64,000 nt of DNA, from positions 325,001 to 389,000 of the forward strand of contig NZ_AP028031.1 of the NCBI RefSeq assembly GCF_030296915.1. The letters run 5' to 3'. The notes under the pieces were generated by a model, which worked only from the letters and a program-made list of their open reading frames with translations, did not search any database and was not told the DNA's origin. This document shows positions 1-64,000 of this stretch, one piece after another. Within the stretch, counting starts at the first letter, position 1; each line of letters opens with the position of its first letter. This DNA is from Anaerostipes hadrus ATCC 29173 = JCM 17467 (lineage in GTDB: Bacteria > Bacillota > Clostridia > Lachnospirales > Lachnospiraceae). The position numbers and the translations under genes were made by a program.

Positions 1-849
1 CAATGCATACATAGCAAGGTCAGCAGCACTCATCTGGCCAAGAGCGATAAAATAACCACCAGCAAGTAAAGTGACAAGATACATCATTCCTTGGAAAAAT
101 GTATTTCCACTCTGAAAACTTCCCATAGCACGATAATTATCACGCTTGGAATCTAAAAATGCCTCATTTCCAACACGAAATTTCTCACGTTCAATATCTT
201 CATTTGCAAAAGACTGCACAATACGGATTCCAGCAAGGGAGTCTTGCAAAGAAGCATTGACATCACCAATCTTCCTGCGGTTATCAAGGAAGGTAGCCTG
301 CATCTTACGGTTTTGCTTTGCACTGAAGAAGATCATCAGTAAAACGATCGCAAGAAGAATAATCGCTAATTTCCACTGAATGATAAACAGGAAAATAAAA
401 GATCCAACGATCTTTACAAGAGAGATAAATAAATTCTCAGGGCCGTGATGGGCAGCTTCGGAAATATCAAACAGATCAGAAACAAGACGGCTCATCATTT
501 GTCCGGTGTTATGCTGATCATAATAGGAAAAAGAAAGATTTTCATAATGGTCAAACAGTTTACGGCGCATATCACGTTCCATCTGAGCTCCCATGATATG
601 TCCCTGACAGCTGACATAATATTTACAGAATGCCTGAAAAATATAGCAGATAAATAAAATTCCCCCGATGATCGGAAGAGTCTTAAGGATCATAGAAGCA
701 TCCTTAAGAAATAAAGTCTTTGTAAGTGAACGAAGGATCTGTGGATAAGCAAGATCAACCAGACTGATAAATGCTGCACAGATCAGATCAAAAATGAAGA
801 CTTTTTTGTAGGGTTTATAATATTGGATGAATTTTTGAAAAGTACTCAT
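1..849 (-). CDS. ABC transporter, exporter-type permease/ATPase (N-terminal part)
   Basis: The reading frame is open from an ATG at 849 to the left edge, giving 283 codons of a longer gene. It is preceded by a good ribosome-binding site (AAAGGAG). The protein starts with a short cytoplasmic segment, then has hydrophobic helices typical of the type-1 ABC exporter transmembrane domain. It contains family-typical pieces such as YYDQHNTGQMMSRLVSDL (coupling-helix region) and SLAGIRIVQSFANE. The nucleotide-binding domain expected after about residue 340 lies outside the window. In Firmicutes such half-transporters often occur as adjacent pairs, so a partner may lie further left. The substrate cannot be told from this part. 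Confidence 0.85.
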   Translation of the reverse strand, partial: MSTFQKFIQYYKPYKKVFIFDLICAAFISLVDLAYPQILRSLTKTLFLKDASMILKTLPIIGGILFICYIFQAFCKYYVSCQGHIMGAQMERDMRRKLFDHYENLSFSYYDQHNTGQMMSRLVSDLFDISEAAHHGPENLFISLVKIVGSFIFLFIIQWKLAIILLAIVLLMIFFSAKQNRKMQATFLDNRRKIGDVNASLQDSLAGIRIVQSFANEDIEREKFRVGNEAFLDSKRDNYRAMGSFQSGNTFFQGMMYLVTLLAGGYFIALGQMSAADLAMYAL

Positions 850-923
850 TGGTGATAACTCCTTTAAAGAAAAATTTGATTGTATACAAACAACCAGAGA
901 CTATCATACACTAATTTTTGAAA

Positions 924-1000
924 AATAAAAAGACCGCTCAATAAAATGAGCGGTTACTTTTCTGAAAAGAGAGGATTAAAAAATATATATGAAAAACTAT
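924..1000 (-). ncRNA. Small RNA family, copy A
   Basis: This is a predicted ~77 nt transcript on the minus strand, starting about 7 bases beyond the -10 box at 1007-1012. The first ~37 nt are nearly identical to those of the copies at 2613-2689, 10834-10918 and 50070-50143, and include an unpaired UCCUCUCUUU stretch (complement at 965-975). It ends in a hairpin (933-940 with 947-954, loop ATAAAA) followed by a U-rich tail. There is no ORF or start codon with a ribosome-binding site inside. That it is a trans-acting sRNA is inferred from the repeated promoter, seed and terminator design; transcription is not demonstrated. Confidence 0.6.
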
Positions 1001-1006
1001 GTCTTA

Positions 1007-1071
1007 AGTATACCAAAATCCTCGAAGCATTCAATATACAAAGTATGAACAATTCTAAAGAAAGTATAAAC
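1007..1071 (-). promoter_or_regulatory. Regulated promoter of sRNA copy A
   Basis: On the minus strand the order is GTTTAT (1066-1071), GTTCAT (1045-1050), -35 TTGAAT (1029-1034), a 16 bp spacer and -10 TATACT (1007-1012). The two GTT boxes are 21 bp apart, which is the period of LytTR-family direct-repeat sites (GTTN[AG][TG] with a 12 bp gap). The same 65 bp layout recurs in three other places in the window. Confidence 0.65.
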
Positions 1072-1133
1072 AGTTCTAAAGAAATTGAATATATTCAAAC
1101 AAAACTTGTTTAAATGAAGTATAAATGATAAAA

Positions 1134-1197
1134 TAATAATAGATAAAATATTATCTATTATTATTAAAAATATGAGATTTTGGATAAAATATTATCT
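1134..1197. promoter_or_regulatory. Probable HipB-type operators
   Basis: Two copies of GATAAAATATTATC lie at 1142-1155 and 1183-1196, 41 bp (about four helical turns) apart, directly upstream of the hipB start. The first sits in a longer palindrome (1134-1163). Paired inverted repeats upstream of an XRE-HipA operon fit autorepression by the antitoxin; this is inferred from position and symmetry. Confidence 0.55.
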
Positions 1198-1216
1198 ATA
1201 AAATGAGGAGAAATAA

Positions 1217-1495
1217 ATGGAACAATTAGTATGGGAAACAGCAGAAGAATTAGATCAGAAACTTGCACAAAGAGTACGAAAGATCAGAAAACGGCGTTCT
1301 ATTTCTCAGATGAAATTAGCTTCTATGAGTGGTGTAAGTTATGGTTCGATCAAAAGGTTTGAGACAACAGGACAGATTTCATTAATTTCATTAACTAAGA
1401 TAGCAATGGCATTAGATATTGCAGATGAACTTCGAAATATTTTTACACAAGTGCCATATCGGAATATTCAGGAGGTTATCAATGAGCGAAACTAA
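1217..1495 (+). CDS. XRE-family HTH protein, HipB-like antitoxin
   Basis: A 92-residue protein with one helix-turn-helix domain of the Cro/C1 type at about residues 15-70 (RVRKIRKRRSISQMKLA followed by SGVSYGSIKRFETTG). It has a ribosome-binding site GAGGAG just before the ATG. Its 3' end overlaps the start of hipA by 14 bases, so the two are translationally coupled. By analogy with HipBA it should bind the operators at 1134-1197, repress the operon and neutralise the HipA-like kinase. It is longer than a minimal XRE domain; the C-terminal ~20 residues probably contact the toxin. Confidence 0.8.
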   Translation: MEQLVWETAEELDQKLAQRVRKIRKRRSISQMKLASMSGVSYGSIKRFETTGQISLISLTKIAMALDIADELRNIFTQVPYRNIQEVINERN

Positions 1496-2612
1496 AACGT
1501 TACAAGTTATGTATGATGAAAAGCTTGTGGGAACACTGGCTATGGCATCAGGGCATAAAGTTGCATTCCAGTATAGTGAGGAATGGTTAGAAGATGGTTT
1601 TTCAATCAGCCCATTTTCATTACCTTTAAAAAATCAAGTGTTTGTTCCGCAAAAGGATTATTTTGATGGCCTTTTCGGAGTATTTGCGGACAGTTTGCCA
1701 GATAACTGGGGAAGATTATTATTGAATCGATTATTGCGTGTACATAAACAGAATCCAGATAGATTAACTGTTTTGGACCGCTTAGAGATTGTTGGAAAGT
1801 CAGGAATGGGAGCAATTACCTATCATCCTGAGCGGACATTGGAACAAACAAATGGAAATACAAACCTGGATGAACTGGCAGAACAATGTCAGAAAATTCT
1901 CAATACAGAATATTCAGATAAACTAGATGAATTATATCGCCTTGGAGGAACCAGTGGTGGTGCAAGACCGAAGATCATGACGACAATCGATGAGGAAGAA
2001 TGGATCATAAAATTTCCAGCTCATGTAGATGGAAAAAATGCAGGGAAAATGGAATATGATTATTCATGTTGTGCGAAAAAAAGTGGGATTACAATGAGTG
2101 AAACAAGACTTTTTCCATCAGAACAGTGTGATGGTTATTTTGGAACGAAACGCTTTGATAGAAGAATAGACCAAACAGGAAAAAAAAGAATTCATATGTT
2201 AACTGCTGCAGCTCTTTTGGAATTGGACTTCGAGCAGCCAAGTCTTGATTATCATAGTTTAATGAAATTGACAAAGATATTAACAAGAGATAATACGGAG
2301 GATATTGAAAATATGTTTCGTAGAATGTGTTTTAACGTTTTTGCACATAATCGAGATGATCATTCAAAGAATTTCACATATTTATATGATGAAGAGAAAG
2401 ATAGTTGGCGACTAAGCCCAGCATATGATCTAACTTATAGCAGCACATATTATGGAGAACATACCACGACAGTTGACGGGAATGGACGTAATCCTGGAAG
2501 AAAGGAAATTTTAACAGTTGGAATTACGTCAGGGATGAAAAAAGAGGTATGTGTGGATATTATGGATCAGATAGAGAAATGTGTAAGAGATATGTTAGGA
2601 GAATATTTATGA
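1482..2612 (+). CDS. HipA-like serine/threonine kinase toxin
   Basis: The ATG at 1482 is chosen because GGAGG stands 6 bases before it and it gives the usual HipA start (MSETKTLQVMY...), for 376 residues. The frame is open further upstream, but that part overlaps hipB without a ribosome-binding site. HipA features are present: an N-terminal subdomain with ADSLPDNWGRLLL, a Gly-rich loop near LGGTSGGARPK, the ATP-binding Lys in WIIKFPA, the catalytic segment HNRDDHSKN and the metal-binding SPAYDL. In E. coli, HipA phosphorylates glutamyl-tRNA synthetase and causes growth arrest; the target here is unknown. The gene ends immediately before the second sRNA/direct-repeat copy, whose terminator hairpin also serves it. 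Confidence 0.85.
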   Translation: MSETKTLQVMYDEKLVGTLAMASGHKVAFQYSEEWLEDGFSISPFSLPLKNQVFVPQKDYFDGLFGVFADSLPDNWGRLLLNRLLRVHKQNPDRLTVLDRLEIVGKSGMGAITYHPERTLEQTNGNTNLDELAEQCQKILNTEYSDKLDELYRLGGTSGGARPKIMTTIDEEEWIIKFPAHVDGKNAGKMEYDYSCCAKKSGITMSETRLFPSEQCDGYFGTKRFDRRIDQTGKKRIHMLTAAALLELDFEQPSLDYHSLMKLTKILTRDNTEDIENMFRRMCFNVFAHNRDDHSKNFTYLYDEEKDSWRLSPAYDLTYSSTYYGEHTTTVDGNGRNPGRKEILTVGITSGMKKEVCVDIMDQIEKCVRDMLGEYL

Positions 2613-2689
2613 AATAAAAAGACCGCTCGATATAATGAGCGGTTACTTTTCTGAAAAGAGAGGATTAAAAAATATATATGAAAAACTAT
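2613..2689 (-). ncRNA. Small RNA family, copy B
   Basis: A minus-strand ~77 nt transcript is predicted, with the same 5' core as copy A and the terminator hairpin 2622-2628/2637-2643 (loop GATATAAT). The loop differs from copy A while the stem is kept, which argues for selection on the hairpin. It abuts the hipA stop codon, so the hairpin can terminate convergent transcription from both sides. Confidence 0.6.
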
Positions 2690-2695
2690 GTCTTA

Positions 2696-2760
2696 AGTAT
2701 AGCAAAATCCTTCCTTTATTCAATATATAAAGTATGAACAATTCTAAAGAAAGTATAAAC
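2696..2760 (-). promoter_or_regulatory. Regulated promoter of sRNA copy B
   Basis: Reading on the minus strand: GTTTAT (2755-2760), GTTCAT (2734-2739, 21 bp on), -35 TTGAAT (2718-2723), 16 bp spacer, -10 TATACT (2696-2701). The layout is identical in length to the other three copies (65 bp). Confidence 0.65.
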
Positions 2761-2791
2761 AGTTCTAAAGAAATTATTGTAAATGCCAGTT

Positions 2792-2834
2792 GATCCAGTA
2801 ATACAGATTCAAAACAAATCTGTATTACTGGATC
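2792..2834. terminator. Perfect 18 bp hairpin at the Nudix gene 3' end
   Basis: 2792-2809 pairs perfectly with 2817-2834 around the loop CAAAACA. The stop codon of the Nudix gene lies inside the stem. It separates the minus-strand nudix/hydG unit from the sRNA locus. Confidence 0.7.
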
Positions 2835-3418
2835 ATTTTCAAATTATAATACAAGATCTTCGCCGTAAGTCCCCATATGATACGGTCATCATATTCGTAG
2901 AATAAAACCTCATATTCCCCACGTGCCCAAGGGTACTCTTTTCCACCAGGTACTTTATCAAATGGAAAGTTATCTGTTGGATACATAGTCACTTTGTTAT
3001 AATAACATTTCGGTGGGGTGTTCTGAAAGAATGCTAATGGAACAGTGAAAATTTCAGAAACTTCATCATTACTATACTGACCATCATAATTTACTAATTC
3101 CCCAAGATAAGGATCGATCCGCAGACCAGCAGGAGATAAAAAGTAATCTAAAGGCCCATATAATTTAATATTAGATTCAGAAATCAGTAATTCTTCACAA
3201 GTTTCACGGATCGAAGTCTCCATGGATGTTTCATCATGTTCTCTCCGGCCGCCCGGGAAACAGATTTCCCCAGGCTGTTGTGAGAGTTTATTGGAACGGA
3301 CTTCAAATAGGATATGGTATCCATCATTTTTCTTGATCAGAGGGATCATAACGGCAGATACCTTGTCCTTTTCTTGTTCAATTCTTTTTGGAATTCGGGT
3401 GTTTAAGTGTTTGAACAT
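2825..3418 (-). CDS. Nudix hydrolase, CoA pyrophosphatase type
   Basis: A 197-residue protein with the Nudix signature (GGRREHDETSMETSIRETCEEL, about residues 57-78), which supplies the Mg2+-binding glutamates. Just before it is the CoA-specific element LSQQPGEICFPGGR seen in the NudL/YeaB subgroup. These enzymes split CoA or oxidised CoA into 4'-phosphopantetheine and 3',5'-ADP. It starts 9 bases after the hydG stop codon on the same strand, so the two are likely cotranscribed, although no metabolic link is evident. Substrate specificity is inferred from motifs only. Confidence 0.8.
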   Translation of the reverse strand: MFKHLNTRIPKRIEQEKDKVSAVMIPLIKKNDGYHILFEVRSNKLSQQPGEICFPGGRREHDETSMETSIRETCEELLISESNIKLYGPLDYFLSPAGLRIDPYLGELVNYDGQYSNDEVSEIFTVPLAFFQNTPPKCYYNKVTMYPTDNFPFDKVPGGKEYPWARGEYEVLFYEYDDRIIWGLTAKILYYNLKMIQ

Positions 3419-3427
3419 AAAAATCTC

Positions 3428-4846
3428 CTAGAATCTGAAATCACGTTTTCCTTCATGAATATTTTCGATATATTCGGTAGCTTTCTGCTTGACAACAGGA
3501 TTTGGGATCTTCTCAAGTTCCTGTTTGATCAATACCTCACCTTTGGCTTTGACTTCATCAGAAGCGTAATCCTCTAAGTATTCTTTTAAAGTCATTAAAG
3601 CATTTGGTGCACAGCAGTTTGCAATCTGACCGGATTTGACAAGAGTCATGAAACGATCACCAGTACGTCCTTCACGGTAACATGCTGTACAGAAACTTGG
3701 AATATGACCAAGATCCATCAGCCATCCGATGATCTCATCTAAGGTACGGTTATCATTTTTCTCAAACTGTGCAGAGTTATCTTCTGGTTTTTCTTTTTCA
3801 GCGTATCCACCGACACTTGTAGAAGAAGCACCACTGATCTGAGATACTCCGACTTTTAAGACACGTTCTCTTGATTCTTGTGTCTCACGAGTAGATACGA
3901 TGATTCCTGTATAAGGAACAGAAATACGAAGGATTGCAACGATCTTCTCAAAGATATCATCATTGATTGCATTTTCGAAATCGTCAGGATCGATATCGTC
4001 AGCAGGACGGATTCTTGGAACACTGATCGTATGAGGTCCAACACCGAATTTTGCTTCCAGATGTTCTGCATGCATTAACAGACCAGCAAAGTCATAACGA
4101 TACATATCAAGACCGAATAAAACACCGATACCAACATCATCGATACCAGCTGTCATCGCACGGTCCATAGCTTCTGTATGGTAAGCATAATCATGTTTTG
4201 GTCCTGTTGGATGAAGAACTTCATAATTGTCTTTGTGGTAGGTTTCCTGGAATAAAATATATGTTCCGATACCAACATCTTTTAATTTCTTATAATTTTC
4301 AACTGTTGTAGCAGCGATATTTACGTTTACACGACGGATCGCACCGTTTTTGTGTTTGATACTGTAAATTGTTTTAATGCTCTCTAATACATATTCAATT
4401 GGAATATTCACAGGATCTTCTCCTGTTTCAAGAGCCAGTCTCTTATGCCCCATATCCTGAAGAGCGATAACTTCTTTCTTGATCTCTTCCTGAGTTAATT
4501 TCTTTCTGCGGATATGTTTATTCTTATAATGATAAGGACAGTAAGTACATCCGTTGACACAATAGTTTGCAAGATATAATGGAGCAAACATAACGATACG
4601 ATTTCCATAGAATTCTTCCTTGATCTTGATCGCAAGATCAAAAACTTTCTGGATCAGTTCTTTATCTTCACATGCAAGAAGTACGGAAGCTTCTCTGTGG
4701 GAAATACCTTTTAATTTCTTTGCTTTTTCAATGATAGACAGGATCAGTTCCTTATTGTTTTTGTTGGCATCTGCATAAGCAAGTGTATCTTTGATCTCCT
4801 GGTCATCAATAAATTCTTCTGCGATACCGGATTCTGGTCTGTACAT
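3428..4846 (-). CDS. hydG: [FeFe]-hydrogenase H-cluster maturase HydG, tyrosine lyase
   Basis: A 472-residue radical-SAM enzyme. The SAM-cluster motif C-x3-C-x2-C is at C96, C100 and C103 (YCVNGCTYCPY). A second, C-terminal cluster site (CTACYREGR followed by NCC, around residues 385-415) distinguishes HydG from the shorter ThiH. HydG cleaves tyrosine to p-cresol and delivers an Fe(CO)2CN unit to the hydrogenase active-site assembly with HydE and HydF. Neither partner nor the hydrogenase is in this window. The start is supported by GGAGAAGGAG just upstream. A strong promoter and a structured RNA lie at 4924-5094 on the same strand, so its expression may be controlled there. Confidence 0.92.
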   Translation of the reverse strand: MYRPESGIAEEFIDDQEIKDTLAYADANKNNKELILSIIEKAKKLKGISHREASVLLACEDKELIQKVFDLAIKIKEEFYGNRIVMFAPLYLANYCVNGCTYCPYHYKNKHIRRKKLTQEEIKKEVIALQDMGHKRLALETGEDPVNIPIEYVLESIKTIYSIKHKNGAIRRVNVNIAATTVENYKKLKDVGIGTYILFQETYHKDNYEVLHPTGPKHDYAYHTEAMDRAMTAGIDDVGIGVLFGLDMYRYDFAGLLMHAEHLEAKFGVGPHTISVPRIRPADDIDPDDFENAINDDIFEKIVAILRISVPYTGIIVSTRETQESRERVLKVGVSQISGASSTSVGGYAEKEKPEDNSAQFEKNDNRTLDEIIGWLMDLGHIPSFCTACYREGRTGDRFMTLVKSGQIANCCAPNALMTLKEYLEDYASDEVKAKGEVLIKQELEKIPNPVVKQKATEYIENIHEGKRDFRF

Positions 4847-4923
4847 AGTTTTCTCCTTCTCCTAAATTAGTTAATACGTAATATTTTTATTGCATAGGAG
4901 ATTTTATCGATATTTTCTATGCA

Positions 4924-5060
4924 ATAAAAAAGCATATTCGGAAATGAATATGCCAGATAGTCGAATAAAAAAGTACGTAAGATCCCCAAGGGAACAGGTA
5001 CTTTGTAAGCTCAATCTTGGCATCAGGAAATCCTTGGCTTCAGAATGAATATGCACTTAT
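4924..5060 (-). ncRNA. Structured ~137 nt RNA upstream of hydG
   Basis: On the minus strand a strong promoter (-35 TTGACT 5089-5094, -10 TATAAT 5067-5072, 16 bp spacer) starts an RNA near 5060. It ends in a clear terminator (GCATATTC pairing with GAATATGC at 4932-4953, then UUUUUU). The terminator's 3' half can instead pair with an earlier identical GCATATTC near the 5' end, which would close the whole molecule. Inside are a UGAAGCC/GGC-AUA-UUCA helix, a GUAC-closed hairpin with UCCC/GGGA, and two CCAAG boxes that could compete for one CUUGG. It could be a 6S-like free RNA or a terminator-type leader controlling hydG. No known riboswitch consensus was recognised. Confidence 0.5.
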
Positions 5061-5066
5061 ATATTC

Positions 5067-5094
5067 ATTATAAATAAATGAGACAAAAAGTCAA
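5067..5094 (-). promoter_or_regulatory. Promoter of the hydG-upstream RNA
   Basis: -35 TTGACT (5089-5094), 16 bp spacer, perfect -10 TATAAT (5067-5072) on the minus strand. This is one of the best vegetative promoters in the window, out of keeping with a weakly needed maturase and more typical of an abundant RNA. Confidence 0.65.
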
Positions 5095-5121
5095 TGAAAG
5101 AAAAAAAGAGAACGATTAAGA

Positions 5122-5150
5122 TTGTGTTTCTAAGCGTTTCATTGTATACT
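5122..5150 (+). promoter_or_regulatory. Promoter of the GGDEF/EAL gene
   Basis: -35 TTGTGT (5122-5127), 17 bp spacer, -10 TATACT (5145-5150), ending 44 bp before the ATG at 5195. It is divergent from the hydG-side promoter. Confidence 0.5.
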
Positions 5151-5194
5151 TTTGGTAATGGGAAATAGCAATACTACGGGAGAAATAATAGGAT

Positions 5195-8014
5195 ATGGAA
5201 ACACTGCAAGTTAACAGAAAAAAAATAGAGAAACTGTCAACAGTTTTAAATAATTCTCGGATTAAGATATTTGAATATCTTGTGGATGAAGATACACTTG
5301 TAGTTTATAATAATAAATTTCATATCGAGAAAACGATAGCTGGATACATGGACTATATAGACAACAAAAGCAAGATTCATCCAGAAGACCGAGAAAAGAT
5401 AAAGCAGATTTATAAGGAAGCAAAAGAAGCAACGGTAGAGATCCGTGAGTTTGGGGAGGATGGGGATATTAAACATTCAGTACTCGAGTTTACGAAGATC
5501 GTGAATGAAGATGGAAAGCTGACCTTGATAGGAAGTACAAGGGATATCACAGAACAAAGAAAACAAGAGAAGAAGCTCAAAGAAAGAGCGAGAAAAGACT
5601 CTTTGACAGGGCTTTATAATCAGGTATATGGGAAAAAATGTATCAACAAATATCTGAATCGGAAGAAGCCTTTTGATTCGTGTGGAATGATCGTATTAGA
5701 CGTGGATTGTTTTAAATTGGTGAATGACAATTATGGCCATTTATTTGGAGATAAAGTTCTAGCCCGTTTGGCGATGCTGTTGAAAGAAGTATTTAGAGAT
5801 AACGATAGTATTTTAATGAGAGCTGGCGGGGATGAATTCGTTATTTTTGTAAAAGATATCTTGAACGTTGAGTTGGTTAGGAAGAATGTGGAGCTGATGC
5901 AGAAGATCAGGGATCTTCAATTCGGGAAGACAGGTTATACGATCACATGTAGTGCAGGATGTTGTTATCTTCCAGAGAATGTATCAGGTTATACCTATGA
6001 CCAACTGTTTGAGAATGCGGACATTGCCTTATATAAAGCAAAAGAGCGAGGAAAGAACTGTTATGTTTACTGTGACAGCCTGCAGCATTTTTCATCCATG
6101 ATCGCTGAACAAGAGAAACAGGAAGAGATGTTGGAAGCAAGATATTTTCAGAATGATATTGTTGCTACAGCTTTTGAAATCTTCGAGAAAACCAACAATT
6201 TTGAGGTGGCGATATATTTATTACTGAAAGTGATTGGAGTTCGTCTGGAACTTGATCGTATCACGATCGTGCAGACAGATATCAAGGATCGAGAGATATA
6301 TTCTGATTATCAATGGAACAGAGAAGGAATTCCGAAGGTTTTAGAGACGGTCAGACATTTTGATAAAGAGGATTTTCTCACAGTATTTAATGATTTTGAT
6401 GAGAATGGGGTGCTTGTTTTACAGCATGATCATATGCAACGATATTCCGAATCAGCAACGAAGATCCTGATACAGGGAGAGGCAAAGACAATCGTATGTG
6501 TTGCAATGTATTGTGAAGGACGCTATACGGGAGCGATCACATATGCTGTGTGTAAGGAGAAGAGAAGCTGGTCAAACGAGATGTTGAAGCAGTTATCCGA
6601 AGTAACGAAGATCATCTCCGCACATTTTGCCAAGAATCAGGTGATGAATCATGTCTATCAGGGAGCGATCACACGAATGGAGCATGATATGCTGACAGGT
6701 TTGATCTCATTTGGAAGATTTCATGAGGAAGTGGAACGTATCATTCTTGCAAATAAGACAAGTGATTACATGATGATATATACGGATTTTGAAAATTTCA
6801 AATATTTTAATTATAAGTATGGATATACTCTAGGAGATCAGGTATTAAAGGATTTTTGCAGTTTCATTATTGGAAAAACAGAAGAAAAACATAATCTGTA
6901 CTTTACAAGAGTTGTATCGGATCAGTTTTTAATGTTTCGTACAGCTAGCCATGAGAAGGATGAATATCAAGCGATCATTGAAGAAACAGAAAAGATCAAT
7001 GAAGAATTTATGCTGCGGCAGGAGGAGAAGTTCCCAAAATCCAACGTGGTATTGAGAACAGGAATCTATTATGTGACACCAGAATGCAGGAGCACTTCCT
7101 ATGCGATCGATGCGGCAAACTATGTGAGACAGAAAGTGAAAGGTGGAGAAAAAGGCAGCGTAAGATTTTATGACGATGAGATGCAGAAACAACGTGAGTT
7201 GGAAAATGAGATCGTCAATGATATGAAGGAAGCGATGGAACAAAAACAGTTCAAAGTATATTTTCAGCCCCAATATTCCATAAAAAGTCATGAGATCATA
7301 GGTGCGGAAGCATTGGTGCGCTGGGAGAGAGATAACGGAACCGTTTTAAGTCCCAATGCATTTATTCCAGTTTATGAAAATAATGGAAAGATCATAGAAC
7401 TTGACTTCTATGTCTTTGAGACAGTTGTAGAATTCATTGCAGAGAATCTAAAAGCAGGAAGAGAACAGGTGCCGATATCGATCAATGCATCTAGTCTCCA
7501 TGCATCTGATCCGCAGACGATCAACACTTATATAAATATTTTGAAGAAATATAGTGTTGATCCAACAATGGTTGAGATTGAACTTACTGAGACAGCAGTT
7601 GTGTTTGAATATGAAAGTGTTAGAAAATTATTTGACTCTTTTCAGTTACATGGGATTAAGACAGCGATGGATGATTTTGGAAGCGGATATTCTGTCCTGA
7701 ATACGATCGTTGATATCCCAGTTGATGTGATCAAGATCGATCGAGGATTTATTACCAGCTGCTTAGAAACAGACCGTGGAATCTATTTCCTGAAACATTT
7801 GATCGATATGATTCGGAATCTAGGATATCAGATAATCTGTGAAGGTGTAGAAACAGATGAGCAGATTGAAATATTAAGACAGATCGGCTGCGATGAGATT
7901 CAGGGATATTGGTATTCGAAGCCATTGAAGATGGAAGACTACAAAGAACTTCTCCAGACGGAAAAAATTTCCAAGGGGGGGGGGCAAAACACCCAAACAG
8001 GAAAAAAATCCTAA
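5195..8014 (+). CDS. PAS-GGDEF-GAF-like-GGDEF(degenerate)-EAL c-di-GMP turnover protein
   Basis: A 939-residue soluble protein without membrane segments. A PAS-like sensor (about residues 20-120, ending GSTRDITEQ) leads into a GGDEF domain with an intact active site G211-G-D-E-F215; RDND just upstream resembles a product-inhibition site. A GAF-like region (about 310-470) is followed by a second GGDEF-type domain whose signature has become VVSDQ, so it is probably non-catalytic. The C-terminal EAL domain keeps E705-A-L, ELTETA, the metal-binding D826-D827 in DDFGSGYS and EGVE, so it should be an active phosphodiesterase. Having both activities suggests signal-controlled switching. A run of ten G near 7975-7984 encodes part of the short tail after the EAL domain. 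The G tract is prone to slippage. Confidence 0.88.
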   Translation: METLQVNRKKIEKLSTVLNNSRIKIFEYLVDEDTLVVYNNKFHIEKTIAGYMDYIDNKSKIHPEDREKIKQIYKEAKEATVEIREFGEDGDIKHSVLEFTKIVNEDGKLTLIGSTRDITEQRKQEKKLKERARKDSLTGLYNQVYGKKCINKYLNRKKPFDSCGMIVLDVDCFKLVNDNYGHLFGDKVLARLAMLLKEVFRDNDSILMRAGGDEFVIFVKDILNVELVRKNVELMQKIRDLQFGKTGYTITCSAGCCYLPENVSGYTYDQLFENADIALYKAKERGKNCYVYCDSLQHFSSMIAEQEKQEEMLEARYFQNDIVATAFEIFEKTNNFEVAIYLLLKVIGVRLELDRITIVQTDIKDREIYSDYQWNREGIPKVLETVRHFDKEDFLTVFNDFDENGVLVLQHDHMQRYSESATKILIQGEAKTIVCVAMYCEGRYTGAITYAVCKEKRSWSNEMLKQLSEVTKIISAHFAKNQVMNHVYQGAITRMEHDMLTGLISFGRFHEEVERIILANKTSDYMMIYTDFENFKYFNYKYGYTLGDQVLKDFCSFIIGKTEEKHNLYFTRVVSDQFLMFRTASHEKDEYQAIIEETEKINEEFMLRQEEKFPKSNVVLRTGIYYVTPECRSTSYAIDAANYVRQKVKGGEKGSVRFYDDEMQKQRELENEIVNDMKEAMEQKQFKVYFQPQYSIKSHEIIGAEALVRWERDNGTVLSPNAFIPVYENNGKIIELDFYVFETVVEFIAENLKAGREQVPISINASSLHASDPQTINTYINILKKYSVDPTMVEIELTETAVVFEYESVRKLFDSFQLHGIKTAMDDFGSGYSVLNTIVDIPVDVIKIDRGFITSCLETDRGIYFLKHLIDMIRNLGYQIICEGVETDEQIEILRQIGCDEIQGYWYSKPLKMEDYKELLQTEKISKGGGQNTQTGKKS
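7975..7984 (+). other. G10 homopolymer in the 3' end of the c-di-GMP gene
   Basis: Ten consecutive G in an AT-rich genome, inside the coding sequence 30 bases before the stop. Loss of one G shifts to a stop 14 bases past the present one. Gain of one G would carry the frame through the intergenic gap to a TGA overlapping the queF start (8059-8061). Such tracts are classical slippage sites. Confidence 0.7.
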
Positions 8015-8040
8015 GATATACTTTAGGCAATGAAAATTTG

Positions 8041-8050
8041 AAAGAGAGGA
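8041..8050 (+). promoter_or_regulatory. queF ribosome-binding site, complementary to the sRNA seed
   Basis: AAAGAGAGGA ends 7 bases before the queF ATG. It is perfectly complementary over 10 bases to UCCUCUCUUU in all four sRNA copies of this window. This makes queF the best candidate target seen here, but CU-rich seeds match purine-rich ribosome-binding sites easily, so chance is a serious alternative. Confidence 0.35.
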
Positions 8051-8057
8051 AAATACA

Positions 8058-8555
8058 ATGAGTGGCAGAAAGAGCCAAGAATTAGAAGGAATTACGTTAT
8101 TAGGAAACCAGAAAACAAAATACCCAGATGATTATGCACCGGAGGTGTTAGAAACATTTGAGAATAAACATCCAGAGAATGATTATTTTGTCAAATTTAA
8201 TGCACCAGAATTCACAAGTCTATGTCCGATCACAGGACAGCCGGATTTTGCAACGATCTACATTTCTTATGTGCCAGGAGAGCGCATGGTAGAAAGTAAA
8301 TCATTAAAATTGTATTTATACAGCTTCCGAAATCATGGAGATTTTCACGAAGACTGCATGAATATCATTATGAAAGATCTGATCAAACTGATGGATCCAA
8401 AATACATTGAAGTATGGGGTAAATTCACTCCAAGAGGAGGAATCTCCATTGATCCATACTGCAACTACGGAAGACCAGGAACAAAATGGGAAGATGTTGC
8501 ATGGAACAGACTTTCAAACCATGATCTTTATCCAGAGAAGGTGGATAATAGATAA
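8058..8555 (+). CDS. queF: NADPH-dependent preQ0 (7-cyano-7-deazaguanine) reductase QueF
   Basis: A 165-residue protein, the normal length of the unimodular QueF type (B. subtilis, 165). The catalytic cysteine is C56 in [13 protein letters not shown]. The QueF signature [12 protein letters not shown] (from E79) and the NADPH-side [12 protein letters not shown] are present. It reduces the nitrile of preQ0 to preQ1, which is then inserted in tRNA at the queuosine position. The preQ0-making queCDE genes are not in the window. It lies 43 bases after the c-di-GMP gene and probably shares that transcript. Confidence 0.93.
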
Positions 8556-8584
8556 GTGATCACATACGAAAAGGAGGAAAAAGT

Positions 8585-9529
8585 ATGGGAAAGAATTTGA
8601 AAAAAGTAATATTTAGTGTTTTACTGCTGGCAGCAGTGATCGTTGTATCGCCTAAGGATGCAAAGGCAGCAGGAAAGGTATGGATGGCTGGATTTAATGA
8701 TAACAGCATTACGATTCAGTGGACTCCACAGAGTTTGAATGGATATAGAGTGGATGGCTATTATCTTGAGAAAATTGGAACGCAGGAAATGATCTGGCAG
8801 GGTTCTGCAGATACAACGCAGGTAACAGTTCAGGAAAAAAAAGGATATTCAGGATATATAAGACTGGGATACAGACTTACACATCTTTCCACAGGAAAAA
8901 AATATAACTGGTCAGTTGACAGTGTTTATGTTAACACAACACCTGCTGATGTAGCGAAGAATAATTTTGGGATCACAGCAGCATACGCTAATATTAAGAA
9001 AGTAGCATTTGCAGTTAATAAACCTGAGACGGCAACAGGAGTACAGCTGGAAGTATATAATGCAAAGAATAAAAGAGTACTATCTAAGACATCAACATCT
9101 ATGGGTTATGAGTCTATGAATGTGTCAAAAGATATGGCGTATAAATATCGTGCAAGATACTACTATACAAACAGAAGTAATAATCAGACATACTATGGAA
9201 GATGGAGTAACTATCGCTATTTTGCAATGCCATCTATTTCAGGAAAGACAACAAACAAGAAAAAAGGGATCAAAGTAGTTCTGAAAAAGGGAACAGGAAT
9301 TAAACAGTATACAGTTTCTGTATCAAAGAACTCAAAATCTGGATTTAAAAAAGTAAAAACAGTCAAGGTTTCTAAGAAGAAGAGCTACTCTTTCCAGATC
9401 ACAAAAAACGGAAAGAAAAAATTTAAAAAAGGAACATATTATGTTCAGGTGACTCCAAAAGTTAAATTTGGAAATAAAACATATTCCAGTGACGTATCAA
9501 CCGTAGCAAGTGCATATGTATACAAATAG
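8585..9529 (+). CDS. Secreted protein with fibronectin III-like domains
   Basis: A 314-residue protein starting with a signal peptide (basic MGKNLKK, hydrophobic core, cleavage after AKA near residue 28). The first ~100 residues after it look like a fibronectin-III fold (NDNSITIQWTPQ, GYYLEK, YNWSVDSVYV). A second, less clear beta-rich repeat runs to about 215. The C-terminal ~100 residues are very lysine-rich (KKGIKVVLKKGTGIKQYTVSVSKNSK) and resemble the terminal domain of many Lachnospiraceae exported proteins. There is no catalytic motif or LPXTG anchor, so a cell-surface or polysaccharide-binding role is an inference. A ribosome-binding site (AAGGAGG) precedes the ATG. Confidence 0.65.
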   Translation: MGKNLKKVIFSVLLLAAVIVVSPKDAKAAGKVWMAGFNDNSITIQWTPQSLNGYRVDGYYLEKIGTQEMIWQGSADTTQVTVQEKKGYSGYIRLGYRLTHLSTGKKYNWSVDSVYVNTTPADVAKNNFGITAAYANIKKVAFAVNKPETATGVQLEVYNAKNKRVLSKTSTSMGYESMNVSKDMAYKYRARYYYTNRSNNQTYYGRWSNYRYFAMPSISGKTTNKKKGIKVVLKKGTGIKQYTVSVSKNSKSGFKKVKTVKVSKKKSYSFQITKNGKKKFKKGTYYVQVTPKVKFGNKTYSSDVSTVASAYVYK

Positions 9530-9540
9530 GGAGATGTAAT

Positions 9541-10746
9541 ATGGTTAAAAACTTTTTAAAGAGAACGTTATGTATAGTGTTGTCATTTGCAATGATGACA
9601 GGGACTGTAATGGTAGGAGCAAAAACAAAAACAGAAAGTATTCACAGCAAACTTCCTGCGATCACAGCATCACAAAGAGTAAGAGCAAAACAGGCAAAAG
9701 CATCTGCAGCGGCAGTGCAGTTAAATGCAACGAATGTTTACACGCTGTCTGATTTTGATACGCTGTCAAATAAATGGCAGGCAAATCAGGAAATGATGTT
9801 GTATCAAGGATATAGTGATGCAAATGAATATGTGAAAGTTGGAACAATTCGTGTAGGAATTGATGGAACGGTTGTTATCCCATATGCAACAAAGGTCGCA
9901 GGAGTAGATGGTGGACGTTTAAAACTGTGTTATAATGGGAATCCGGCTATGACACTTTCACAGACGAATAATGGAAAAATGATCTGGGCTGGTGCAGTCA
10001 AAGCAGGAACATATGCATTATACCTTGAAACAGCATGTGAGAATGCAAATACACCAGTGGTTGCAGCATTTGGAGCAGCAGTGATATCAAGCCAGAATAA
10101 CAGAACTTTTGGCGGAAATAATGTAATCGCTAGTGCAAGTACTGGAGCAGCTACATATCAGCAGTTTAAAGTATCCAAAAGAGGAGTTGCAGCGATCGCA
10201 GTTTATAAAGAAAATTCAGCGGGAAATGTTTCTAGTGTTACATATTCTGTTCAGAAATTAAGTGGAAAGACATGGAAAACTGTAGCAACCGGATTATCGG
10301 GTGCAGCAAAAAATAACTATGTAGTAACAACAGGACTTGCTGCAGGGACTTATCGTGTCGTTGTAAATGCGGCATCTGGAGAGATCCTTTATTTCATCAA
10401 TGCAAATCAAAAAGCATCTGACAGTTATGGAACATCTAAGAAAAAAGCAAAAGAGATCAAGCGTAAGAAATCCAAGAAGCAGGTATTCTTGTCTAATGAA
10501 AGTACAAGTAAAACACACTGGTATAAGATCAAAGTTAAGAAGACTGGAATGACATATATCGATATCACAGGACTTGGAAATAAAAGCAAGATTTCTGTAA
10601 CAGTCACAGGAGCAGCAAGATTAAAAAATAAAACAATATCAAAAGGTTTCCGTATCTATGGAAAGGCAAAAAAAGGAACTTACTATATTAAGATCAAAAA
10701 AGGATCCAAAGGTACAAGTGGATATCAGGTAAAATACACTAAATAA
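9541..10746 (+). CDS. Secreted beta-rich protein of unknown function
   Basis: A 401-residue protein with a signal peptide (MVKNFLKRTLCIVLSFAMMTGTVMVGAKT, cleavage near residue 27). The mature part is Ala/Thr/Gly-rich with no recognised catalytic motif. Residues 290-400 are lysine-rich and resemble a pre-peptidase-type C-terminal beta domain (STSKTHWYKIKVKKTGMTYIDI ... GTYYIKIKKGS). It starts 11 bases after its neighbour's stop codon (GGGAGATG ribosome-binding site), so the two secreted proteins are made together. sRNA copy C begins directly downstream. Confidence 0.6.
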   Translation: MVKNFLKRTLCIVLSFAMMTGTVMVGAKTKTESIHSKLPAITASQRVRAKQAKASAAAVQLNATNVYTLSDFDTLSNKWQANQEMMLYQGYSDANEYVKVGTIRVGIDGTVVIPYATKVAGVDGGRLKLCYNGNPAMTLSQTNNGKMIWAGAVKAGTYALYLETACENANTPVVAAFGAAVISSQNNRTFGGNNVIASASTGAATYQQFKVSKRGVAAIAVYKENSAGNVSSVTYSVQKLSGKTWKTVATGLSGAAKNNYVVTTGLAAGTYRVVVNAASGEILYFINANQKASDSYGTSKKKAKEIKRKKSKKQVFLSNESTSKTHWYKIKVKKTGMTYIDITGLGNKSKISVTVTGAARLKNKTISKGFRIYGKAKKGTYYIKIKKGSKGTSGYQVKYTK

Positions 10747-10762
10747 TAATTCCTTCATATTT

Positions 10763-10827
10763 GTTTATACTTTCTTTAGAAATGTTTAGAAACAGAATAT
10801 TGAATGAAGAGAGGATCCTGATATAAT
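10763..10827 (+). promoter_or_regulatory. Regulated promoter of sRNA copy C
   Basis: GTTTAT (10763-10768), GTTTAG (10784-10789, 21 bp on), -35 TTGAAT (10800-10805), 16 bp spacer, consensus -10 TATAAT (10822-10827). Same 65 bp layout as the other copies, here on the plus strand. Confidence 0.65.
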
Positions 10828-10833
10828 AAAGAC

Positions 10834-10918
10834 ATAGTTTTTCATATATATTTTTAATCCTCTCTTTTTGAAAATAAGTACCGTATCAGCCGAGATGTTG
10901 ATGCGGTATTATTTCGTT
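10834..10918 (+). ncRNA. Small RNA family, copy C
   Basis: A plus-strand transcript starting near 10834 with the shared 5' core (ACATAG, A/U-rich stretch, AAUCCUCUCUUUU at about 10856-10868). Its terminator is unrelated in sequence to copies A/B: 10879-10888 pairs with 10899-10908 (10 bp, one G-U). The U tail is interrupted (TTATTTCGTTTT), so termination may be less efficient. Confidence 0.6.
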
Positions 10919-10966
10919 TTATATGTAAAGAAACAAGATTGTATTGTAAAAAAAACGAAAAATCTA

Positions 10967-10995
10967 TTGACGGACCAACATATGGATGATATGAT
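10967..10995 (+). promoter_or_regulatory. Promoter of the rpmG-secE-nusG-ribosomal protein operon
   Basis: -35 TTGACG (10967-10972), 17 bp spacer, -10 TATGAT (10990-10995). The transcript would start near 11002, 80 bases before rpmG. Confidence 0.65.
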
Positions 10996-11004
10996 AAACA
11001 CGCT

Positions 11005-11037
11005 AGACTTTAGCGTTGGAAGAAGGTCTTTTTTTTA
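11005..11037 (+). terminator. Early terminator-like hairpin in the rpmG leader
   Basis: AGACTT (11005-11010) pairs with AGGTCT (11024-11029) and is followed by eight or more T. The first stem base also belongs to a competing ACGCTA/TAGCGT hairpin (11000-11016). It lies just after the predicted start site, so it could act as an attenuator for the operon. Confidence 0.4.
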
Positions 11038-11080
11038 TGCCTTATTTTAATGAACAACAAACAAAATGGAGGTGGAAGTT

Positions 11081-11230
11081 GTGCGCACAAGAGTAACATT
11101 AGAATGTACAGAATGTAAACAGCGTAATTACAACATGACAAAGGATAAGAAAACTCATCCTGAACGCATGGAAACAAAAAAATATTGCAAATTCTGTAAA
11201 ACTCACACATTACACAAAGAAACAAAATAA
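11081..11230 (+). CDS. rpmG: 50S ribosomal protein L33
   Basis: A 49-residue protein with a GTG start at 11081, preceded by GGAGGTGGAAG. The sequence [22 protein letters not shown] ... [14 protein letters not shown] is a typical L33 with both zinc CxxC pairs (CTEC and CKFC), that is, the zinc-binding paralogue. It is the first gene of the operon with secE, 39 bases upstream of it, an arrangement common in Firmicutes. Confidence 0.93.
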
Positions 11231-11269
11231 TTTCCGGTAATTCCCTTTGAGAGAAAAGGAAGTGAAAAC

Positions 11270-11467
11270 ATGGAGAAAACTAACAAAGCAAAGAAACCAA
11301 GTTGGTTCAAAGAGTTAAAAGCTGAATTTAACAGAATTATCTGGCCAACGAAAGAAAGAATTGCAAAAGAAACAGCAGTTGTAGTGATCTGTGCTATTAT
11401 TATCGGAGTCATTGTTGCAGTTCTTGATGTTGGAATCCAGTATGGAATTCAGGCATTGGTTGGATAG
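11270..11467 (+). CDS. secE: Preprotein translocase subunit SecE
   Basis: A 65-residue protein, the usual short single-span Gram-positive SecE. It has the amphipathic segment SWFKELKAEFNRIIWPTKERIAKETA followed by one transmembrane helix (about 35-58). The W-P-T motif is diagnostic. It clamps SecY in the membrane and lies between rpmG and nusG as in most Firmicutes. Confidence 0.93.
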   Translation: MEKTNKAKKPSWFKELKAEFNRIIWPTKERIAKETAVVVICAIIIGVIVAVLDVGIQYGIQALVG

Positions 11468-11482
11468 AAGTAAGGAGATTTT

Positions 11483-12028
11483 ATGGCAGAGGCAAATTGG
11501 TATGTTGTTCACACCTACTCAGGTTATGAAAATAAAGTAAAAGTGGATATTGAGAAAACCATCGAGAACCGTAAGCTTCAGGATGAGATCTTGGAAGTCC
11601 GCGTACCACTTGAAGACGTGGTAGAGATGAGAAACGGTGTGAAGAAACAAGTTTCAAGAAAAATGTTCCCAGGTTATGTTCTGATCCATATGATCATGAA
11701 CGACGACACATGGTATGTGGTTCGTAACACAAGAGGTGTTACAGGATTCGTAGGACCTGGATCAAAACCAGTACCGCTGACTCCTGCAGAGATGAAACCA
11801 TTAGGAATCCAGATTGGAGGAGAACAGCAAGAAACACCAGCAAGAGAGAAGATTGAACTTGATATCGAAGTTGGTGATATGATCGTTGTGACTTCCGGTG
11901 CTTGGGAAGGAACAACAAGTGCGGTTACTGCAATCAATGAAAGCAAACAGACAGTAACTATTGAAGTCGAGATGTTCGGAAGAGCAACTTCAGTAGAAAT
12001 TGATTTCTTAGATATTAAGAAAGCGTAA
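11483..12028 (+). CDS. nusG: Transcription termination/antitermination factor NusG
   Basis: A 181-residue protein. The N-terminal NGN domain begins NWYVVHTYSGYENKV and contains FPGYVLI and RNTRGVTGFVG. The C-terminal KOW domain (about 125-181) has VGDMIVVTSGAWEGTTSAV and ends in FGRATSVEIDF. It binds RNA polymerase and couples it to ribosomes or Rho. It starts 15 bases after secE. Confidence 0.95.
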   Translation: MAEANWYVVHTYSGYENKVKVDIEKTIENRKLQDEILEVRVPLEDVVEMRNGVKKQVSRKMFPGYVLIHMIMNDDTWYVVRNTRGVTGFVGPGSKPVPLTPAEMKPLGIQIGGEQQETPAREKIELDIEVGDMIVVTSGAWEGTTSAVTAINESKQTVTIEVEMFGRATSVEIDFLDIKKA

Positions 12029-12113
12029 CGAAGAATAAGAATAGAGAATCTTATTTGAAACAAAGTGGGAGGGCTATCCCGTAATTACCACAATAATCAG
12101 GAGGTTAACGATT

Positions 12114-12539
12114 ATGGCAAAGAAAGTAGAAGGTTATATCAAACTTCAGATTCCAGCAGGAAAGGCAACACCAGCACCACCCGTTGGACCAGCACTTGGA
12201 CAGCACGGAGTAAACATTGTACAGTTTACAAAAGAATTTAATGCAAGAACAGCTGATCAGGGAGACATGATCATCCCTGTAGTAATCACTGTATATCAGG
12301 ATAGAAGCTTCAGCTTCATCACAAAGACTCCACCAGCAGCAGTTTTATTAAAGAAAGCTTGCAAAATCCAGTCTGGATCAGGAGAACCTAACAGAACTAA
12401 AGTAGCTACTATTTCTAAAGCAGATCTTCAGCAGATCGCTGAAACAAAGATGAAAGACTTAAACGCAGCTTCTATCGAAGCAGCAATGAGCATGATCGCC
12501 GGTACTGCAAGAAGTATGGGAATCACAGTAGAAGAGTAA
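12114..12539 (+). CDS. rplK: 50S ribosomal protein L11
   Basis: A 141-residue protein, full length, with the family start [33 protein letters not shown] and a C-terminal RNA-binding half ending [14 protein letters not shown]. It belongs to the GTPase-associated centre. AGGAGG stands 9 bases before the ATG. The 85-base gap from nusG shows no clear promoter. Confidence 0.96.
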
Positions 12540-12602
12540 TCACAAATTTGAAACGAAAGTGGGAGGGTGAACTCCCGATATTACCACAGGAGGTATTTTA
12601 GA

Positions 12603-13295
12603 ATGAAAAAAGGTAAGAGATACGCAGAGCTTACAAAATTAGTGGACAGAACAAACAATTATGATCCACAGGAAGCAGTTGCTTTAGTAAAAAAATTAGC
12701 AAACGCTAAATTTGACGAAACAATCGAAGCACATATCCGTCTTGGTGTAGATGGACGTCAGGCAGACCAGCAGATCCGTGGAGCAGTTGTACTTCCACAC
12801 GGAACTGGTAAAGAAGTTAAAGTTCTTGTATTCGCTAAAGATGCAAAAGCTGAAGAAGCGAAAGCAGCAGGAGCAGAATTCGTAGGAGCAGAAGAATTAA
12901 TTCCTAAGATCCAGAAAGAAAACTGGTATGACTTCGACGTAGTAGTAGCTACTCCAGACATGATGGGTGTAGTAGGTCGTTTAGGACGTGACTTAGGACC
13001 TAAAGGTTTAATGCCTAACCCTAAAGCCGGAACTGTAACAATGGACGTTGCGAATGCCATTAAAGAAATCAAAGCAGGTAAGATCGAATATAGATTAGAT
13101 AAATCCAACATCATTCATGTACCAGTTGGAAAAGCTTCTTTCACAGAAGAACAGTTAGCGGACAACTTCCAGACGTTAATCGATGCAATCGTAAAAGCAA
13201 AACCTGCAGCAGCAAAAGGTCAGTATTTTAGAAACGTAACAATTACTTCTACAATGGGACCTGGAGTGAAAATTGATACAACAAAATTTGCTTAA
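12603..13295 (+). CDS. rplA: 50S ribosomal protein L1
   Basis: A 230-residue protein starting at the ATG at 12603, which follows AGGAGG at 12587 and gives the canonical [10 protein letters not shown] start. An in-frame ATG at 12567 without a ribosome-binding site is less likely. The family blocks [29 protein letters not shown] and [18 protein letters not shown] are present. L1 forms the mobile stalk at the exit site and often represses its own L11-L1 operon by binding the mRNA. Confidence 0.96.
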
Positions 13296-13310
13296 TATTT
13301 AACTTTAAGC

Positions 13311-13337
13311 GGGGTCAGTCTCATGTAGTCTGACCCC
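13311..13337. terminator. Hairpin after rplA
   Basis: GGGGTCAG (13311-13318) pairs with CTGACCCC (13330-13337). No U run follows, so it may be a 3' stabiliser or processing site rather than a full terminator. Confidence 0.45.
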
Positions 13338-13414
13338 AGATTTATGCAAAATCCTATGTTGCCATATGGGAATTGCATAAAAATAAAAACATTTCAAAAA
13401 AAGTAAAAAAACAT

Positions 13415-13443
13415 TTGACATATATATAAATGTCGTGTATTAT
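13415..13443 (+). promoter_or_regulatory. Promoter of rplJ-rplL
   Basis: Consensus -35 TTGACA (13415-13420), 17 bp spacer, -10 TATTAT (13438-13443), immediately upstream of the L10 leader. Confidence 0.75.
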
Positions 13444-13451
13444 ATGTAAAG

Positions 13452-13572
13452 TATTACTGCCGAAGACAGCAGGTGCCGCAAGGCGCAACGTAGAACAACC
13501 TGCCGAGGAGAGTATTAGTGAATATGCTAATTAACACTCTATGTCTGTGCGGATATAGAGTTTTCTTTTTAT
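13452..13572 (+). promoter_or_regulatory. Ribosomal L10 leader with terminator
   Basis: The segment from ATTACTGCCGAAGACAGCAG through the GCAAGGC loop to CTGCCGAGGAG matches the conserved L10(L12)4-binding leader of Firmicutes rplJL operons. It is followed by a hairpin (ACTCTAT 13536-13542 with ATAGAGT 13555-13561) and a U-rich tail. Excess L10-L12 complex would bind the leader and favour premature termination. Confidence 0.85.
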
Positions 13573-13617
13573 ATGTGCGGTGGTACACAAAATAAATCAA
13601 GGAGGTGCACCATTTCA

Positions 13618-14121
13618 ATGGCAAAAGTTGAGTTAAAACAACCAGTAGTAAACGAAATTAAAGAATTACTTACAGATGCTCAGTCAGCAGTATTAGTTTC
13701 TTACCGCGGAATCACTGTAGAACAGGATACAGCAATGCGTAAAGAATTAAGAGAAGCTGATGTAGAATACAAAGTATATAAGAATACAATGATTCGTTTT
13801 GCAATCCAGGGAACAGAATTTGAAGCATTAGCTGATGATTTAAAAGGACCTACAGCAATCGCTGTTTCTAAAACAGATGCTACAGCTCCTGCAAGAATCC
13901 TTGCAAAACACGCTAAGAACATCGAAGTATTAGAAATGAAATCTGGTGTTGTAGAAGGAACATTCTATGACAAAGATGGTATCCAGGTTATCGCAAGCAT
14001 CCCATCAAGAGACGAATTACTTGCGAAATTCCTTGGAAGCATTCAGTCCCCAATTACAAACTTTGCTCGTGTTATTAAGCAGATCGCTGAAAAAGACGGA
14101 GAAGGGGCTGCAGCTGAGTAA
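13618..14121 (+). CDS. rplJ: 50S ribosomal protein L10
   Basis: A 167-residue protein from the ATG at 13618 (MAKVELKQPVVNEI), supported by AAGGAGGTGC upstream. The in-frame ATG at 13573 lies in the leader's terminator tail and is rejected. The N-terminal rRNA-binding part contains VLVSYRGITVEQDTAMRKELR, and the C-terminal helix that carries L12 dimers ends EKDGEGAAAE. Confidence 0.95.
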   Translation: MAKVELKQPVVNEIKELLTDAQSAVLVSYRGITVEQDTAMRKELREADVEYKVYKNTMIRFAIQGTEFEALADDLKGPTAIAVSKTDATAPARILAKHAKNIEVLEMKSGVVEGTFYDKDGIQVIASIPSRDELLAKFLGSIQSPITNFARVIKQIAEKDGEGAAAE

Positions 14122-14163
14122 GATCAGTTATCAGTAAATTTAAAATATTAGGAGGAAATTATA

Positions 14164-14526
14164 ATGACAACTCAGGAAATTATTGAAGTTATCAAAGGTT
14201 TATCAGTATTAGAATTAAACGATTTAGTAAAAGCTTGTGAAGAAGAATTTGGAGTATCTGCAGCAGCAGGTGTTGTAGTAGCAGCAGCTGGAGCTGAAGG
14301 TGGAGCAGAAGAAAAAGACGAATTCGACGTAGAATTAACAGAAGTTGGTGGAGCTAAAGTTAAAGTCATCAAAGCTGTTCGTGAAGTAACAGGATTAGGA
14401 TTAAAAGAAGCTAAAGAATTAGTTGATGGAGCTCCTAAAGTAATTAAAGAAGGTGCATCTAAAGCAGAAGCTGAAGACATCAAAGCTAAATTAGAAGAAC
14501 AGGGAGCTAAAGTAACTCTTAAATAA
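14164..14526 (+). CDS. rplL: 50S ribosomal protein L7/L12
   Basis: A 120-residue acidic protein with the N-terminal dimerisation helices ([26 protein letters not shown]), an Ala/Gly-rich hinge (about 38-52) and the C-terminal factor-binding domain ([40 protein letters not shown]). It lies 42 bases after rplJ, with AGGAGGAAATT before the ATG. Confidence 0.97.
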
Positions 14527-14567
14527 TTAAGAGATTTACTCCAGTAGATTTTCTATAAAGTATATGA

Positions 14568-14607
14568 AACTGTCACATTGGTGGAAACTAGTGTGGCAGT
14601 TTTTTTA
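14568..14607 (+). terminator. Terminator of the rplJL operon
   Basis: AACTGTCACA (14568-14577) pairs with TGTGGCAGTT (14592-14601), followed by a T7 run. Confidence 0.85.
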
Positions 14608-14734
14608 CTTTATATGGATCATAAGAAACTTCGATGGAATCCTCTATGAAATAAAATATTTCTAAGCTTTTATAATCGTATATTTGATGATAGAATAGGA
14701 GAGTAAAATCATACGAAAGGAGTATTCGACAATT

Positions 14735-15679
14735 ATGAAATTAGTAATTATTGAACCACTAGGTGTGGAAGAAGAGAAATTGATGGAAATCGCACATAAG
14801 GCATTGCCAGATTCTGTCGAGATCGTATCTTACCAGACCAAAGTAACTGACACAGAAAGCCTGATCGAACGTGGAAAGGATGCGGACATTATTATGGTTG
14901 CAAACCTGCCATTGAATGCTGAAGTCATCAAAGGCTGCAAAAACCTTAAGATGTTGGCGGTAGCATTTACAGGGATCGATCATATTGCTATGGCTGCATG
15001 CAAAGAACAGGGGATTACAGTATGCAACTGTGCAGGCTATTCAAATGCTGCAGTTTCAGATCTTGTCTTTGGACTTTTAATCTCACTGTATCGAAATATC
15101 ATTTCTTGCGATCAGGTAGTCCGAGAAGAAGGAACCAAGGATGGTCTGGTTGGCTTTGAACTGGAAGGAAAGAAATTTGGTGTGATCGGAACCGGAGCGA
15201 TCGGAACCAGAGTTGCGAAGATCGCCCAGGCATTTGGATGTGAAGTTTACGCATATTCAAGGACAGTAAAAGATCTTCCAGGAATTCAATTTGTAGGGTT
15301 AGAAGAACTTTTATATAATTGTGATATCATTTCATTGCATGTACCTTTAAATGAATCAACAAAAGGTTTGATCGGTAAAGATGAAATCGCATTGATGAAA
15401 CCAGATGCAGTTTTGATCAACACGGCAAGAGGTCCGGTTGTTGATAGTGAAGCATTAGCTGAAGCACTCAATAACGGTAAGATTGCAGGAGCAGCCGTTG
15501 ATGTCTTTGAGAATGAACCGCCGGTATCAAAAGATCATCCACTCTTACATGCAAAGAATCTGATCGCGACACCACACGTTGCATTTGCAACAAAAGAAGC
15601 ATTGGTAAAACGTGCGATCATTGATTTTGATAATGTGAAATGTTGGATGGAAGGAAAACCAGTCAATGTAATGAATTAA
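14735..15679 (+). CDS. D-isomer-specific 2-hydroxyacid dehydrogenase
   Basis: A 314-residue NAD(P)-dependent enzyme of the phosphoglycerate/D-lactate dehydrogenase superfamily. The Rossmann motif is VIGTGAIGTRVAKIAQAFGCEVYAYSR (about residues 148-174). The substrate-side segments LHVPLNESTKGLI, LINTARGPVVDSEAL (catalytic Arg), DVFENEPP (Glu) and TPHVAF (His) are all present. At ~314 residues without an ACT domain it is closer to glycerate or hydroxypyruvate reductases than to SerA; the substrate remains open. It is a single gene with its own ribosome-binding site (GAAAGGAG). Confidence 0.85.
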   Translation: MKLVIIEPLGVEEEKLMEIAHKALPDSVEIVSYQTKVTDTESLIERGKDADIIMVANLPLNAEVIKGCKNLKMLAVAFTGIDHIAMAACKEQGITVCNCAGYSNAAVSDLVFGLLISLYRNIISCDQVVREEGTKDGLVGFELEGKKFGVIGTGAIGTRVAKIAQAFGCEVYAYSRTVKDLPGIQFVGLEELLYNCDIISLHVPLNESTKGLIGKDEIALMKPDAVLINTARGPVVDSEALAEALNNGKIAGAAVDVFENEPPVSKDHPLLHAKNLIATPHVAFATKEALVKRAIIDFDNVKCWMEGKPVNVMN

Positions 15680-15721
15680 ATTTTGTAAATAGTCGAATAT
15701 ACATTAAGAGAAACAAGATAA

Positions 15722-17083
15722 ATGGGGAAAAATAAAGTGGAAAAAGTGATGAAAAAGCTGTGCGTATGTACGCTTTCAGTGGTTATAGGAATGTTATCGA
15801 TTCAGATCATGCCCGTATCAGCAGCAAGTAAGACTGGCATGGGAAAGATAACGAATAAGATAAACAAAGCAGGATATAATTTATGGGGCGGATACGATTC
15901 ACCGGAAGAAGCAGCAACATATGATATTGATTTCTATGATTCTGGCATCAATGCAGGTGTTGCTGTTGGCGGAAATATTTCATTAAAATATAACGATTCT
16001 TATGATTATGGAGATAATCTGAAATATAACTGGCAGATCGTCAATGGAAATGATCATATTGCGATGGAGGTATCAGCAGATCAGAAGACTGCAAGGATTA
16101 CAGGAAGATCCATAGGAGATGCAACAGTCCGATTAAATATCATAACAGATGAAGGAACAGAATATCAAAGTATTGAAACAAAAGAAATGCATATCCAGAT
16201 TTCCAATCCGAGATTAAAGAATAACAAACTTGCAACGGTTCTTTATAACGAAGGGAAAGTTGAATTAGAAGGCAACTCGGCGAATGGACAAGAACGCATT
16301 ATCTATCGAGCAGATAATAACCATAATTTTTATGTATCGGATGATGGGACATTTTACGGATATGCAAAACAAACCAGAAAGATATACGTATATGTAGATG
16401 GAATTTGTCTGGAAGCAACTGTAAAGTGCACAGATCCACAATATAGAGCCAGTTGTATTCTGAAAAAAGGGCAAAAAGTATCTTACAAAGTATCAGGAGC
16501 CAGCGGATATACACCAGTTACATATAAAGTTGGAAATACAAAATATGCATCTGTATCATCAAATGGATTAACAAAAGGAAAAAAATACGGAAGGACAACC
16601 TTAACGATCAGTGCTGATAATGCGAGTGTATCTTTTAATATTTATATCTTAAAATCCAAAGTATACAAAGGAGTCAGTAAAGCTCAAGCGATCTGTAAGA
16701 CAAAACCAAGATACAGTCAGGCAAAACGAATGCGGAAAGATTATGTAGACTGCAGTTCTTTTGTGTGGAAATCTTATAAACCATATGGTGTGAATTTTGG
16801 AAGTAAGAGCTATGCACCAACAGCTGCAGATATTGCTAAATGGTGTGGAAAAAAGAAGAAATTATTAAAACTTTCTACATATAACGGAAAATCAGACAGA
16901 TTACTTCCGGGAGATCTAATCTTTTACCGTAAACGAAGTGGAAAGAATGGAAGATATAAAAATATCGACCATATCGCCATGTATGTTGGAAATGACACGA
17001 TCGTACATGCAGATGGAAGCAGTGTGTCTTACAGCTATCCATGGTACCGCAAAGTTGCAGCAATCGCCAGACCAGTAAAATAA
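15722..17083 (+). CDS. Secreted NlpC/P60 peptidoglycan endopeptidase with Ig-like domain
   Basis: A 453-residue exported protein. After a basic start there is a signal sequence (about residues 12-34, ending VSAAS). A beta-rich segment includes an Ig-like/BIG2 repeat near 255-310 (VSYKVSGASGYTPVTYKVGNTKYASVSSNGLTKGKKYGRTTLTIS). The C-terminal ~135 residues are an NlpC/P60 domain with the catalytic Cys in DYVDCSSFVW, the His in IDHIAMYVG and a further His in IVHADG. Such enzymes cut peptide cross-links in the cell wall. GTG or ATG alternatives a few codons downstream would not change the signal peptide. Confidence 0.8.
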   Translation: MGKNKVEKVMKKLCVCTLSVVIGMLSIQIMPVSAASKTGMGKITNKINKAGYNLWGGYDSPEEAATYDIDFYDSGINAGVAVGGNISLKYNDSYDYGDNLKYNWQIVNGNDHIAMEVSADQKTARITGRSIGDATVRLNIITDEGTEYQSIETKEMHIQISNPRLKNNKLATVLYNEGKVELEGNSANGQERIIYRADNNHNFYVSDDGTFYGYAKQTRKIYVYVDGICLEATVKCTDPQYRASCILKKGQKVSYKVSGASGYTPVTYKVGNTKYASVSSNGLTKGKKYGRTTLTISADNASVSFNIYILKSKVYKGVSKAQAICKTKPRYSQAKRMRKDYVDCSSFVWKSYKPYGVNFGSKSYAPTAADIAKWCGKKKKLLKLSTYNGKSDRLLPGDLIFYRKRSGKNGRYKNIDHIAMYVGNDTIVHADGSSVSYSYPWYRKVAAIARPVK

Positions 17084-17110
17084 AAGAAAAATATAAAGAT
17101 AAAGAAGTAC

Positions 17111-17157
17111 AAAAGGCAGATAACAAGGATACAAAATTCTTGCTATCTGCCTTTTAG
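17111..17157 (+). terminator. Terminator after the NlpC/P60 gene
   Basis: AAAAGGCAGATAACAAG (17111-17127) pairs with 17139-17155 with one mismatch. The 3' arm overlaps the -35 region of the thiC riboswitch promoter. Confidence 0.7.
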
Positions 17158-17168
17158 GATGGTACAAT
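17140..17168 (+). promoter_or_regulatory. Promoter of the TPP riboswitch/thiC transcript
   Basis: -35 TTGCTA (17140-17145), 17 bp spacer, -10 TACAAT (17163-17168). It is embedded in the upstream terminator. Confidence 0.5.
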
Positions 17169-17179
17169 ATTGATGTAAC

Positions 17180-17275
17180 TGAAATGGGAGCTTAAAAGGT
17201 GATACCTTAGCTGAGAGGAAACGAGAGTTTCGACCATGGACCTGATACGGATAATGCCGTCGTAGGGATTTGGAT
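17180..17275 (+). promoter_or_regulatory. TPP (THI-box) riboswitch
   Basis: The aptamer is recognisable by CTGAGA (17211-17216), ACCTGAT (17240-17246), GGATAATGCC (17249-17258) and CGTAGGGA (17261-17268), closed by GGGAGC (17186-17191). Thiamine pyrophosphate binding should switch off thiC through the terminator at 17288-17337. Confidence 0.95.
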
Positions 17276-17287
17276 GCTATGAATACA

Positions 17288-17337
17288 AGACGAACTGTAA
17301 AGCAGCATCACAGGCTTTTTAAAGTTTGTCTTTTTTT
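17288..17337 (+). terminator. Riboswitch expression-platform terminator
   Basis: AGACGAACT (17288-17296) pairs with AGTTTGTCT (17323-17331), followed by a U run. It lies between the TPP aptamer and thiC. Confidence 0.75.
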
Positions 17338-17420
17338 ATCTCAACAAGACAGAATGATGATAAAATAAACAAAACCGAATAAGAGTCTCCCAAAATCTTA
17401 TATTTTGGAGGTTTTCAATC

Positions 17421-18722
17421 ATGAAGTACACAACACAGATGAATGCAGCAAGACAGGGAATTGTAACGAAAGAGATGGAAGCAGTTGCTGCCTATGAAGG
17501 AATTGACGTGAAAGACCTTATGGCAGAAGTTGCAGCTGGAACTATTGTCATCCCTGCAAACAAGAACCACAAGTGTTTAAAGCCATTTGGAATCGGGAAT
17601 TCTTTGAAGACAAAGATCAATGTAAACCTTGGAACATCCAGAGACTGTCTAAACTTAGATGTTGAGATGGAGAAAGTTAATAAAGCCGTAGAGATGGGTG
17701 CAGAAGCTATCATGGATCTTTCTTCTTTTGGACATACTCATGTATTTCGTAAGAAACTTGTCGATGAATGTCCAGCAATCCTTGGTACCGTGCCTATTTA
17801 CGATGCGATTGTTTATTACAATAAAGCATTAAAGGATATCACGTCTCGTGAATGGATCGATGTTTTTAAGATGCATGCAGAAGATGGTGTAGATTTTATG
17901 ACGATCCATTGTGGGATCAACCGAAACACAGCGGAACGTTTTAAGGCAATGAAACGTAAGATGAACATTGTGTCTCGTGGTGGTTCTCTGATCTTTGCAT
18001 GGATGGAAGCAACAGGCAATGAGAATCCATTCTTCGAATACTATGATGAAATCCTTGATATCTGTAACGAATATGATGTAACGCTAAGCCTTGGCGATGC
18101 ATGTCGTCCAGGATGCCTTGCTGATGCAAGTGACATTTCACAGATCGAAGAATTAGTAACATTAGGAGAATTAACAGCACGTGCATGGAAGAAGGATGTA
18201 CAGGTTATGATCGAAGGACCTGGACATATGCCAATGGATCAGATTCAGGCGAATATGAAGATCCAGCAGACGATCTGTCATGGAGCACCATTTTATGTTC
18301 TTGGACCTCTGGTAACAGATATTGCACCTGGATATGACCATATCACATCTGCAATTGGTGGAGCGATCGCTGCAGCTTCTGGAGCAAGCTTCTTATGTTA
18401 TGTAACACCAGCAGAACATCTGCGTCTTCCAAATGTCGATGATGTGAAAGAAGGAATCATGGCTTCCAAGATCGCAGCACATGCAGCAGATATTGCCAAA
18501 GGTGTAAAAGGCGCTATGGATTGGGATAACCAGATGGCAGCTGCGAGACAGAAACTTGACTGGGAGAAACAGTTCGAACTTGCTCTTGATCCTGAAAAGG
18601 CAAGAAGATACCGTGCAGAATCAACACCAGAGAGAGAAGATACATGTACAATGTGTGGAAAGATGTGTTCTGTACGTAATATGAATGCCGTCCTTGCCGG
18701 AGAAGATGTGGACGTCATCTAA
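17421..18722 (+). CDS. thiC: Phosphomethylpyrimidine synthase ThiC
   Basis: A 433-residue radical-SAM enzyme of the short Firmicutes type, lacking the N-terminal extension of the E. coli enzyme. The C-terminal cluster motif is C409-x2-C412-x3-C416 ([12 protein letters not shown]). Zinc/substrate segments such as [32 protein letters not shown] and [11 protein letters not shown] are typical. It rearranges aminoimidazole ribotide to the thiamine pyrimidine. GGAGG stands before the ATG, and the TPP riboswitch lies directly upstream. Confidence 0.96.
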
Positions 18723-18842
18723 ATAGAATTCAGCATCCAGGCTGGGAATCCTGCCATGCAGGATTCATATCTAAGATCTCCGGCAGAGCCAGATACATAT
18801 CCTTACGTATCTGAATATATATGAAAGAAGGTACTTAATATT
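18723..18842 (+). other. Intergenic hairpins before the NSS transporter
   Basis: This short gap contains two palindromes: AATCCTGC/GCAGGATT around CAT near 18747-18766, and CAGATACATA/GTATCTG near 18790-18812. Neither has a U run. They may belong to the transporter leader; no known motif was recognised. Confidence 0.4.
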
Positions 18843-20198
18843 ATGAGTAATGAAAGAAGTGGATTCTCGAGCCGTTTAGGGTTCGTTCTTGCAACGGCTG
18901 GGTCTGCTGTAGGTCTTGGAAACATCTGGAGATTTCCATATCTTGCAGCCAAGTATGGCGGAGGAACATTTTTATTAACTTATCTGATCCTTACATTAAC
19001 ATTTGGATTTTCACTGATGATCACAGAAGTTGCCCTTGGAAGAAAGGCAGGAACCAGTGCGATCCGTGCATTTGGACACTTTAGCAAGAAGCATACATTT
19101 ATCGGATATCTTACAACGATCATTCCGTTTATTATCTTCCCGTACTACTGTGTTATCGGTGGATGGGTTACAAAATATGCACTGGTATCGCTTCAGGGAG
19201 GGATTCATAATGCCGCCTCTGATACATTCTTTACAGGGTTTATCAGCAAATCAGCAGAACCTATGATCTGTGTTCTTGTTTTCCTGATCGCTACAACAGT
19301 GGTTGTTGCAGGAGGAGTCAAAGGCGGAGTAGAACGTGTCAGCACGATCATGATGCCAGTTTTGATCGTCTTGTTGATCGGAGTTTCTTTATTCTGTATC
19401 ACAAGACCAGGGGCGATGGCTGGAGTTGCATATTATTTAAAACCAAGTTTAAAAGGATTTGGTCCGACAACGATCTTAGCTGCACTTGGACAGTTATTTT
19501 ATTCGATGTCCCTTGCTATGGGTATTATGATCACATTCGGATCATATATGCCAAAGAAAGCTGACCTTGAGAAATCAGTCACACAGGTTGAGATTTTTGA
19601 TACAGGGGTTGCTTTCCTTGCAGGACTTATGATCGTACCAGCTGTGTTTGTATTCTCAAACGGAGATTCATCCATGCTTGCAAAAGGTCCATCTTTGATG
19701 TTTGTGATGCTTCCAAAAGTATTTAACAGTATGGCTTTTTCAAGTGTTATTGCAGCAGTATTCTTTATTTTAGTGTTACTTGCAGCACTTACCTCTTCCA
19801 TTTCGCTGCTTGAGACACTCGTAGCAGTTCTGATGGATAAGTTCCATATGAAACGAGGAACTGCATGTATTACAATGTTTATCATTGCTCTGTTACTAGC
19901 AGTTCCATCATCTTTAGGATTTGGAGCATGGAGCAATATTACGATTTTAGGATTTGACTTCCTTGATTTCTTTGATTTCATCAGTAACAGTGTATTAATG
20001 CCGATCGCAGCATTCTTAACATGTTTATTTGTCGGTTATATCATCAAGCCAAAAGTAATTGTTGATGAAGTTGAAAGCTCTGGGGAATTTAAGAGAAAAT
20101 CACTATTCCTTATTATGGTTAAGTATATTGCACCAATCTGCATTGTTGCGATCTTAGTATTCTCAGTACTTGAAGGATTAGGATTTATTACAGTTTAA
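18843..20198 (+). CDS. Sodium-dependent NSS-family (SNF) transporter
   Basis: A 451-residue membrane protein with about eleven to twelve hydrophobic helices. The first helix has the family motif ATAGSAVGLGNIWRFPYLAAKYGGG, whose GLGNIWRFPY part builds the sodium and substrate site of LeuT-type transporters. Bacterial members import amino acids with Na+ (tryptophan, tyrosine, methionine). Its proximity to thiC does not fix the substrate. A hairpin terminator follows. Confidence 0.9.
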   Translation: MSNERSGFSSRLGFVLATAGSAVGLGNIWRFPYLAAKYGGGTFLLTYLILTLTFGFSLMITEVALGRKAGTSAIRAFGHFSKKHTFIGYLTTIIPFIIFPYYCVIGGWVTKYALVSLQGGIHNAASDTFFTGFISKSAEPMICVLVFLIATTVVVAGGVKGGVERVSTIMMPVLIVLLIGVSLFCITRPGAMAGVAYYLKPSLKGFGPTTILAALGQLFYSMSLAMGIMITFGSYMPKKADLEKSVTQVEIFDTGVAFLAGLMIVPAVFVFSNGDSSMLAKGPSLMFVMLPKVFNSMAFSSVIAAVFFILVLLAALTSSISLLETLVAVLMDKFHMKRGTACITMFIIALLLAVPSSLGFGAWSNITILGFDFLDFFDFISNSVLMPIAAFLTCLFVGYIIKPKVIVDEVESSGEFKRKSLFLIMVKYIAPICIVAILVFSVLEGLGFITV

Positions 20199-20209
20199 TA
20201 AGAAGATAT

Positions 20210-20257
20210 AGAAACGCACAGATGACTACTTAACATTTTGTGCGTTTCTGTTTTATT
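20210..20257 (+). terminator. Terminator after the NSS transporter
   Basis: AGAAACGCACA (20210-20220) pairs perfectly with TGTGCGTTTCT (20239-20249), then GTTTTATT. Confidence 0.8.
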
Positions 20258-20268
20258 AGGAGGAAAGT

Positions 20269-20925
20269 ATGATTACAGCAGTGATTTTTGATATGGACGG
20301 TGTGATCGCTGATTCAGAATATTTTAATGTCAAAGCAAAGCATCTCATCTTAAAACAAGCAGGTATTGAAGTTGACTGGCATTATCATGATAAGTTTTTG
20401 GGTACGACACATGAATATATGTGGACAGAGATGAAGAAAGAATTTGAAAGTCTTGATAAAGAAGTTTCATATTATATAGATCAGTGGGTTAAAACCAGAA
20501 AAGAGTTGATCAATCAGGAAGGACTAAAGCCGATGCCGGGGGTTGTTGATCTGATCCGTATATTAAAGGAAAAAGGATTTCATCTGGCAGTTGCATCGTC
20601 TTCATTGAAAGAAGATATCATGACAAATATGAATACGTTTGGGATTACAGACTGCTTTGAAGCATTTATAAGCGGTTCCGAATGTGAAAACGGAAAGCCG
20701 AATCCAGAAATCTTTCAAAAGGCGGCTGAGGCAATTGGACAGAAGGCGGCAAACTGTATCGTGGTCGAAGATTCCGAAGCAGGAGTAAAGGCAGCCAAAT
20801 CTGCCAAAATGAAATGCATTGGATATGCACCAGAAGGAGCAATCAAACAAGATCTCCATCAGGCAGATACAGTGGTGAAGGAATTTTCAGATAAACTTAT
20901 AGAATATATTATGGGAAATAAGTAA
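20269..20925 (+). CDS. HAD-superfamily hydrolase, beta-phosphoglucomutase-like
   Basis: A 218-residue protein of HAD subfamily IA. Motif I is FDMDGVIADSE (nucleophile Asp and acid-base Asp), motif II is VASSS, motif III carries Lys in GKPNPEIF, and motif IV is VVEDSEAGVKAA. A helical cap lies between residues 15 and 80. Both sugar-phosphate mutases and phosphatases have this layout, and substrate cannot be deduced. AGGAGG precedes the ATG. Confidence 0.85.
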   Translation: MITAVIFDMDGVIADSEYFNVKAKHLILKQAGIEVDWHYHDKFLGTTHEYMWTEMKKEFESLDKEVSYYIDQWVKTRKELINQEGLKPMPGVVDLIRILKEKGFHLAVASSSLKEDIMTNMNTFGITDCFEAFISGSECENGKPNPEIFQKAAEAIGQKAANCIVVEDSEAGVKAAKSAKMKCIGYAPEGAIKQDLHQADTVVKEFSDKLIEYIMGNK

Positions 20926-20930
20926 ATAAA

Positions 20931-20976
20931 AAATAGACAGCGTTCTTATGAAAAAGAGCGCTGTCTATTTTTTTAT
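20931..20976. terminator. Terminator after the HAD gene
   Basis: AAATAGACAGCGTTCTT (20931-20947) pairs with 20954-20970 and is followed by a T run. The A run on the other side also makes it usable for the minus strand. Confidence 0.85.
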
Positions 20977-21019
20977 AAAAACTTTCTCGTAAAAAGAGAA
21001 GATAGGACACAATATTCAT

Positions 21020-21647
21020 TCATGCAATATAAACATCTGGACGACGTTCTGTCAACATTGTGTAATAGTCATGCTTCATTTGTTTTGCTATATCATAATC
21101 CAGAGATGCATGGATAATTCCATCTTTTTCATCATTGATCGATGCGAGAATCCTTCCTAATGGATCAAGAATTCTGGCAGCTTCTGGAAAGAATGCGTCA
21201 TAACAGATAAACAAGCCGATACGACCGATCTTTGTATCAAATACTTTAAATTGATCCCCAGGTGTAAAATAATTTTTCTCGGAATCAAATAAATGAACTT
21301 TGCGATAAGTTCCAAGAAGAACACCAGTGTCATCAAGGAAAAATTGAGAATTATAAAGGATATCTTCTTCTTTTTTCAGCCATTCCATAGACGATATGAA
21401 CATGAAATTCCTTAGCTAAAGCATTCATCTTTTTTATGGATGTAGAGTCAATCATGGCAGTTTCTGCCAAATCTTTAAAATTTTCACCACATTGATAACC
21501 AGTAACAGCAAGCTCAGGGAAAACGATGAGTTGAGTATCTGGATGAGATTCCATAGCTTTGCGAAGAAGCGTTTCCATATGAGAAATATTTTCCTCTTTT
21601 TGATTCATTTTTGGATAAGTTTGTATACAAACAACATTACATTTCAT
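21020..21647 (-). pseudogene. Carbon-nitrogen hydrolase (nitrilase family), decayed
   Basis: The start at 21647 gives MKCNVVCIQTYPKMNQKEENI and the catalytic Glu region FPELAVTGYQ. At a run of six A on the coding strand (21371-21376) the frame is lost; with five A it would continue ...MAEKEEDILYNSQFF into the next open segment. That segment has the catalytic Lys (TYRKVHLFD) and Cys (ICYDAFFPEAARIL). It then jumps straight to DPLGRILASINDEKDGI, which in intact members lies about 70 residues further on. So there is both a frameshift and an internal deletion, and the product should be inactive. It follows the small membrane protein and the symporter fragment, making a dead operon. Confidence 0.8.
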
Positions 21648-21813
21648 AATTTTTTCTCGGTCCTTTCTGAATGCTTTGTGATATATGCTCGTTTGGAACC
21701 TTGAACCAGCTAAACAATTCTTGAATTGCAAATACACTGATTACTGCAATTCCAACGGCAAACCATACATAGACAATTAGAATAAATAATTTAAATGCTG
21801 TAAAACTGATCAT
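21637..21813 (-). CDS. Small single-span membrane protein next to symporter remnant
   Basis: A 58-residue protein with AGGAGG before the ATG. A hydrophobic helix covers about residues 4-34 (FKLFILIVYVWFAVGIAVISVFAIQELFSWF), followed by a polar tail. Its stop codon overlaps the start of the nitrilase pseudogene. Its position right after a sodium:solute symporter end suggests an accessory subunit of that carrier, as known for other two-component Na+ symporters; this is an inference. With its neighbours broken it may no longer function. Confidence 0.55.
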   Translation of the reverse strand: MISFTAFKLFILIVYVWFAVGIAVISVFAIQELFSWFKVPNEHISQSIQKGPRKNYEM

Positions 21814-21822
21814 AAGAACCTC

Positions 21823-22224
21823 CTATTCTTTAGAAGCATGGACCAGATGATCTGGTTGATATGCTTTTAATTGTTCAAAATCAAAATGTTCTTTCTCGAA
21901 TAGAGAGCCGATCATGATAACAACGATCGGAACACAAAGAGAAAATACATTACCTACAAAATAGTTAATATTATCATCAGGAATCATAAAGTAAGCAATG
22001 AGTCCACAGATCATACCGATAAAGATAGATGTAACGGCAACTCTTGAGGATACTTTATCCCAGATCAATCCAGCAATAAATGCAGCACATGGGGCGGCAA
22101 AAAGTAGTTTGTTGTGTTTTAAAGTGATTCCCACGTTAAGATTTCCTTTCTTAATAAATGCAAAAGGCGCTATAAACATATATCTGTTTACAACGCCTTT
22201 GTTTATGACTAGTGTAACATACAA
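21823..22224 (-). pseudogene. Sodium:solute symporter, C-terminal remnant
   Basis: Up to 133 residues are open, but only the last ~100 (from about NKLLFAAPCAAFIAGLIWDKVSS to the end) look like a transporter, with two to three hydrophobic helices. A whole symporter has 450 residues or more, so at least three quarters is missing. The first ~30 codons run through a palindrome (22167-22202, AAAGGCG type) and are probably not genuine coding sequence. Together with the small membrane protein and nitrilase relic this was once an uptake/hydrolysis operon. Confidence 0.6.
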
Positions 22225-22329
22225 AATCTTTTTATCACAAGATAAGAGTGAAAAGAAGTGAAGAATTTAATGAAAAAGGCAGATGAGAAACATTTTCAGG
22301 TGCTTTTTTCATGTATTTAAAAATAGTTG

Positions 22330-22358
22330 TTGACATGATAAATTCTATATGGTAATAT
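22330..22358 (+). promoter_or_regulatory. Promoter of rpoBC
   Basis: -35 TTGACA (22330-22335), 17 bp spacer, -10 TAATAT (22353-22358). The ~145-base leader contains a GTGGG/CCCAC hairpin near 22376-22391. Confidence 0.7.
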
Positions 22359-22504
22359 AAGAAAATGTCTTAATGTGGGTTTGTCTGCCCACACTCTATG
22401 TAAAATTAAGAATAAGATTGTAAGAAAGATATAGTAAGATAGAGGGTTTCTTACAGTTGATGTAGTATATAAACCAGGTTTAGATCAAGAGGTGAAAAAC
22501 GTCC

Positions 22505-25500
22505 ATGGAAAAGAACAGAATACAGCCAATAAAATCAGGTACAGGGATGCGAATCAGCTATGCCAGACAGGATGACGTCCTTGAAGTACCAAATCTGATC
22601 GAAATTCAAAAGGATTCCTATGATTGGTTTTTAAGAGAAGGATTAGCAGAGGTATTTGAAGATATCTCCCCAATCGAAGATTACAGCGATCAGTTAAGCT
22701 TGGAATTTGTTGACTATCAATTATGTAAAGATGACGTCAAATATTCAATTGAAGAATGTAAAGAAAGAGATGCAACATACGCTGCACCTTTAAAAGTGAA
22801 AGTAAGACTTCATAATAAAGAGACTGATGAAATCAAGCAGCATGAGATTTTTATGGGCGATCTTCCTTTAATGACAGCAACAGGAACATTTATCATCAAC
22901 GGAGCTGAACGTGTTATCGTCAGTCAGTTAGTGCGTTCCCCTGGAATTTATTATGGAATTGCTCATGACAAGATTGGTAAAGAGTTATACTCTTCCACAG
23001 TTATTCCAAACCGTGGTGCTTGGCTTGAATATGAAACAGATTCCAATGATGTATTCAATGTACGTGTAGACCGTACAAGAAAAGTGCCTATCACAGTTTT
23101 GATCCGTGCATTAGGTATCGGAACAAACGCAGAGATCAAAGAATTATTTGGTGAAGAACCAAAGATCCTTGCAAGTATTGAAAAAGACCCATCTGATAAC
23201 TATGAAGATGGTCTGTTAGAATTATATAAGAAGATCCGTCCGGGAGAACCATTATCTGTAGATAGTGCGGAAAGCTTGATCAACAGCATGTTCTTCGATC
23301 CAAGAAGATATGATCTTGCGAAAGTTGGACGTTACAAATTCAATAAAAAATTAGCATTAAGAAATCGTATCAGTGGATTTATCTTAGCAGAAGATGTTTT
23401 AGATCCAACAACTGGAGAAGTATTAGCAGAAGCTGGAACGAATGTGGACATGGAACTTGCAGATAAGATTCAGAACGCAGCCGTAGCAAGTATTATGATC
23501 CAGACAGAAGAAGGTGCTACAAAAGTACTTTCCAACATGGAAGTAAATCTTGCTGAATATGTAGATTTCAATCCAGAAGAGATCGGTGTTCATGAAGATG
23601 TTTTCTATCCTGTATTAGAGAAGATCTTAGAAGAAGGATATGAAGGAGAAGAATTAAAAGAAGCTCTGAAGAAGAATATTCATGAATTGATTCCAAAACA
23701 TATTACAAAAGAAGATATCTTAGCATCCATCAACTACAATATCCATTTAGAGTATGGAATTGGACATGATGATGATATTGACCACTTAGGAAACCGTCGT
23801 ATCCGTGCTGTAGGTGAACTGCTTCAGAACCAGTATCGTATCGGTCTTTCAAGATTGGAAAGAGTTGTTCGTGAAAGAATGACAACTCAGGATATTGAAT
23901 CTATCTCACCACAGTCATTGATCAATATCAAACCAGTAACAGCAGCAGTGAAAGAGTTCTTTGGAAGTTCTCAGTTATCTCAGTTCATGGACCACAACAA
24001 CCCACTGTCTGAGTTAACACATAAGAGACGTTTATCTGCATTAGGACCAGGTGGTCTGTCTCGTGATCGTGCCGGATTCGAAGTCCGTGACGTACATTAC
24101 ACACATTACGGAAGAATGTGTCCAATCGAGACACCTGAAGGACCTAACATCGGTCTGATCAACTCTCTTGCTACTTATGCGAGAATTAACGAGTATGGAT
24201 TTATCGAAGCTCCATATCGTGTACTGGATAAATCAGATCCTGAGAATCCAGTTGTTACAGACAAAGTTGTTTATTTAACAGCTGATGAAGAAGATAATTA
24301 TGTAGTAGCACAGGCGAACGAACCTGTTGATGAAGATGGACATTTCGTAAATACTCATGTATCCGGACGTTTCCGCGAGGATACATCAGAATTTGATAAA
24401 GTGAACCTTGACTTAATGGACGTATCTCCAAAGATGGTATTCTCAGTGGCTACATCCATGATTCCTTTCCTGGAGAACGATGATGCCAACCGTGCGCTGA
24501 TGGGATCCAACATGCAGCGTCAGGCAGTACCACTTCTTTCTACAGAAGCTCCTGTTGTTGGAACAGGTATGGAATCCAAGGCTGCATATGACTCTGGAGT
24601 CTGCATCACAGCAAGAAATGGCGGAGTCGTAGAAAGATCTACAAGTACAAAGATCGTAGTTCGTAATGATGACGGTCAGAGAGATGAATATAATGTTATC
24701 AAGTTTGCACGAAGCAACCAGGGTAACTGTATGAATCAGCGTCCGATCGTATTTGTAGGAGACAGAGTAGAAAAGGGAGACATCTTAGCAGACGGTGCTT
24801 CAACAAGCAATGGAGAGATGGCTCTTGGTAAGAACCCATTGATCGGTTTCATGACATGGGAAGGATATAACTACGAGGATGCGGTACTGTTAAGTGAGCG
24901 TCTGGTACAGGATGACGTTTACACATCTGTTCATATCGAAGAATATGAAGCAGAAGCCAGAGATACTAAGCTTGGTCAGGAAGAGATCACAAGAGATCTT
25001 GCAGGATTAAGTGAAGATGTCTTAAAAGACTTAGATGATAACGGTATCATCCGTATTGGTGCAGAAGTACGTGCCGGTGACATCCTGGTAGGAAAAGTTA
25101 CTCCTAAGGGAGAAACAGAATTAACAGCTGAAGAGAGATTGTTACGTGCGATCTTCGGTGAGAAAGCAAGAGAAGTCCGTGATACATCTTTAAGAGTGCC
25201 ACATGGTGCTTACGGAGTTGTTATGGATACGAAGATCTTCACAAGAGAGAATGGAGACGAACTTCCTCCTGGAGTAAACAAGAGCGTTCGTGTATACATT
25301 GCTCAGAAGAGAAAGATTTCTGTAGGAGATAAGATGGCTGGTCGACATGGTAACAAGGGTGTAATTTCCCGTATTTTGCCAGTAGAAGATATGCCATACT
25401 TACCAAACGGACGTCCATTAGATATCGTACTGAACCCATTAGGTGTGCCTTCACGTATGAATATCGGACAGGTGTTAGAGATCCATCTGTCCTTAGCAGC

Positions 25501-26302
25501 AAAAGTTCTTGGGTTTAATGTTGCTACACCAGTATTCAATGGTGCAGACGAGAACGATATCGCAGATACATTAAGAATGGCAAATGACTATGCCAATACA
25601 TCATGGGAAGAATTTGACGCGAAATGGCGTGATAAAGTTAATGATGATGTAATGGATTATTTATATGAAAACAGAGACCATAGAAAAGAATGGCAGGGTG
25701 TACCAATTGATACAACTGGTAAAGTAAGATTAAGAGACGGTCGTACAGGAGAAGAATTTGACAGCCCTGTAACAATCGGATTCATGCATTACCTGAAACT
25801 GCATCATCTGGTAGATGACAAGATCCATGCACGTTCTACTGGTCCTTACTCATTAGTAACTCAGCAGCCACTGGGTGGTAAAGCTCAGTTCGGTGGACAG
25901 CGTTTTGGAGAGATGGAGGTATGGGCACTGGAAGCTTATGGTGCAGCATACACACTTCAGGAGATCCTGACATTCAAGTCCGATGATGTTGTAGGTCGTG
26001 TGAAAGCATACGAAGCGATCATCAAAGGTGATAACATCCCTGAACCAGGTGTTCCAGAATCTTTCAAAGTATTATTAAAAGAATTCCAGTCACTGGCATT
26101 AGATGTTAAAATTCTTGACGAGAACGCTGAAGAAGTTGAATTAAGAGAAGATGTTGATGGTGGAGATGCAAATCAGGATCTTGCACCAATGATCGAAGGA
26201 GACGGTGTCTTCAACAATTATGAAGAAAGCGAATCTGAACTCGGTGCTTTAGGATATAAACACGGAGACTTATCAGAAGGTGAAGATAACACAATCATGT
26301 AG
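22505..26302 (+). CDS. rpoB: DNA-directed RNA polymerase subunit beta
   Basis: A 1265-residue protein with all main RpoB blocks. These are the rifampicin region ([43 protein letters not shown], about residues 497-540, with the sensitive-type residues), the GNKG and [14 protein letters not shown] region near 945, and the C-terminal [30 protein letters not shown]. It extends slightly beyond the conserved end with an acidic tail of about 70 residues. The gene follows its own promoter, separated from rplL by 8 kb, whereas in many genomes rpoB follows rplL directly. Confidence 0.97.
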
Positions 26303-26338
26303 ATTGGCGAGCAATTTAGGAAGGAGCAGCCTTAAATG

Positions 26339-29300
26339 ATGGAATCAAGCAATGAATATCAAAGCAATAAAATTTCATTTGATGCAATTAAGATCGGGTT
26401 GGCTTCCCCAGAAAAGATCCGTGAGTGGTCTAGAGGAGAAGTAAAGAAACCTGAGACGATCAACTATCGAACATTAAAACCTGAAAAAGACGGGCTTTTC
26501 TGTGAGAAGATCTTCGGGCCTACAAAGGACTGGGAGTGTCACTGCGGAAAGTACAAAAAAGTTCGCTATAAAGGTGTTGTCTGCGACCGATGCGGTGTTG
26601 AAGTGACAAAAGCAAGTGTCCGTCGTGAAAGAATGGGACATATCGAATTAGCAGCTCCAGTATCTCATATCTGGTATTTTAAAGGAATTCCTAGCCGTAT
26701 GGGTCTGATTCTTGATATTTCACCAAGAACACTGGAAAAGGTTTTATATTTCGCATGCTATATCGTTTTAGATGCTGGAGATACAGATCTTGCATATAAA
26801 CAGGTATTAACTGAAAAAGAATATAGAGAAGCGTATGAAAAATACGGAGATACATTCCGCGTAGGAATGGGTGCTGAAGCAGTGAAAGAACTGCTTCAGG
26901 CCATTGATCTGGAAGCAGAAGCAAAATCCTTACAGGATGAGTTCAAAACTGCTACAGGTCAGAAGAGAGCCAGAATCGTTAAGAGACTGGAAGTTGTAGA
27001 AGCATTCTGCAACTCAGAGAATAAACCAGAATGGATGATCTTGGATGCAGTTCCAGTCATCCCTCCAGATATCCGTCCAATGGTTCAGTTAGATGGTGGA
27101 CGTTTTGCTACATCTGACTTAAATGACCTTTACAGACGTATCATCAACAGAAATAACCGTCTGAAGAGATTATTAGAACTTGGAGCGCCAGATATCATCG
27201 TAAGAAACGAAAAGAGAATGTTACAGGAAGCAGTTGATGCCCTGATCGATAATGGTAGACGTGGACGTCCAGTTACAGGACCAGGAAACCGTGCATTAAA
27301 ATCATTATCAGATATGTTAAAAGGTAAACAGGGACGTTTCCGTCAGAACCTGTTAGGAAAACGTGTAGACTATTCTGGACGTTCCGTTATCGTAGTAGGA
27401 CCAGACTTAAAGATCTTCCAGTGTGGTCTTCCAAAAGAAATGGCGATCGAATTATTCAAGCCATTCGTTATGAAAGAATTAGTAGAGCGCAAATTAGCTC
27501 ACAACATTAAATCAGCAAAGAAAATGGTTGAAAAACTTCAGCCAGAAGTATGGGATGTCTTAGAAGACGTCATTAAAGAACATCCGGTTATGTTAAACCG
27601 TGCACCGACACTGCATAGACTGGGAATTCAGGCATTTGAGCCTATCCTGGTAGAAGGTAAAGCAATCCGTCTGCATCCACTGGTATGTACAGCATACAAT
27701 GCCGATTTCGATGGTGACCAGATGGCTGTCCATCTTCCATTATCTGTGGAAGCACAGGCAGAGTGTAGATTCCTTCTGTTATCACCAAACAACCTGTTAA
27801 AACCATCTGATGGTGGTCCAGTAGCTGTTCCTTCTCAGGATATGGTACTTGGTATCTACTATCTGACATTAGAGAAAGATGGAGACAAAGGTGAAGGTAA
27901 ATACTTCAAATCTGAGAACGAAGCATACTTAGCTTATGAAAATAAGGTGATCACACTTCATTCTAAGATCAAAGTAAGACGTACAGGTGTAGACAAAGAC
28001 GGAAATCCTATTTCTCAGATTGTAGATTGTACACTTGGACGTATCCTGTTTAATGAGATCATCTTACAGGATTTAGGATTTGTAGACAGAAGCAAACCAG
28101 AGAATGCTTTAGCATATGAGATTGATTTCCACGTAGGAAAGAAACAGTTAAAACAGATCCTTGATAAATGTATCAACATTCATGGAGCAACAAAGACTGC
28201 AGAAGTCTTAGATGATATCAAAGCGATCGGATACAAATTCTCTACAAGAGGAGCCTTAACAGTATCCATTTCCGATATGACAGTGCCACCTGAGAAACCT
28301 CAGATCTTAGGAGATGCACAGAAACAGGTAGAATTCATTACAGAACAGTATAAACGTGGTCTGATGACAGAAGAAGAACGTTATAAAGCGGTTGTTAAGA
28401 CATGGTTCGACGCCGATGACGTTTTAACAGATAAACTGATCACAGGATTAGACCGATTAAATAACATCTTCATGATGGCCGATTCCGGAGCCCGTGGTTC
28501 TAACCAGCAGATCAAACAGTTAGCAGGTATGCGTGGACTGATGGCCGATACATCAGGACGTACGATCGAATTACCAATCAAGTCTAACTTCCGTGAAGGT
28601 CTTGACGTACTGGAATACTTCATTTCAGCGCATGGAGCTCGTAAAGGTCTGTCCGATACAGCCCTTCGTACAGCCGATTCAGGATACTTAACACGTCGTC
28701 TGGTAGACGTATCACAGGATCTGATCATTCGTGAACAGGATTGCTGTGAAGGTACTGGAGAGGAAATTCCAGGAATGTATGTAGAAGCATTCATGGATGG
28801 ACAGGAAGTTATCGAAAGCTTAGAAGAACGTATCACAGGAAGATACGCAGCAGAAGAGCTTGTGAATAAAGAAACTGGTGAAGTCATTGTAAAAGCAAAC
28901 CACATGATCACACCAAAACGTGCGAAAGCCGTTTGTGATGCAGGATATACATCTGTTAAGATCCGTACGATGTTAACATGTAAATCCGGAGTTGGAGCTT
29001 GTGCGAAGTGTTATGGATCCAACATGGCAACAGGTCAGGCCGTACAGGTTGGAGAAGCTGTCGGAATCATCGCAGCACAGTCAATCGGTGAGCCAGGTAC
29101 ACAGCTTACAATGAGAACATTCCATGCCGGTGGAGTAGCCGGTGATGATATCACACAGGGTCTTCCTCGTGTCGAAGAGTTATTTGAAGCACGTAAACCA
29201 AAAGGACTTGCGATCATCGCAGAATTTGGTGGAGAAGTGCAGTTAAAAGATACAAAGAAGAAACGTGAAGTCATCATCACAAACAGAGAAACTGGCGATG

Positions 29301-29935
29301 TGAAGACATATCTGATCCCTTACGGATCTCGTCTGAAAGTACAGGAAGGACAGATCCTTGAAGCCGGAGATGAACTTACAGAAGGTTCTATCAACCCTCA
29401 CGATTTATTAAGAATCAAGGGAATCCGTGCAGTACAGGATTACATGATCCGCGAAGTACAGAGAGTATACCGTTTACAGGGTGTAGATATCAACGACAAG
29501 CACGTTGAGGTTATCGTACGTCAGATGCTTAAGAAAGTACGTATCGAAGACGGTGGAGACACAGGATACTTACCAGGAGCAATGGTTGATGTATTAGAAC
29601 TTGAGAAGAGAAACAAAGAGATGGAAGAACAGGGTCTTCAGACTGCAATAGCAGACCAGATCATGCTTGGTATCACAAAAGCATCTTTGGCAACAGATTC
29701 CTTCTTATCAGCAGCTTCTTTCCAGGAGACAACAAAAGTTCTTACAGATGCAGCGATCAAAGGAAAAGTCGATCCATTAGTAGGATTAAAAGAAAACGTA
29801 ATCCTTGGTAAATTGATTCCAGCCGGAACAGGTATGAGACGTTACAGAGATGTCAAGATCAGCACAGACGAAAATGATTTCACGATCGGAGATGAAATCG
29901 ATTTCGATGATGAAGAATTTGATATTGAAGAATAA
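26339..29935 (+). CDS. rpoC: DNA-directed RNA polymerase subunit beta'
   Basis: About 1198 residues. The zinc finger [20 protein letters not shown] lies near residue 70, the active-site [12 protein letters not shown] near 460, and the second zinc site in [13 protein letters not shown] near 885. The trigger-loop region [28 protein letters not shown] is intact. Two ATGs stand side by side at 26336 and 26339 after AAGGAG and either may serve. It ends in an acidic tail ([11 protein letters not shown]). No promoter is visible in the 36-base gap from rpoB. Confidence 0.97.
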
Positions 29936-29942
29936 TTTGAAT

Positions 29943-30229
29943 TTGTAGTTGGCCAACTGTAGGCTTTGAGTATATGATAAAAAATAAATAAAAAACCACA
30001 AACGCAGCGGTGGAATTTTTGCTCATATTTTGAACAAATCGCTTATCCGCCCAATTTCCTACGATAACTCGCTCTGAAGTTTATCTAAGACAAGAGTCTC
30101 TGAAGCTCAGACAATCGTCCAATTGGGCTGCGAATTTATTCAAAATATGGCAAAATTCCAATGCTGCGTTTGTGGTTTTTTATTTATTTTTTATCATATA
30201 CCAGAAGACTATAGTGTGGACAATTACAG
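29943..30229. repeat. Long palindromic element I after rpoC
   Basis: 29971-30008 and 30163-30200 are a perfect 38 bp inverted repeat. Pairing continues imperfectly outward to about 29943/30229 and inward (GGAATTTT, CATATTTTGAA, CCCAATTT with their complements) to a ~50-base apex near 30065-30115. Transcribed, it would form a hairpin of more than 100 bp. It starts 8 bases after the rpoC stop, so it may end that transcript or be a target for double-strand RNA cleavage. No protein is coded. Confidence 0.8.
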
Positions 30230-30313
30230 TATTTGGTGCATACGTAAAATATTTTATCTTCATTTATCGATACCCAGAGCGCAAGCCAATACCGTTCAAC
30301 ATACATATCTCAT
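30230..30313. other. Spacer between the two palindromes
   Basis: AT-rich sequence with no ORF, promoter or repeat that could be supported. Confidence 0.5.
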
Positions 30314-30516
30314 AGTGGTTTCGATAACTGAAATTATTGAATATTATAAAAATGGTTATCTGTTGGCGACCGTAGGAACACGTCTGCACTTAGCGAGTGG
30401 ATGGTCGGATGACCATTCAGGAGCTTAGTACAGTTACGTGTGAGTCGAGCGAAAGCGCGTCGCAGACAGATAACCATTTTTATAATATTCCACCAACTTC
30501 AGTCTATCAAACTATA
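30314..30516. repeat. Long palindromic element II
   Basis: 30341-30365 and 30468-30492 form a perfect 25 bp inverted repeat, with imperfect continuation outward to about 30314/30516. The interior holds a GATGGTC/GACCATTC apical hairpin and ACACGT/ACGTGT. It differs in sequence from element I but has the same design. Confidence 0.75.
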
Positions 30517-30566
30517 ATCTGTTTATTGTATGTAAAATCCTTAAGAAATCTGAAAAAACTATTTAA

Positions 30567-30595
30567 TTGACAAAGTAAACAGATATTGATATAAT
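30567..30595 (+). promoter_or_regulatory. Strong promoter of the gene-free region
   Basis: Consensus -35 TTGACA (30567-30572), 17 bp spacer and consensus -10 TATAAT (30590-30595). There is no ORF for the next 840 bases. Confidence 0.75.
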
Positions 30596-30601
30596 AAAAT
30601 C

Positions 30602-31355
30602 AACAAATGAAAGATAAGTTTTAAAAGAAAGGAGAATCGCCCAAGTTGCTCCATAAGGCTAACGGAAAGGCTTTTAAAACCGGCAGCTGATGGATCAGAA
30701 GTATTAAGATGATTGGGAATCATGAGACTGACTCAACAGGATATTATGATCTCGGGAGAGAACATAAGAGTCCTAGAAGCGGATAGAACGGTAAAGGAGT
30801 CAACCTCATAAAGATAATACGAAGAATAGAGAGAATGAACAAGATCTTAAGATAAGATCAGAAGATGATCAAAGAAAAAGAATCCAAACAAGAAAGATTC
30901 CAAGAGACGAGGAATCAAAACAAGAAAGATTCAGATAAGAGATCAACAAACATTCGATCAGCTGACCGGTGGAGCATTTAAAAAATTTGTAACTAGTAAC
31001 TAAAGCAAAGTGTAACCCGTTAACAAAATAATTTGGAACTTATTAACTAAATATTTTCTCAAGAATAAGAGATTGATTTTTATATATTAAGAAAATGGCG
31101 TAAAGAAGCCATATAACAAAGAAATCGAAACATTGAGATCAAGAAAAGAGATCAGAATAGAAGCTGTCAGGGTTGATATCAGAGATGTGACGAGAAAGCA
31201 TTTCTGAAGGCAGTAGGATAAGAAAAGATTTCGAATAAGATCCATAGAATGAGATTTCCAAAAAGATAAAAATATATAGAAATTAATAAAAATCTTGGGA
31301 AAAGGTCTTGACAAAGGCATGCAGGCATTTTATAATAGCCTAGCATGCCTTTTTG
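30602..31355 (+). ncRNA. Candidate long structured RNA upstream of rpsL
   Basis: Between a consensus promoter and a terminator hairpin (31313-31352) lie ~730 bases with no plausible ORF and strong purine bias on the plus strand. The first ~220 bases have interleaved complementary blocks (CCCAA with TTGGG, CTCCAT with ATGGAT). From about 30840 the sequence is built of short stem-loops with GATC or GAATC/GATTC stems and A-rich loops. Two nearly identical units, GAATC-(A)-AAACAAGAAA-GATTC, lie near 30883-30903 and 30915-30935. It may be a free large ncRNA or a very long 5' leader of rpsL-rpsG-fusA. No known large-RNA class could be assigned by eye; the raiA-type family is one guess to test. Confidence 0.45.
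31308..31354 (+). promoter_or_regulatory. rpsL promoter nested in a terminator hairpin
   Basis: -35 TTGACA (31308-31313), 17 bp spacer, -10 TATAAT (31331-31336). The sequence around it is a hairpin: AAAGGCATGCAGGC (31313-31326) pairs with 31338-31352 with one bulged base, followed by T5. The -10 box lies exactly in the loop. RNA arriving from upstream would terminate here, while new transcripts would start here. Confidence 0.7.
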
Positions 31356-31438
31356 GGGAGCAAAACCAAGAAGTGCATGTATAGTCACAAGGTGAATTTA
31401 AGTAACCACAGTAGAAAACATGTATGGAGGTGAAATCA

Positions 31439-31855
31439 ATGCCAACTTTTAACCAATTAGTTAGAAAAGGGAGAAAAACATCTGTAAAGAAATCTACAGC
31501 ACCAGCACTTCAGAAAGGATTTAACTCTTTAAAGAAGAAAGCTACAGACACAAGCTCACCACAGAAGAGAGGTGTATGTACAGCTGTTAAAACTGCAACT
31601 CCTAAAAAGCCTAACTCTGCTTTACGTAAGATCGCCAGAGTTCGTCTTTCTAACGGAATCGAAGTAACAAGTTATATCCCAGGTGAAGGACATAACTTAC
31701 AGGAACATAGTGTTGTTCTGATTCGTGGTGGTCGTGTTAAGGACTTACCAGGTACTCGTTACCATATCGTTAGAGGTACACTTGATACAGCAGGTGTAGC
31801 TAACAGAATGCAGGCTCGTTCCAAATATGGAGCTAAAAGACCTAAGAAAAAATAA
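31439..31855 (+). CDS. rpsL: 30S ribosomal protein S12
   Basis: A 138-residue protein from the ATG at 31439 ([12 protein letters not shown]), preceded by GGAGGTGAAATC. An upstream in-frame ATG at 31424 is less likely. The decoding-centre loop [17 protein letters not shown] and the [29 protein letters not shown] block are intact. The residues linked to streptomycin response (K in KKPNS, K in VKDLPG) are wild type. Confidence 0.96.
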
Positions 31856-32496
<641 letters not shown>

Positions 32497-32564
32497 TTTC
32501 AAGAATCTGTTCTGGCGTCTTGCCAGATATGCTTCTATGTTAAAACTTATAGGAGGAAAAAATC

Positions 32565-34676
32565 TTGGCTGGAAGAGAATATCCATTAGAGAGAACCAGA
32601 AATATCGGAATCATGGCTCATATTGATGCTGGTAAAACAACAACAACAGAGCGTATCCTTTATTACACTGGTGTAAACTATAAAATCGGTGATACTCATG
32701 ATGGTACTGCTACTATGGACTGGATGGAGCAGGAACAGGAAAGAGGTATCACAATCACTTCTGCAGCTACAACATGTCATTGGACACTGCAGGATCATTG
32801 CAAGCCTAAAAAAGGTGCTTTAGAGCATCGTATCAATATCATTGATACTCCAGGGCACGTTGACTTCACAGTTGAAGTAGAACGTTCTCTGCGTGTACTT
32901 GATGGTGCAGTAGCAGTCTTCTGTGCAAAAGGTGGAGTAGAGCCTCAGTCTGAAAACGTATGGAGACAGGCTGATACTTATAACGTACCTAGAATGGCAT
33001 TCATCAATAAGATGGATATCTTAGGTGCTAACTTCTACGGAGCAGTTGATCAGATGAAAGATCGTCTGGGAGCTAACGTAGCAGTACTTCAGTTACCTAT
33101 CGGTAAAGAAGACGACTTCAAAGGAATCATCGACTTATTCGAGATGGAAGCCTACATCTACAATGATGAAAAAGGTGAAGACATCTCTATCGTTGAAATC
33201 CCAGAAGATATGAAAGAAGAAGCAGAACTTTATCACACAGAATTAATCGAAAAGATCTGTGAATTAGACGACGATCTGATGATGCAGTACCTTGAAGGTG
33301 AAGAACCAAGTGTTGATGATTTAAAAGCTGCATTAAGAAAAGGAACATGCGAATGTAAAGCAGTTCCAGTATGCTGTGGTACAGCATATAGAAATAAAGG
33401 TGTTCAGAAATTACTGGATGCTATTATCGAATTTATGCCAGCTCCAACAGACATCCCAGCTATCAAAGGTGTCGATGAAGATGGTAACGAAGTTGAAAGA
33501 CATTCATCTGATGATGAACCATTCTCAGCTTTAGCATTTAAGATTATGACAGACCCATTCGTAGGTAAACTTGCATTCTTCCGTGTTTACTCTGGAACAT
33601 GCAAATCAGGATCTTACGTATTAAATGCAACAAAGAACAAAAAAGAGCGTGTTGGACGTATCTTACAGATGCATGCTAACAAGCGTGAAGAATTAGATAT
33701 CGTATATTCAGGAGATATCGCAGCTGCAGTAGGTTTCAAATCTACAACAACTGGTGATACAATCTGTGATGAACAGCATCCTGTAATTCTGGAATCCATG
33801 GAATTCCCAGAACCAGTTATCGACGTAGCGATCGAACCTAAAACTAAAGGTGATCAGGGTAAAATGGCTGAAGCACTTGCTAAGCTTGCTGAAGAAGATC
33901 CTACATTCAGAGCTCATACAGATCATGAAACAGGACAGACAATCATTTCCGGAATGGGTGAACTTCATCTGGAAATCATCGTTGACCGTCTGCTTCGTGA
34001 ATTCAAAGTAGAAGCTAACGTTGGTGCTCCTCAGGTAGCATACAAAGAAACATTTACAAAAGCAGTTGACGTTGACAGCAAATATGCTAAACAGTCTGGT
34101 GGTCGTGGTCAGTATGGTCACTGTAAAGTTCACTTTGAGCCAATGGATGCCAATGGAGAAGAACTGTTCAAATTCGAATCTACAGTTGTTGGTGGATCTA
34201 TTCCTAAAGAATATATCCCAGCAGTTGGAGAAGGTATCGAAGAAGCAGCTCAGTCTGGTATCTTAGGAGGATTCCCAGTACTTGGTGTTAAAGCTACAGT
34301 ATATGATGGATCTTACCATGATGTCGATTCTAGTGAAATGGCCTTCCACATTGCCGGATCTATGGCATTTAAAGAGGCTATGCAGAAAGCTGGAGCTATC
34401 TTGCTTGAGCCAATCATGAGAGTCGAAGTTACAATGCCTGAAGAATACATGGGAGACGTTATCGGAGATATCAACTCTCGTCGTGGACGTATCGAAGGTA
34501 TGGATGATATCGCGAGCGGTAAGATGGTTCGTGCATTCGTTCCATTATCTGAAATGTTCGGATATTCTACAGACTTACGTTCTAGAACTCAGGGACGTGG
34601 TAACTACTCTATGTTCTTTGAAAAATACGAACCAGTACCAAAGAACGTACAGGAAAAAGTACTTGCTGACAAGTAA
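32565..34676 (+). CDS. fusA: Elongation factor G
   Basis: A 703-residue translational GTPase starting with TTG at 32565 after AGGAGGAAAAAAT. G motifs are [15 protein letters not shown] (G1), RGITITSAA (G2), DTPGHVDFT (G3) and NKMD (G4). Domain IV has the [14 protein letters not shown] block. It translocates tRNA-mRNA on the ribosome. It lies in the str operon order S12-S7-EF-G, followed by a terminator before tuf. Confidence 0.96.
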
Positions 34677-34690
34677 GAAAATTAATATAT

Positions 34691-34733
34691 AAATATTTCG
34701 AGGCTATTTTGTCAAAATAGTCTTGAAATATTT
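34691..34733 (+). terminator. Terminator between fusA and tuf
   Basis: 34691-34710 pairs with 34714-34733 (20-base arms with a few mismatches, loop GTC). The distal arm contains the tuf -35 element. Confidence 0.75.
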
Positions 34734-34751
34734 GTTTAAATGAAATATAAT
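34723..34751 (+). promoter_or_regulatory. tuf promoter
   Basis: -35 TTGAAA (34723-34728), 17 bp spacer, consensus -10 TATAAT (34746-34751). As at rpsL, the promoter overlaps the preceding terminator. Confidence 0.7.
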
Positions 34752-34842
34752 CAAATTTAGGACGGCCCTTTGCTGGGCAACTATATTGAAGTTTGAAACA
34801 TTATTGTAATTGCCCATAGGGCGAATAAGGAGGACAATTAAA

Positions 34843-36036
34843 ATGGCAAAAGAAAAGTTTGAGAGAACTAAACCTCATTGCAACATTGGTACTATTGGAC
34901 ACGTTGACCATGGTAAAACAACTTTAACAGCAGCAATCACTAAAGTTTTAGCTGAAAGAGTAGAAGGAAACACAGCTGAGAACTTTGAAGATATCGATAA
35001 AGCTCCAGAAGAAAGAGAACGTGGTATCACAATCTCTACAGCTCATGTTGAGTATGAAACAGAAAAACGTCACTACGCTCACGTTGACTGCCCAGGCCAT
35101 GCCGATTATGTAAAGAACATGATCACTGGTGCAGCTCAGATGGACGGAGCTATCTTAGTAGTAGCTGCTACTGATGGTGTAATGGCTCAGACAAAAGAAC
35201 ATATCCTGTTATCTCGTCAGGTAGGTGTTCCTTACATCGTAGTATTCATGAACAAATGTGATATGGTAGACGATGAAGAATTATTAGAATTAGTAGAAAT
35301 GGAAATTCGTGAATTATTAAATGAATACGAATTCCCAGGAGACGATATTCCTATCATCCAGGGATCTGCTTTAAAAGCTATCGAAGATCCAGCTGGACCA
35401 TGGGGAGATAAGATCATGGAATTAATGGATGCTGTTGACAGCTACATTCCAGATCCACAGCGTGATACAGACAAACCTTTCTTAATGCCAGTCGAAGACG
35501 TATTCTCTATCACAGGACGTGGTACAGTAGCAACTGGTAGAGTAGAAAGTGGTGTTCTTCACGTATCTGACGAAGTTGAAATCGTTGGTATCAAAGAAGA
35601 AACAAGAAAAGTTGTTGTAACTGGTGTAGAAATGTTCCGTAAACTGTTAGACGAAGCTCAGGCTGGAGATAACATTGGTGCATTATTACGTGGTGTTCAG
35701 AGAGACGAAATCGAAAGAGGACAGGTTCTTTGCCAGCCAGGTTCAATCACATGCCATACAAAATTCACAGCTCAGGTATACGTTTTAACAAAAGATGAAG
35801 GTGGACGTCATACTCCATTCTTCAACAACTATCGTCCACAGTTCTACTTCAGAACAACAGACGTTACAGGTGTTATCGAATTACCAGAAGGAACAGAAAT
35901 GTGCATGCCTGGTGACAACGTAGAAATGACTATCGAATTAATTCACCCAATCGCTATGGCTCAGGGATTATCTTTCGCTATCCGTGAAGGTGGACGTACA
36001 GTAGGATCAGGAAGAGTTGCTACAATCATCGAGTAA
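34843..36036 (+). CDS. tuf: Elongation factor Tu
   Basis: A 397-residue GTPase starting [32 protein letters not shown], after AAGGAGG. The G motifs are [20 protein letters not shown] and NKCD, and domains II and III are complete, ending [14 protein letters not shown]. It delivers aminoacyl-tRNA to the ribosome. A decayed copy of this gene lies at 45346-46124. Confidence 0.97.
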
Positions 36037-36074
36037 TTCTTACTTCTACGATTGAATTTAGGATAATATTTATG

Positions 36075-36109
36075 AGACTCAGAAAGTTTAGGCTTTCTGG
36101 GTCTTTTTT
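36075..36109 (+). terminator. tuf terminator
   Basis: AGACTCAGAAAG (36075-36086) pairs with CTTTCTGGGTCT (36093-36104), followed by T6. Confidence 0.88.
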
Positions 36110-36180
36110 AGATAAATGCATATACTTTTAAAATGATTATAATATAATTAATATTACAACAATAACATGATCGAAATATT

Positions 36181-36560
36181 GAAGTTCAAAGAGCCGATGT
36201 GGGAGCAGATGCTCATAGAGCAAGATTTCATAGTAGCATGTTAGATACAAAGATGTTAAAAGCAAAACAGAAGTTTAAGGAACTTCATGATTCATATGTA
36301 ATTTTCATTACATAGAATGATTATATGGACAAAGGTTTGCCATTATATCATGTAGAACGAATTATACAAGAAACGAAGGAAAGATTTGAAGATGGCTCAC
36401 ATATAATTTATGTGAATGGAAGTTATAAGAATGATGATGATCCTGTTGGAAAATTGATGCATGATTTTCGATGTACAAGTTCTATAGATATGTTTTATGA
36501 TGAATTGAAAAATACAGTGAAGTATTTTAAGGAAACGGAAGGAGAGAGAAGGCTTAGACC
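36181..36560 (+). pseudogene. Rpn/PD-(D/E)XK transposase-type protein, internal remnant
   Basis: The frame from 36181 reads EVQRADVGADAHRARFHSSMLD ... YVIFIT, then an in-frame TAG at 36313-36315, then NDYMDKGLPLYHVERIIQETKERFEDGSHIIYVNG ... GKLMHDFRCTSSIDMFYDELKNTVKYFKETEG. These are characteristic blocks of the large Rpn family of Clostridia (recombination-promoting nuclease). The N-terminal nuclease core and the C-terminus are missing, so only the middle third remains, with a nonsense codon. Intact proteins of the family have TEN at the TAG position, so a single GAG-to-TAG change explains it. Confidence 0.75.
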
Positions 36561-36595
36561 TTTTGTATTCCTTTTTTTGATAAGAAAATGGAATT

Positions 36596-37357
36596 TTACA
36601 AAGCTTCAGCATCTGTACTAAGATAATTAATAATGGTTTCTGTAATGATCAATAGAGGAAGATGAGAATACACAGTAAGACCCTTTTCTTCCATGATAAC
36701 ATTGGAATGTCCAATTAAAACAACATCTGCATATTTTTCTAATTCAGTCATAGACTTGCAGCAACATACAACAGTTCTTGCACCAATGTGACGAGCGACA
36801 CGGAGAGATTGAGCAAGTTCTGGAGTCGTATTTCTCACAGATAAGACAAACACAGTGTCTGCAGAAGTAACTAAATTTTTTGTTTGTTCCATCCATTTTA
36901 CGTCTTTGACAACGACAGCATTATATCCCATTAATTGGAGATACATCTGAAAATGTTCTGCAAACATCGCTGTAAAACCTCGGGCATAGATGAAAATTTT
37001 TTCAGCATTATTAATATGATCTATGGCTTTTAAAATTGCAGGGATTGGAATATTTTCAATTGTTTGTGTAGATTCCTGATAGACCTTATCTAATAACTTA
37101 TTGATGGCATAAGGAGATACATTTTTACTTTTATCCTTATCCTCTTTTGAAATTAGATAACGCAATTCTGCGATTCCCTTAAAACCACATTTTTGAATTG
37201 TTCTAGATACTGTGGCTGGGGATGAAAATGTTTTATCGGCAATATTTGTAATGGACAGATAAGAAATTTTGTCTTCATTTTGGCTAATAAAATCAACAAT
37301 ATATCGTTCGGTTTCTGATAACTGTTCATATATAGTTTTATCAATTTGAAAAATCAT
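36596..37357 (-). CDS. RpiR/MurR-family transcriptional regulator
   Basis: A 253-residue protein. The N-terminal HTH domain (about residues 1-75) contains LSITNIADKTFSSPATVSRTIQKCGFKGIAELRYLI. The C-terminal SIS domain (about 105-245) senses phosphosugars (AEKIFIYARGFTAMFAEHFQMYLQLMGYNAVV and SVRNTTPELAQSLRVARHIGARTVV). It is divergent from the PTS operon and shares a 270-base control region with it. Three TGAAA-N4-TTTCA sites there are its probable operators. It likely responds to the phosphorylated sugar made by the PTS. Confidence 0.88.
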   Translation of the reverse strand: MIFQIDKTIYEQLSETERYIVDFISQNEDKISYLSITNIADKTFSSPATVSRTIQKCGFKGIAELRYLISKEDKDKSKNVSPYAINKLLDKVYQESTQTIENIPIPAILKAIDHINNAEKIFIYARGFTAMFAEHFQMYLQLMGYNAVVVKDVKWMEQTKNLVTSADTVFVLSVRNTTPELAQSLRVARHIGARTVVCCCKSMTELEKYADVVLIGHSNVIMEEKGLTVYSHLPLLIITETIINYLSTDAEAL

Positions 37358-37413
37358 GATAGGACCTCCATAAATAGTGAGTTTAAATATTTATAATAAT
37401 TGTACCATGTACA

Positions 37414-37490
37414 CGAAAATAATTTCAATTTATGGATGAAAATCGTTTCATAATTAATTTCATGAAGGCTTAAGGATGAAAGTATTTTCG
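37414..37490. promoter_or_regulatory. Three TGAAA-N4-TTTCA operators of the PTS locus
   Basis: Sites are CGAAAATAATTTCA (37414-37427), TGAAAATCGTTTCA (37437-37450, perfect arms) and TGAAAGTATTTTCG (37477-37490). They lie between the divergent RpiR regulator and the aldolase gene. That the RpiR protein binds them is inferred from position, symmetry and repetition. Confidence 0.6.
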
Positions 37491-37629
37491 GTCAAAATCT
37501 ATTTATTTCTTTTTCAAAATTGATTAAAATAACTACATCAGGTAAAACAAATGAGAAATTCAATGGCCATGAATAACTTGATGTGACAACGTGATAAGAA
37601 AAGTCAATGAAAAAGAATAAGGAGGAAAT

Positions 37630-38475
37630 ATGTATACAACATTAAAGGAAGTACTCAAGGAAGCAGAAGATCTTAATATGGCTATTGGAGCATTTAATAC
37701 ACATAATTTAGAAATGTTACCATCAATTATTAAGGCAGCAGTTAATCAGAGAACACCCGTGATCATTCAGACAAGTTGCGGAACAGCAAATTATATTGGA
37801 CATAAAAATTTGGTCAGTGTCTGCAAATCTATGGCAGAACAATATGGAATTGATGTAGTTCTTCATCTAGATCATGCAAAAGACTATGATGAGATTAGAA
37901 AAGCAATTGATGCCGGATATAGTTCTGTTATGTTTGATGGATCATCCTTGCCACTAAAAGATAACATTCTTGGAACAAAAAGAGTGGTTGAGTATGCAAA
38001 GAAAAATGGTGTTAGTGTAGAAGCTGAATTAGGAACTGTTGGTGGAACAGAAGATGGAGTTGTTGTTGATCAAAAAGATGTTTGTTATACAGATCCACAA
38101 GATGCTGTAGAATTTGTGAAACAGACAGGAATAGATGCATTAGCAGTAGCAATTGGTACAAATCATGGACAATATAAATCAAAAACAAATATTAATTTTG
38201 AAAGACTGAAAGAAATTAAAGAAGTTATTGATATTCCACTTGTCATTCATGGGGGGACTGGAGTCAAAGAAGAAGACGTTAAGAAAGTCATTAATTTAGG
38301 AATTCGTAAATTTAATGTAGGAACAGAACTTCTTGTTGGATGGAACAAAAAAGCAAAGGAATGTTATGATAAAAATAAAGAAAATATTTCAAACAGAGAA
38401 AATGTTGTTCCATGTTTAAATACGATAGATGAAATTGTTGAACGAAAGATTAACTTATTTAAAAATATAAAATAA
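37630..38475 (+). CDS. Class II ketose-bisphosphate aldolase
   Basis: A 281-residue zinc aldolase of the FbaA/GatY/KbaY family. Zinc ligands are in HLDHAKD, VEAELGTVGG and the later HGGTGV. The phosphate-binding part is RKFNVGTEL, and YTDPQDAVEFVKQTGIDALAVAIGTNHGQYK is typical. It splits fructose- or tagatose-1,6-bisphosphate (or a related ketose phosphate) to triose phosphates. As first gene of the PTS operon it should serve the last step of the sugar pathway. Confidence 0.88.
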   Translation: MYTTLKEVLKEAEDLNMAIGAFNTHNLEMLPSIIKAAVNQRTPVIIQTSCGTANYIGHKNLVSVCKSMAEQYGIDVVLHLDHAKDYDEIRKAIDAGYSSVMFDGSSLPLKDNILGTKRVVEYAKKNGVSVEAELGTVGGTEDGVVVDQKDVCYTDPQDAVEFVKQTGIDALAVAIGTNHGQYKSKTNINFERLKEIKEVIDIPLVIHGGTGVKEEDVKKVINLGIRKFNVGTELLVGWNKKAKECYDKNKENISNRENVVPCLNTIDEIVERKINLFKNIK

Positions 38476-38489
38476 TAAGGAGGGCAACA

Positions 38490-39494
38490 ATGAAAGCTGG
38501 ATTTTATCTAGGAAATCATACTTATGAAGTGAAAGAAATAAAAGACCGCAAGCCAGTAGATCATGAAGTAAAGATTGAAGTTGCGTGGTGTGGACTTTGT
38601 GGAACAGATATTCATAAGTTTGAAGGAAAAAATGGAGCGAGTGTTGTCGTACCTCCAATTATTTTAGGACATGAATGTTCAGGAATTGTCACAGAAGTCG
38701 GAGAAAATTGTGAAAATTTTAAACCTGGAGACAGGGTAGCTTGTGATCCAAGCTGGGGCTGTGGAAGGTGCGAGTGGTGTAAAAAAGGATATCAAAATTT
38801 CTGTATTCATAGACATGGTGTAGCAAAAGGTTTTGCAGAATATGTTTATCCGCCAGAAGAAAATGTATATAAAATTGATCATTCTCTGGATTTAGAAGAT
38901 GCAGCATTTACAGAACCTTTATCATGTGTATTACATGGGATGGATCTTCTGAATATAGAAAGTGGTTCTAACATTGTTATGTATGGTATGGGATCTATTG
39001 GAAGTTTAATGTTACAACTGCTAAAATTAACAGCTCCAAAAAATCTGATCGTTGTTGAACGAGAAGAGAATAAACAAGAGTTAGCAATAGAATTGGGTGC
39101 AACGAAGGCATGTACAGATCAAGAGATAGAAGAAATTGCTGACAAATTAAATGTCGATTATGTGATAGAGTGTATAGGCTTAAAAAATACAATGGAACAG
39201 GCGATTCATATTGCGGGAAAACGAGCAAAGGTGTTGTTATTTGGATTAGGTGATCCAGAAGAAAATGTATCATTTAATCAATTTGAAGCATATACAAAAG
39301 AATTGAGCATTTATACATCTTATTTAAATCCACATACGAGCAGAAAAGCAATTTCATTGCTTGAAAGTGGAGTAATCGATACAAAGAAAATCATTAGTGC
39401 AAGATTATCATTAGAGGAGATGGGGGAAGAACTCAAAACAAAGAAGTACTCAAGGAAAGGAAAAGTAATGGTTTCTCTTAGTGGGAAACATTAA
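38490..39494 (+). CDS. Zinc-dependent medium-chain alcohol/polyol dehydrogenase
   Basis: A 334-residue MDR enzyme. The catalytic zinc site is C in WCGLCGTDIHKFEG and HE in ILGHECSG. The structural zinc lobe has CGRCEWCKKGYQNFC. A Rossmann motif (VMYGMGSIGSLMLQLLKL) lies near 163. Such enzymes include sorbitol, L-sorbose-1-phosphate and galactitol-1-phosphate dehydrogenases. With the PTS and the SDR downstream, an L-sorbose-1-phosphate reductase (SorE-like) role fits best, but the sequence alone does not prove it. Confidence 0.85.
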   Translation: MKAGFYLGNHTYEVKEIKDRKPVDHEVKIEVAWCGLCGTDIHKFEGKNGASVVVPPIILGHECSGIVTEVGENCENFKPGDRVACDPSWGCGRCEWCKKGYQNFCIHRHGVAKGFAEYVYPPEENVYKIDHSLDLEDAAFTEPLSCVLHGMDLLNIESGSNIVMYGMGSIGSLMLQLLKLTAPKNLIVVEREENKQELAIELGATKACTDQEIEEIADKLNVDYVIECIGLKNTMEQAIHIAGKRAKVLLFGLGDPEENVSFNQFEAYTKELSIYTSYLNPHTSRKAISLLESGVIDTKKIISARLSLEEMGEELKTKKYSRKGKVMVSLSGKH

Positions 39495-39506
39495 GGAGGA
39501 TAATAT

Positions 39507-41177
39507 ATGGTTATATCTGCAATTTTAGTAGGTTTATTAGCAACATGTGGACAATGGTGGTTCTTTGGGCCAATCACAAAATGTTTAGTTTATCCATTAA
39601 CAACTGGTACATTGGTTGGTGTATTTATGGGAGAACCTATGACTGGTATGATCGCAGGAGCGACCATTCAGTTAATATATCTTGGATGGATCTCAGCAGG
39701 AGGTACCATGCCAAGTAATACGATCGTAGCTGGAATTTTTGGTACAGCACTTACGATCATGTCTGGAGCAGACCCTAAAATGGCTGTAACATTTGCTATC
39801 CCATTTAGTATGCTTGGATTATTATTAAATCAGGTATATATGACAGTAAATGCAGCATGGATTCATCAAGCAGACAAGTTATTGGAAAAAGGAAACATTA
39901 AAGGTGTAAGGATCATGAACTACCTGCCATCATTTTGTATGGCATTACTCTTATATGGAGTACCAGTTTTTGCAATGATCATGTTTGGAAGTGATTGGTC
40001 ACAGTCTATGTTAAATGCGATTCCAGGAAGCATCATCAATGCATTAGAGGTTGTTGGAGGAATCATGCCTGCCTTAGGTATTGCAATGTTATTAAATTAT
40101 CTTGGTAAAAAAACATTAATGCCATGGTTTTTCGCAGGATTTTTCTTGACAGAATATAGCAAACTTGATTTGACAGCAGTTTCAATCTTTGCAGCGGTCA
40201 TAGCGATCATTTTATATTTTAATGATAAGAAAACTACAACAGCGCAGCAGGGAGAAAAGAAGAAAGTTAGACGTTTGTCTGTAAATAAGAAAGTAGAAGT
40301 AAAAGAGGTAGGTCAGAGTACAGAAGTAGCTGAGGAAATTACAAAAACAATTGATGGACCGAAAAAGAAATTATCAAAGAAAACATTGATCAAGACTTGG
40401 CTTTTAACTACAAGTACAGAAGCATGTTACAATTATGAAAGATTACAGGCACTAGGAATTGCGAACTTAATGATCACACCGATCAGAGCATTATATGACA
40501 AAGTAGAAGATCAGGTAGCAGAATTAAAGAAATACCTTGTATTTTATAATTCAGAAGTATTTACAATTGGACCGATCATTAATGGTATTACATGTTCAAT
40601 GGAAGAGGCAAGAGCGAACGGAGAAAATGTTACAGCAAAAGATATCAACTCAGTAAGAACAGGATTGATGGGACCAGTAGCAGGTATTGGAGATACAGTA
40701 ATGCAGGGAATCCTTTTCCCAATCTTATTTGGAATTGGATGCTCAATGGCATTAGATGGAAGTTATCTTGGACCAATTTTCGCGACAGTTGTATTTGAAG
40801 TATTGATTTTTGCATGTGGATATTTTATGTTTATGACAGGATATAAACAAGGAAAAACTTCACTGTTAAAGATTTTAAAAGATGGAACAGTAGATAAAAT
40901 TATTAATTCTTTCAGTATTGTTGGATTAATGGTAGTAGGTTCTATGGCAGCAACTCGTGTAGCAGTAGATACACCATTAGCAATTAAAGTTGGTGAGGGA
41001 GTTACAAAAATCCAGACAGTTTTAAATTCATTAGCACCGGGATTAATCCCACTTGGAATTACAATGCTTGTATGGTGGATGCTTCGAAAGAAAGTAAATA
41101 CATTATGGATCATCGTAGCGATCTTTGTTGTTGGTATCATTGGATACTATACAGGAATTTTAGGATATGTAGGATAA
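39507..41177 (+). CDS. PTS mannose/sorbose-family IIC-IID fusion
   Basis: A 556-residue membrane protein that joins two normally separate subunits. Residues 1-250 are IIC (MTGMIAGATIQLIYLGWISAGGTMPSN, several helices). A charged linker covers about 250-290 (KKKVRRLSVNKKVEVKEVG...). Residues from about 293 are IID (LSKKTLIKTWLLTTSTEACYNYERLQALGIANLMITPIRALY, GLMGPVAGIGDTVMQGILFPI). The order IIC-IID in one chain is uncommon in this family. It forms the sugar channel phosphorylated through IIB. Confidence 0.88.
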   Translation: MVISAILVGLLATCGQWWFFGPITKCLVYPLTTGTLVGVFMGEPMTGMIAGATIQLIYLGWISAGGTMPSNTIVAGIFGTALTIMSGADPKMAVTFAIPFSMLGLLLNQVYMTVNAAWIHQADKLLEKGNIKGVRIMNYLPSFCMALLLYGVPVFAMIMFGSDWSQSMLNAIPGSIINALEVVGGIMPALGIAMLLNYLGKKTLMPWFFAGFFLTEYSKLDLTAVSIFAAVIAIILYFNDKKTTTAQQGEKKKVRRLSVNKKVEVKEVGQSTEVAEEITKTIDGPKKKLSKKTLIKTWLLTTSTEACYNYERLQALGIANLMITPIRALYDKVEDQVAELKKYLVFYNSEVFTIGPIINGITCSMEEARANGENVTAKDINSVRTGLMGPVAGIGDTVMQGILFPILFGIGCSMALDGSYLGPIFATVVFEVLIFACGYFMFMTGYKQGKTSLLKILKDGTVDKIINSFSIVGLMVVGSMAATRVAVDTPLAIKVGEGVTKIQTVLNSLAPGLIPLGITMLVWWMLRKKVNTLWIIVAIFVVGIIGYYTGILGYVG

Positions 41178-41214
41178 TAAAAAGGAGATAAAGCAAAAAT
41201 AGGAGGCAAGAAAT

Positions 41215-41652
41215 ATGGTAAACATAATTTTGATCAGTCATGGAGAGTTTTGTGAGGGACTATTAAAATCACTGATCATGGTAACAGGAGACGATTATGG
41301 AATCAAAACATTAGCGTTGTATCCTGGAATGACGGCAGATACATATAGGGAAAAACTAGATCAGATAATTTTAGAAAATGAGAATTCAGAAGGAACACTG
41401 ATCTTAGCAGATATTGTTTTTGGAACACCATTTCAGAGTGCAGCATATATGTCAAAAACACATAAGATCGGTCTGGTATCAGGAATGAATATGCCAATGC
41501 TGGTTGCAGTTGCCTCCGAAAGAACTGAAAGCAGTACACTAAAAGACTTAATTGAGATTGCAACAAATCCGGATTATCATGGAATTCAAGGAACTTTATT
41601 TGAGAAAGGAGAAACAAAGCGTCGTGGAAAACTTAGTATTAACAAGGATTGA
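41215..41652 (+). CDS. PTS mannose/sorbose-family IIA component
   Basis: A 145-residue cytoplasmic protein of the EIIA-Man type. The phospho-accepting histidine is in NIILISHGEFCEGLLKS (about residue 9). It takes phosphate from HPr and passes it to IIB. Its end overlaps the start of IIB by 29 bases. Confidence 0.88.
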   Translation: MVNIILISHGEFCEGLLKSLIMVTGDDYGIKTLALYPGMTADTYREKLDQIILENENSEGTLILADIVFGTPFQSAAYMSKTHKIGLVSGMNMPMLVAVASERTESSTLKDLIEIATNPDYHGIQGTLFEKGETKRRGKLSINKD

Positions 41653-42097
41653 TGATCGTTTGATTCATGGACAGGTAATGACAGCATGGATCAAAAATAA
41701 AAAAGCAACACAGGTGGTGATCGTAGATGATCTTGTAGCAGAAGATGATTACATGATCGAAGTTTTAGAGATGGCAATTCCAGAAGAAATTGCCATCGGA
41801 ATCTTCAACAAAGAAGATGGTGTTACATTCTTTTCACAAGGATTAGATGAACCAACGATACTTCTTGTGAAAGGACCGGAAGTATTAAATTATCTGGTAG
41901 ACCATGGAATCAACATTGAAGAAGTTGATGTTGGAGGAATGGGAGCTGGAAATGATAGAAGTGTATTATACAAAAATATCTCTACTAGTTCAGAAGAAAA
42001 TGATCAGTTCAGAGCATTATTAGGTAAAAATGTCAATGTTTTTATTCAGGTAATGCCAAACAACAAACCAGTAGATATCAGTAGCTATTTAAAATAA
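41624..42097 (+). CDS. PTS mannose/sorbose-family IIB component
   Basis: A 157-residue protein starting with GTG at 41624 (MENLVLTRIDDRLIHGQVMTAWIK), preceded by AAAGGAGA. The frame is open further upstream within IIA, but the family start is here. The phosphorylated His is in DDRLIHGQV. It phosphorylates the sugar entering through IIC-IID. Confidence 0.88.
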   Translation: MENLVLTRIDDRLIHGQVMTAWIKNKKATQVVIVDDLVAEDDYMIEVLEMAIPEEIAIGIFNKEDGVTFFSQGLDEPTILLVKGPEVLNYLVDHGINIEEVDVGGMGAGNDRSVLYKNISTSSEENDQFRALLGKNVNVFIQVMPNNKPVDISSYLK

Positions 42098-42108
42098 GGA
42101 GTGATCAT

Positions 42109-42894
42109 ATGAATACAGAAAAATTAACAGGAAAGGTTATTGTCATTACAGGAGCAGCAAGTGGAATGGGAGCAGCAATGGCAAAAGACTTTTCAGCAAG
42201 AGAAGCCAAAGTAGCGATTCTTGATATGAATGAAGAAAAAGCGCAGGAAGTTATAAAAGAAATTGAGGCAGCAGGTGGTGTTGCAACATTTTATAAGACA
42301 GATATCACAAACAAAACACAGATTGAGACGGCAGCTTCAGATGTAGAAGAAAAATTTGGACCAATCACATCTTGGGTAAATTCTGCAGGAGTTTCAAAGA
42401 TGTTACCATTTCTTGATTGTGATGAAGAACTTTGGGATCTTACGATGAATGTTAATTTAAAAGGAACATTTTTATGTTGTCAGGTAGCAATTGATAAAAT
42501 GTTAAAAAATGGTGGAGGAACAATCCTTAATATGTCTTCTCTGTCAGGGAAAAAAGCGAGCTCATGGCAGACAATCTATTGTGCAAGTAAATTTGGAGTA
42601 CAGGGATTAACACAGTCTATCGCAAAAGAATTTGCGGACAAGAATATTCGTGTAAATTCTATTTGTCCAGGAATTGTACATACGGAAATGTGGGATCGAT
42701 TGAAATATGAATATGCGAAAAAACGTGATTTAGATCCAGAGGAAGTACTACCTTATTTTAAGAAAAACATTCCAATGCATAAATTGGTAGATCTTCAAGA
42801 TGTGATTCAGGCAGCCATCTTTTTACTGACAGATTGTTCTTCTTATTTAACAGGTCAATCTATTAATTTAGTTGGTGGAGAGTGGATGGATTAA
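42109..42894 (+). CDS. Short-chain dehydrogenase, sorbitol-6-phosphate dehydrogenase-like
   Basis: A 261-residue SDR enzyme. The cofactor motif is TGAASGMGAAMA (TGxxxGxG), the structural element is NSAG, and the catalytic Ser and YxxxK are in NMSSLSGKKASSWQTIYCASK. NAD preference is suggested by D at LDMNEEK. In sorbose operons a similar SDR (SorD) oxidises glucitol-6-phosphate to fructose-6-phosphate, which suits the neighbours. Its TAA overlaps the ATG of the next gene. Confidence 0.85.
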   Translation: MNTEKLTGKVIVITGAASGMGAAMAKDFSAREAKVAILDMNEEKAQEVIKEIEAAGGVATFYKTDITNKTQIETAASDVEEKFGPITSWVNSAGVSKMLPFLDCDEELWDLTMNVNLKGTFLCCQVAIDKMLKNGGGTILNMSSLSGKKASSWQTIYCASKFGVQGLTQSIAKEFADKNIRVNSICPGIVHTEMWDRLKYEYAKKRDLDPEEVLPYFKKNIPMHKLVDLQDVIQAAIFLLTDCSSYLTGQSINLVGGEWMD

Positions 42895-43496
42895 TGAAAA
42901 AGACATTGATTCTTTTAGCTGGATATCCAGGAACTGGAAAAAGTTATATGGCAAATATCATTATTAAAAACTTTCCAGAATTAAGATTATTGTCACCAGA
43001 TGATATAAAAGAAAAATTTTGGGATAAATATGGGTTTGATACTTTAGAACAAAAAGAAGAATTAATTGTGAGAGCATGGAACACATACTATGATGAAATG
43101 GAACAAGATTTTTTACATGGGAAAAGTTTGATTTCTGATTATCCTTTTAGCTTAAAACAAAAACCAACATTGGAAAAGTTGACAAAACAATATGGATATC
43201 AGGTATGTACGATTCGTCTTATTGGACAGATTGAAGTTTTATTTGAAAGACAAAAACAAAGAGATTTGGATGATTCCAGACATTTAGGGCATATTTTAAC
43301 AAGTTACCATAGATCAGATAGTAAAATAGAACGTAAAAATGCGGACAACCTTTTAGATTATACAGAATTTTATAAAAGATGTACGCAAAGAGGTTATGGC
43401 GAATTTGATTTGGGAGATACGATAGAAGTAGATGTCAGTGATTATGAGAAAATTGAATATCCAAAGATACTACAGTGGTTAGAAGACAGAGTGTGA
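42894..43496 (+). CDS. P-loop kinase-like protein of unknown substrate
   Basis: A 200-residue protein with a Walker A motif near its start (LILLAGYPGTGKSYMA), then LLSPDDIKEKFWDKYG and SLISDYPFSLKQKPTLEKL, the general plan of AAA_33/zeta-toxin/gluconate-kinase-like nucleotide kinases. The ATG overlaps the stop of the SDR (TAATG), so it is translated with the PTS operon. It may phosphorylate an operon intermediate or a nucleotide; nothing in the sequence decides. It is not a usual member of sorbose operons. Confidence 0.7.
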   Translation: MKKTLILLAGYPGTGKSYMANIIIKNFPELRLLSPDDIKEKFWDKYGFDTLEQKEELIVRAWNTYYDEMEQDFLHGKSLISDYPFSLKQKPTLEKLTKQYGYQVCTIRLIGQIEVLFERQKQRDLDDSRHLGHILTSYHRSDSKIERKNADNLLDYTEFYKRCTQRGYGEFDLGDTIEVDVSDYEKIEYPKILQWLEDRV

Positions 43497-43499
43497 AAA

Positions 43500-43530
43500 A
43501 ACAGGGGAATTTTAATTCTCCTGTTTTTTG
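43500..43530 (+). terminator. Terminator of the PTS operon
   Basis: AACAGGGGAATT (43500-43511) pairs with AATTCTCCTGTT (43514-43525), then T4. Confidence 0.85.
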
Positions 43531-43637
43531 CTTCATTTAATCTCTCTATAATGGATTCTTTGTTGTGAGTAAATATAAAACAAGTTATAATAAAAAGGAA
43601 ACATTGGTCGTAAGGCAAAATTAATAGGAGGATCCGA

Positions 43638-45317
43638 ATGAATCAAACATTAAAGCTGCCAGTTGGAATTGAGAATTTTGAAGATATTCGCAAGCTAGGA
43701 TTTTATTATATAGATAAGACAAAATTAATTGAACAGCTCTTACAAAATTGGGGAAAAGTAAATCTGTTTACACGACCACGTCGTTTTGGAAAGACACTCA
43801 ATATGAGTATGTTACGTACTTTTTTTGAAATTGGTATAGATAAATCACTTTTTGAAGGCCTATATATTTCTAAAAATAAAGAATTATGTGATGAATATAT
43901 GGGTAAGTATCCAGTAATCTTTCTGTCATTGAAAGGAATCGATGGATTAACTTTTGAAGAAGCGATTATTCGGATTACAACGGTTATTAAAAATGAAGCA
44001 CGAAGACACCATTATCTAAAAAATAGTGATAAATTAATAGAAGAAGAGATTAAGCAATTTCAGAGCCTTTTAGATGGAAAAGCTGATGATATAACAGATA
44101 GTATCAGACTATTATCAGAACTTTTGTGCAAACATTATGGGAAAAAGACGATTATCCTTATTGATGAATATGATGTTCCGCTAGATAAAGCTTTTCAGAA
44201 AGGCTATTATGATGAAATGGTTGAACTTATGAGAGGTCTTTTGGGGCAAGTACTAAAAACAAATGATTTTCTACAATTTGCAGTTTTGACAGGATGTCTT
44301 AGAATTTCGAAAGAAAGCATTTTCACCGGACTTAATAATTTTGAAGTTTTATCTATTCTCAATGTTCAGTATGATGAATGTTTTGGATTTACCGATACAG
44401 AAGTGAAAAAGATTCTTAGCGATTATAATTTATCAGATCATTACCTTCAGATTAGGGAGTGGTATGATGGTTATCGTTTCGGAAATACAGATATCTATTG
44501 CCCATGGGATGTGATTCGTTATTGTAAAAGTCTATGTGCGGATCCCGATGCATTACCAGAAGATTTTTGGTCTAATTCTAGTGGAAATGAAATTGTTCGC
44601 AGATTTATAGATAAGGCAGATATTCAGACAAAGAATGAGATTGAGCGTTTGATCAGTGGAGAGTGTATTGAAAAGGAAATTGTAGAGGAGCTTACCTATA
44701 ATGAGTTGGATAAGAGTATAGAAAATTTGTGGAGTGTGCTTTTTACAACAGGATATCTAACACAACAGGGACGAACTCAAAATGGTAAATATCTTTTGTC
44801 GATACCAAATACAGAGATAAGAAATCTATTTACAAAAAAGATCAAAGAATGGTTTAGTGATGTTTCAAAAAATGATGGAAAAACACTAGAAATATTTTGT
44901 AATGCGTTTATAGAGAAAAAACCAGAAAAAATTGAACAGCTTTTTGGAGATTATCTATGGAATACGATCAGTATAAGAGATACAGCAATCGCAAAAGAGA
45001 AGAAAGAAAATTTTTATCACGGAATTTTACTCGGTCTTCTTGGATATAAGTCAAGCTGGCTGATAAAGTCAAATGCAGAATCAGGAATCGGATACAGTGA
45101 TATTCTGATAGAGGCTCCGGAGAATCGAACGGGAATCGTCATTGAATTAAAGTATGCCGAAGATGGAAATATGGATGCAGCGTGCAAGCAGGCTTTAAAA
45201 CAGATTGAAGATAAAGACTATATTGCTAAATTGAAGCAAGATGGAATGCGAAATTTCATTAAATATGGTGTTGCTTGTTATAAGAAAGACTGTAAAGTCA
45301 TGATTTATGAAGAATAA
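43638..45317 (+). CDS. AAA-like ATPase with C-terminal PD-(D/E)XK domain (DUF1703 family)
   Basis: A 559-residue protein of the AAA-ATPase-like/DUF1703 family, very abundant in gut Clostridia and Bacteroidetes. The N-terminus is LPVGIENFEDIRKLGFYYIDKTKLI, followed by a Walker A variant RPRRFGKTLNMSMLRTFF and Walker B KTIILIDEYDVPLD. The C-terminal ~100 residues have the nuclease core (GYSDILIEAPENRTGIVIELKYAED). The cellular role is unknown; a defence or mobile-element origin has been suggested by its patchy distribution. Codon use is more AT-rich than that of the ribosomal genes. It lies next to two decayed genes, so the region is accessory. Confidence 0.8.
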   Translation: MNQTLKLPVGIENFEDIRKLGFYYIDKTKLIEQLLQNWGKVNLFTRPRRFGKTLNMSMLRTFFEIGIDKSLFEGLYISKNKELCDEYMGKYPVIFLSLKGIDGLTFEEAIIRITTVIKNEARRHHYLKNSDKLIEEEIKQFQSLLDGKADDITDSIRLLSELLCKHYGKKTIILIDEYDVPLDKAFQKGYYDEMVELMRGLLGQVLKTNDFLQFAVLTGCLRISKESIFTGLNNFEVLSILNVQYDECFGFTDTEVKKILSDYNLSDHYLQIREWYDGYRFGNTDIYCPWDVIRYCKSLCADPDALPEDFWSNSSGNEIVRRFIDKADIQTKNEIERLISGECIEKEIVEELTYNELDKSIENLWSVLFTTGYLTQQGRTQNGKYLLSIPNTEIRNLFTKKIKEWFSDVSKNDGKTLEIFCNAFIEKKPEKIEQLFGDYLWNTISIRDTAIAKEKKENFYHGILLGLLGYKSSWLIKSNAESGIGYSDILIEAPENRTGIVIELKYAEDGNMDAACKQALKQIEDKDYIAKLKQDGMRNFIKYGVACYKKDCKVMIYEE

Positions 45318-45345
45318 AAAACAACTGATGATGGGAGATATAAAT

Positions 45346-46124
45346 ATGGGGAAAGAAACATTTGAAGGAAAAAAACTCATTGCACGATAGGAATAATTGG
45401 ACATCGAGGTCATGGAAAAACGACTTTAACAGATGCAATTAAAAAAACTCTTACAACAAGAGAAGAGAGAAATATAAGCTTGACATCTAGCATTGAATAT
45501 GGAGCTATCCTAGTAGTATCTGCAATAGATGGAATCATGTCACAAACAGCAGAACAGATCATGATTGCTCATCATATGGGAATGCAACATATCGTAGTAT
45601 TTATGAATAAATGTGATATGGTAGATGATATGGAAATGCTGGAATTGGTAGAAATGGAGATTCGTGACCAACTATATCAGTGTGGATTTGTTGGATCTGA
45701 TATTCCGTTTATCTATGGATCTGCTTTAAAAGCCCTTGAAGGTCCAGATGGAGAATGGGGAGATAAGATCATGGAATTGATGGATGCGGTGGATAAATAT
45801 ATTCCAGATTCACAGTCTGAAATAGATCAAGCTTCCTCTATACATACAAAGTTTACAGCAGAAGTATACATGTTAGATATCAATGAAGGTGGACGAGACA
45901 CAGGATACTTTGATGATGACCGTCTGCAGTTTTATTTCAAAACGACAGATGTAACAGGAGAGATTCAATTGCCAATAGAAATAGATATGGCTATGCCAGG
46001 GGAAACACTGGATATAACAATTGAATTAATTCAACCAATTAAGATAACAGAAGAAGAACCTTTTATCATTCGTGATGATGAATGTACGGTTGGATTGGGA
46101 AGAGTTGCTACGATCATCGAGTAA
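45346..46124 (+). pseudogene. EF-Tu pseudogene
   Basis: The start MGKETFEGK runs into a frameshift at an A7 run (near 45369); restoring one A gives KKTHCTIGIIGHRGHGKTTLTDAI, parallel to tuf. Compared with the intact tuf at 34843-36036 it lacks about 20 residues after the first helix, about 30 residues including the G3 motif DCPGH, and most of domain II (about 85 residues between YIPD and HTKFTA). G1 has changed to GHRGHGKT. G4 NKCD and domain III to GRVATIIE remain, and the match continues a few bases past the stop. Divergence is large, so the duplication is old. The 215-codon open tail (from 45480) probably has no EF-Tu function. Confidence 0.88.
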
Positions 46125-46193
46125 TTCTTACACTATTCTTCATGGAGTAGTGTAAAAAAAGTAAAAATCAAAAAATAAATATCAGATCAAATA

Positions 46194-46236
46194 AAAATAG
46201 TGTCAAGATCAATAAAAATCTTGGCACTATTTTACG
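46194..46236. terminator. Bidirectional terminator
   Basis: AAAATAGTGTCAAGAT (46194-46209) pairs with 46218-46233 with one mismatch. It lies between the tuf relic and the convergent XRE gene. Confidence 0.75.
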
Positions 46237-46266
46237 TTAGAAAAATCTATCGTATTTTGCAATCAA

Positions 46267-46614
46267 TCAATTTTTAATATAAGGAACCATCACTTCCAGA
46301 ATCTCAAGCACATGATCTCTCTGTGATGGATTAAGTTCAGCTGCAATTTCCATCAATTGATTATTGTGATGAGCCGGGGTATCAACATCAAATATTCTTT
46401 GCCCATCACCAAATAAAAGATAATCAGCAGATACATCCAATGCAGTAGTAAGAGAAGCAAAACTATGAATAGACATGGCTTTGCGTCCAGCTTCGATTTC
46501 ATAGATATAATGCTGACTGACACCAGCTTTTTCAGCAAGCATTTCCTGTGTCAGATCTTGCCCTTTTCGGGTAAGTTTGATGCGTTTTCCTAATTCTTTT
46601 AAATCGATTTTCAT
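46267..46614 (-). CDS. XRE-family transcriptional regulator
   Basis: A 115-residue protein with an N-terminal HTH (DLKELGKRIKLTRKGQDLTQEMLAEKAGVSQHYIYEIEAGRKAMSIHSFASLTTAL) and a helical C-terminal part that probably dimerises (NQLMEIAAELNPSQRDHVLEILEVMVPY). The layout is common in Lachnospiraceae regulators. It is divergent from the DUF5688 gene. A hairpin in the gap (CCACTATC/GATAGTGG, 46660-46681) may be its operator. Confidence 0.8.
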   Translation of the reverse strand: MKIDLKELGKRIKLTRKGQDLTQEMLAEKAGVSQHYIYEIEAGRKAMSIHSFASLTTALDVSADYLLFGDGQRIFDVDTPAHHNNQLMEIAAELNPSQRDHVLEILEVMVPYIKN

Positions 46615-46759
46615 AAAATACCTCCATAAAAAATAGTATTACCAGGAGTTATGAAAAACCACTATCCAACAGTGATAGTGGCAACTATAAATATTGCTGA
46701 CAGCAACATTGAATGTTATGATAGATAGGAAAATGAGAAAAAACGAGAAAGAAGGAGTT

Positions 46760-47326
46760 ATGCAGAGAGAAAACGAGCGTATTATCTATCATTTGATGCA
46801 TTTTGATGAGAAGGATAAGGAGTGGAGTGAGAGACCATATTTACTCTTGGAAGATATGGCAATTGTTTTTGATATTCTTGATCTGGATGATCGATCCATA
46901 CAAAGAATCGATCATAAAAAGGCAAACAAAGAACAATGGTCGGATCAGTTTTTATGGGAGAGTGCAAAGAAGAATACAAAACAGTTTCTGCCTGCTAAAT
47001 TTGAGCCTGTATATAAAGATTTTCGAGGACATACCGAAGACAGACCGGTATTTATGGTGTCAAACAAAATACAGAGATATGGAGCAGGTGTGATTTGCTA
47101 TGAAGATTTTCTAGGCGACATTTCAAGAAAATATAATAAGAGTTTGTATCTTCTGCCAACCAGTATTCATGAAATGTTATTACTGTTTGATGACGGAGAA
47201 GATCAGGAAGAGGATCTATTGCATATACTAGAGAAGTCTGATCAGCAATTAAGCAAAGAAGAATTTCTGTCCGATAATATCTATTATTATGACAAATATA
47301 TGGGAGAGTTGATCAGTTTATTTTAA
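46760..47326 (+). CDS. DUF5688-family protein (short form)
   Basis: A 188-residue protein from the ATG at 46760 (MQRENERIIYHLMHFDEKDKEW), supported by GAAGGAG; the frame is open 22 codons further up without a ribosome-binding site. The C-terminal half has family-like blocks: RPVFMVSNKIQRYGAGVICYEDFLGDISRKYNKSLYLLPTSIHEMLLLFDD and SDNIYYYDKYMGELISLF. Longer members have an extra N-terminal region of over 100 residues, so this is a short version. Function is unknown; the family is nearly restricted to Lachnospiraceae and tends to be multicopy and accessory. Confidence 0.65.
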   Translation: MQRENERIIYHLMHFDEKDKEWSERPYLLLEDMAIVFDILDLDDRSIQRIDHKKANKEQWSDQFLWESAKKNTKQFLPAKFEPVYKDFRGHTEDRPVFMVSNKIQRYGAGVICYEDFLGDISRKYNKSLYLLPTSIHEMLLLFDDGEDQEEDLLHILEKSDQQLSKEEFLSDNIYYYDKYMGELISLF

Positions 47327-47394
47327 TGTTGAAGTTTTGGTACGAATAACGTATGATAAAGAAAACTGACCAAACAAAGAAAGGGGTAGAGCTT

Positions 47395-47949
47395 ATGATA
47401 CCAGGGATCGTAATCGGAGTGATCGTGCTTGTCATTGTGATATGGCTGATCAGTTCCTACAATGGATTTGTAACATTAAGAAATAAGACAGAAGAGGCAT
47501 TTTCAGCAATCGATGTGTCATTAAAGAAGCGTTACGACTTGATTCCAAACTATGTAGAAACCGTCAAAGGTTATGCGAAACACGAATCAGAGACATTAGA
47601 GAAAGTCGTAGCCGCAAGAAATCAGGCGATGACAGCGACAAATATCGATGATAAGATCAAACAGGAAAATGCACTGTCAGGAGCACTGAAATCTTTATTT
47701 GCAGTGTCTGAAAGCTATCCAGAATTAAAAGCTAATGAGAACTTTAATAAATTGCAGGATCAGCTTCAGAGATTAGAAGAAGAGATCGCAGGTTCCAGAA
47801 GATATTATAATGGAGTTGTAAACCGCTATAATACCAAGACAGAATTATTCCCAGGCAATATCATCGCAGGAATTTTTGGATTTAAGAGAAAACCATTATT
47901 TGAAGTTTCGAATGAATCTGAGCGTGAGAATGTACAAGTAAAATTCTAA
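47395..47949 (+). CDS. LemA family protein
   Basis: A 184-residue protein from the ATG at 47395 after AAAGGGG; an upstream ATG at 47353 would add 14 polar residues before the membrane helix. One N-terminal transmembrane segment (GIVIGVIVLVIVIWLISSYNGFV) is followed by the LemA helical domain (YDLIPNYVETVKGYAKHESETLEKVVAARNQA, ... RRYYNGVVNRYNTKTELFPGNIIAGIFGFKRKPLFEV). Function is not firmly known. It is paired with the DUF2207 gene 23 bases downstream, a widespread association. Confidence 0.9.
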   Translation: MIPGIVIGVIVLVIVIWLISSYNGFVTLRNKTEEAFSAIDVSLKKRYDLIPNYVETVKGYAKHESETLEKVVAARNQAMTATNIDDKIKQENALSGALKSLFAVSESYPELKANENFNKLQDQLQRLEEEIAGSRRYYNGVVNRYNTKTELFPGNIIAGIFGFKRKPLFEVSNESERENVQVKF

Positions 47950-47972
47950 GGAACGGACAGGGGGAAAGCACT

Positions 47973-49904
47973 ATGAGAAAGTGGATCACCTGTACCATAA
48001 TGGCAGTCATGATGGCTGCCATGATTTTTATGGGGACAGGAAACAATGTGTTTGCAAATGATGAAGTCACTTATGACTCTAATATGCAGACAAAGAAATT
48101 TGATGTAGATGTCAAAGTCGGAGAAGATGGAAGTTATACAGTAACAGAGAATATCAAAGTCAAGTTTGTCAATCCGAGGCATGGAATTTATCGTTATATC
48201 CCATACAAAGGGAAGGTGATAACAAGCGATAAAAATGGAGATCAGAAAAAACTACTTTATTATGCGGATTTTACACTGTTATCAAATGACAGTAAGACAG
48301 ATGTAGATGAAGATTCTGACGGTAATAGTCAGGTATTGAGGTTTGGTTCTGCGGATTATACCGTAAGTAAAGGAAACTATAGATTTACGTATCAACTGAT
48401 CCCTAAATATCAGGGAGATACCTACGATTATTTGTACTACAATATTTTCCCGACACTTTGGAGAAATAAGATTCCAGAAGGAAGTACTTTTACAATTCAT
48501 TTTCCAAAGAAAACAGATCTTAAGGGCGTAAATTTCTATTATGGACGTTATGGGGAATCAAAGTATGCAAAAGATGTGATCACTTTGAAATATGATGAGG
48601 AGAAGAACCAGATCCAAGGAACATTAAAGAAGACACTGCCATTTAAAAATGGATTGACATGCTATAGTGATCTGGGTGATGGGTATTTTACAGCAAAACA
48701 TGAAATCGGAGTAGATCGATGGATTTTTGGACTATCAATAGGAATTCTTGTGATCACAGCTGCCTTATTTGTTTTGTTCGGACGTGATGAAAAGATCATC
48801 CCATCGATTCAATATCAGCCGCCAGAAGGAATGGACAGTGCAGTTGTCGGATATGTTCTGGACGGTTCTGTGGATGATAAGGATGTTATTTCTTTGATCC
48901 TTTATTGGGCCGATAAGGGCTACCTGAAGATGAAGGAAAAAGGTCAAAAGGACATGGAATTTATCAAACTCAAAGATATTCCAGACTCAGAACCAAGATA
49001 TCAGAAAACAATGTTTGAAGCTTTATTTAAGAACAGAAAAAAAGTGAAAGCTTCTTCTTTACAGTACAAATTTGCAGATACCGTGCAGGTAGTGAAAGAT
49101 GATATCAAATATGATTATAAGAAAAATATTTATGCAACATCCTCGAAAGTTGCAAGGATCGTATCCTTTGTATTGTTGCAGCTTCCAATCTGTTTATTTG
49201 CATTTATTATGATGATATTTAGTCCAGATGGGATCTTAAATCTGATCCTTCCATTGATGGCGTGGGTATTGTATTTTATAGGAATGTTTCTTGCATGTCA
49301 CAGTGTAGATAAATGGTATGCGATTTCAAAGGGAGCAAGAACGGGACTTCCGATCGCATCGGCAGTATTGTCTATTCTTGGATTTATTTTCTATGGATTA
49401 TATTATTATGTGAAGATACAAAGAGGAGAATTATTTGATTTCTTCCATGTGTATCTTGTGATCGTTGCAGTATCATTTATCGGAGTGATCCTGACTGCAT
49501 TTATGAAGAAGAGAACCCATCAATGTGTGGAATGGATGGGATATCTAGCAGGACTTCGTGATTTTATTGAAACTGCGGAATTAGACCGAATGAAGGTATT
49601 GGCGAAAGATCATCCAGACATGTTTTATCATATTCTGCCTTATTCCATGGTATTTGGGTTGTTTGATCTTTATGCAAAGAAACTTGATGCATTAAAACTT
49701 CCTGCGCCAGACTGGTATGTCTATGGCGGCAGTGATCCTTATTTCCATTATTATATGATGGGGCACTACATGGATCATGTGGTCTCTGAGAACCTGACAG
49801 TTGTAGAACCATCAGAATCTGGAGGAGTTGGAGAATTCTTTTCTGGAGGAGATGGAGGATTCTCAGGAGGCGGCTTCGGAGGCGGAGGAGGCGGCAGTTG
49901 GTAG
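47973..49904 (+). CDS. DUF2207 domain membrane protein
   Basis: A 643-residue protein with a signal peptide (about residues 1-29, ending NVFAND). An extracellular DUF2207 domain follows (TVTENIKVKFVNPRHGIYRYIPYKGK, about 50-230), with a transmembrane helix near 250-270. Then come a cytoplasmic part, two or more helices around 395-445 and 460-515, and a Gly-rich end (SGGDGGFSGGGFGGGGGGSW). This is the usual architecture of the DUF2207/YciQ-like family that accompanies LemA. A role in envelope quality control is often supposed but not proven. Confidence 0.85.
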   Translation: MRKWITCTIMAVMMAAMIFMGTGNNVFANDEVTYDSNMQTKKFDVDVKVGEDGSYTVTENIKVKFVNPRHGIYRYIPYKGKVITSDKNGDQKKLLYYADFTLLSNDSKTDVDEDSDGNSQVLRFGSADYTVSKGNYRFTYQLIPKYQGDTYDYLYYNIFPTLWRNKIPEGSTFTIHFPKKTDLKGVNFYYGRYGESKYAKDVITLKYDEEKNQIQGTLKKTLPFKNGLTCYSDLGDGYFTAKHEIGVDRWIFGLSIGILVITAALFVLFGRDEKIIPSIQYQPPEGMDSAVVGYVLDGSVDDKDVISLILYWADKGYLKMKEKGQKDMEFIKLKDIPDSEPRYQKTMFEALFKNRKKVKASSLQYKFADTVQVVKDDIKYDYKKNIYATSSKVARIVSFVLLQLPICLFAFIMMIFSPDGILNLILPLMAWVLYFIGMFLACHSVDKWYAISKGARTGLPIASAVLSILGFIFYGLYYYVKIQRGELFDFFHVYLVIVAVSFIGVILTAFMKKRTHQCVEWMGYLAGLRDFIETAELDRMKVLAKDHPDMFYHILPYSMVFGLFDLYAKKLDALKLPAPDWYVYGGSDPYFHYYMMGHYMDHVVSENLTVVEPSESGGVGEFFSGGDGGFSGGGFGGGGGGSW

Positions 49905-49908
49905 ACCG

Positions 49909-50000
49909 CTTCATATAAACTATCTGGTGATGCGCTCTCGCTCGGATTCGCGCGTAGCGGACACTAAATCCGACTGTGGATAATTTTCTCTTTATAGAAG
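49909..50000. repeat. Imperfect palindrome before sRNA copy D
   Basis: CTTCATATAAA near 49909-49919 is complementary to TTTATAGAAG (49991-50000) with a bulge. Inner pairs include CTATC/GATA and CGGATT/AATCCG. The right arm overlaps the first GTT box of the sRNA promoter. The GC-rich apex resembles that of palindrome II at 30.4 kb. Confidence 0.45.
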
Positions 50001-50064
50001 TTTATATTTTCTTTAGAATTGTTTAGATTTAGAATATTGAATGGAGTGGGGATTTTGGTATACT
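50000..50064 (+). promoter_or_regulatory. Regulated promoter of sRNA copy D
   Basis: GTTTAT (50000-50005), GTTTAG (50021-50026, 21 bp on), -35 TTGAAT (50037-50042), 16 bp spacer, -10 TATACT (50059-50064). 65 bp, as in the other copies. Confidence 0.65.
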
Positions 50065-50069
50065 TAAGA

Positions 50070-50143
50070 CATAGTTTTTCATATATATTTTAATCCTCTC
50101 TTTTCATTAGATTGGGCTGCATAGAAGCAGCCCATTTTTTATT
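50070..50143 (+). ncRNA. Small RNA family, copy D
   Basis: A plus-strand transcript from about 50070 with the shared core (ACATAGTTTTTC, then A/U-rich, then AAUCCUCUCUUUU at about 50092-50104). It ends in the strongest terminator of the family: GGGCTGC (50114-50120) pairs with GCAGCCC (50127-50133), loop ATAGAA, tail ATTTTTT. It lies between the DUF2207 gene and the IS607 relic. Confidence 0.65.
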
Positions 50144-50298
50144 TCATAGGAAATTTCGATGAAGTCTCTTCTGCAAAAAAATAGCTAAAATGTTACAAAA
50201 ATGTTTCATTCTTTTGATTTTCTGTTATACTAAAGAAAATTGAAAGTCAATTTGACGAGCTATTTGGTTAGGAGGTGTTTAACTGTTAAAATAATCTT

Positions 50299-50679
50299 AT
50301 AAAAAATTATAAATATTATTCTATCAATAAATTTTCAAAAATATTAGGTGTATCGGCTCAAACATTAAGGAATTGGGATAAAAAGGGTAAACTTCATCCA
50401 CATCACACTTCCAGTAATGGATATAGATATTATTCGCATGAGCAATTAAATCAAGTTATGAATGTAAAACTTAATTTAGATAGAATTGTAATAGGTTATT
50501 GCAGAGTTTCAAGTAATAAACAAAAAGATGATCTGGAACGACAAATAGAGAATATGAAATTCTATCTTACTGCACAGGGCAAACGTGCCAATAAAGCAAG
50601 AAAACTTGTAAAAGAACTGATAGATGATGGTGGTGAAGAAGATGATAAAAACAATTCGAGTCATGCTGATCCCAAATAA
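50299..50679 (+). pseudogene. IS607-family tnpA (serine recombinase), internally deleted
   Basis: The frame reads KNYKYYSINKFSKILGVSAQTLRNWDKKGKLHPHHTSSNGYRYYSHEQLNQV, the MerR-like N-terminal domain of IS607 transposases. It continues with IVIGYCRVSSNKQKDDLERQIENMKFYLTAQ (catalytic serine in CRVSS), then jumps to GKRANKARKLVKELIDDGGEEDD, which is the normal C-terminus. About 100 residues of the catalytic domain are gone. No ATG is left at the expected start (an ATA stands there). Confidence 0.8.
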
Positions 50680-51447
50680 TAAACAGAATAGATAAACTGG
50701 ATCAGACTTGCGGAAAAGAATCGGATACCTATGGATTGTAACTATAGTAATCCCCGTATTAGATATGATGGGATCAACTGGTGGATCACAGTAGGCATTG
50801 AATACGAAGACTCTGTTACCGTTCCCTCCAATGATGGGATAGGGATTGATTTAGGGATCAAAGATTTAGCGATATGTTCTGATGACAATAAATATAAGAA
50901 CATCAATAAAACGAAAAAAGTTAAGAAACTAGAGAAACAAAAACGCAGATTACAGCGTAGCATCTCTCGTTCATACGAGAACAATAAACAAGGAAAGGAA
51001 TACTGTAAAACGAAGAATGTGATCAAAAAGGAAAAACTTTTATTAATATTAAATCATAGACTAACCAATATCCGTCATGATCATTTACATCATATAACAT
51101 CAGAGATCGTAAAACGAGAACCAAGTTTTATCTGTATCGAAGATCTAAATGTAAATGGAATGATGAAAAACAGACATTTATCCAAAACAGTTCAACAACA
51201 GGGATTTTATGAATTTAGGCGGCAGATGGAATATAAATCTAAGTGGAACAATATTCAGGTGATCATTGCAGATCGATTTTTTCCAAGTTCTAAATTATGC
51301 AGTTGTTGTGGAAAGATCAAAAAAGATCTGAAGTTATCAGAACGTATTTACAAATGTGAATGTGGAAATGTAATTGACAGAGATCTTCAGGCAGCTTTGA
51401 ATCTTAAAAAATATGGAGAGGATGTTCTGAAACGATCTGTAGCATAA
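50642..51447 (+). pseudogene. IS607-type tnpB (TnpB nuclease), internally deleted
   Basis: An ATG at 50642, overlapping the tnpA end, gives MIKTIRVMLIPNNKQNR then TAA (50693-50695). In another frame the gene resumes at about 50710 (AEKNRIPMDCNYSNPRIRYDGINWWITVGIEYED) and stays open to 51447. The RuvC-like residues are present: D in GIDLGIKDLA, E in ICIEDLNV, D in VIDRDLQAALN, and the zinc finger CSCCG/CECG. About 100 residues of the N-terminal part have been lost. The intact catalytic half could still be translated from 50731 (238 residues), but without the RNA/DNA-recognition lobe it is unlikely to work as a guided nuclease. Confidence 0.82.
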
Positions 51448-51590
51448 TATATTCAAGTGATTACAGATATGTACTGATACGTTAGTCAGGAATTAACGCC
51501 TATGGAGAGTACAGGAACTTGTGAGTAGTACATGAATTGATTCGTTACAAAAGCATACTCGTTGAAGTAGGAATGAAACATAAAGGTTTA
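51448..51590 (+). mobile_element. IS607 relic right end, possible omegaRNA remnant
   Basis: The ~140 bases after tnpB contain structured sequence (CCTATGGAGAGTACAGG, AACTTGTGAGTAGTACATG) and GTAGGAATGAAACATAAAGG near 51568-51587, which looks like the 3' end of such elements. In intact elements this stretch gives the TnpB guide RNA and marks the right border. The exact border cannot be fixed without an empty site. Confidence 0.45.
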
Positions 51591-51623
51591 TAATTTTTTA
51601 TAAGTTTTCAGTAACGGAGCGAC

Positions 51624-54284
51624 ATGGATATAAAAGGGCTTACAGATAAAGAAGTTAAGGAATCGAGAGAGAAGTTTGGTTCCAATGAGATTCCAGATTC
51701 AGAACCTACGACGTTTTGGCAGGAGTTTAAAGAGACGTTTCAGGATCCGATGATTCGAATTTTGCTTGCGATCGCGGTGTTGATGATCGTGATGTTTTTC
51801 TTTGGATATGCTGAGATTTATGAACCGATGGGGACGATCATTGCGGTGTTGATCGTTGCTTTTGTTACGGCGAAGACAGGGGTTGCGAGTGATACAAAGT
51901 ACCGAGAGTTGAAGAAGAGTACGAAGAAGGATCAGTGTAAGGTACACAGAAATGGTGTGGTTGCAGTGATCGATGTTGATGACGTGGTTGTTGGGGATCA
52001 GGTTTTACTGCAGTCTGGGGATAAGATTCCTGCGGATGGTATTTTGCATACAGGAAACCTGAAAGTCAATAATTCTGCTTTAAATGGAGAAGCAGAGGAG
52101 TGTGAGAAGAAAGCAGCCGGAGAGGGTGTTTATCTTGCAGAAGAGATTACAGGAGATACATTTGTTGATTCATATTCTCTGTTTCGTGGAGCTGTGATCT
52201 TTGATGGTGAAGGTATAATGGATGTTCAGAAGGTTGGACTTCATACGATGATGGGGAAGATGGCTGAGGAGATGCAGGAAGAAGAACCAGATTCTCCATT
52301 GAAGGTAAAACTTTCAAAACTTGCTGATCAGATATCGAAGTTTGGATATATCGGTGCGATCGTGATCGCAGTTATGTATTTTGTATATTTTATTATAATG
52401 GCAGGTGGATTTCAGGCATATTTTTCTATGGGACCAGCAAAGGTCGTGCAGGATTTGATCGATGCAGTGTCACTTGCGGTTGTGATCATTGTATGTGCAG
52501 TACCAGAAGGATTGCCGCTTATGATATCTCTTGTATTAATGCAAAATACAAGTAAAATGCTAGATCATAATGTATTAGTTCGTAAGGCAGAAGGAATTGA
52601 GACAGCAGGATCTTTAAATATTTTATTCAGTGATAAGACAGGAACGATCACAAAGGGAGAATTGGAAGTTGTAGATTTCTTTACAGCGGATGGAACTTCA
52701 ATTTCTGCAAATGAATTAAGACATCATGGGAAGGTGAAAGGGCTGTTAGATCTTGCGATCGGGAAGAATACACAGGCGATGTTTGATGTTTATCATAAGG
52801 TCATTGGTGGAAATGCAACGGATCAGGCGTTGTTGAAATTTATTGGTGAAGAGACATTTTGTATGTTGGATGGGAATGACGGATGTAAGGTCAGTGCCCA
52901 TCAAGGATTCAATTCTTCCAATAAGTTCAGTCAGGCGAGAATTGAGAGCATAGGCAAGACATTTTATAAAGGAGCACCCGAACGATTGCTTGCAAAAGCA
53001 ACAAAATATTTAGATGGTGATGGACAGATCAAAGAGATCAATCAGAAAGCATTAAATCAAAAGATTGATTCTCTGGCAGCGAAAGCAATGCGTGTTCTTG
53101 CTTTTGGATATTCAGAAAAAGAGCTTGTGAAGAATCAGATCAACGACGACCTTGTGATCATTGGACTAGTGGCGATCAGAGACGATGTCAGACCATCAGC
53201 CAAAGATGCCATCAGGCAGGTACAGGAAGCTGGAATTCAGGTTGTTATGATCACAGGAGACCGCCTGGAGACGGCAGTAGCAATCGCAAAAGATGCAGGA
53301 TTGTTAAAAAATGAATCAGATAGAGCTTTATCTTCTGCACAGTTAAATCAGATGAGTGATGAGGAAGTCAAAGCTATTTTACCGCAGATCCGTGTGATCG
53401 CAAGAGCATTGCCAACGGATAAGTCAAGAATGGTGCGCCTGTGTCAGGAAATGAATCTTGTTGTAGGTATGACAGGTGATGGAGTGAATGACTCCCCAGC
53501 ATTGAAACGTGCAGATGTTGGATTTGCAATGGGAAGTGGAACAGAGGCTGCGAAAGAGGCAGGAAAGATTGTTATTTTGGATGATAACTTCTCATCAATC
53601 AAGGATGCAATCTGGTATGGAAGAACGATCTATCATAATATCTTGAAGTTCTGTAAATTCCAGTTAGTAATCAATGTGACAGCAGTTGTTGTCAGTGCAG
53701 TTGCACCATTTTTGGGAATAGAAGAACCATTAAAAGTCACACATTTATTATTTGTAAACCTTGTGATGGACGGGCTCGGAGCAATGATGCTTGGAAATGA
53801 ACCAGCACTTTCAAAATATATGAAAGAAGCACCGAGAAGACGTGATGAGGGTATTATCAGCAAAGATATGATGACGCAGATAGGATTTATGGGGATATGG
53901 CTGGTTATATTAAGTTTCTTATTCTTAAAATTACCAGTGATCACGAATCTATTTGATAATAAAGCACAGCATTTAACAGCATATTTTGTTTTATTTATCT
54001 TTAGTGCATTATTTAACGGATTTAATGTCAGGGATGAACGATTTGGGATTTTCAAAAGATTAAATGAGAACCCGGATTTTCTGAAAGTATTTTTTATTAT
54101 CATGCTGGTACAGATTATGATCGTAAACGCAGCGGCAATTCCATTTCAAGTATTTATATGGATCGGAAAGATGTTTAGTTGTATTCCATTTGGAGCAAAA
54201 GGCTGGATTGTTACAGTATTGTTATCAATGACGATGATTCCTGTGGATTGTCTGAGAAAATTTCTGTTTGGTTGTGGAAAATAG
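51624..54284 (+). CDS. Calcium-translocating P-type ATPase (PMCA/SERCA type)
   Basis: An 886-residue P2-type ATPase. The phosphorylation site is FSDKTGTITKGEL (about residue 337), the TGE-type actuator motif is seen as LNGEAEE, and the hinge is MTGDGVNDSPALKRADVGFAMGSGTEAAKEAGKIVILDDNFSSI. Membrane helix 4 has the calcium-site sequence VPEGLPL. About ten helices are predicted. It should export Ca2+ (possibly Mn2+). The start has only a weak ribosome-binding site (GGAG). Confidence 0.92.
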   Translation: MDIKGLTDKEVKESREKFGSNEIPDSEPTTFWQEFKETFQDPMIRILLAIAVLMIVMFFFGYAEIYEPMGTIIAVLIVAFVTAKTGVASDTKYRELKKSTKKDQCKVHRNGVVAVIDVDDVVVGDQVLLQSGDKIPADGILHTGNLKVNNSALNGEAEECEKKAAGEGVYLAEEITGDTFVDSYSLFRGAVIFDGEGIMDVQKVGLHTMMGKMAEEMQEEEPDSPLKVKLSKLADQISKFGYIGAIVIAVMYFVYFIIMAGGFQAYFSMGPAKVVQDLIDAVSLAVVIIVCAVPEGLPLMISLVLMQNTSKMLDHNVLVRKAEGIETAGSLNILFSDKTGTITKGELEVVDFFTADGTSISANELRHHGKVKGLLDLAIGKNTQAMFDVYHKVIGGNATDQALLKFIGEETFCMLDGNDGCKVSAHQGFNSSNKFSQARIESIGKTFYKGAPERLLAKATKYLDGDGQIKEINQKALNQKIDSLAAKAMRVLAFGYSEKELVKNQINDDLVIIGLVAIRDDVRPSAKDAIRQVQEAGIQVVMITGDRLETAVAIAKDAGLLKNESDRALSSAQLNQMSDEEVKAILPQIRVIARALPTDKSRMVRLCQEMNLVVGMTGDGVNDSPALKRADVGFAMGSGTEAAKEAGKIVILDDNFSSIKDAIWYGRTIYHNILKFCKFQLVINVTAVVVSAVAPFLGIEEPLKVTHLLFVNLVMDGLGAMMLGNEPALSKYMKEAPRRRDEGIISKDMMTQIGFMGIWLVILSFLFLKLPVITNLFDNKAQHLTAYFVLFIFSALFNGFNVRDERFGIFKRLNENPDFLKVFFIIMLVQIMIVNAAAIPFQVFIWIGKMFSCIPFGAKGWIVTVLLSMTMIPVDCLRKFLFGCGK

Positions 54285-54295
54285 GCGAGGTTTTT

Positions 54296-54700
54296 ATGAT
54301 GAAAATAGTAGTAGCGATTGATTCACTAAAAGGAAGCTTAACATCAATTCAGGCGGGAGAAGCTATAGAAAAAGGAATAAAAAAAGTCGATTTAGAAGCA
54401 GAAGTAGTCATAAAACCTCTTGCAGATGGTGGAGAAGGATGCTTAGATGCCCAGACAGCGATGGGAAAAGCACCAATCGGAGTAGCGAAACTTGCGAAGA
54501 AATATGGGAAATTAGTCTTGGGATTCTCAGGGGCAGTGACCAAAGGTGCAACTGCTTGCAATGAAGCAGGGATTGATGCATATTTTCCAATTGTAAGATC
54601 TGCGGTATCATTAGAAGATGCTATGAAGAAGAAAAATGCACAGGAGAATTTGATAGATACGGTAGAGCAAGTGTTCCGTGTGATAAAAGCATTAAAATAA
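54296..54700 (+). pseudogene. Glycerate kinase, internally deleted
   Basis: The 134-residue ORF joins the N-terminus of a glycerate kinase (MMKIVVAIDSLKGSLTSIQAGEAIEKGIKKVDLEAEVVIKPLADGGEG) directly to its C-terminus (GKAPIGVAKLAKKYGKLVLGFSGAVTKGATACNEAGIDAYFPIVRSAVSLEDAM ... EQVFRVIKALK). Normal enzymes have about 370-380 residues, so roughly 240 central residues are missing while the frame is kept. It starts 11 bases after the ATPase stop codon, so it is still transcribed and translated. It should be inactive. Confidence 0.82.
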
Positions 54701-54714
54701 AAATATCGTAAGTA

Positions 54715-54764
54715 AAAAATAGTGAGATAAGAATAAATAAAAATTCTGGTCTCACTATTTTTGT
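54715..54764 (+). terminator. Terminator after the glycerate kinase relic
   Basis: AAATAGTGAGA (54717-54727) pairs with TCTCACTATTT (54750-54760), then TTTG. A further pairing AGAAT/ATTCT lies inside. Confidence 0.8.
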
Positions 54765-54947
54765 ATGAATATATTGCTTTTTACAAAAAATATATTTCAA
54801 AAGTTTGTTAATTATAATAAAATAAAGCAAAAAAATGCAGAAATTATATAAAATTAAAAAGTTTTATACATTAATTGCATAAAACTATTGAAAATAATAA
54901 AATAAAAAGCTAAAATATAATAAAACTTATAAAAGGAGGATGGTAAA

Positions 54948-56165
54948 ATGGTAAGCAAGAGAATCAGTCGTGATGATTATTTAAATAAGTTAATTGCATT
55001 TAAAGATAAGCAGTTGATTAAAGTTATTACTGGAATCCGAAGATGTGGAAAATCTACAATTATGGAAATTTATCAGGATTATTTGCAAAAAGAAATGAAT
55101 GTAACAAAGAAGCAGATTATAGCAATAAATCTTGAGGATTATGATTTTTACGATTTGAGAGATCCTAAAAAACTTTATGCATATATCAAAGAACGATTAC
55201 TGCCAGATCAAATGAACTATATATTTTTGGATGAAATTCAGCAATGTGAAGATTTTCCAAGAGTTGTAGATAGTTTGTATATAAAGAATAATGTTGATTT
55301 ATATGTGACAGGTTCAAATGCTAATATGTTATCATCTGAAATTGCAACATTATTATCTGGAAGATATGTAGAAATTAAAATGCTGCCATTGTCCTTTAAA
55401 GAATATGTAGAAAGTACTGGGAATGAGAATGATCTACAAAGAAAATATACAACATATCTTGAAAATAGTTCCTTTCCATATGCATTGGAGTTAGCTGGAC
55501 ATCCGAAAGAAATCAGAGATTATCTAGATGGAATTTATAATACGATTATAGTGAAAGATATTGCACAAAGACATAAGATCACGGATACGATGATGTTGGA
55601 AAGTGTTACGAGATTTATTTTTGATAATATAGGAAACCAATTATCCACGAAAAAGATCGCAGATACAATGACTTCCGATGGAAGAAAAATAGATGTAAGA
55701 GCAGTAGAAAAATATTTGGCTGCATTTATGGAAAGTTATGTTATATATCAGGCAAAAAGATATAATATCAAAGGAAAACAATATTTAAAAACATTGGAGA
55801 AATATTATGTTGCAGATATTGGATTAAGATATATGTTATTAGGAAGCAGATCAACGGATGTTGGGCATATATTGGAAAATGTTATATATTTGGAATTAAT
55901 TCGAAGAGGATATGACGTATATGTAGGAAAACTTGATGATTTGGAAGTTGATTTTGTTTGTATGGATCAAAAAAGAACCATCTATTATCAGGTAGCTGCT
56001 ACAGTACGGGATGAAAAAACATTAAAGAGAGAATTATTGCCGCTTCAAAAGATCCATGACCATTATCAAAAGATTTTGTTAACACTGGATGAAGATCCAG
56101 AAGCGGATTATGAAGGAATCAGAAGAATCAATGCGCTTGACTGGCTGATTGGAAAAACAGAATAA
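54948..56165 (+). CDS. AAA-type ATPase with DUF4143 domain
   Basis: A 405-residue protein. Walker A is VITGIRRCGKSTIM (about residue 30), Walker B is YIFLDEIQQCEDFPRVVDSL, and sensor 1 is LYVTGSNANML. The C-terminal part is DUF4143 with a PD-(D/E)XK-like end (YDVYVGKLDDLEVDFVC...TIYYQVAATVRD). This family is common and often multicopy in gut anaerobes; its function is unknown. It has a strong AAAGGAGG site and an AT-rich leader. Confidence 0.85.
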   Translation: MVSKRISRDDYLNKLIAFKDKQLIKVITGIRRCGKSTIMEIYQDYLQKEMNVTKKQIIAINLEDYDFYDLRDPKKLYAYIKERLLPDQMNYIFLDEIQQCEDFPRVVDSLYIKNNVDLYVTGSNANMLSSEIATLLSGRYVEIKMLPLSFKEYVESTGNENDLQRKYTTYLENSSFPYALELAGHPKEIRDYLDGIYNTIIVKDIAQRHKITDTMMLESVTRFIFDNIGNQLSTKKIADTMTSDGRKIDVRAVEKYLAAFMESYVIYQAKRYNIKGKQYLKTLEKYYVADIGLRYMLLGSRSTDVGHILENVIYLELIRRGYDVYVGKLDDLEVDFVCMDQKRTIYYQVAATVRDEKTLKRELLPLQKIHDHYQKILLTLDEDPEADYEGIRRINALDWLIGKTE

Positions 56166-56264
56166 GAAATCGGCCAGAATCTTAAGGTGCCATGTGATAT
56201 TGTAAAACGATGCACGACAGATTTCTAAAAACATAAACTTTTACATGAAAATCTTTCAAAACTA

Positions 56265-56292
56265 TTGAAAACTACAAACCAAAAGGTATAAA
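56265..56292 (+). promoter_or_regulatory. Promoter of the DUF815 gene
   Basis: -35 TTGAAA (56265-56270), 16 bp spacer, -10 TATAAA (56287-56292), 85 bases before the ATG. Confidence 0.45.
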
Positions 56293-56377
56293 ATCGTACC
56301 TAAGACCAAAATAAATGTAACAATTAAGAACAGTTACAAAAGAATGATTTTAGGAGAAAGTTTGGGGGATAAAAAAG

Positions 56378-57685
56378 ATGTATAATATCGTATCAAAATT
56401 ACTGATCTACGGTGACATGGACGAAGAATCCATCTTAATGCAGTTAAGTGATATTTTCCGCTGCATGGACGAAGGATCACAGACAAAAGATGTTTTAAGA
56501 ACAAGAGTATTTAAACAGGTAAAGAGAATCTTAGAAGTTGCAACAGACTATGCATTTGACAAGAATCTGTGGCACAACTATTTAACATACTTACTGATCA
56601 CAAATGAAAATCCATTCAGTATCACATGCGAGAAAGTCGGAGCAAGTGAAGGAAGTGTCAACCACTTTGCAAAGAGTGATTTTAAGGCATTTAAAGAATT
56701 ATTTGACTTTGACTTTAGCAGAATCGAAGATGAATTAGGTGTAGATTGCTTCAGCAGAATCTCTGATTATCAGGCAATCGGTAAACCAGAATTAATGTAC
56801 AATAAGAATGTCAGCGAGAAAGTTCAGGCATTAAGCGAGAGATTAGAGACAGCCAAAGATGAGAATGAATTCTTTGACATGGTCACAGACTTCTACAAAG
56901 CCTATGGAGTTGGTATGTTCGGTCTTAACAAAGCATTCCGTATCGAAGAATGTGGAGACAACAACATCCGCTTCCGTGCGATCAATAACATGGACAAAGT
57001 TGTATTATCCGATCTTGTCGGATATGAGATTCAGAAACAGAAACTTGTTGAGAATACAGAAGCATTTGTAGAAGGAAGAAAAGCAAACAATGTTCTGTTA
57101 TTTGGTGACAGTGGTACAGGTAAATCCACAAGTATCAAAGCGATTGTAAATGAATACTATGATCAGGGCCTGCGCATGATCGAGATCTACAAACATCAGT
57201 TTAAAGATCTTTCCAATGTGATCGCACAGATCAAGAACAGAAACTACAGATTCATCATCTACATGGATGATCTTTCTTTCGAAGAATTTGAGATTGAATA
57301 CAAATTCTTAAAAGCAGTCATCGAAGGTGGCGTGGAAACAAAACCAGAAAACATTTTAATCTATGCAACATCTAACCGTCGTCATCTTATCAAAGAGACA
57401 TGGAATGACAGATCTGATGTGGAAAACAGCAACGGAATGCACAGATCCGATACAATGGAAGAAAAATTATCTCTGGTAAACCGTTTTGGTGTTACAATTA
57501 ACTACTCAAAACCAAGTCAGAAAGAATACTTCGAGATCGTTTTCGAACTTGCCCACAAAGCAGGAATCAAGATGGGAGAAGATGAACTGAAACTCGAAGC
57601 AAATAAATGGGAATTAAGCCACGGAGGAATCTCTGGACGTACGGCACAGCAGTTTATCAATCATTTGATGGGACTTCAGGCTTAA
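56378..57685 (+). CDS. DUF815-family AAA ATPase
   Basis: A 435-residue protein. The N-terminal ~215 residues are helical. The AAA core has Walker [35 protein letters not shown] (about residue 240), Walker [11 protein letters not shown], the sensor [20 protein letters not shown] and the arginine-rich DRFGVTINY-like segment ([11 protein letters not shown]). The family is widespread, with no settled function. It stands alone between a promoter and a strong terminator. Confidence 0.9.
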
Positions 57686-57708
57686 AAATCATAGGAATTA
57701 CATAGTTT

Positions 57709-57750
57709 AAGAACTTTCTGCATGGAAAAGATGCAGAAAGTTCTTTTTTT
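57709..57750 (+). terminator. Terminator after the DUF815 gene
   Basis: AGAACTTTCTGCAT (57709-57722) pairs perfectly with ATGCAGAAAGTTCT (57730-57743), followed by T7. Confidence 0.92.
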
Positions 57751-57863
57751 CTATATGGAACCCTTGCGAAAGAATTTGTCTTTAGGCTATAATAAACATA
57801 AGTATGTAGATACATGCACAAGATGATATTTTATAGAAGAAACAGAAAGTGAGAATATACAAT

Positions 57864-58724
57864 ATGTGGTTAGCAGACCAATGGAAAGACTATGAAGTCT
57901 TAGATACATCAAACGGTGAGAAATTAGAACGCTGGGGAGATTATTTTCTGGTAAGGCCAGACCCACAGGTTCTATGGGACACCCCAAAGAAGTTAAGACA
58001 GTGGAAGAAGCCAAATGGACATTATCACAGAAGTCACAAAGGCGGCGGACAGTGGGAATTCTTTGATCTTCCTAAGACATGGGATATTCAGTACAAAGAA
58101 TTAAAATTCCACTTACAGCCATTCAGCTTCAAACATACAGGATTATTCCCAGAACAGGCAGTGAACTGGGACTGGTTTTCAGATAAAATCAGAAAAGCAA
58201 ATCGTCCAGTAAAAGTATTAAACTTATTTGCCTACACAGGAGGGGCAACACTTGCAGCGGCAGCAGCAGGAGCATCAGTCACACACGTTGACGCATCCAA
58301 AGGTATGGTAAATTGGGCAAAGGAGAATGCACAGCTTTCTGGATTAAGAGAGAAACCAATCCGCTGGTTAGTCGATGACTGTGTGAAGTTTGTAGAACGT
58401 GAGATCCGAAGAGGTAATCATTATGATGGGATCATCATGGACCCTCCATCTTATGGAAGAGGACCAAAGGGTGAGATCTGGAAGATCGAAGAGAAGATTT
58501 ATCCATTCATTGAACTATGTACAAAGATTCTGTCCGATGACCCATTATTCTTCCTTGTAAACTCCTATACAACAGGTTTACAGCCAGCAGTTTTAACTTA
58601 TATGTTAGAGACTCAGGTAGCAGCGAAATTTGGTGGAAAAGTAGTCTCAGATGAGATCGGATTACCAGTTTCATCCAACGGATTGGTCCTTCCATGTGGG
58701 GCATCTGGACGCTGGGAAAAGTAA
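57864..58724 (+). CDS. Class I SAM-dependent methyltransferase, RlmI-like
   Basis: A 286-residue protein from the ATG at 57864 (MWLADQWKDYEVLDTSNGEKLERWG); an in-frame ATG five codons earlier is equally open. SAM-binding motif I is VLNLFAYTGGATLAAAAAGASVTHVDASKG, and the catalytic region is IIMDPPSYGRGPKGEIWK, as in RNA cytosine methyltransferases of the RlmI/YccW group. It lacks the N-terminal PUA domain of RlmI. An rRNA target is likely but the site is unknown. Confidence 0.82.
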   Translation: MWLADQWKDYEVLDTSNGEKLERWGDYFLVRPDPQVLWDTPKKLRQWKKPNGHYHRSHKGGGQWEFFDLPKTWDIQYKELKFHLQPFSFKHTGLFPEQAVNWDWFSDKIRKANRPVKVLNLFAYTGGATLAAAAAGASVTHVDASKGMVNWAKENAQLSGLREKPIRWLVDDCVKFVEREIRRGNHYDGIIMDPPSYGRGPKGEIWKIEEKIYPFIELCTKILSDDPLFFLVNSYTTGLQPAVLTYMLETQVAAKFGGKVVSDEIGLPVSSNGLVLPCGASGRWEK

Positions 58725-58768
58725 GTTCTTAAGATTTACTGAAATTTCGCAGAATATGTAAAAAATCG

Positions 58769-58796
58769 TTGAATTTTCTTGGAAAATGTTTATAAT
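58769..58796 (+). promoter_or_regulatory. Promoter of the mreB-like gene
   Basis: -35 TTGAAT (58769-58774), 16 bp spacer, consensus -10 TATAAT (58791-58796). The core equals the sRNA promoters but there are no upstream GTT repeats, so those repeats are specific to the sRNA units. The leader holds a GTACGTG/CACGTAT hairpin (near 58808-58832). Confidence 0.7.
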
Positions 58797-58895
58797 AAGA
58801 GAGTATGTGTACGTGTGTAGAACTGCACGTATACGGATAAAGTAGAAATAACATAATAATGATAGATAAGAGAAAGCGAAAGGGGAATTTTTGCT

Positions 58896-59906
58896 ATGGC
58901 AGCAGGAACAGATATTGGAATTGATTTAGGAACCGCCAGCGTATTAGTTTACGTCAAAGGAAAAGGTGTAGTATTAAAAGAGCCATCTGTAGTGGCATTT
59001 GATAGAAATACAAACAAGATCAAAGCGATCGGAGAAGAAGCACGTTTAATGTTAGGAAGAACACCAGGTAATATCGTGGCAGTTCGTCCATTACGTCAGG
59101 GAGTTATCTCTGATTATACAGTTACAGAGAAGATGTTAAGTTATTTTATCAGCAGAACAGTTGGTAAGTCTTTATTTGGAAGAAAACCTCGCATCAGTGT
59201 TTGTGTACCAAGTGGTGCAACTGAAGTAGAGAAGAAAGCCGTAGAAGATGCAACATATCAGGCAGGAGCAAGAGAAGTTTCCATCATCGAAGAGCCAGTA
59301 GCAGCAGCGATCGGTGCAGGAATCGACATTGCAAAACCTTGTGGAAATATGATCGTTGATATCGGTGGTGGTACAGCTGATATCGCAGTTATCTCTTTAG
59401 GTGGAGTCGTAGTAAGCAACTCTATCAAAGTAGCTGGAGATGACTTTGACGAAGCAATCGTACGTTTCATGCGTAAGAAACATAACTTATTAATTGGAGA
59501 ACGTACAGCAGAAGAGATCAAGATCAATGTAGGTACAGTATACAAACGCCCAGAAAATCTTACAATGGACGTTCGCGGACGTAACCTTGTAACAGGACTT
59601 CCAAAGACAGTGACTGTGACATCTGAAGAAACAGAAGAAGCTTTAAGAGAACCTGCATACCAGATCGTAGACGCAGTACACAATGTACTGGAGAGAACTC
59701 CACCAGAATTAGCAGCTGATATTTCTGATCGTGGAATCGTTTTAACAGGTGGTGGATCTTTAATTCAGGGATTAGAAGAACTGATCGAAGAGAAGACTGG
59801 AATCAACACAATGACAGCAGAAGATCCTTTAACAGCTGTAGCAATCGGTACAGGAAAATATATCGAATATTTAGCAGATGATGATAAAAAATCAAAGAAC
59901 AAATAA
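58896..59906 (+). CDS. MreB/Mbl-family rod-shape actin homologue
   Basis: A 336-residue actin-fold protein. Phosphate loop 1 is DIGIDLGTASVLVYVKGKGVVLKEPSVVA, phosphate 2 is MIVDIGGGTADIAVISLGG (about residue 150), and the adenosine motif is GIVLTGGGSLIQGLEELI. It polymerises under the membrane and directs cell-wall synthesis. The usual mreC/mreD partners are absent here, so it is a solitary paralogue (Mbl- or MreBH-like). AAGGGG stands before the ATG. Confidence 0.92.
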   Translation: MAAGTDIGIDLGTASVLVYVKGKGVVLKEPSVVAFDRNTNKIKAIGEEARLMLGRTPGNIVAVRPLRQGVISDYTVTEKMLSYFISRTVGKSLFGRKPRISVCVPSGATEVEKKAVEDATYQAGAREVSIIEEPVAAAIGAGIDIAKPCGNMIVDIGGGTADIAVISLGGVVVSNSIKVAGDDFDEAIVRFMRKKHNLLIGERTAEEIKINVGTVYKRPENLTMDVRGRNLVTGLPKTVTVTSEETEEALREPAYQIVDAVHNVLERTPPELAADISDRGIVLTGGGSLIQGLEELIEEKTGINTMTAEDPLTAVAIGTGKYIEYLADDDKKSKNK

Positions 59907-59923
59907 TCATTAGAGATTCAAAG

Positions 59924-59955
59924 AGGCCAGGATGGCAATTCATCCTGGCCTTAAT
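59924..59955 (+). terminator. Terminator after the mreB-like gene
   Basis: AGGCCAGGATG (59924-59934) pairs perfectly with CATCCTGGCCT (59941-59951); the T run is short. Confidence 0.75.
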
Positions 59956-59994
59956 TCACGTTATACTGTAGATCAGAAGAAAGGAGAGAAAACA

Positions 59995-62262
59995 ATGGCA
60001 TATTTGAAAGGATACGTAGATCATATACGTTTTCGGAATGAAGATAACGGATATACTGTATTAAGCCTTGATGTCGATGGAGATGAAGAGACTGTCGTTG
60101 GATCATTTCCTTTCTTAAATGATGGAGAATACATATCTTTGGAAGGAGATTATGTCGATCACCCAGTGCATGGACCACAATTTCAGATGAGAACTTATGA
60201 GATTGTGGCTCCAGATGATATTGACAGCATGGAACGTTATTTAGGTTCCGGAGCGATCAAAGGAGTCGGACCTGCACTTGCAAAACGTATTACAAAGAAG
60301 TTTAAGATGGATACCTTCCGAGTTATCGAAGAGGAGCCAGAACGTCTTGCAGAAGTAAAAGGAATCAGCGAGAAGAAAGCCAGAGCGATCGCCGTGGAAT
60401 TCAGTGAGAAGCAGGAAATGCGTCAGGCGATGATGTTTCTGTCTGGATATGGAATCAATAATAATCTTGCTGTGAAGATTTATAAAGAATATGGGGATCA
60501 TTTGTATACGATCATTCAGGAAAATCCATATAAGATGACGGATGATATTGCAGGAGTCGGATTTAAGATCGCAGATGAGATCGCAAAGAAAGTCGGGATT
60601 GGAAGTAACTCAGATTACCGCATCATTTCTGGAATTTTTTACACCTTAATGCGGGCACTAAATGAAGGCCATGTATTTTTGCCAAAACGTATTTTGTGCA
60701 GAAATGCAGCTCATATCTTAGGGGTAACACCAGAAGATATCGAAGAGCATTTATTAGAAATGATGATCGATCGCAAGATTGTCATTGAAGAGGATGAAGA
60801 GACAAGAGTTTATGCAGCACCACAGTATCATATGGAAGTCAATACGGCAAGAATGCTGCTGGATTTAAATATCCATTATGATGTTTCCATTTCTGAGGTG
60901 GAGACAATGATCGCAATGATCGAAGAGACAGAGCAGATCACATTTGCTGAAAAACAGAAAGAAGCGATCCATGCAGTGGCACAGGATAGTATTGTTGTCT
61001 TAACTGGAGGTCCGGGAACTGGTAAGACGACAACGATTAATGGAATGATCCAGTATTTTGAACATGAAGGGCTGGATATCCGTCTGGCAGCACCAACAGG
61101 AAGAGCAGCAAAGCGTATGACAGAGGCAACAGGATATGAGGCAATGACGATTCATCGTATGTTAGAGATCAATGGGGAAGCAGACAGGGAACGTGACATG
61201 AAAAAGGGAAATGCATCCATGTTTGAACGCAATGCGGGTAATCCATTAGAAACGGATGTGATCATCATTGACGAGATGTCCATGGTAGACCTATATCTGA
61301 TGAATGCACTCCTGCAAGCTATGGTGCCTGGAACAAGATTGGTCATTGTAGGAGATGCCAATCAGTTGCCATCGATCGGTGCTGGAAATGTCTTAAAAGA
61401 TATGATCGCATCAGGACAGTTTAAAGTCGTGGAATTAAACCAGATCTTCCGTCAGGAAGAAGGCAGCCATATCGTAAGAAATGCCCATCTGATCCATCAG
61501 GGAAGACCAGTTGAATTAGATAATAAGAGCCGAGATTTTTTCTTCTTACAGAGAAATAATATTCAGGATGTACTGGGAGTTTTAGTATATTTAGTACGGG
61601 ATAAACTACCAGGATATGTCCATGTGAAACCATATGATATCCAGATCTTAACACCAATGCGAAAAGGTGAACTTGGTGTTGAGAGGCTCAATCAGGTCAT
61701 GCAGCAATATTTGAATCCACCATCTGATGAGAAGAAAGAAAAAGAGATCGCCTTTGGATTGTTCCGGGAAGGTGACAAAGTCATGCAGATCAAGAACAAT
61801 TATCAGATTGAATGGGAAATGCGAAATAGCAAAGGATTCACCGTAGATAAGGGAGTTGGAGTATTCAATGGTGATATGGGAATCATCACAGAAATCAATG
61901 ATTACACAGAGAAGATCACAGTCTTATTTGATGAGACGAGGGAAGTCCAGTATCCGTATGCAAGTCTTGATGAATTAGAACTTGCATATGCAGTCACAAT
62001 CCACAAATCACAGGGAAGCGAATACCCAGCGGTTGTGATGCCGATCTTAAGCGGACCAAGAGTATTATTCCACAGAAACCTTCTGTATACAGGAGTCACA
62101 AGAGCAAAAAACTGTTTAACGATCGTAGGAGACAGAAATATGTTATTTTCCATGATCCAGAATGTCAATGAGCAACGGAGGTATACAACCCTTGCACTGC
62201 GCTTAGATCAGATCGCAAATGAATCCGAAGAAAGCGGTCCGATGGATGATCTTGGAATATAA
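59995..62262 (+). CDS. recD2: RecD2-type ATP-dependent DNA helicase
   Basis: A 755-residue SF1B helicase from the ATG at 59995 (MAYLKGYVDHIRFRNEDNGYTVL), after AAAGGAGAG; the upstream in-frame ATG at 59932 lies in the terminator and is rejected. An N-terminal OB-like and helix-hairpin-helix region (GSGAIKGVGPALAKRI) replaces the RecBCD contacts. Helicase motifs include VVLTGGPGTGKTTTINGMI (I), VIIIDEMSMVD (II), VIVGDANQLPSIGAGNVL (III), LNQIFRQEEGSHIV (IV) and YAVTIHKSQGSEYPAV/LLYTGVTRAKNCL (V, VI). It acts in DNA repair independently of RecBC. Confidence 0.93.
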   Translation: MAYLKGYVDHIRFRNEDNGYTVLSLDVDGDEETVVGSFPFLNDGEYISLEGDYVDHPVHGPQFQMRTYEIVAPDDIDSMERYLGSGAIKGVGPALAKRITKKFKMDTFRVIEEEPERLAEVKGISEKKARAIAVEFSEKQEMRQAMMFLSGYGINNNLAVKIYKEYGDHLYTIIQENPYKMTDDIAGVGFKIADEIAKKVGIGSNSDYRIISGIFYTLMRALNEGHVFLPKRILCRNAAHILGVTPEDIEEHLLEMMIDRKIVIEEDEETRVYAAPQYHMEVNTARMLLDLNIHYDVSISEVETMIAMIEETEQITFAEKQKEAIHAVAQDSIVVLTGGPGTGKTTTINGMIQYFEHEGLDIRLAAPTGRAAKRMTEATGYEAMTIHRMLEINGEADRERDMKKGNASMFERNAGNPLETDVIIIDEMSMVDLYLMNALLQAMVPGTRLVIVGDANQLPSIGAGNVLKDMIASGQFKVVELNQIFRQEEGSHIVRNAHLIHQGRPVELDNKSRDFFFLQRNNIQDVLGVLVYLVRDKLPGYVHVKPYDIQILTPMRKGELGVERLNQVMQQYLNPPSDEKKEKEIAFGLFREGDKVMQIKNNYQIEWEMRNSKGFTVDKGVGVFNGDMGIITEINDYTEKITVLFDETREVQYPYASLDELELAYAVTIHKSQGSEYPAVVMPILSGPRVLFHRNLLYTGVTRAKNCLTIVGDRNMLFSMIQNVNEQRRYTTLALRLDQIANESEESGPMDDLGI

Positions 62263-62291
62263 AAAGTAAAAAATAAAGAGAAAAATGCCAG

Positions 62292-62322
62292 AAACCGTCA
62301 TCTTTTAGAGGACGGTTTTTCT
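62292..62322 (+). terminator. Terminator after recD2
   Basis: AAACCGTC (62292-62299) pairs with GACGGTTT (62311-62318), followed by T and C. Confidence 0.8.
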
Positions 62323-62375
62323 TGTTTGAAGTCCTTTTCAAACCTTATAATGAAGGGGAGGAAAGGAAGGGACAT

Positions 62376-62909
62376 ATGAAAGAAAAAAGACGTATGATAT
62401 CAGAAGCAGCCAGGCAGTTAGGCCTTGAAACATATCATTTAAGAACATGGGAAGAAGAATTTTCCTTAACGATCCCTCGAAATGAAAAAGGATATCGTTG
62501 TTATGGAGACAAAGAAATACATACATTTGAACAGATCCGTGATATGAGAAATGCTGGATTAGACAGCGAAGAGATTAAACAGAAATTATCCGGAAATATC
62601 ATTCCATTTCCGGAAGAAAAACAGATGAATACGTCTGATAAAATGATGCAGTTTCAAAAAGTGTTGGTAAAGATCATGGGACAGGCGATTCTGGAACAGA
62701 AAGATCATATTGCAGATCAGATCAGTTCTAAGGTTTCAGACAGAGTAGTAAAAGAAATGGATTATCAGTTTCGGCTAAGAGAAGCTGAAGAAGAAAAAAG
62801 ATTTCAGAAATTGGATGAGATGATCAGAAATCAGCAAAAAGCAAGAGAAGAAATTGCAGCATCCAGAGAAAAACGAAGATTTTTCAGAAGAAAACGAAAA
62901 GAAAGATAA
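62376..62909 (+). CDS. MerR-like HTH protein with coiled-coil tail
   Basis: A 177-residue protein from the ATG at 62376, after GGAAGG. The N-terminal ~70 residues are a MerR-type winged helix (MISEAARQLGLETYHLRTWEEEFSLTIPRNEKGYRCYGDKEIHTFEQIRDMRNAGLDSEEIKQKL). The rest is highly charged and helical (about 100-165), probably a coiled coil, ending in a basic cluster (KRRFFRRKRKER). The plan resembles RacA-like DNA-binding proteins rather than classical metal regulators. No ligand motif is seen. Confidence 0.7.
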   Translation: MKEKRRMISEAARQLGLETYHLRTWEEEFSLTIPRNEKGYRCYGDKEIHTFEQIRDMRNAGLDSEEIKQKLSGNIIPFPEEKQMNTSDKMMQFQKVLVKIMGQAILEQKDHIADQISSKVSDRVVKEMDYQFRLREAEEEKRFQKLDEMIRNQQKAREEIAASREKRRFFRRKRKER

Positions 62910-62992
62910 GTAAAGATTGTATTTGGATTCAGACAATATTATAATAAATTTATCAGCTCTGATCTGTAACAGATGAGGAGTGAATAGATAGA

Positions 62993-63988
62993 GTGAGGAA
63001 TTCGAATATGAAGAAACGACCAAAGATTCTGGTAGTCGGAAGTCTTATGATGAATCAAGGCATAGAAACATCTGTGATCCCAGAAGAAGGACAGACAGTG
63101 ATGGGTGAAGATATTAAGAAATCACCCGGAGGCAAGGGGGCTAATCAGGCAGTACAGATGGCTCGCCTTGGGGCAGATGTTACGTTGATCGGTAAGATCG
63201 GAAGAGACAGGGATGGAGAAGAACTGGTTAAAGTATGTAAGGAAGCAGGAGTGAACACGGAACAGATCATTTATGATGATGTGCTCCCAACAGGATCTTC
63301 GATTGTATTATTAGAGACTGTTCCAGGACAGAAAGTAAAGAAAAGATCGATCGTTATACCAGGGGCAACAACACAATTAACGGTTGATGAGATCGCATAT
63401 CTGGAAGATGAGATGGACAAATATGATCTCGTTGTGCTTCAGAATGCGATACCGATGGAAGTCAATGAAGCAATTGCGGGCTATGCATATAAACATGAAG
63501 TTGATGTAGTATTGAATCCTATTCCGGCAAAGAAGCTTTCAAAAGAACTTATGGAGTGCGTTACATACCTGATCGTCAATGAGCAGGCAGCAAAATCAAT
63601 GACAGGTATTAAGATCCATAGTGATTGGAAGAGGGAATGGACAAGATTTAATCTCGATGAAGCAAGAGTTGCATCTGCGGTGATCCGTGGACGAGGAATA
63701 CCAACAGTACTGATCACATTGGCTGAAAAGGGTGTGATCATGAACACACCAGAACGTTTTTACTATAAGAAAGCGATCGAAGATGTAGAGGTGGTCGATC
63801 CAAGAGCCGCAGGAGATGCATTTATCGGGGCATTCTGTACAAGGATCTGTACGGATGATTCTATTGGAAAAGTGCTGACGATCGCGAATTATACAGCAGC
63901 TTTATCTATTGCAACAGAAGGGGCAATAGAATCTCTGCCAACATCGAAACAAGTAAGAGAATATATGGAACAAAAAAGAGATGCATAA
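62993..63988 (+). CDS. PfkB-family carbohydrate kinase, ribokinase-like
   Basis: A 331-residue protein if started at the GTG at 62993 (326 if at the ATG at 63008). The N-terminal substrate motif is SPGGKGANQAVQMARLGADVTLIGKIGRDRDGEELVKVCKEAGV. The C-terminal PfkB signature is DPRAAGDAFIGAF, with the catalytic Asp in AGD; ribokinases normally have DTTGAGD, so the anion-hole neighbours differ. It should phosphorylate ribose or a related sugar or nucleoside. No transporter is adjacent. Confidence 0.82.
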   Translation: MRNSNMKKRPKILVVGSLMMNQGIETSVIPEEGQTVMGEDIKKSPGGKGANQAVQMARLGADVTLIGKIGRDRDGEELVKVCKEAGVNTEQIIYDDVLPTGSSIVLLETVPGQKVKKRSIVIPGATTQLTVDEIAYLEDEMDKYDLVVLQNAIPMEVNEAIAGYAYKHEVDVVLNPIPAKKLSKELMECVTYLIVNEQAAKSMTGIKIHSDWKREWTRFNLDEARVASAVIRGRGIPTVLITLAEKGVIMNTPERFYYKKAIEDVEVVDPRAAGDAFIGAFCTRICTDDSIGKVLTIANYTAALSIATEGAIESLPTSKQVREYMEQKRDA

Positions 63989-64000
63989 AAATGCATCTCT
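63979..64000 (+). terminator. Terminator at the window edge
   Basis: AGATGCAT (63979-63986) is complementary to ATGCATCT (63991-63998). The stop codon of the kinase is in the loop region; the T run, if any, is beyond the edge. Confidence 0.5.

Follow-up and report, generated by a model that had tools for sequence, protein, structure and literature searches.

What is the short unit that recurs on both strands of the window analysed here, a stretch of 64,000 nt (NZ_AP028031.1, GCF_030296915.1, positions 325,001 to 389,000) from Anaerostipes hadrus ATCC 29173 = JCM 17467, a member of a butyrate-producing gut genus? The original prediction had read it as one regulated small-RNA gene in four dispersed copies at 924-1071 (-), 2613-2760 (-), 10763-10918 (+) and 50000-50143 (+), and all four were found there (units A to D). 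Their promoter layout was also as described: two GTT boxes at a distance of 21 bp, then 10 bp, TTGAAT, 16 bp and a -10 box (TATACT in A, B and D; TATAAT in C). Counted from the first GTTTAT through the last base of the -10, it measures 65 bp in all four units. The 21-bp spacing is exact; what had been overlooked is a third repeat, TTTAGA, between both GTT boxes, so that the true spacing is 11 + 10 bp. The expected ~37 nt of near-invariant RNA corresponds to a block of 36-38 nt in A-D, which begins 4 nt past the -10, reads ACATAGTTTTTCATATATAT(T)nAATCCTCTCTTTT and is followed by a hairpin with a T-rich tail. Read from the sequence, the stem is common to A and B and those of C and D are unrelated, again as predicted; the T-run of unit C is weak (ATTATTTCGTTTT). 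Unit A has an additional TTTAGAAC directly upstream of its triple repeat. The features, each located by sequence with any further basis in brackets, are:

1044..1070, minus strand: unit A triple repeat TTTATA-N5-TTTAGA-N4-TTCATA (promoter logo)
1007..1034, minus strand: unit A -35 TTGAAT, 16 bp, -10 TATACT
965..1002, minus strand: unit A conserved RNA core (putative start site ~4-8 nt past the -10)
927..954, minus strand: unit A terminator hairpin and T-run (fold)
2733..2759, minus strand: unit B triple repeat TTTATA-N5-TTTAGA-N4-TTCATA
2696..2723, minus strand: unit B -35 TTGAAT, 16 bp, -10 TATACT
2654..2691, minus strand: unit B conserved RNA core
2616..2643, minus strand: unit B terminator hairpin and T-run, stem as in A (fold)
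10764..10790, plus strand: unit C triple repeat TTTATA-N5-TTTAGA-N4-TTTAGA
10800..10827, plus strand: unit C -35 TTGAAT, 16 bp, -10 TATAAT
10832..10868, plus strand: unit C conserved RNA core (fold)
10878..10914, plus strand: unit C hairpin and weak T-rich tail, unrelated to A, B and D (fold)
50001..50027, plus strand: unit D triple repeat TTTATA-N5-TTTAGA-N4-TTTAGA
50037..50064, plus strand: unit D -35 TTGAAT, 16 bp, -10 TATACT
50069..50104, plus strand: unit D conserved RNA core (fold)
50112..50140, plus strand: unit D terminator hairpin and T-run (fold)

The genome as a whole carries six copies, two of which had been missed: unit E, a fifth full copy at genome 323941-324096, ~1 kb outside the left edge of the window, and unit F, 150 kb away, whose core and boxes span genome 173998-174170 with ~60 nt inserted before the core. 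BLAST of unit B against the genome gave E values of 2.5e-67 (A), 1.5e-49 (E), 6.7e-31 (D) and 4.4e-26 (C), and a control pattern for the core had 0 matches in 11 genomes; therefore the recurrence of the unit is far from chance. A HipBA pair is flanked by units A and B, and some copies are arranged in tandem.

Searching the genome and its relatives for the layout plus the core, as had been proposed, recovered the unit in 11 of 11 Anaerostipes genomes at 2-9 copies per genome (8 candidates scored per genome). The count of 63 copies was taken from stretches around the matches in these genomes: it includes two copies at contig ends, one without a promoter (G005:C42:43159) and one without a terminator (G002:C31), and leaves out one more promoter at the edge of G005:C33. 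Both core blocks were present in all 63, separated by a variable linker of 4-10 nt; in a minority, the "long" members, the same core is preceded by an additional 5' segment that includes a stem. The claim that promoter and 5' seed are conserved, with terminators varying freely and no conservation over the flanks of the kind seen in a transposable repeat, was borne out by the information per column (23 representatives): the boxes averaged 1.23 bits and both core blocks 2.00, after which the mean in successive 10-nt steps past the core was 0.56, 0.12, 0.09, 0.27 and 0.28 bits, compared with 0.28 far upstream and a random floor of 0.14. The background level was reached 10-20 nt past the core, a pattern that marks a promoter-plus-seed unit and not a repeat whose ends are conserved. 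Moreover, the copies keep orthologous neighbours across species, and their terminators are unrelated among copies, with varying stems that show both-sided (compensatory) changes in two sets of orthologous loci.

An exact-pattern search of 84,980 species genomes (the window's own genome possibly left out) had pointed to restriction to Anaerostipes. This was overturned by a strictly filtered profile search of 299 Lachnospiraceae genomes, in which a genome of a second genus (G231) carried four copies and two others (G210 and G228) diverged copies; a further one, G139, is doubtful. These relatives keep CAU(AUAU) and AAUCCUCUC, the remainder being changed. Three marginal BLAST matches in other genera lacked the unit, none of five weak profile matches inspected (L304-L308) resembled it, and the other profile rows (E 0.003-0.01), checked by core pattern only, held nothing convincing.

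At the promoter, the logo of 25 promoter clusters shows TTTA[T/G]A three times in direct orientation, at distances of 11 and 10 bp, the last repeat lying 9-10 bp ahead of a weak -35; the -35/-10 spacer is usually 16 bp, partly conserved as GGATTYTG and altered in length in some copies. Such a triple 11/10-bp repeat suggests an activator of the OmpR/PhoB type. When the box was searched for independently of the core in the 11 genomes, the core lay downstream of 60 of the 68 boxes, at 67-69 nt in 53 of these 60; of the remaining eight, one was cut by a contig end and seven did not exceed the reversed-pattern control (13). The regulon of the triple box, as judged from these matches, looks dedicated to the sRNA copies.

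Among candidate regulators, a VanR/VanS-like pair near one sRNA locus (gene at genome 319232) is a weak one, which we consider unlikely to be the right one. Its response regulator matched NF033117 at 387.6 bits (cut-off 350) and its kinase NF033091 at 376.8, below the cut-off of 400. Each of the 11 genomes has a single orthologue of it (81-100%). Where this shares a contig with a copy, as it does in 8 genomes, the distance between them is 4-17 kb (in G005 that copy is a cut promoter); in G003, G004 and G006 no copy is known from its contig. Of the 14 OmpR-type regulators of this genome it had matches of at least 75% in 5 of the 46 stretches around copies, each of the other 13 in at most one. 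The genome-wide orthologue test covered this regulator, the comparison within the 46 stretches all 14. Synteny alone could explain its position, and relatives at 54-69% in 23 of 87 other genomes count against it. No such repeat array was seen in the 220 nt upstream of any of the 14 OmpR-type genes, some of whose start codons were guessed, as a sign of autoregulation. The PhoP/PhoB phosphate regulon is disfavoured: the pstS upstream region, which has its own TTTACA/TTAACA repeats, scored at best 0.0 with the box matrix, versus 27.7-37.1 at 20 of 23 sRNA promoters (a one-base shift lowers the score of the other three).

In sequence, the copies show what is expected of multicopy (sibling) sRNA genes: a promoter and a seed that are similar throughout, a terminator for each copy, and several loci. 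The family probably consists of sibling genes for a single trans-acting small RNA, whose members would act as translational repressors in the manner of the csRNAs. An OmpR/PhoB-family response regulator would bind the repeats and switch the copies on together, and transcripts of about 60-110 nt may then act additively. In the invariant block UUUUUCAUAUA the CAU would serve as an anti-AUG, and the invariant block UAAUCCUCUCUUUU as an anti-Shine-Dalgarno for AAAAGAGAGGA-like sites; both blocks could pair with the translation initiation regions of several mRNAs, looping out the 4-10 nt linker and blocking ribosome entry. The terminator would merely end the RNA, and its sequence would therefore drift.

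In predicted folds, the CAU and UCCUCUC of the core are mostly unpaired. Of the 53 short members 49 were folded (unit C being among the four left out, and four of the 49 being cut before their hairpin): the core was fully unpaired in 34, at least 75% unpaired in 43 and below 75% in 6. When folds were cut at the T-run, the core was unpaired in A, B and D and partly paired in C, whose A/U linker is able to pair with the sequence directly past the core; folded with 62 nt past the core, part of the core of units A and C pairs beyond the terminator. The target tests gave weak or negative results: the pairing energy with start regions (all 101 of G000, from stretches, and 250 of 685 from other genomes) beat that of 60 shuffled cores by a mean of only 1.1-1.2 kcal/mol, with 5/60 and 3/60 shuffles equalling it, and the fit of the antisense core to the start-site consensus was matched by 117 or 285 of 2000 shuffles. 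The site AAAGAGAGGN{4,11}ATGA was not enriched (5 non-copy matches against 6 for the control in this genome, 6 against 6 in G008), nor was AGAGAGGATTN{4,20}ATGAAAAA, with one non-copy match in 11 genomes.

That exact target sites are not enriched would also fit an RNA that titrates a protein, its unpaired invariant core being the site of an RNA-binding protein, its copy number the dose and the CAU/CU tract not antisense at all. RsmY and RsmZ sequester their protein at repeated GGA sites, unlike the core here, which has no GGA. Letter-for-letter conservation of both blocks would suit a seed and a binding site for a protein equally well, and a precedent exists in GacAS, whose GacA-controlled RsmY/RsmZ are said, in PMC4132741, to make it a two-component system acting exclusively via (titrating) sRNAs. 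The variable 4-10 nt linker, however, and the CAU and CU tract kept in diverged relatives suit two pairing blocks better, and we regard titration as improbable. The box itself could instead mark a peptide-signalling sRNA set under a LytTR-type (AgrA/ComE-like) regulator, for GTTN[AG][TG] repeated at 21 bp agrees with the LytTR consensus, and all 11 genomes encode LytTR proteins, in some cases less than 10 kb from a copy. Yet the middle repeat makes the box an 11/10-bp array, neither of this genome's two LytTR proteins exceeds 32% identity to relatives (54 compared of 58 found), and the box is near-identical in all 11 genomes despite divergent LytTR proteins; because of the middle repeat and the want of close relatives, this reading is very unlikely.

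Both of the last two alternatives, rated lower still, are scarcely credible. A mobile or repeat element (MITE/REP-like) carrying a promoter by chance would account for copies that are multiple, dispersed, sometimes tandem and placed on either side of the HipBA pair, but not for conservation that ends with the core, orthologous neighbours across species, unrelated terminators or the lack of any match to the unit in IMG/VR, phage and plasmid collections; the prediction had likewise set MITE and REP elements aside, and neither conserved ends nor non-orthologous insertion sites were seen. The prediction's statement that none of the copies has an ORF held for the RNA strand in the window; on the opposite strand a frame starting ATGAAAAA behind AGAGAGG, a possible ribosome site, begins within the core of 63/63 copies and could make that strand the gene, encoding a short peptide (MKNYVLSIPK...). 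This frame is 19 codons in 33 of the 63 copies, but its length ranges from 3 to 41 codons and is not kept, it runs on across the promoter, where the spacer differs in length in some copies, and the terminators face the other way.

For the reading as sibling repressor RNAs, the predicted comparison with csRNAs is apt in design, anti-SD/anti-AUG logic being described for these in PMC3091779. The likeness to CiaR-dependent csRNAs (RF02379) extends, according to PMC3091779, PMC8186281 and PMC4507080, to: i) sibling sRNA genes under one regulator (here putative) with their own terminators; ii) direct repeats a helical turn apart; iii) unpaired anti-SD and anti-AUG (CAU) sequences (here putative, predicted mostly unpaired and with weak statistical support); and iv) a 5' stem-loop in some members and not in others. 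On the other hand, the CiaR repeat, given in PMC3091779 as NTTAAG-N5-TTTAAG ten bases before the -10, does not occur in the 25-cluster logo, the triple TTTA[T/G]A here lying upstream of the -35. Moreover the seed here is near-identical in all copies, the RNAs mostly have one hairpin and are shorter (62-112 nt, those of S. pneumoniae measuring 87-151 nt), and at the stringency tested the box has no further use, in contrast to CiaR, which acts at 15 promoters of which five belong to csRNAs. The host, too, is a lachnospiraceous bacterium, not a streptococcus. RF02379 had no match in the window at E<=1, and in a 421-base stretch of G007 it scored, opposite to the sense strand, 17.7 bits (E 9; cut-off 57), the sense-strand best there being GcvB (24.0 bits, cut-off 42, E 0.0024) and RsaOG (24.0 bits, cut-off 50, E 0.14). 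A stretch of G210 had no relevant Rfam match, no Rfam family matched the window units, and the family is absent from Rfam 15; a search of open-access literature listings returned no Anaerostipes sRNA. The LhrC1-5 RNAs of Listeria, five copies under one two-component system (LisRK) that block translation, are similar in multiple copies and a CU-rich seed, and carry the UCCC motif redundantly, in each of two loops and in one single-stranded stretch (PMC4132741); the core here, in contrast, has UCCUCUC once, unpaired, and no UCCC.

Tentatively, and with the odds somewhat against it, the entire direct regulon of a two-component regulator may be the 2-9 copies of a single anti-start-site RNA, csRNA-like logic having arisen independently in Lachnospiraceae; the output of such a regulon would lie wholly at the post-transcriptional level and scale with gene copy number. 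If the reading as sibling repressor RNAs is true, the family would be a second instance of the csRNA design, apparently unrelated to the first, with a single regulator for many sibling RNAs, a seed directed against initiation and disposable terminators. Since box and seed are strict, the regulator and the targets should be findable by simple experiments, and the relatives in other Lachnospiraceae would make the evolution of copy number, the swap between short and long members and the change in promoter control traceable.

All four units A-D of the putative small-RNA (sRNA) gene were present as originally predicted when the window sequence was re-read. An Rfam scan of the window at E<=1 matched an L10 leader, a TPP riboswitch and RAGATH-18 and nothing else, none of them at the units. 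Searching the rest of the genome (2.80 Mb, a single contig, of which 325001-389000 is the window) revealed two further copies, which carry the same nearly invariant 5' RNA block (the "core", two sub-blocks and a linker) and promoter boxes:

Copy E, genome 323941-324096: full copy
Copy F, genome 173998-174170 (core and boxes): ~60 nt between start and core

Recurrence in the genome and its relatives, the check proposed with the original prediction, was thus found at six genome copies and in 11 of 11 Anaerostipes genomes, all of which were matched by copy B as BLAST query; among 87 genomes outside the genus, three were matched, over 23-27 bp only and without the unit. An exact-pattern search of 84,980 species genomes returned 35 stretches, 32 from Anaerostipes and three from 'Lachnospiraceae bacterium S14_Bin3'. 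Reading the stretches around matches gave 63 copies across the 11 Anaerostipes genomes.

Copies per Anaerostipes genome (G000, source genome)
G010: 9
G005: 7
G000, G001, G002, G004, G008, G009: 6 each
G007: 5
G003: 4
G006: 2

Two of the window copies have conspicuous neighbours: i) a HipB/HipA-like toxin-antitoxin pair (window 1217-2612) has copy A on one side and the nearly identical copy B on the other, and these copies may have bracketed the pair when it arrived or be products of a duplication; ii) within 50731-51573, a TnpB/IS605 OrfB-like gene directly follows copy D, and after it a RAGATH-18 RNA match (51499-51573) is perhaps its guide RNA region.

The copies are ordered. All 63 contain TTTTTCATATA, 4-10 nt and AATCCTCTCTTTT, as well as TAATCCTCTCTTTT, while GTTTTTCATATA occurs in 59. 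Across 25 promoter clusters, TTTA[T/G]A was conserved at -74, -63 and -53 from the core (the "triple box", spacing 11 and 10 bp), with a faint fourth repeat near -84; further on came ATTGWAT, TATACT and then AAGACATAG, and between the first two of these the spacer GGATTYTG was kept in part. Mean information per column among 23 representatives was 1.23 in the boxes, 0.49 in the spacer, 0.28 far upstream, 1.64 over the last 16 columns ahead of the core and 2.00 in both core blocks. Successive 10-nt steps after the core gave 0.56, 0.12, 0.09, 0.27 and 0.28, against a floor of 0.14 for random sequence. These values bear out the predicted combination of conserved promoter and 5' RNA with a freely varying terminator. 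A GAGGATTYTG-like stretch in the -35/-10 spacer (window 1013-1028, 2702-2717, 10806-10821 and 50043-50058), outside the predicted transcript, is partly complementary to the core's AATCCTCTC, with a perfect AAGAGAGGAT in unit C.

When the triple repeat was searched without the core (up to two mismatches, 11 Anaerostipes genomes), 60 of 68 matches had a core downstream on the same strand, at 67-69 nt in 53 and at 98-131 nt in seven (long forms). Of the eight others, one was cut by a contig end and the remaining seven all had two mismatches, versus 13 matches for the reversed-pattern control. Three of the 63 copies had no triple-box match: a long form, a short form and a copy truncated where its contig ends. 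At this threshold the 11 genomes gave no sign of the triple box before any other gene, and, judged by sequence, the promoter looks dedicated to the sRNA family.

When 49 of the 53 short members were folded, 34 left the whole core single-stranded, and in 43 the unpaired share of the core was 75% or more; predicted RNA length was 62-112 nt, leaving aside four members cut before the hairpin. Terminator stems in two orthologous locus sets had both-side changes in 2/9 pairs (three sequences) and 3/9 pairs (four sequences), the slid-partner control giving 0 and at most 1; in both sets, which are small samples, the covariation score was matched by 24 of 500 shuffles. Right behind the terminators of several copies, TTTCATAGGAA(AT) was repeatedly found in different genera (window 50140-50155; stretches L133, L324, L325, L331), and the family may share it as a terminator tail. 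Long forms have extra sequence between 5' end and core. Ten were listed at first; without a copy that was cut and a short copy that had been anchored wrongly, they make up 8 of the 63 copies, and G231, a Lachnospiraceae genome of a different genus, adds two. The two forms are swapped at two orthologous loci (L166-L173, L142-L145): G008 has the short form at one and the long form at the other, and G004 and G009 have the opposite arrangement, which suggests exchange between copies.

Beyond the genus, a profile built from 23 units and run over 299 Lachnospiraceae genomes found four copies in G231 (E 3.4e-20 to 3.9e-9), of which two are short and the other two have an insert able to form a stem. 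One sits between queF-like (identified by Pfam from the gene's counterpart in the window) and presumably uvrC-like genes, as does a G009 copy; therefore this locus is older than the G231-Anaerostipes split. Weaker matches occurred in G210 (two) and G228, with a doubtful one in G139, and a third, tandem G210 copy was found by pattern rather than profile. The core has diverged to GAGCTTTTCA(T/A)A...TTTGAATCCTCTC in G210 and G228, with a hairpin behind, and is itself able to pair when folded. The triple repeat is not clear at promoters of at least G210:C88 and G228; ACACAATT-type repeats replace it before the diverged core in both genomes (L333 7046, 7383; L302 1528), which hints at a change in how these copies are controlled.

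Read as its reverse complement, AAAAGAGAGGAUUA...UAUAUGAAAAAC, the core resembles a miniature start site, and it would pair antisense with mRNA start sites in the manner of csRNAs, the CiaR-dependent sibling sRNAs of streptococci. The csRNAs keep their anti-SD and anti-AUG stretches unpaired (PMC3091779) and act additively on comC (PMC4507080). Direct tests of such pairing gave weak results. Start regions paired 1.1-1.2 kcal/mol better with the core than with shuffled cores, which equalled the real pairing in 5/60 cases for 101 G000 genes and in 3/60 for 250 genes from other genomes. Compared with the start-site consensus, shuffles fitted as well as the antisense core in 117/2000 cases with the short linker and 285/2000 with the G000 linker, and exact long target sites were not enriched. 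The strongest duplex (-28.3 kcal/mol) among 786 start regions, a minority of genes in which this gene's stretch was deliberately included, involved a G000 LytTR regulator gene. That the core is instead an RNA sponge for a protein is the less likely alternative; antisense action is favored because of the core's design and the features that diverged relatives keep. Separately, a long inverted repeat upstream of pstS with GTGTCGGCAACC... inside (G000 ~2187.2-2187.4 kb, L283) resembles a structured RNA or a small mobile element.

Winged-helix OmpR/PhoB-type proteins typically bind tandem repeats spaced by one helical turn, and the spacing of the triple box suggests such a binder. A LytTR regulator and PhoP were tested as box binders and disfavored. 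G000 encodes 14 OmpR-type domains, and no repeat array was found upstream of these 14 genes. A VanR/VanS-like pair near copy E is kept at 81-100% in 11/11 genomes, and in the eight that have it on one contig with a copy, the distance between them is 4-17 kb; it is the best lead, if a doubtful one, as synteny alone could explain the proximity. Another possible lead is an OmpR-type response regulator gene in G231 (L328 6973-7857), which starts ~180 bp after an sRNA core and matches the G000 regulator at genome 1647075 at 54%.

Neither the CiaR repeat nor the Rfam csRNA model, both tested for here, was found, and because of this the family does not belong to the csRNAs, even if its mode of action is most likely csRNA-like. 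The units are a real, ordered, multicopy gene family that is absent from Rfam.
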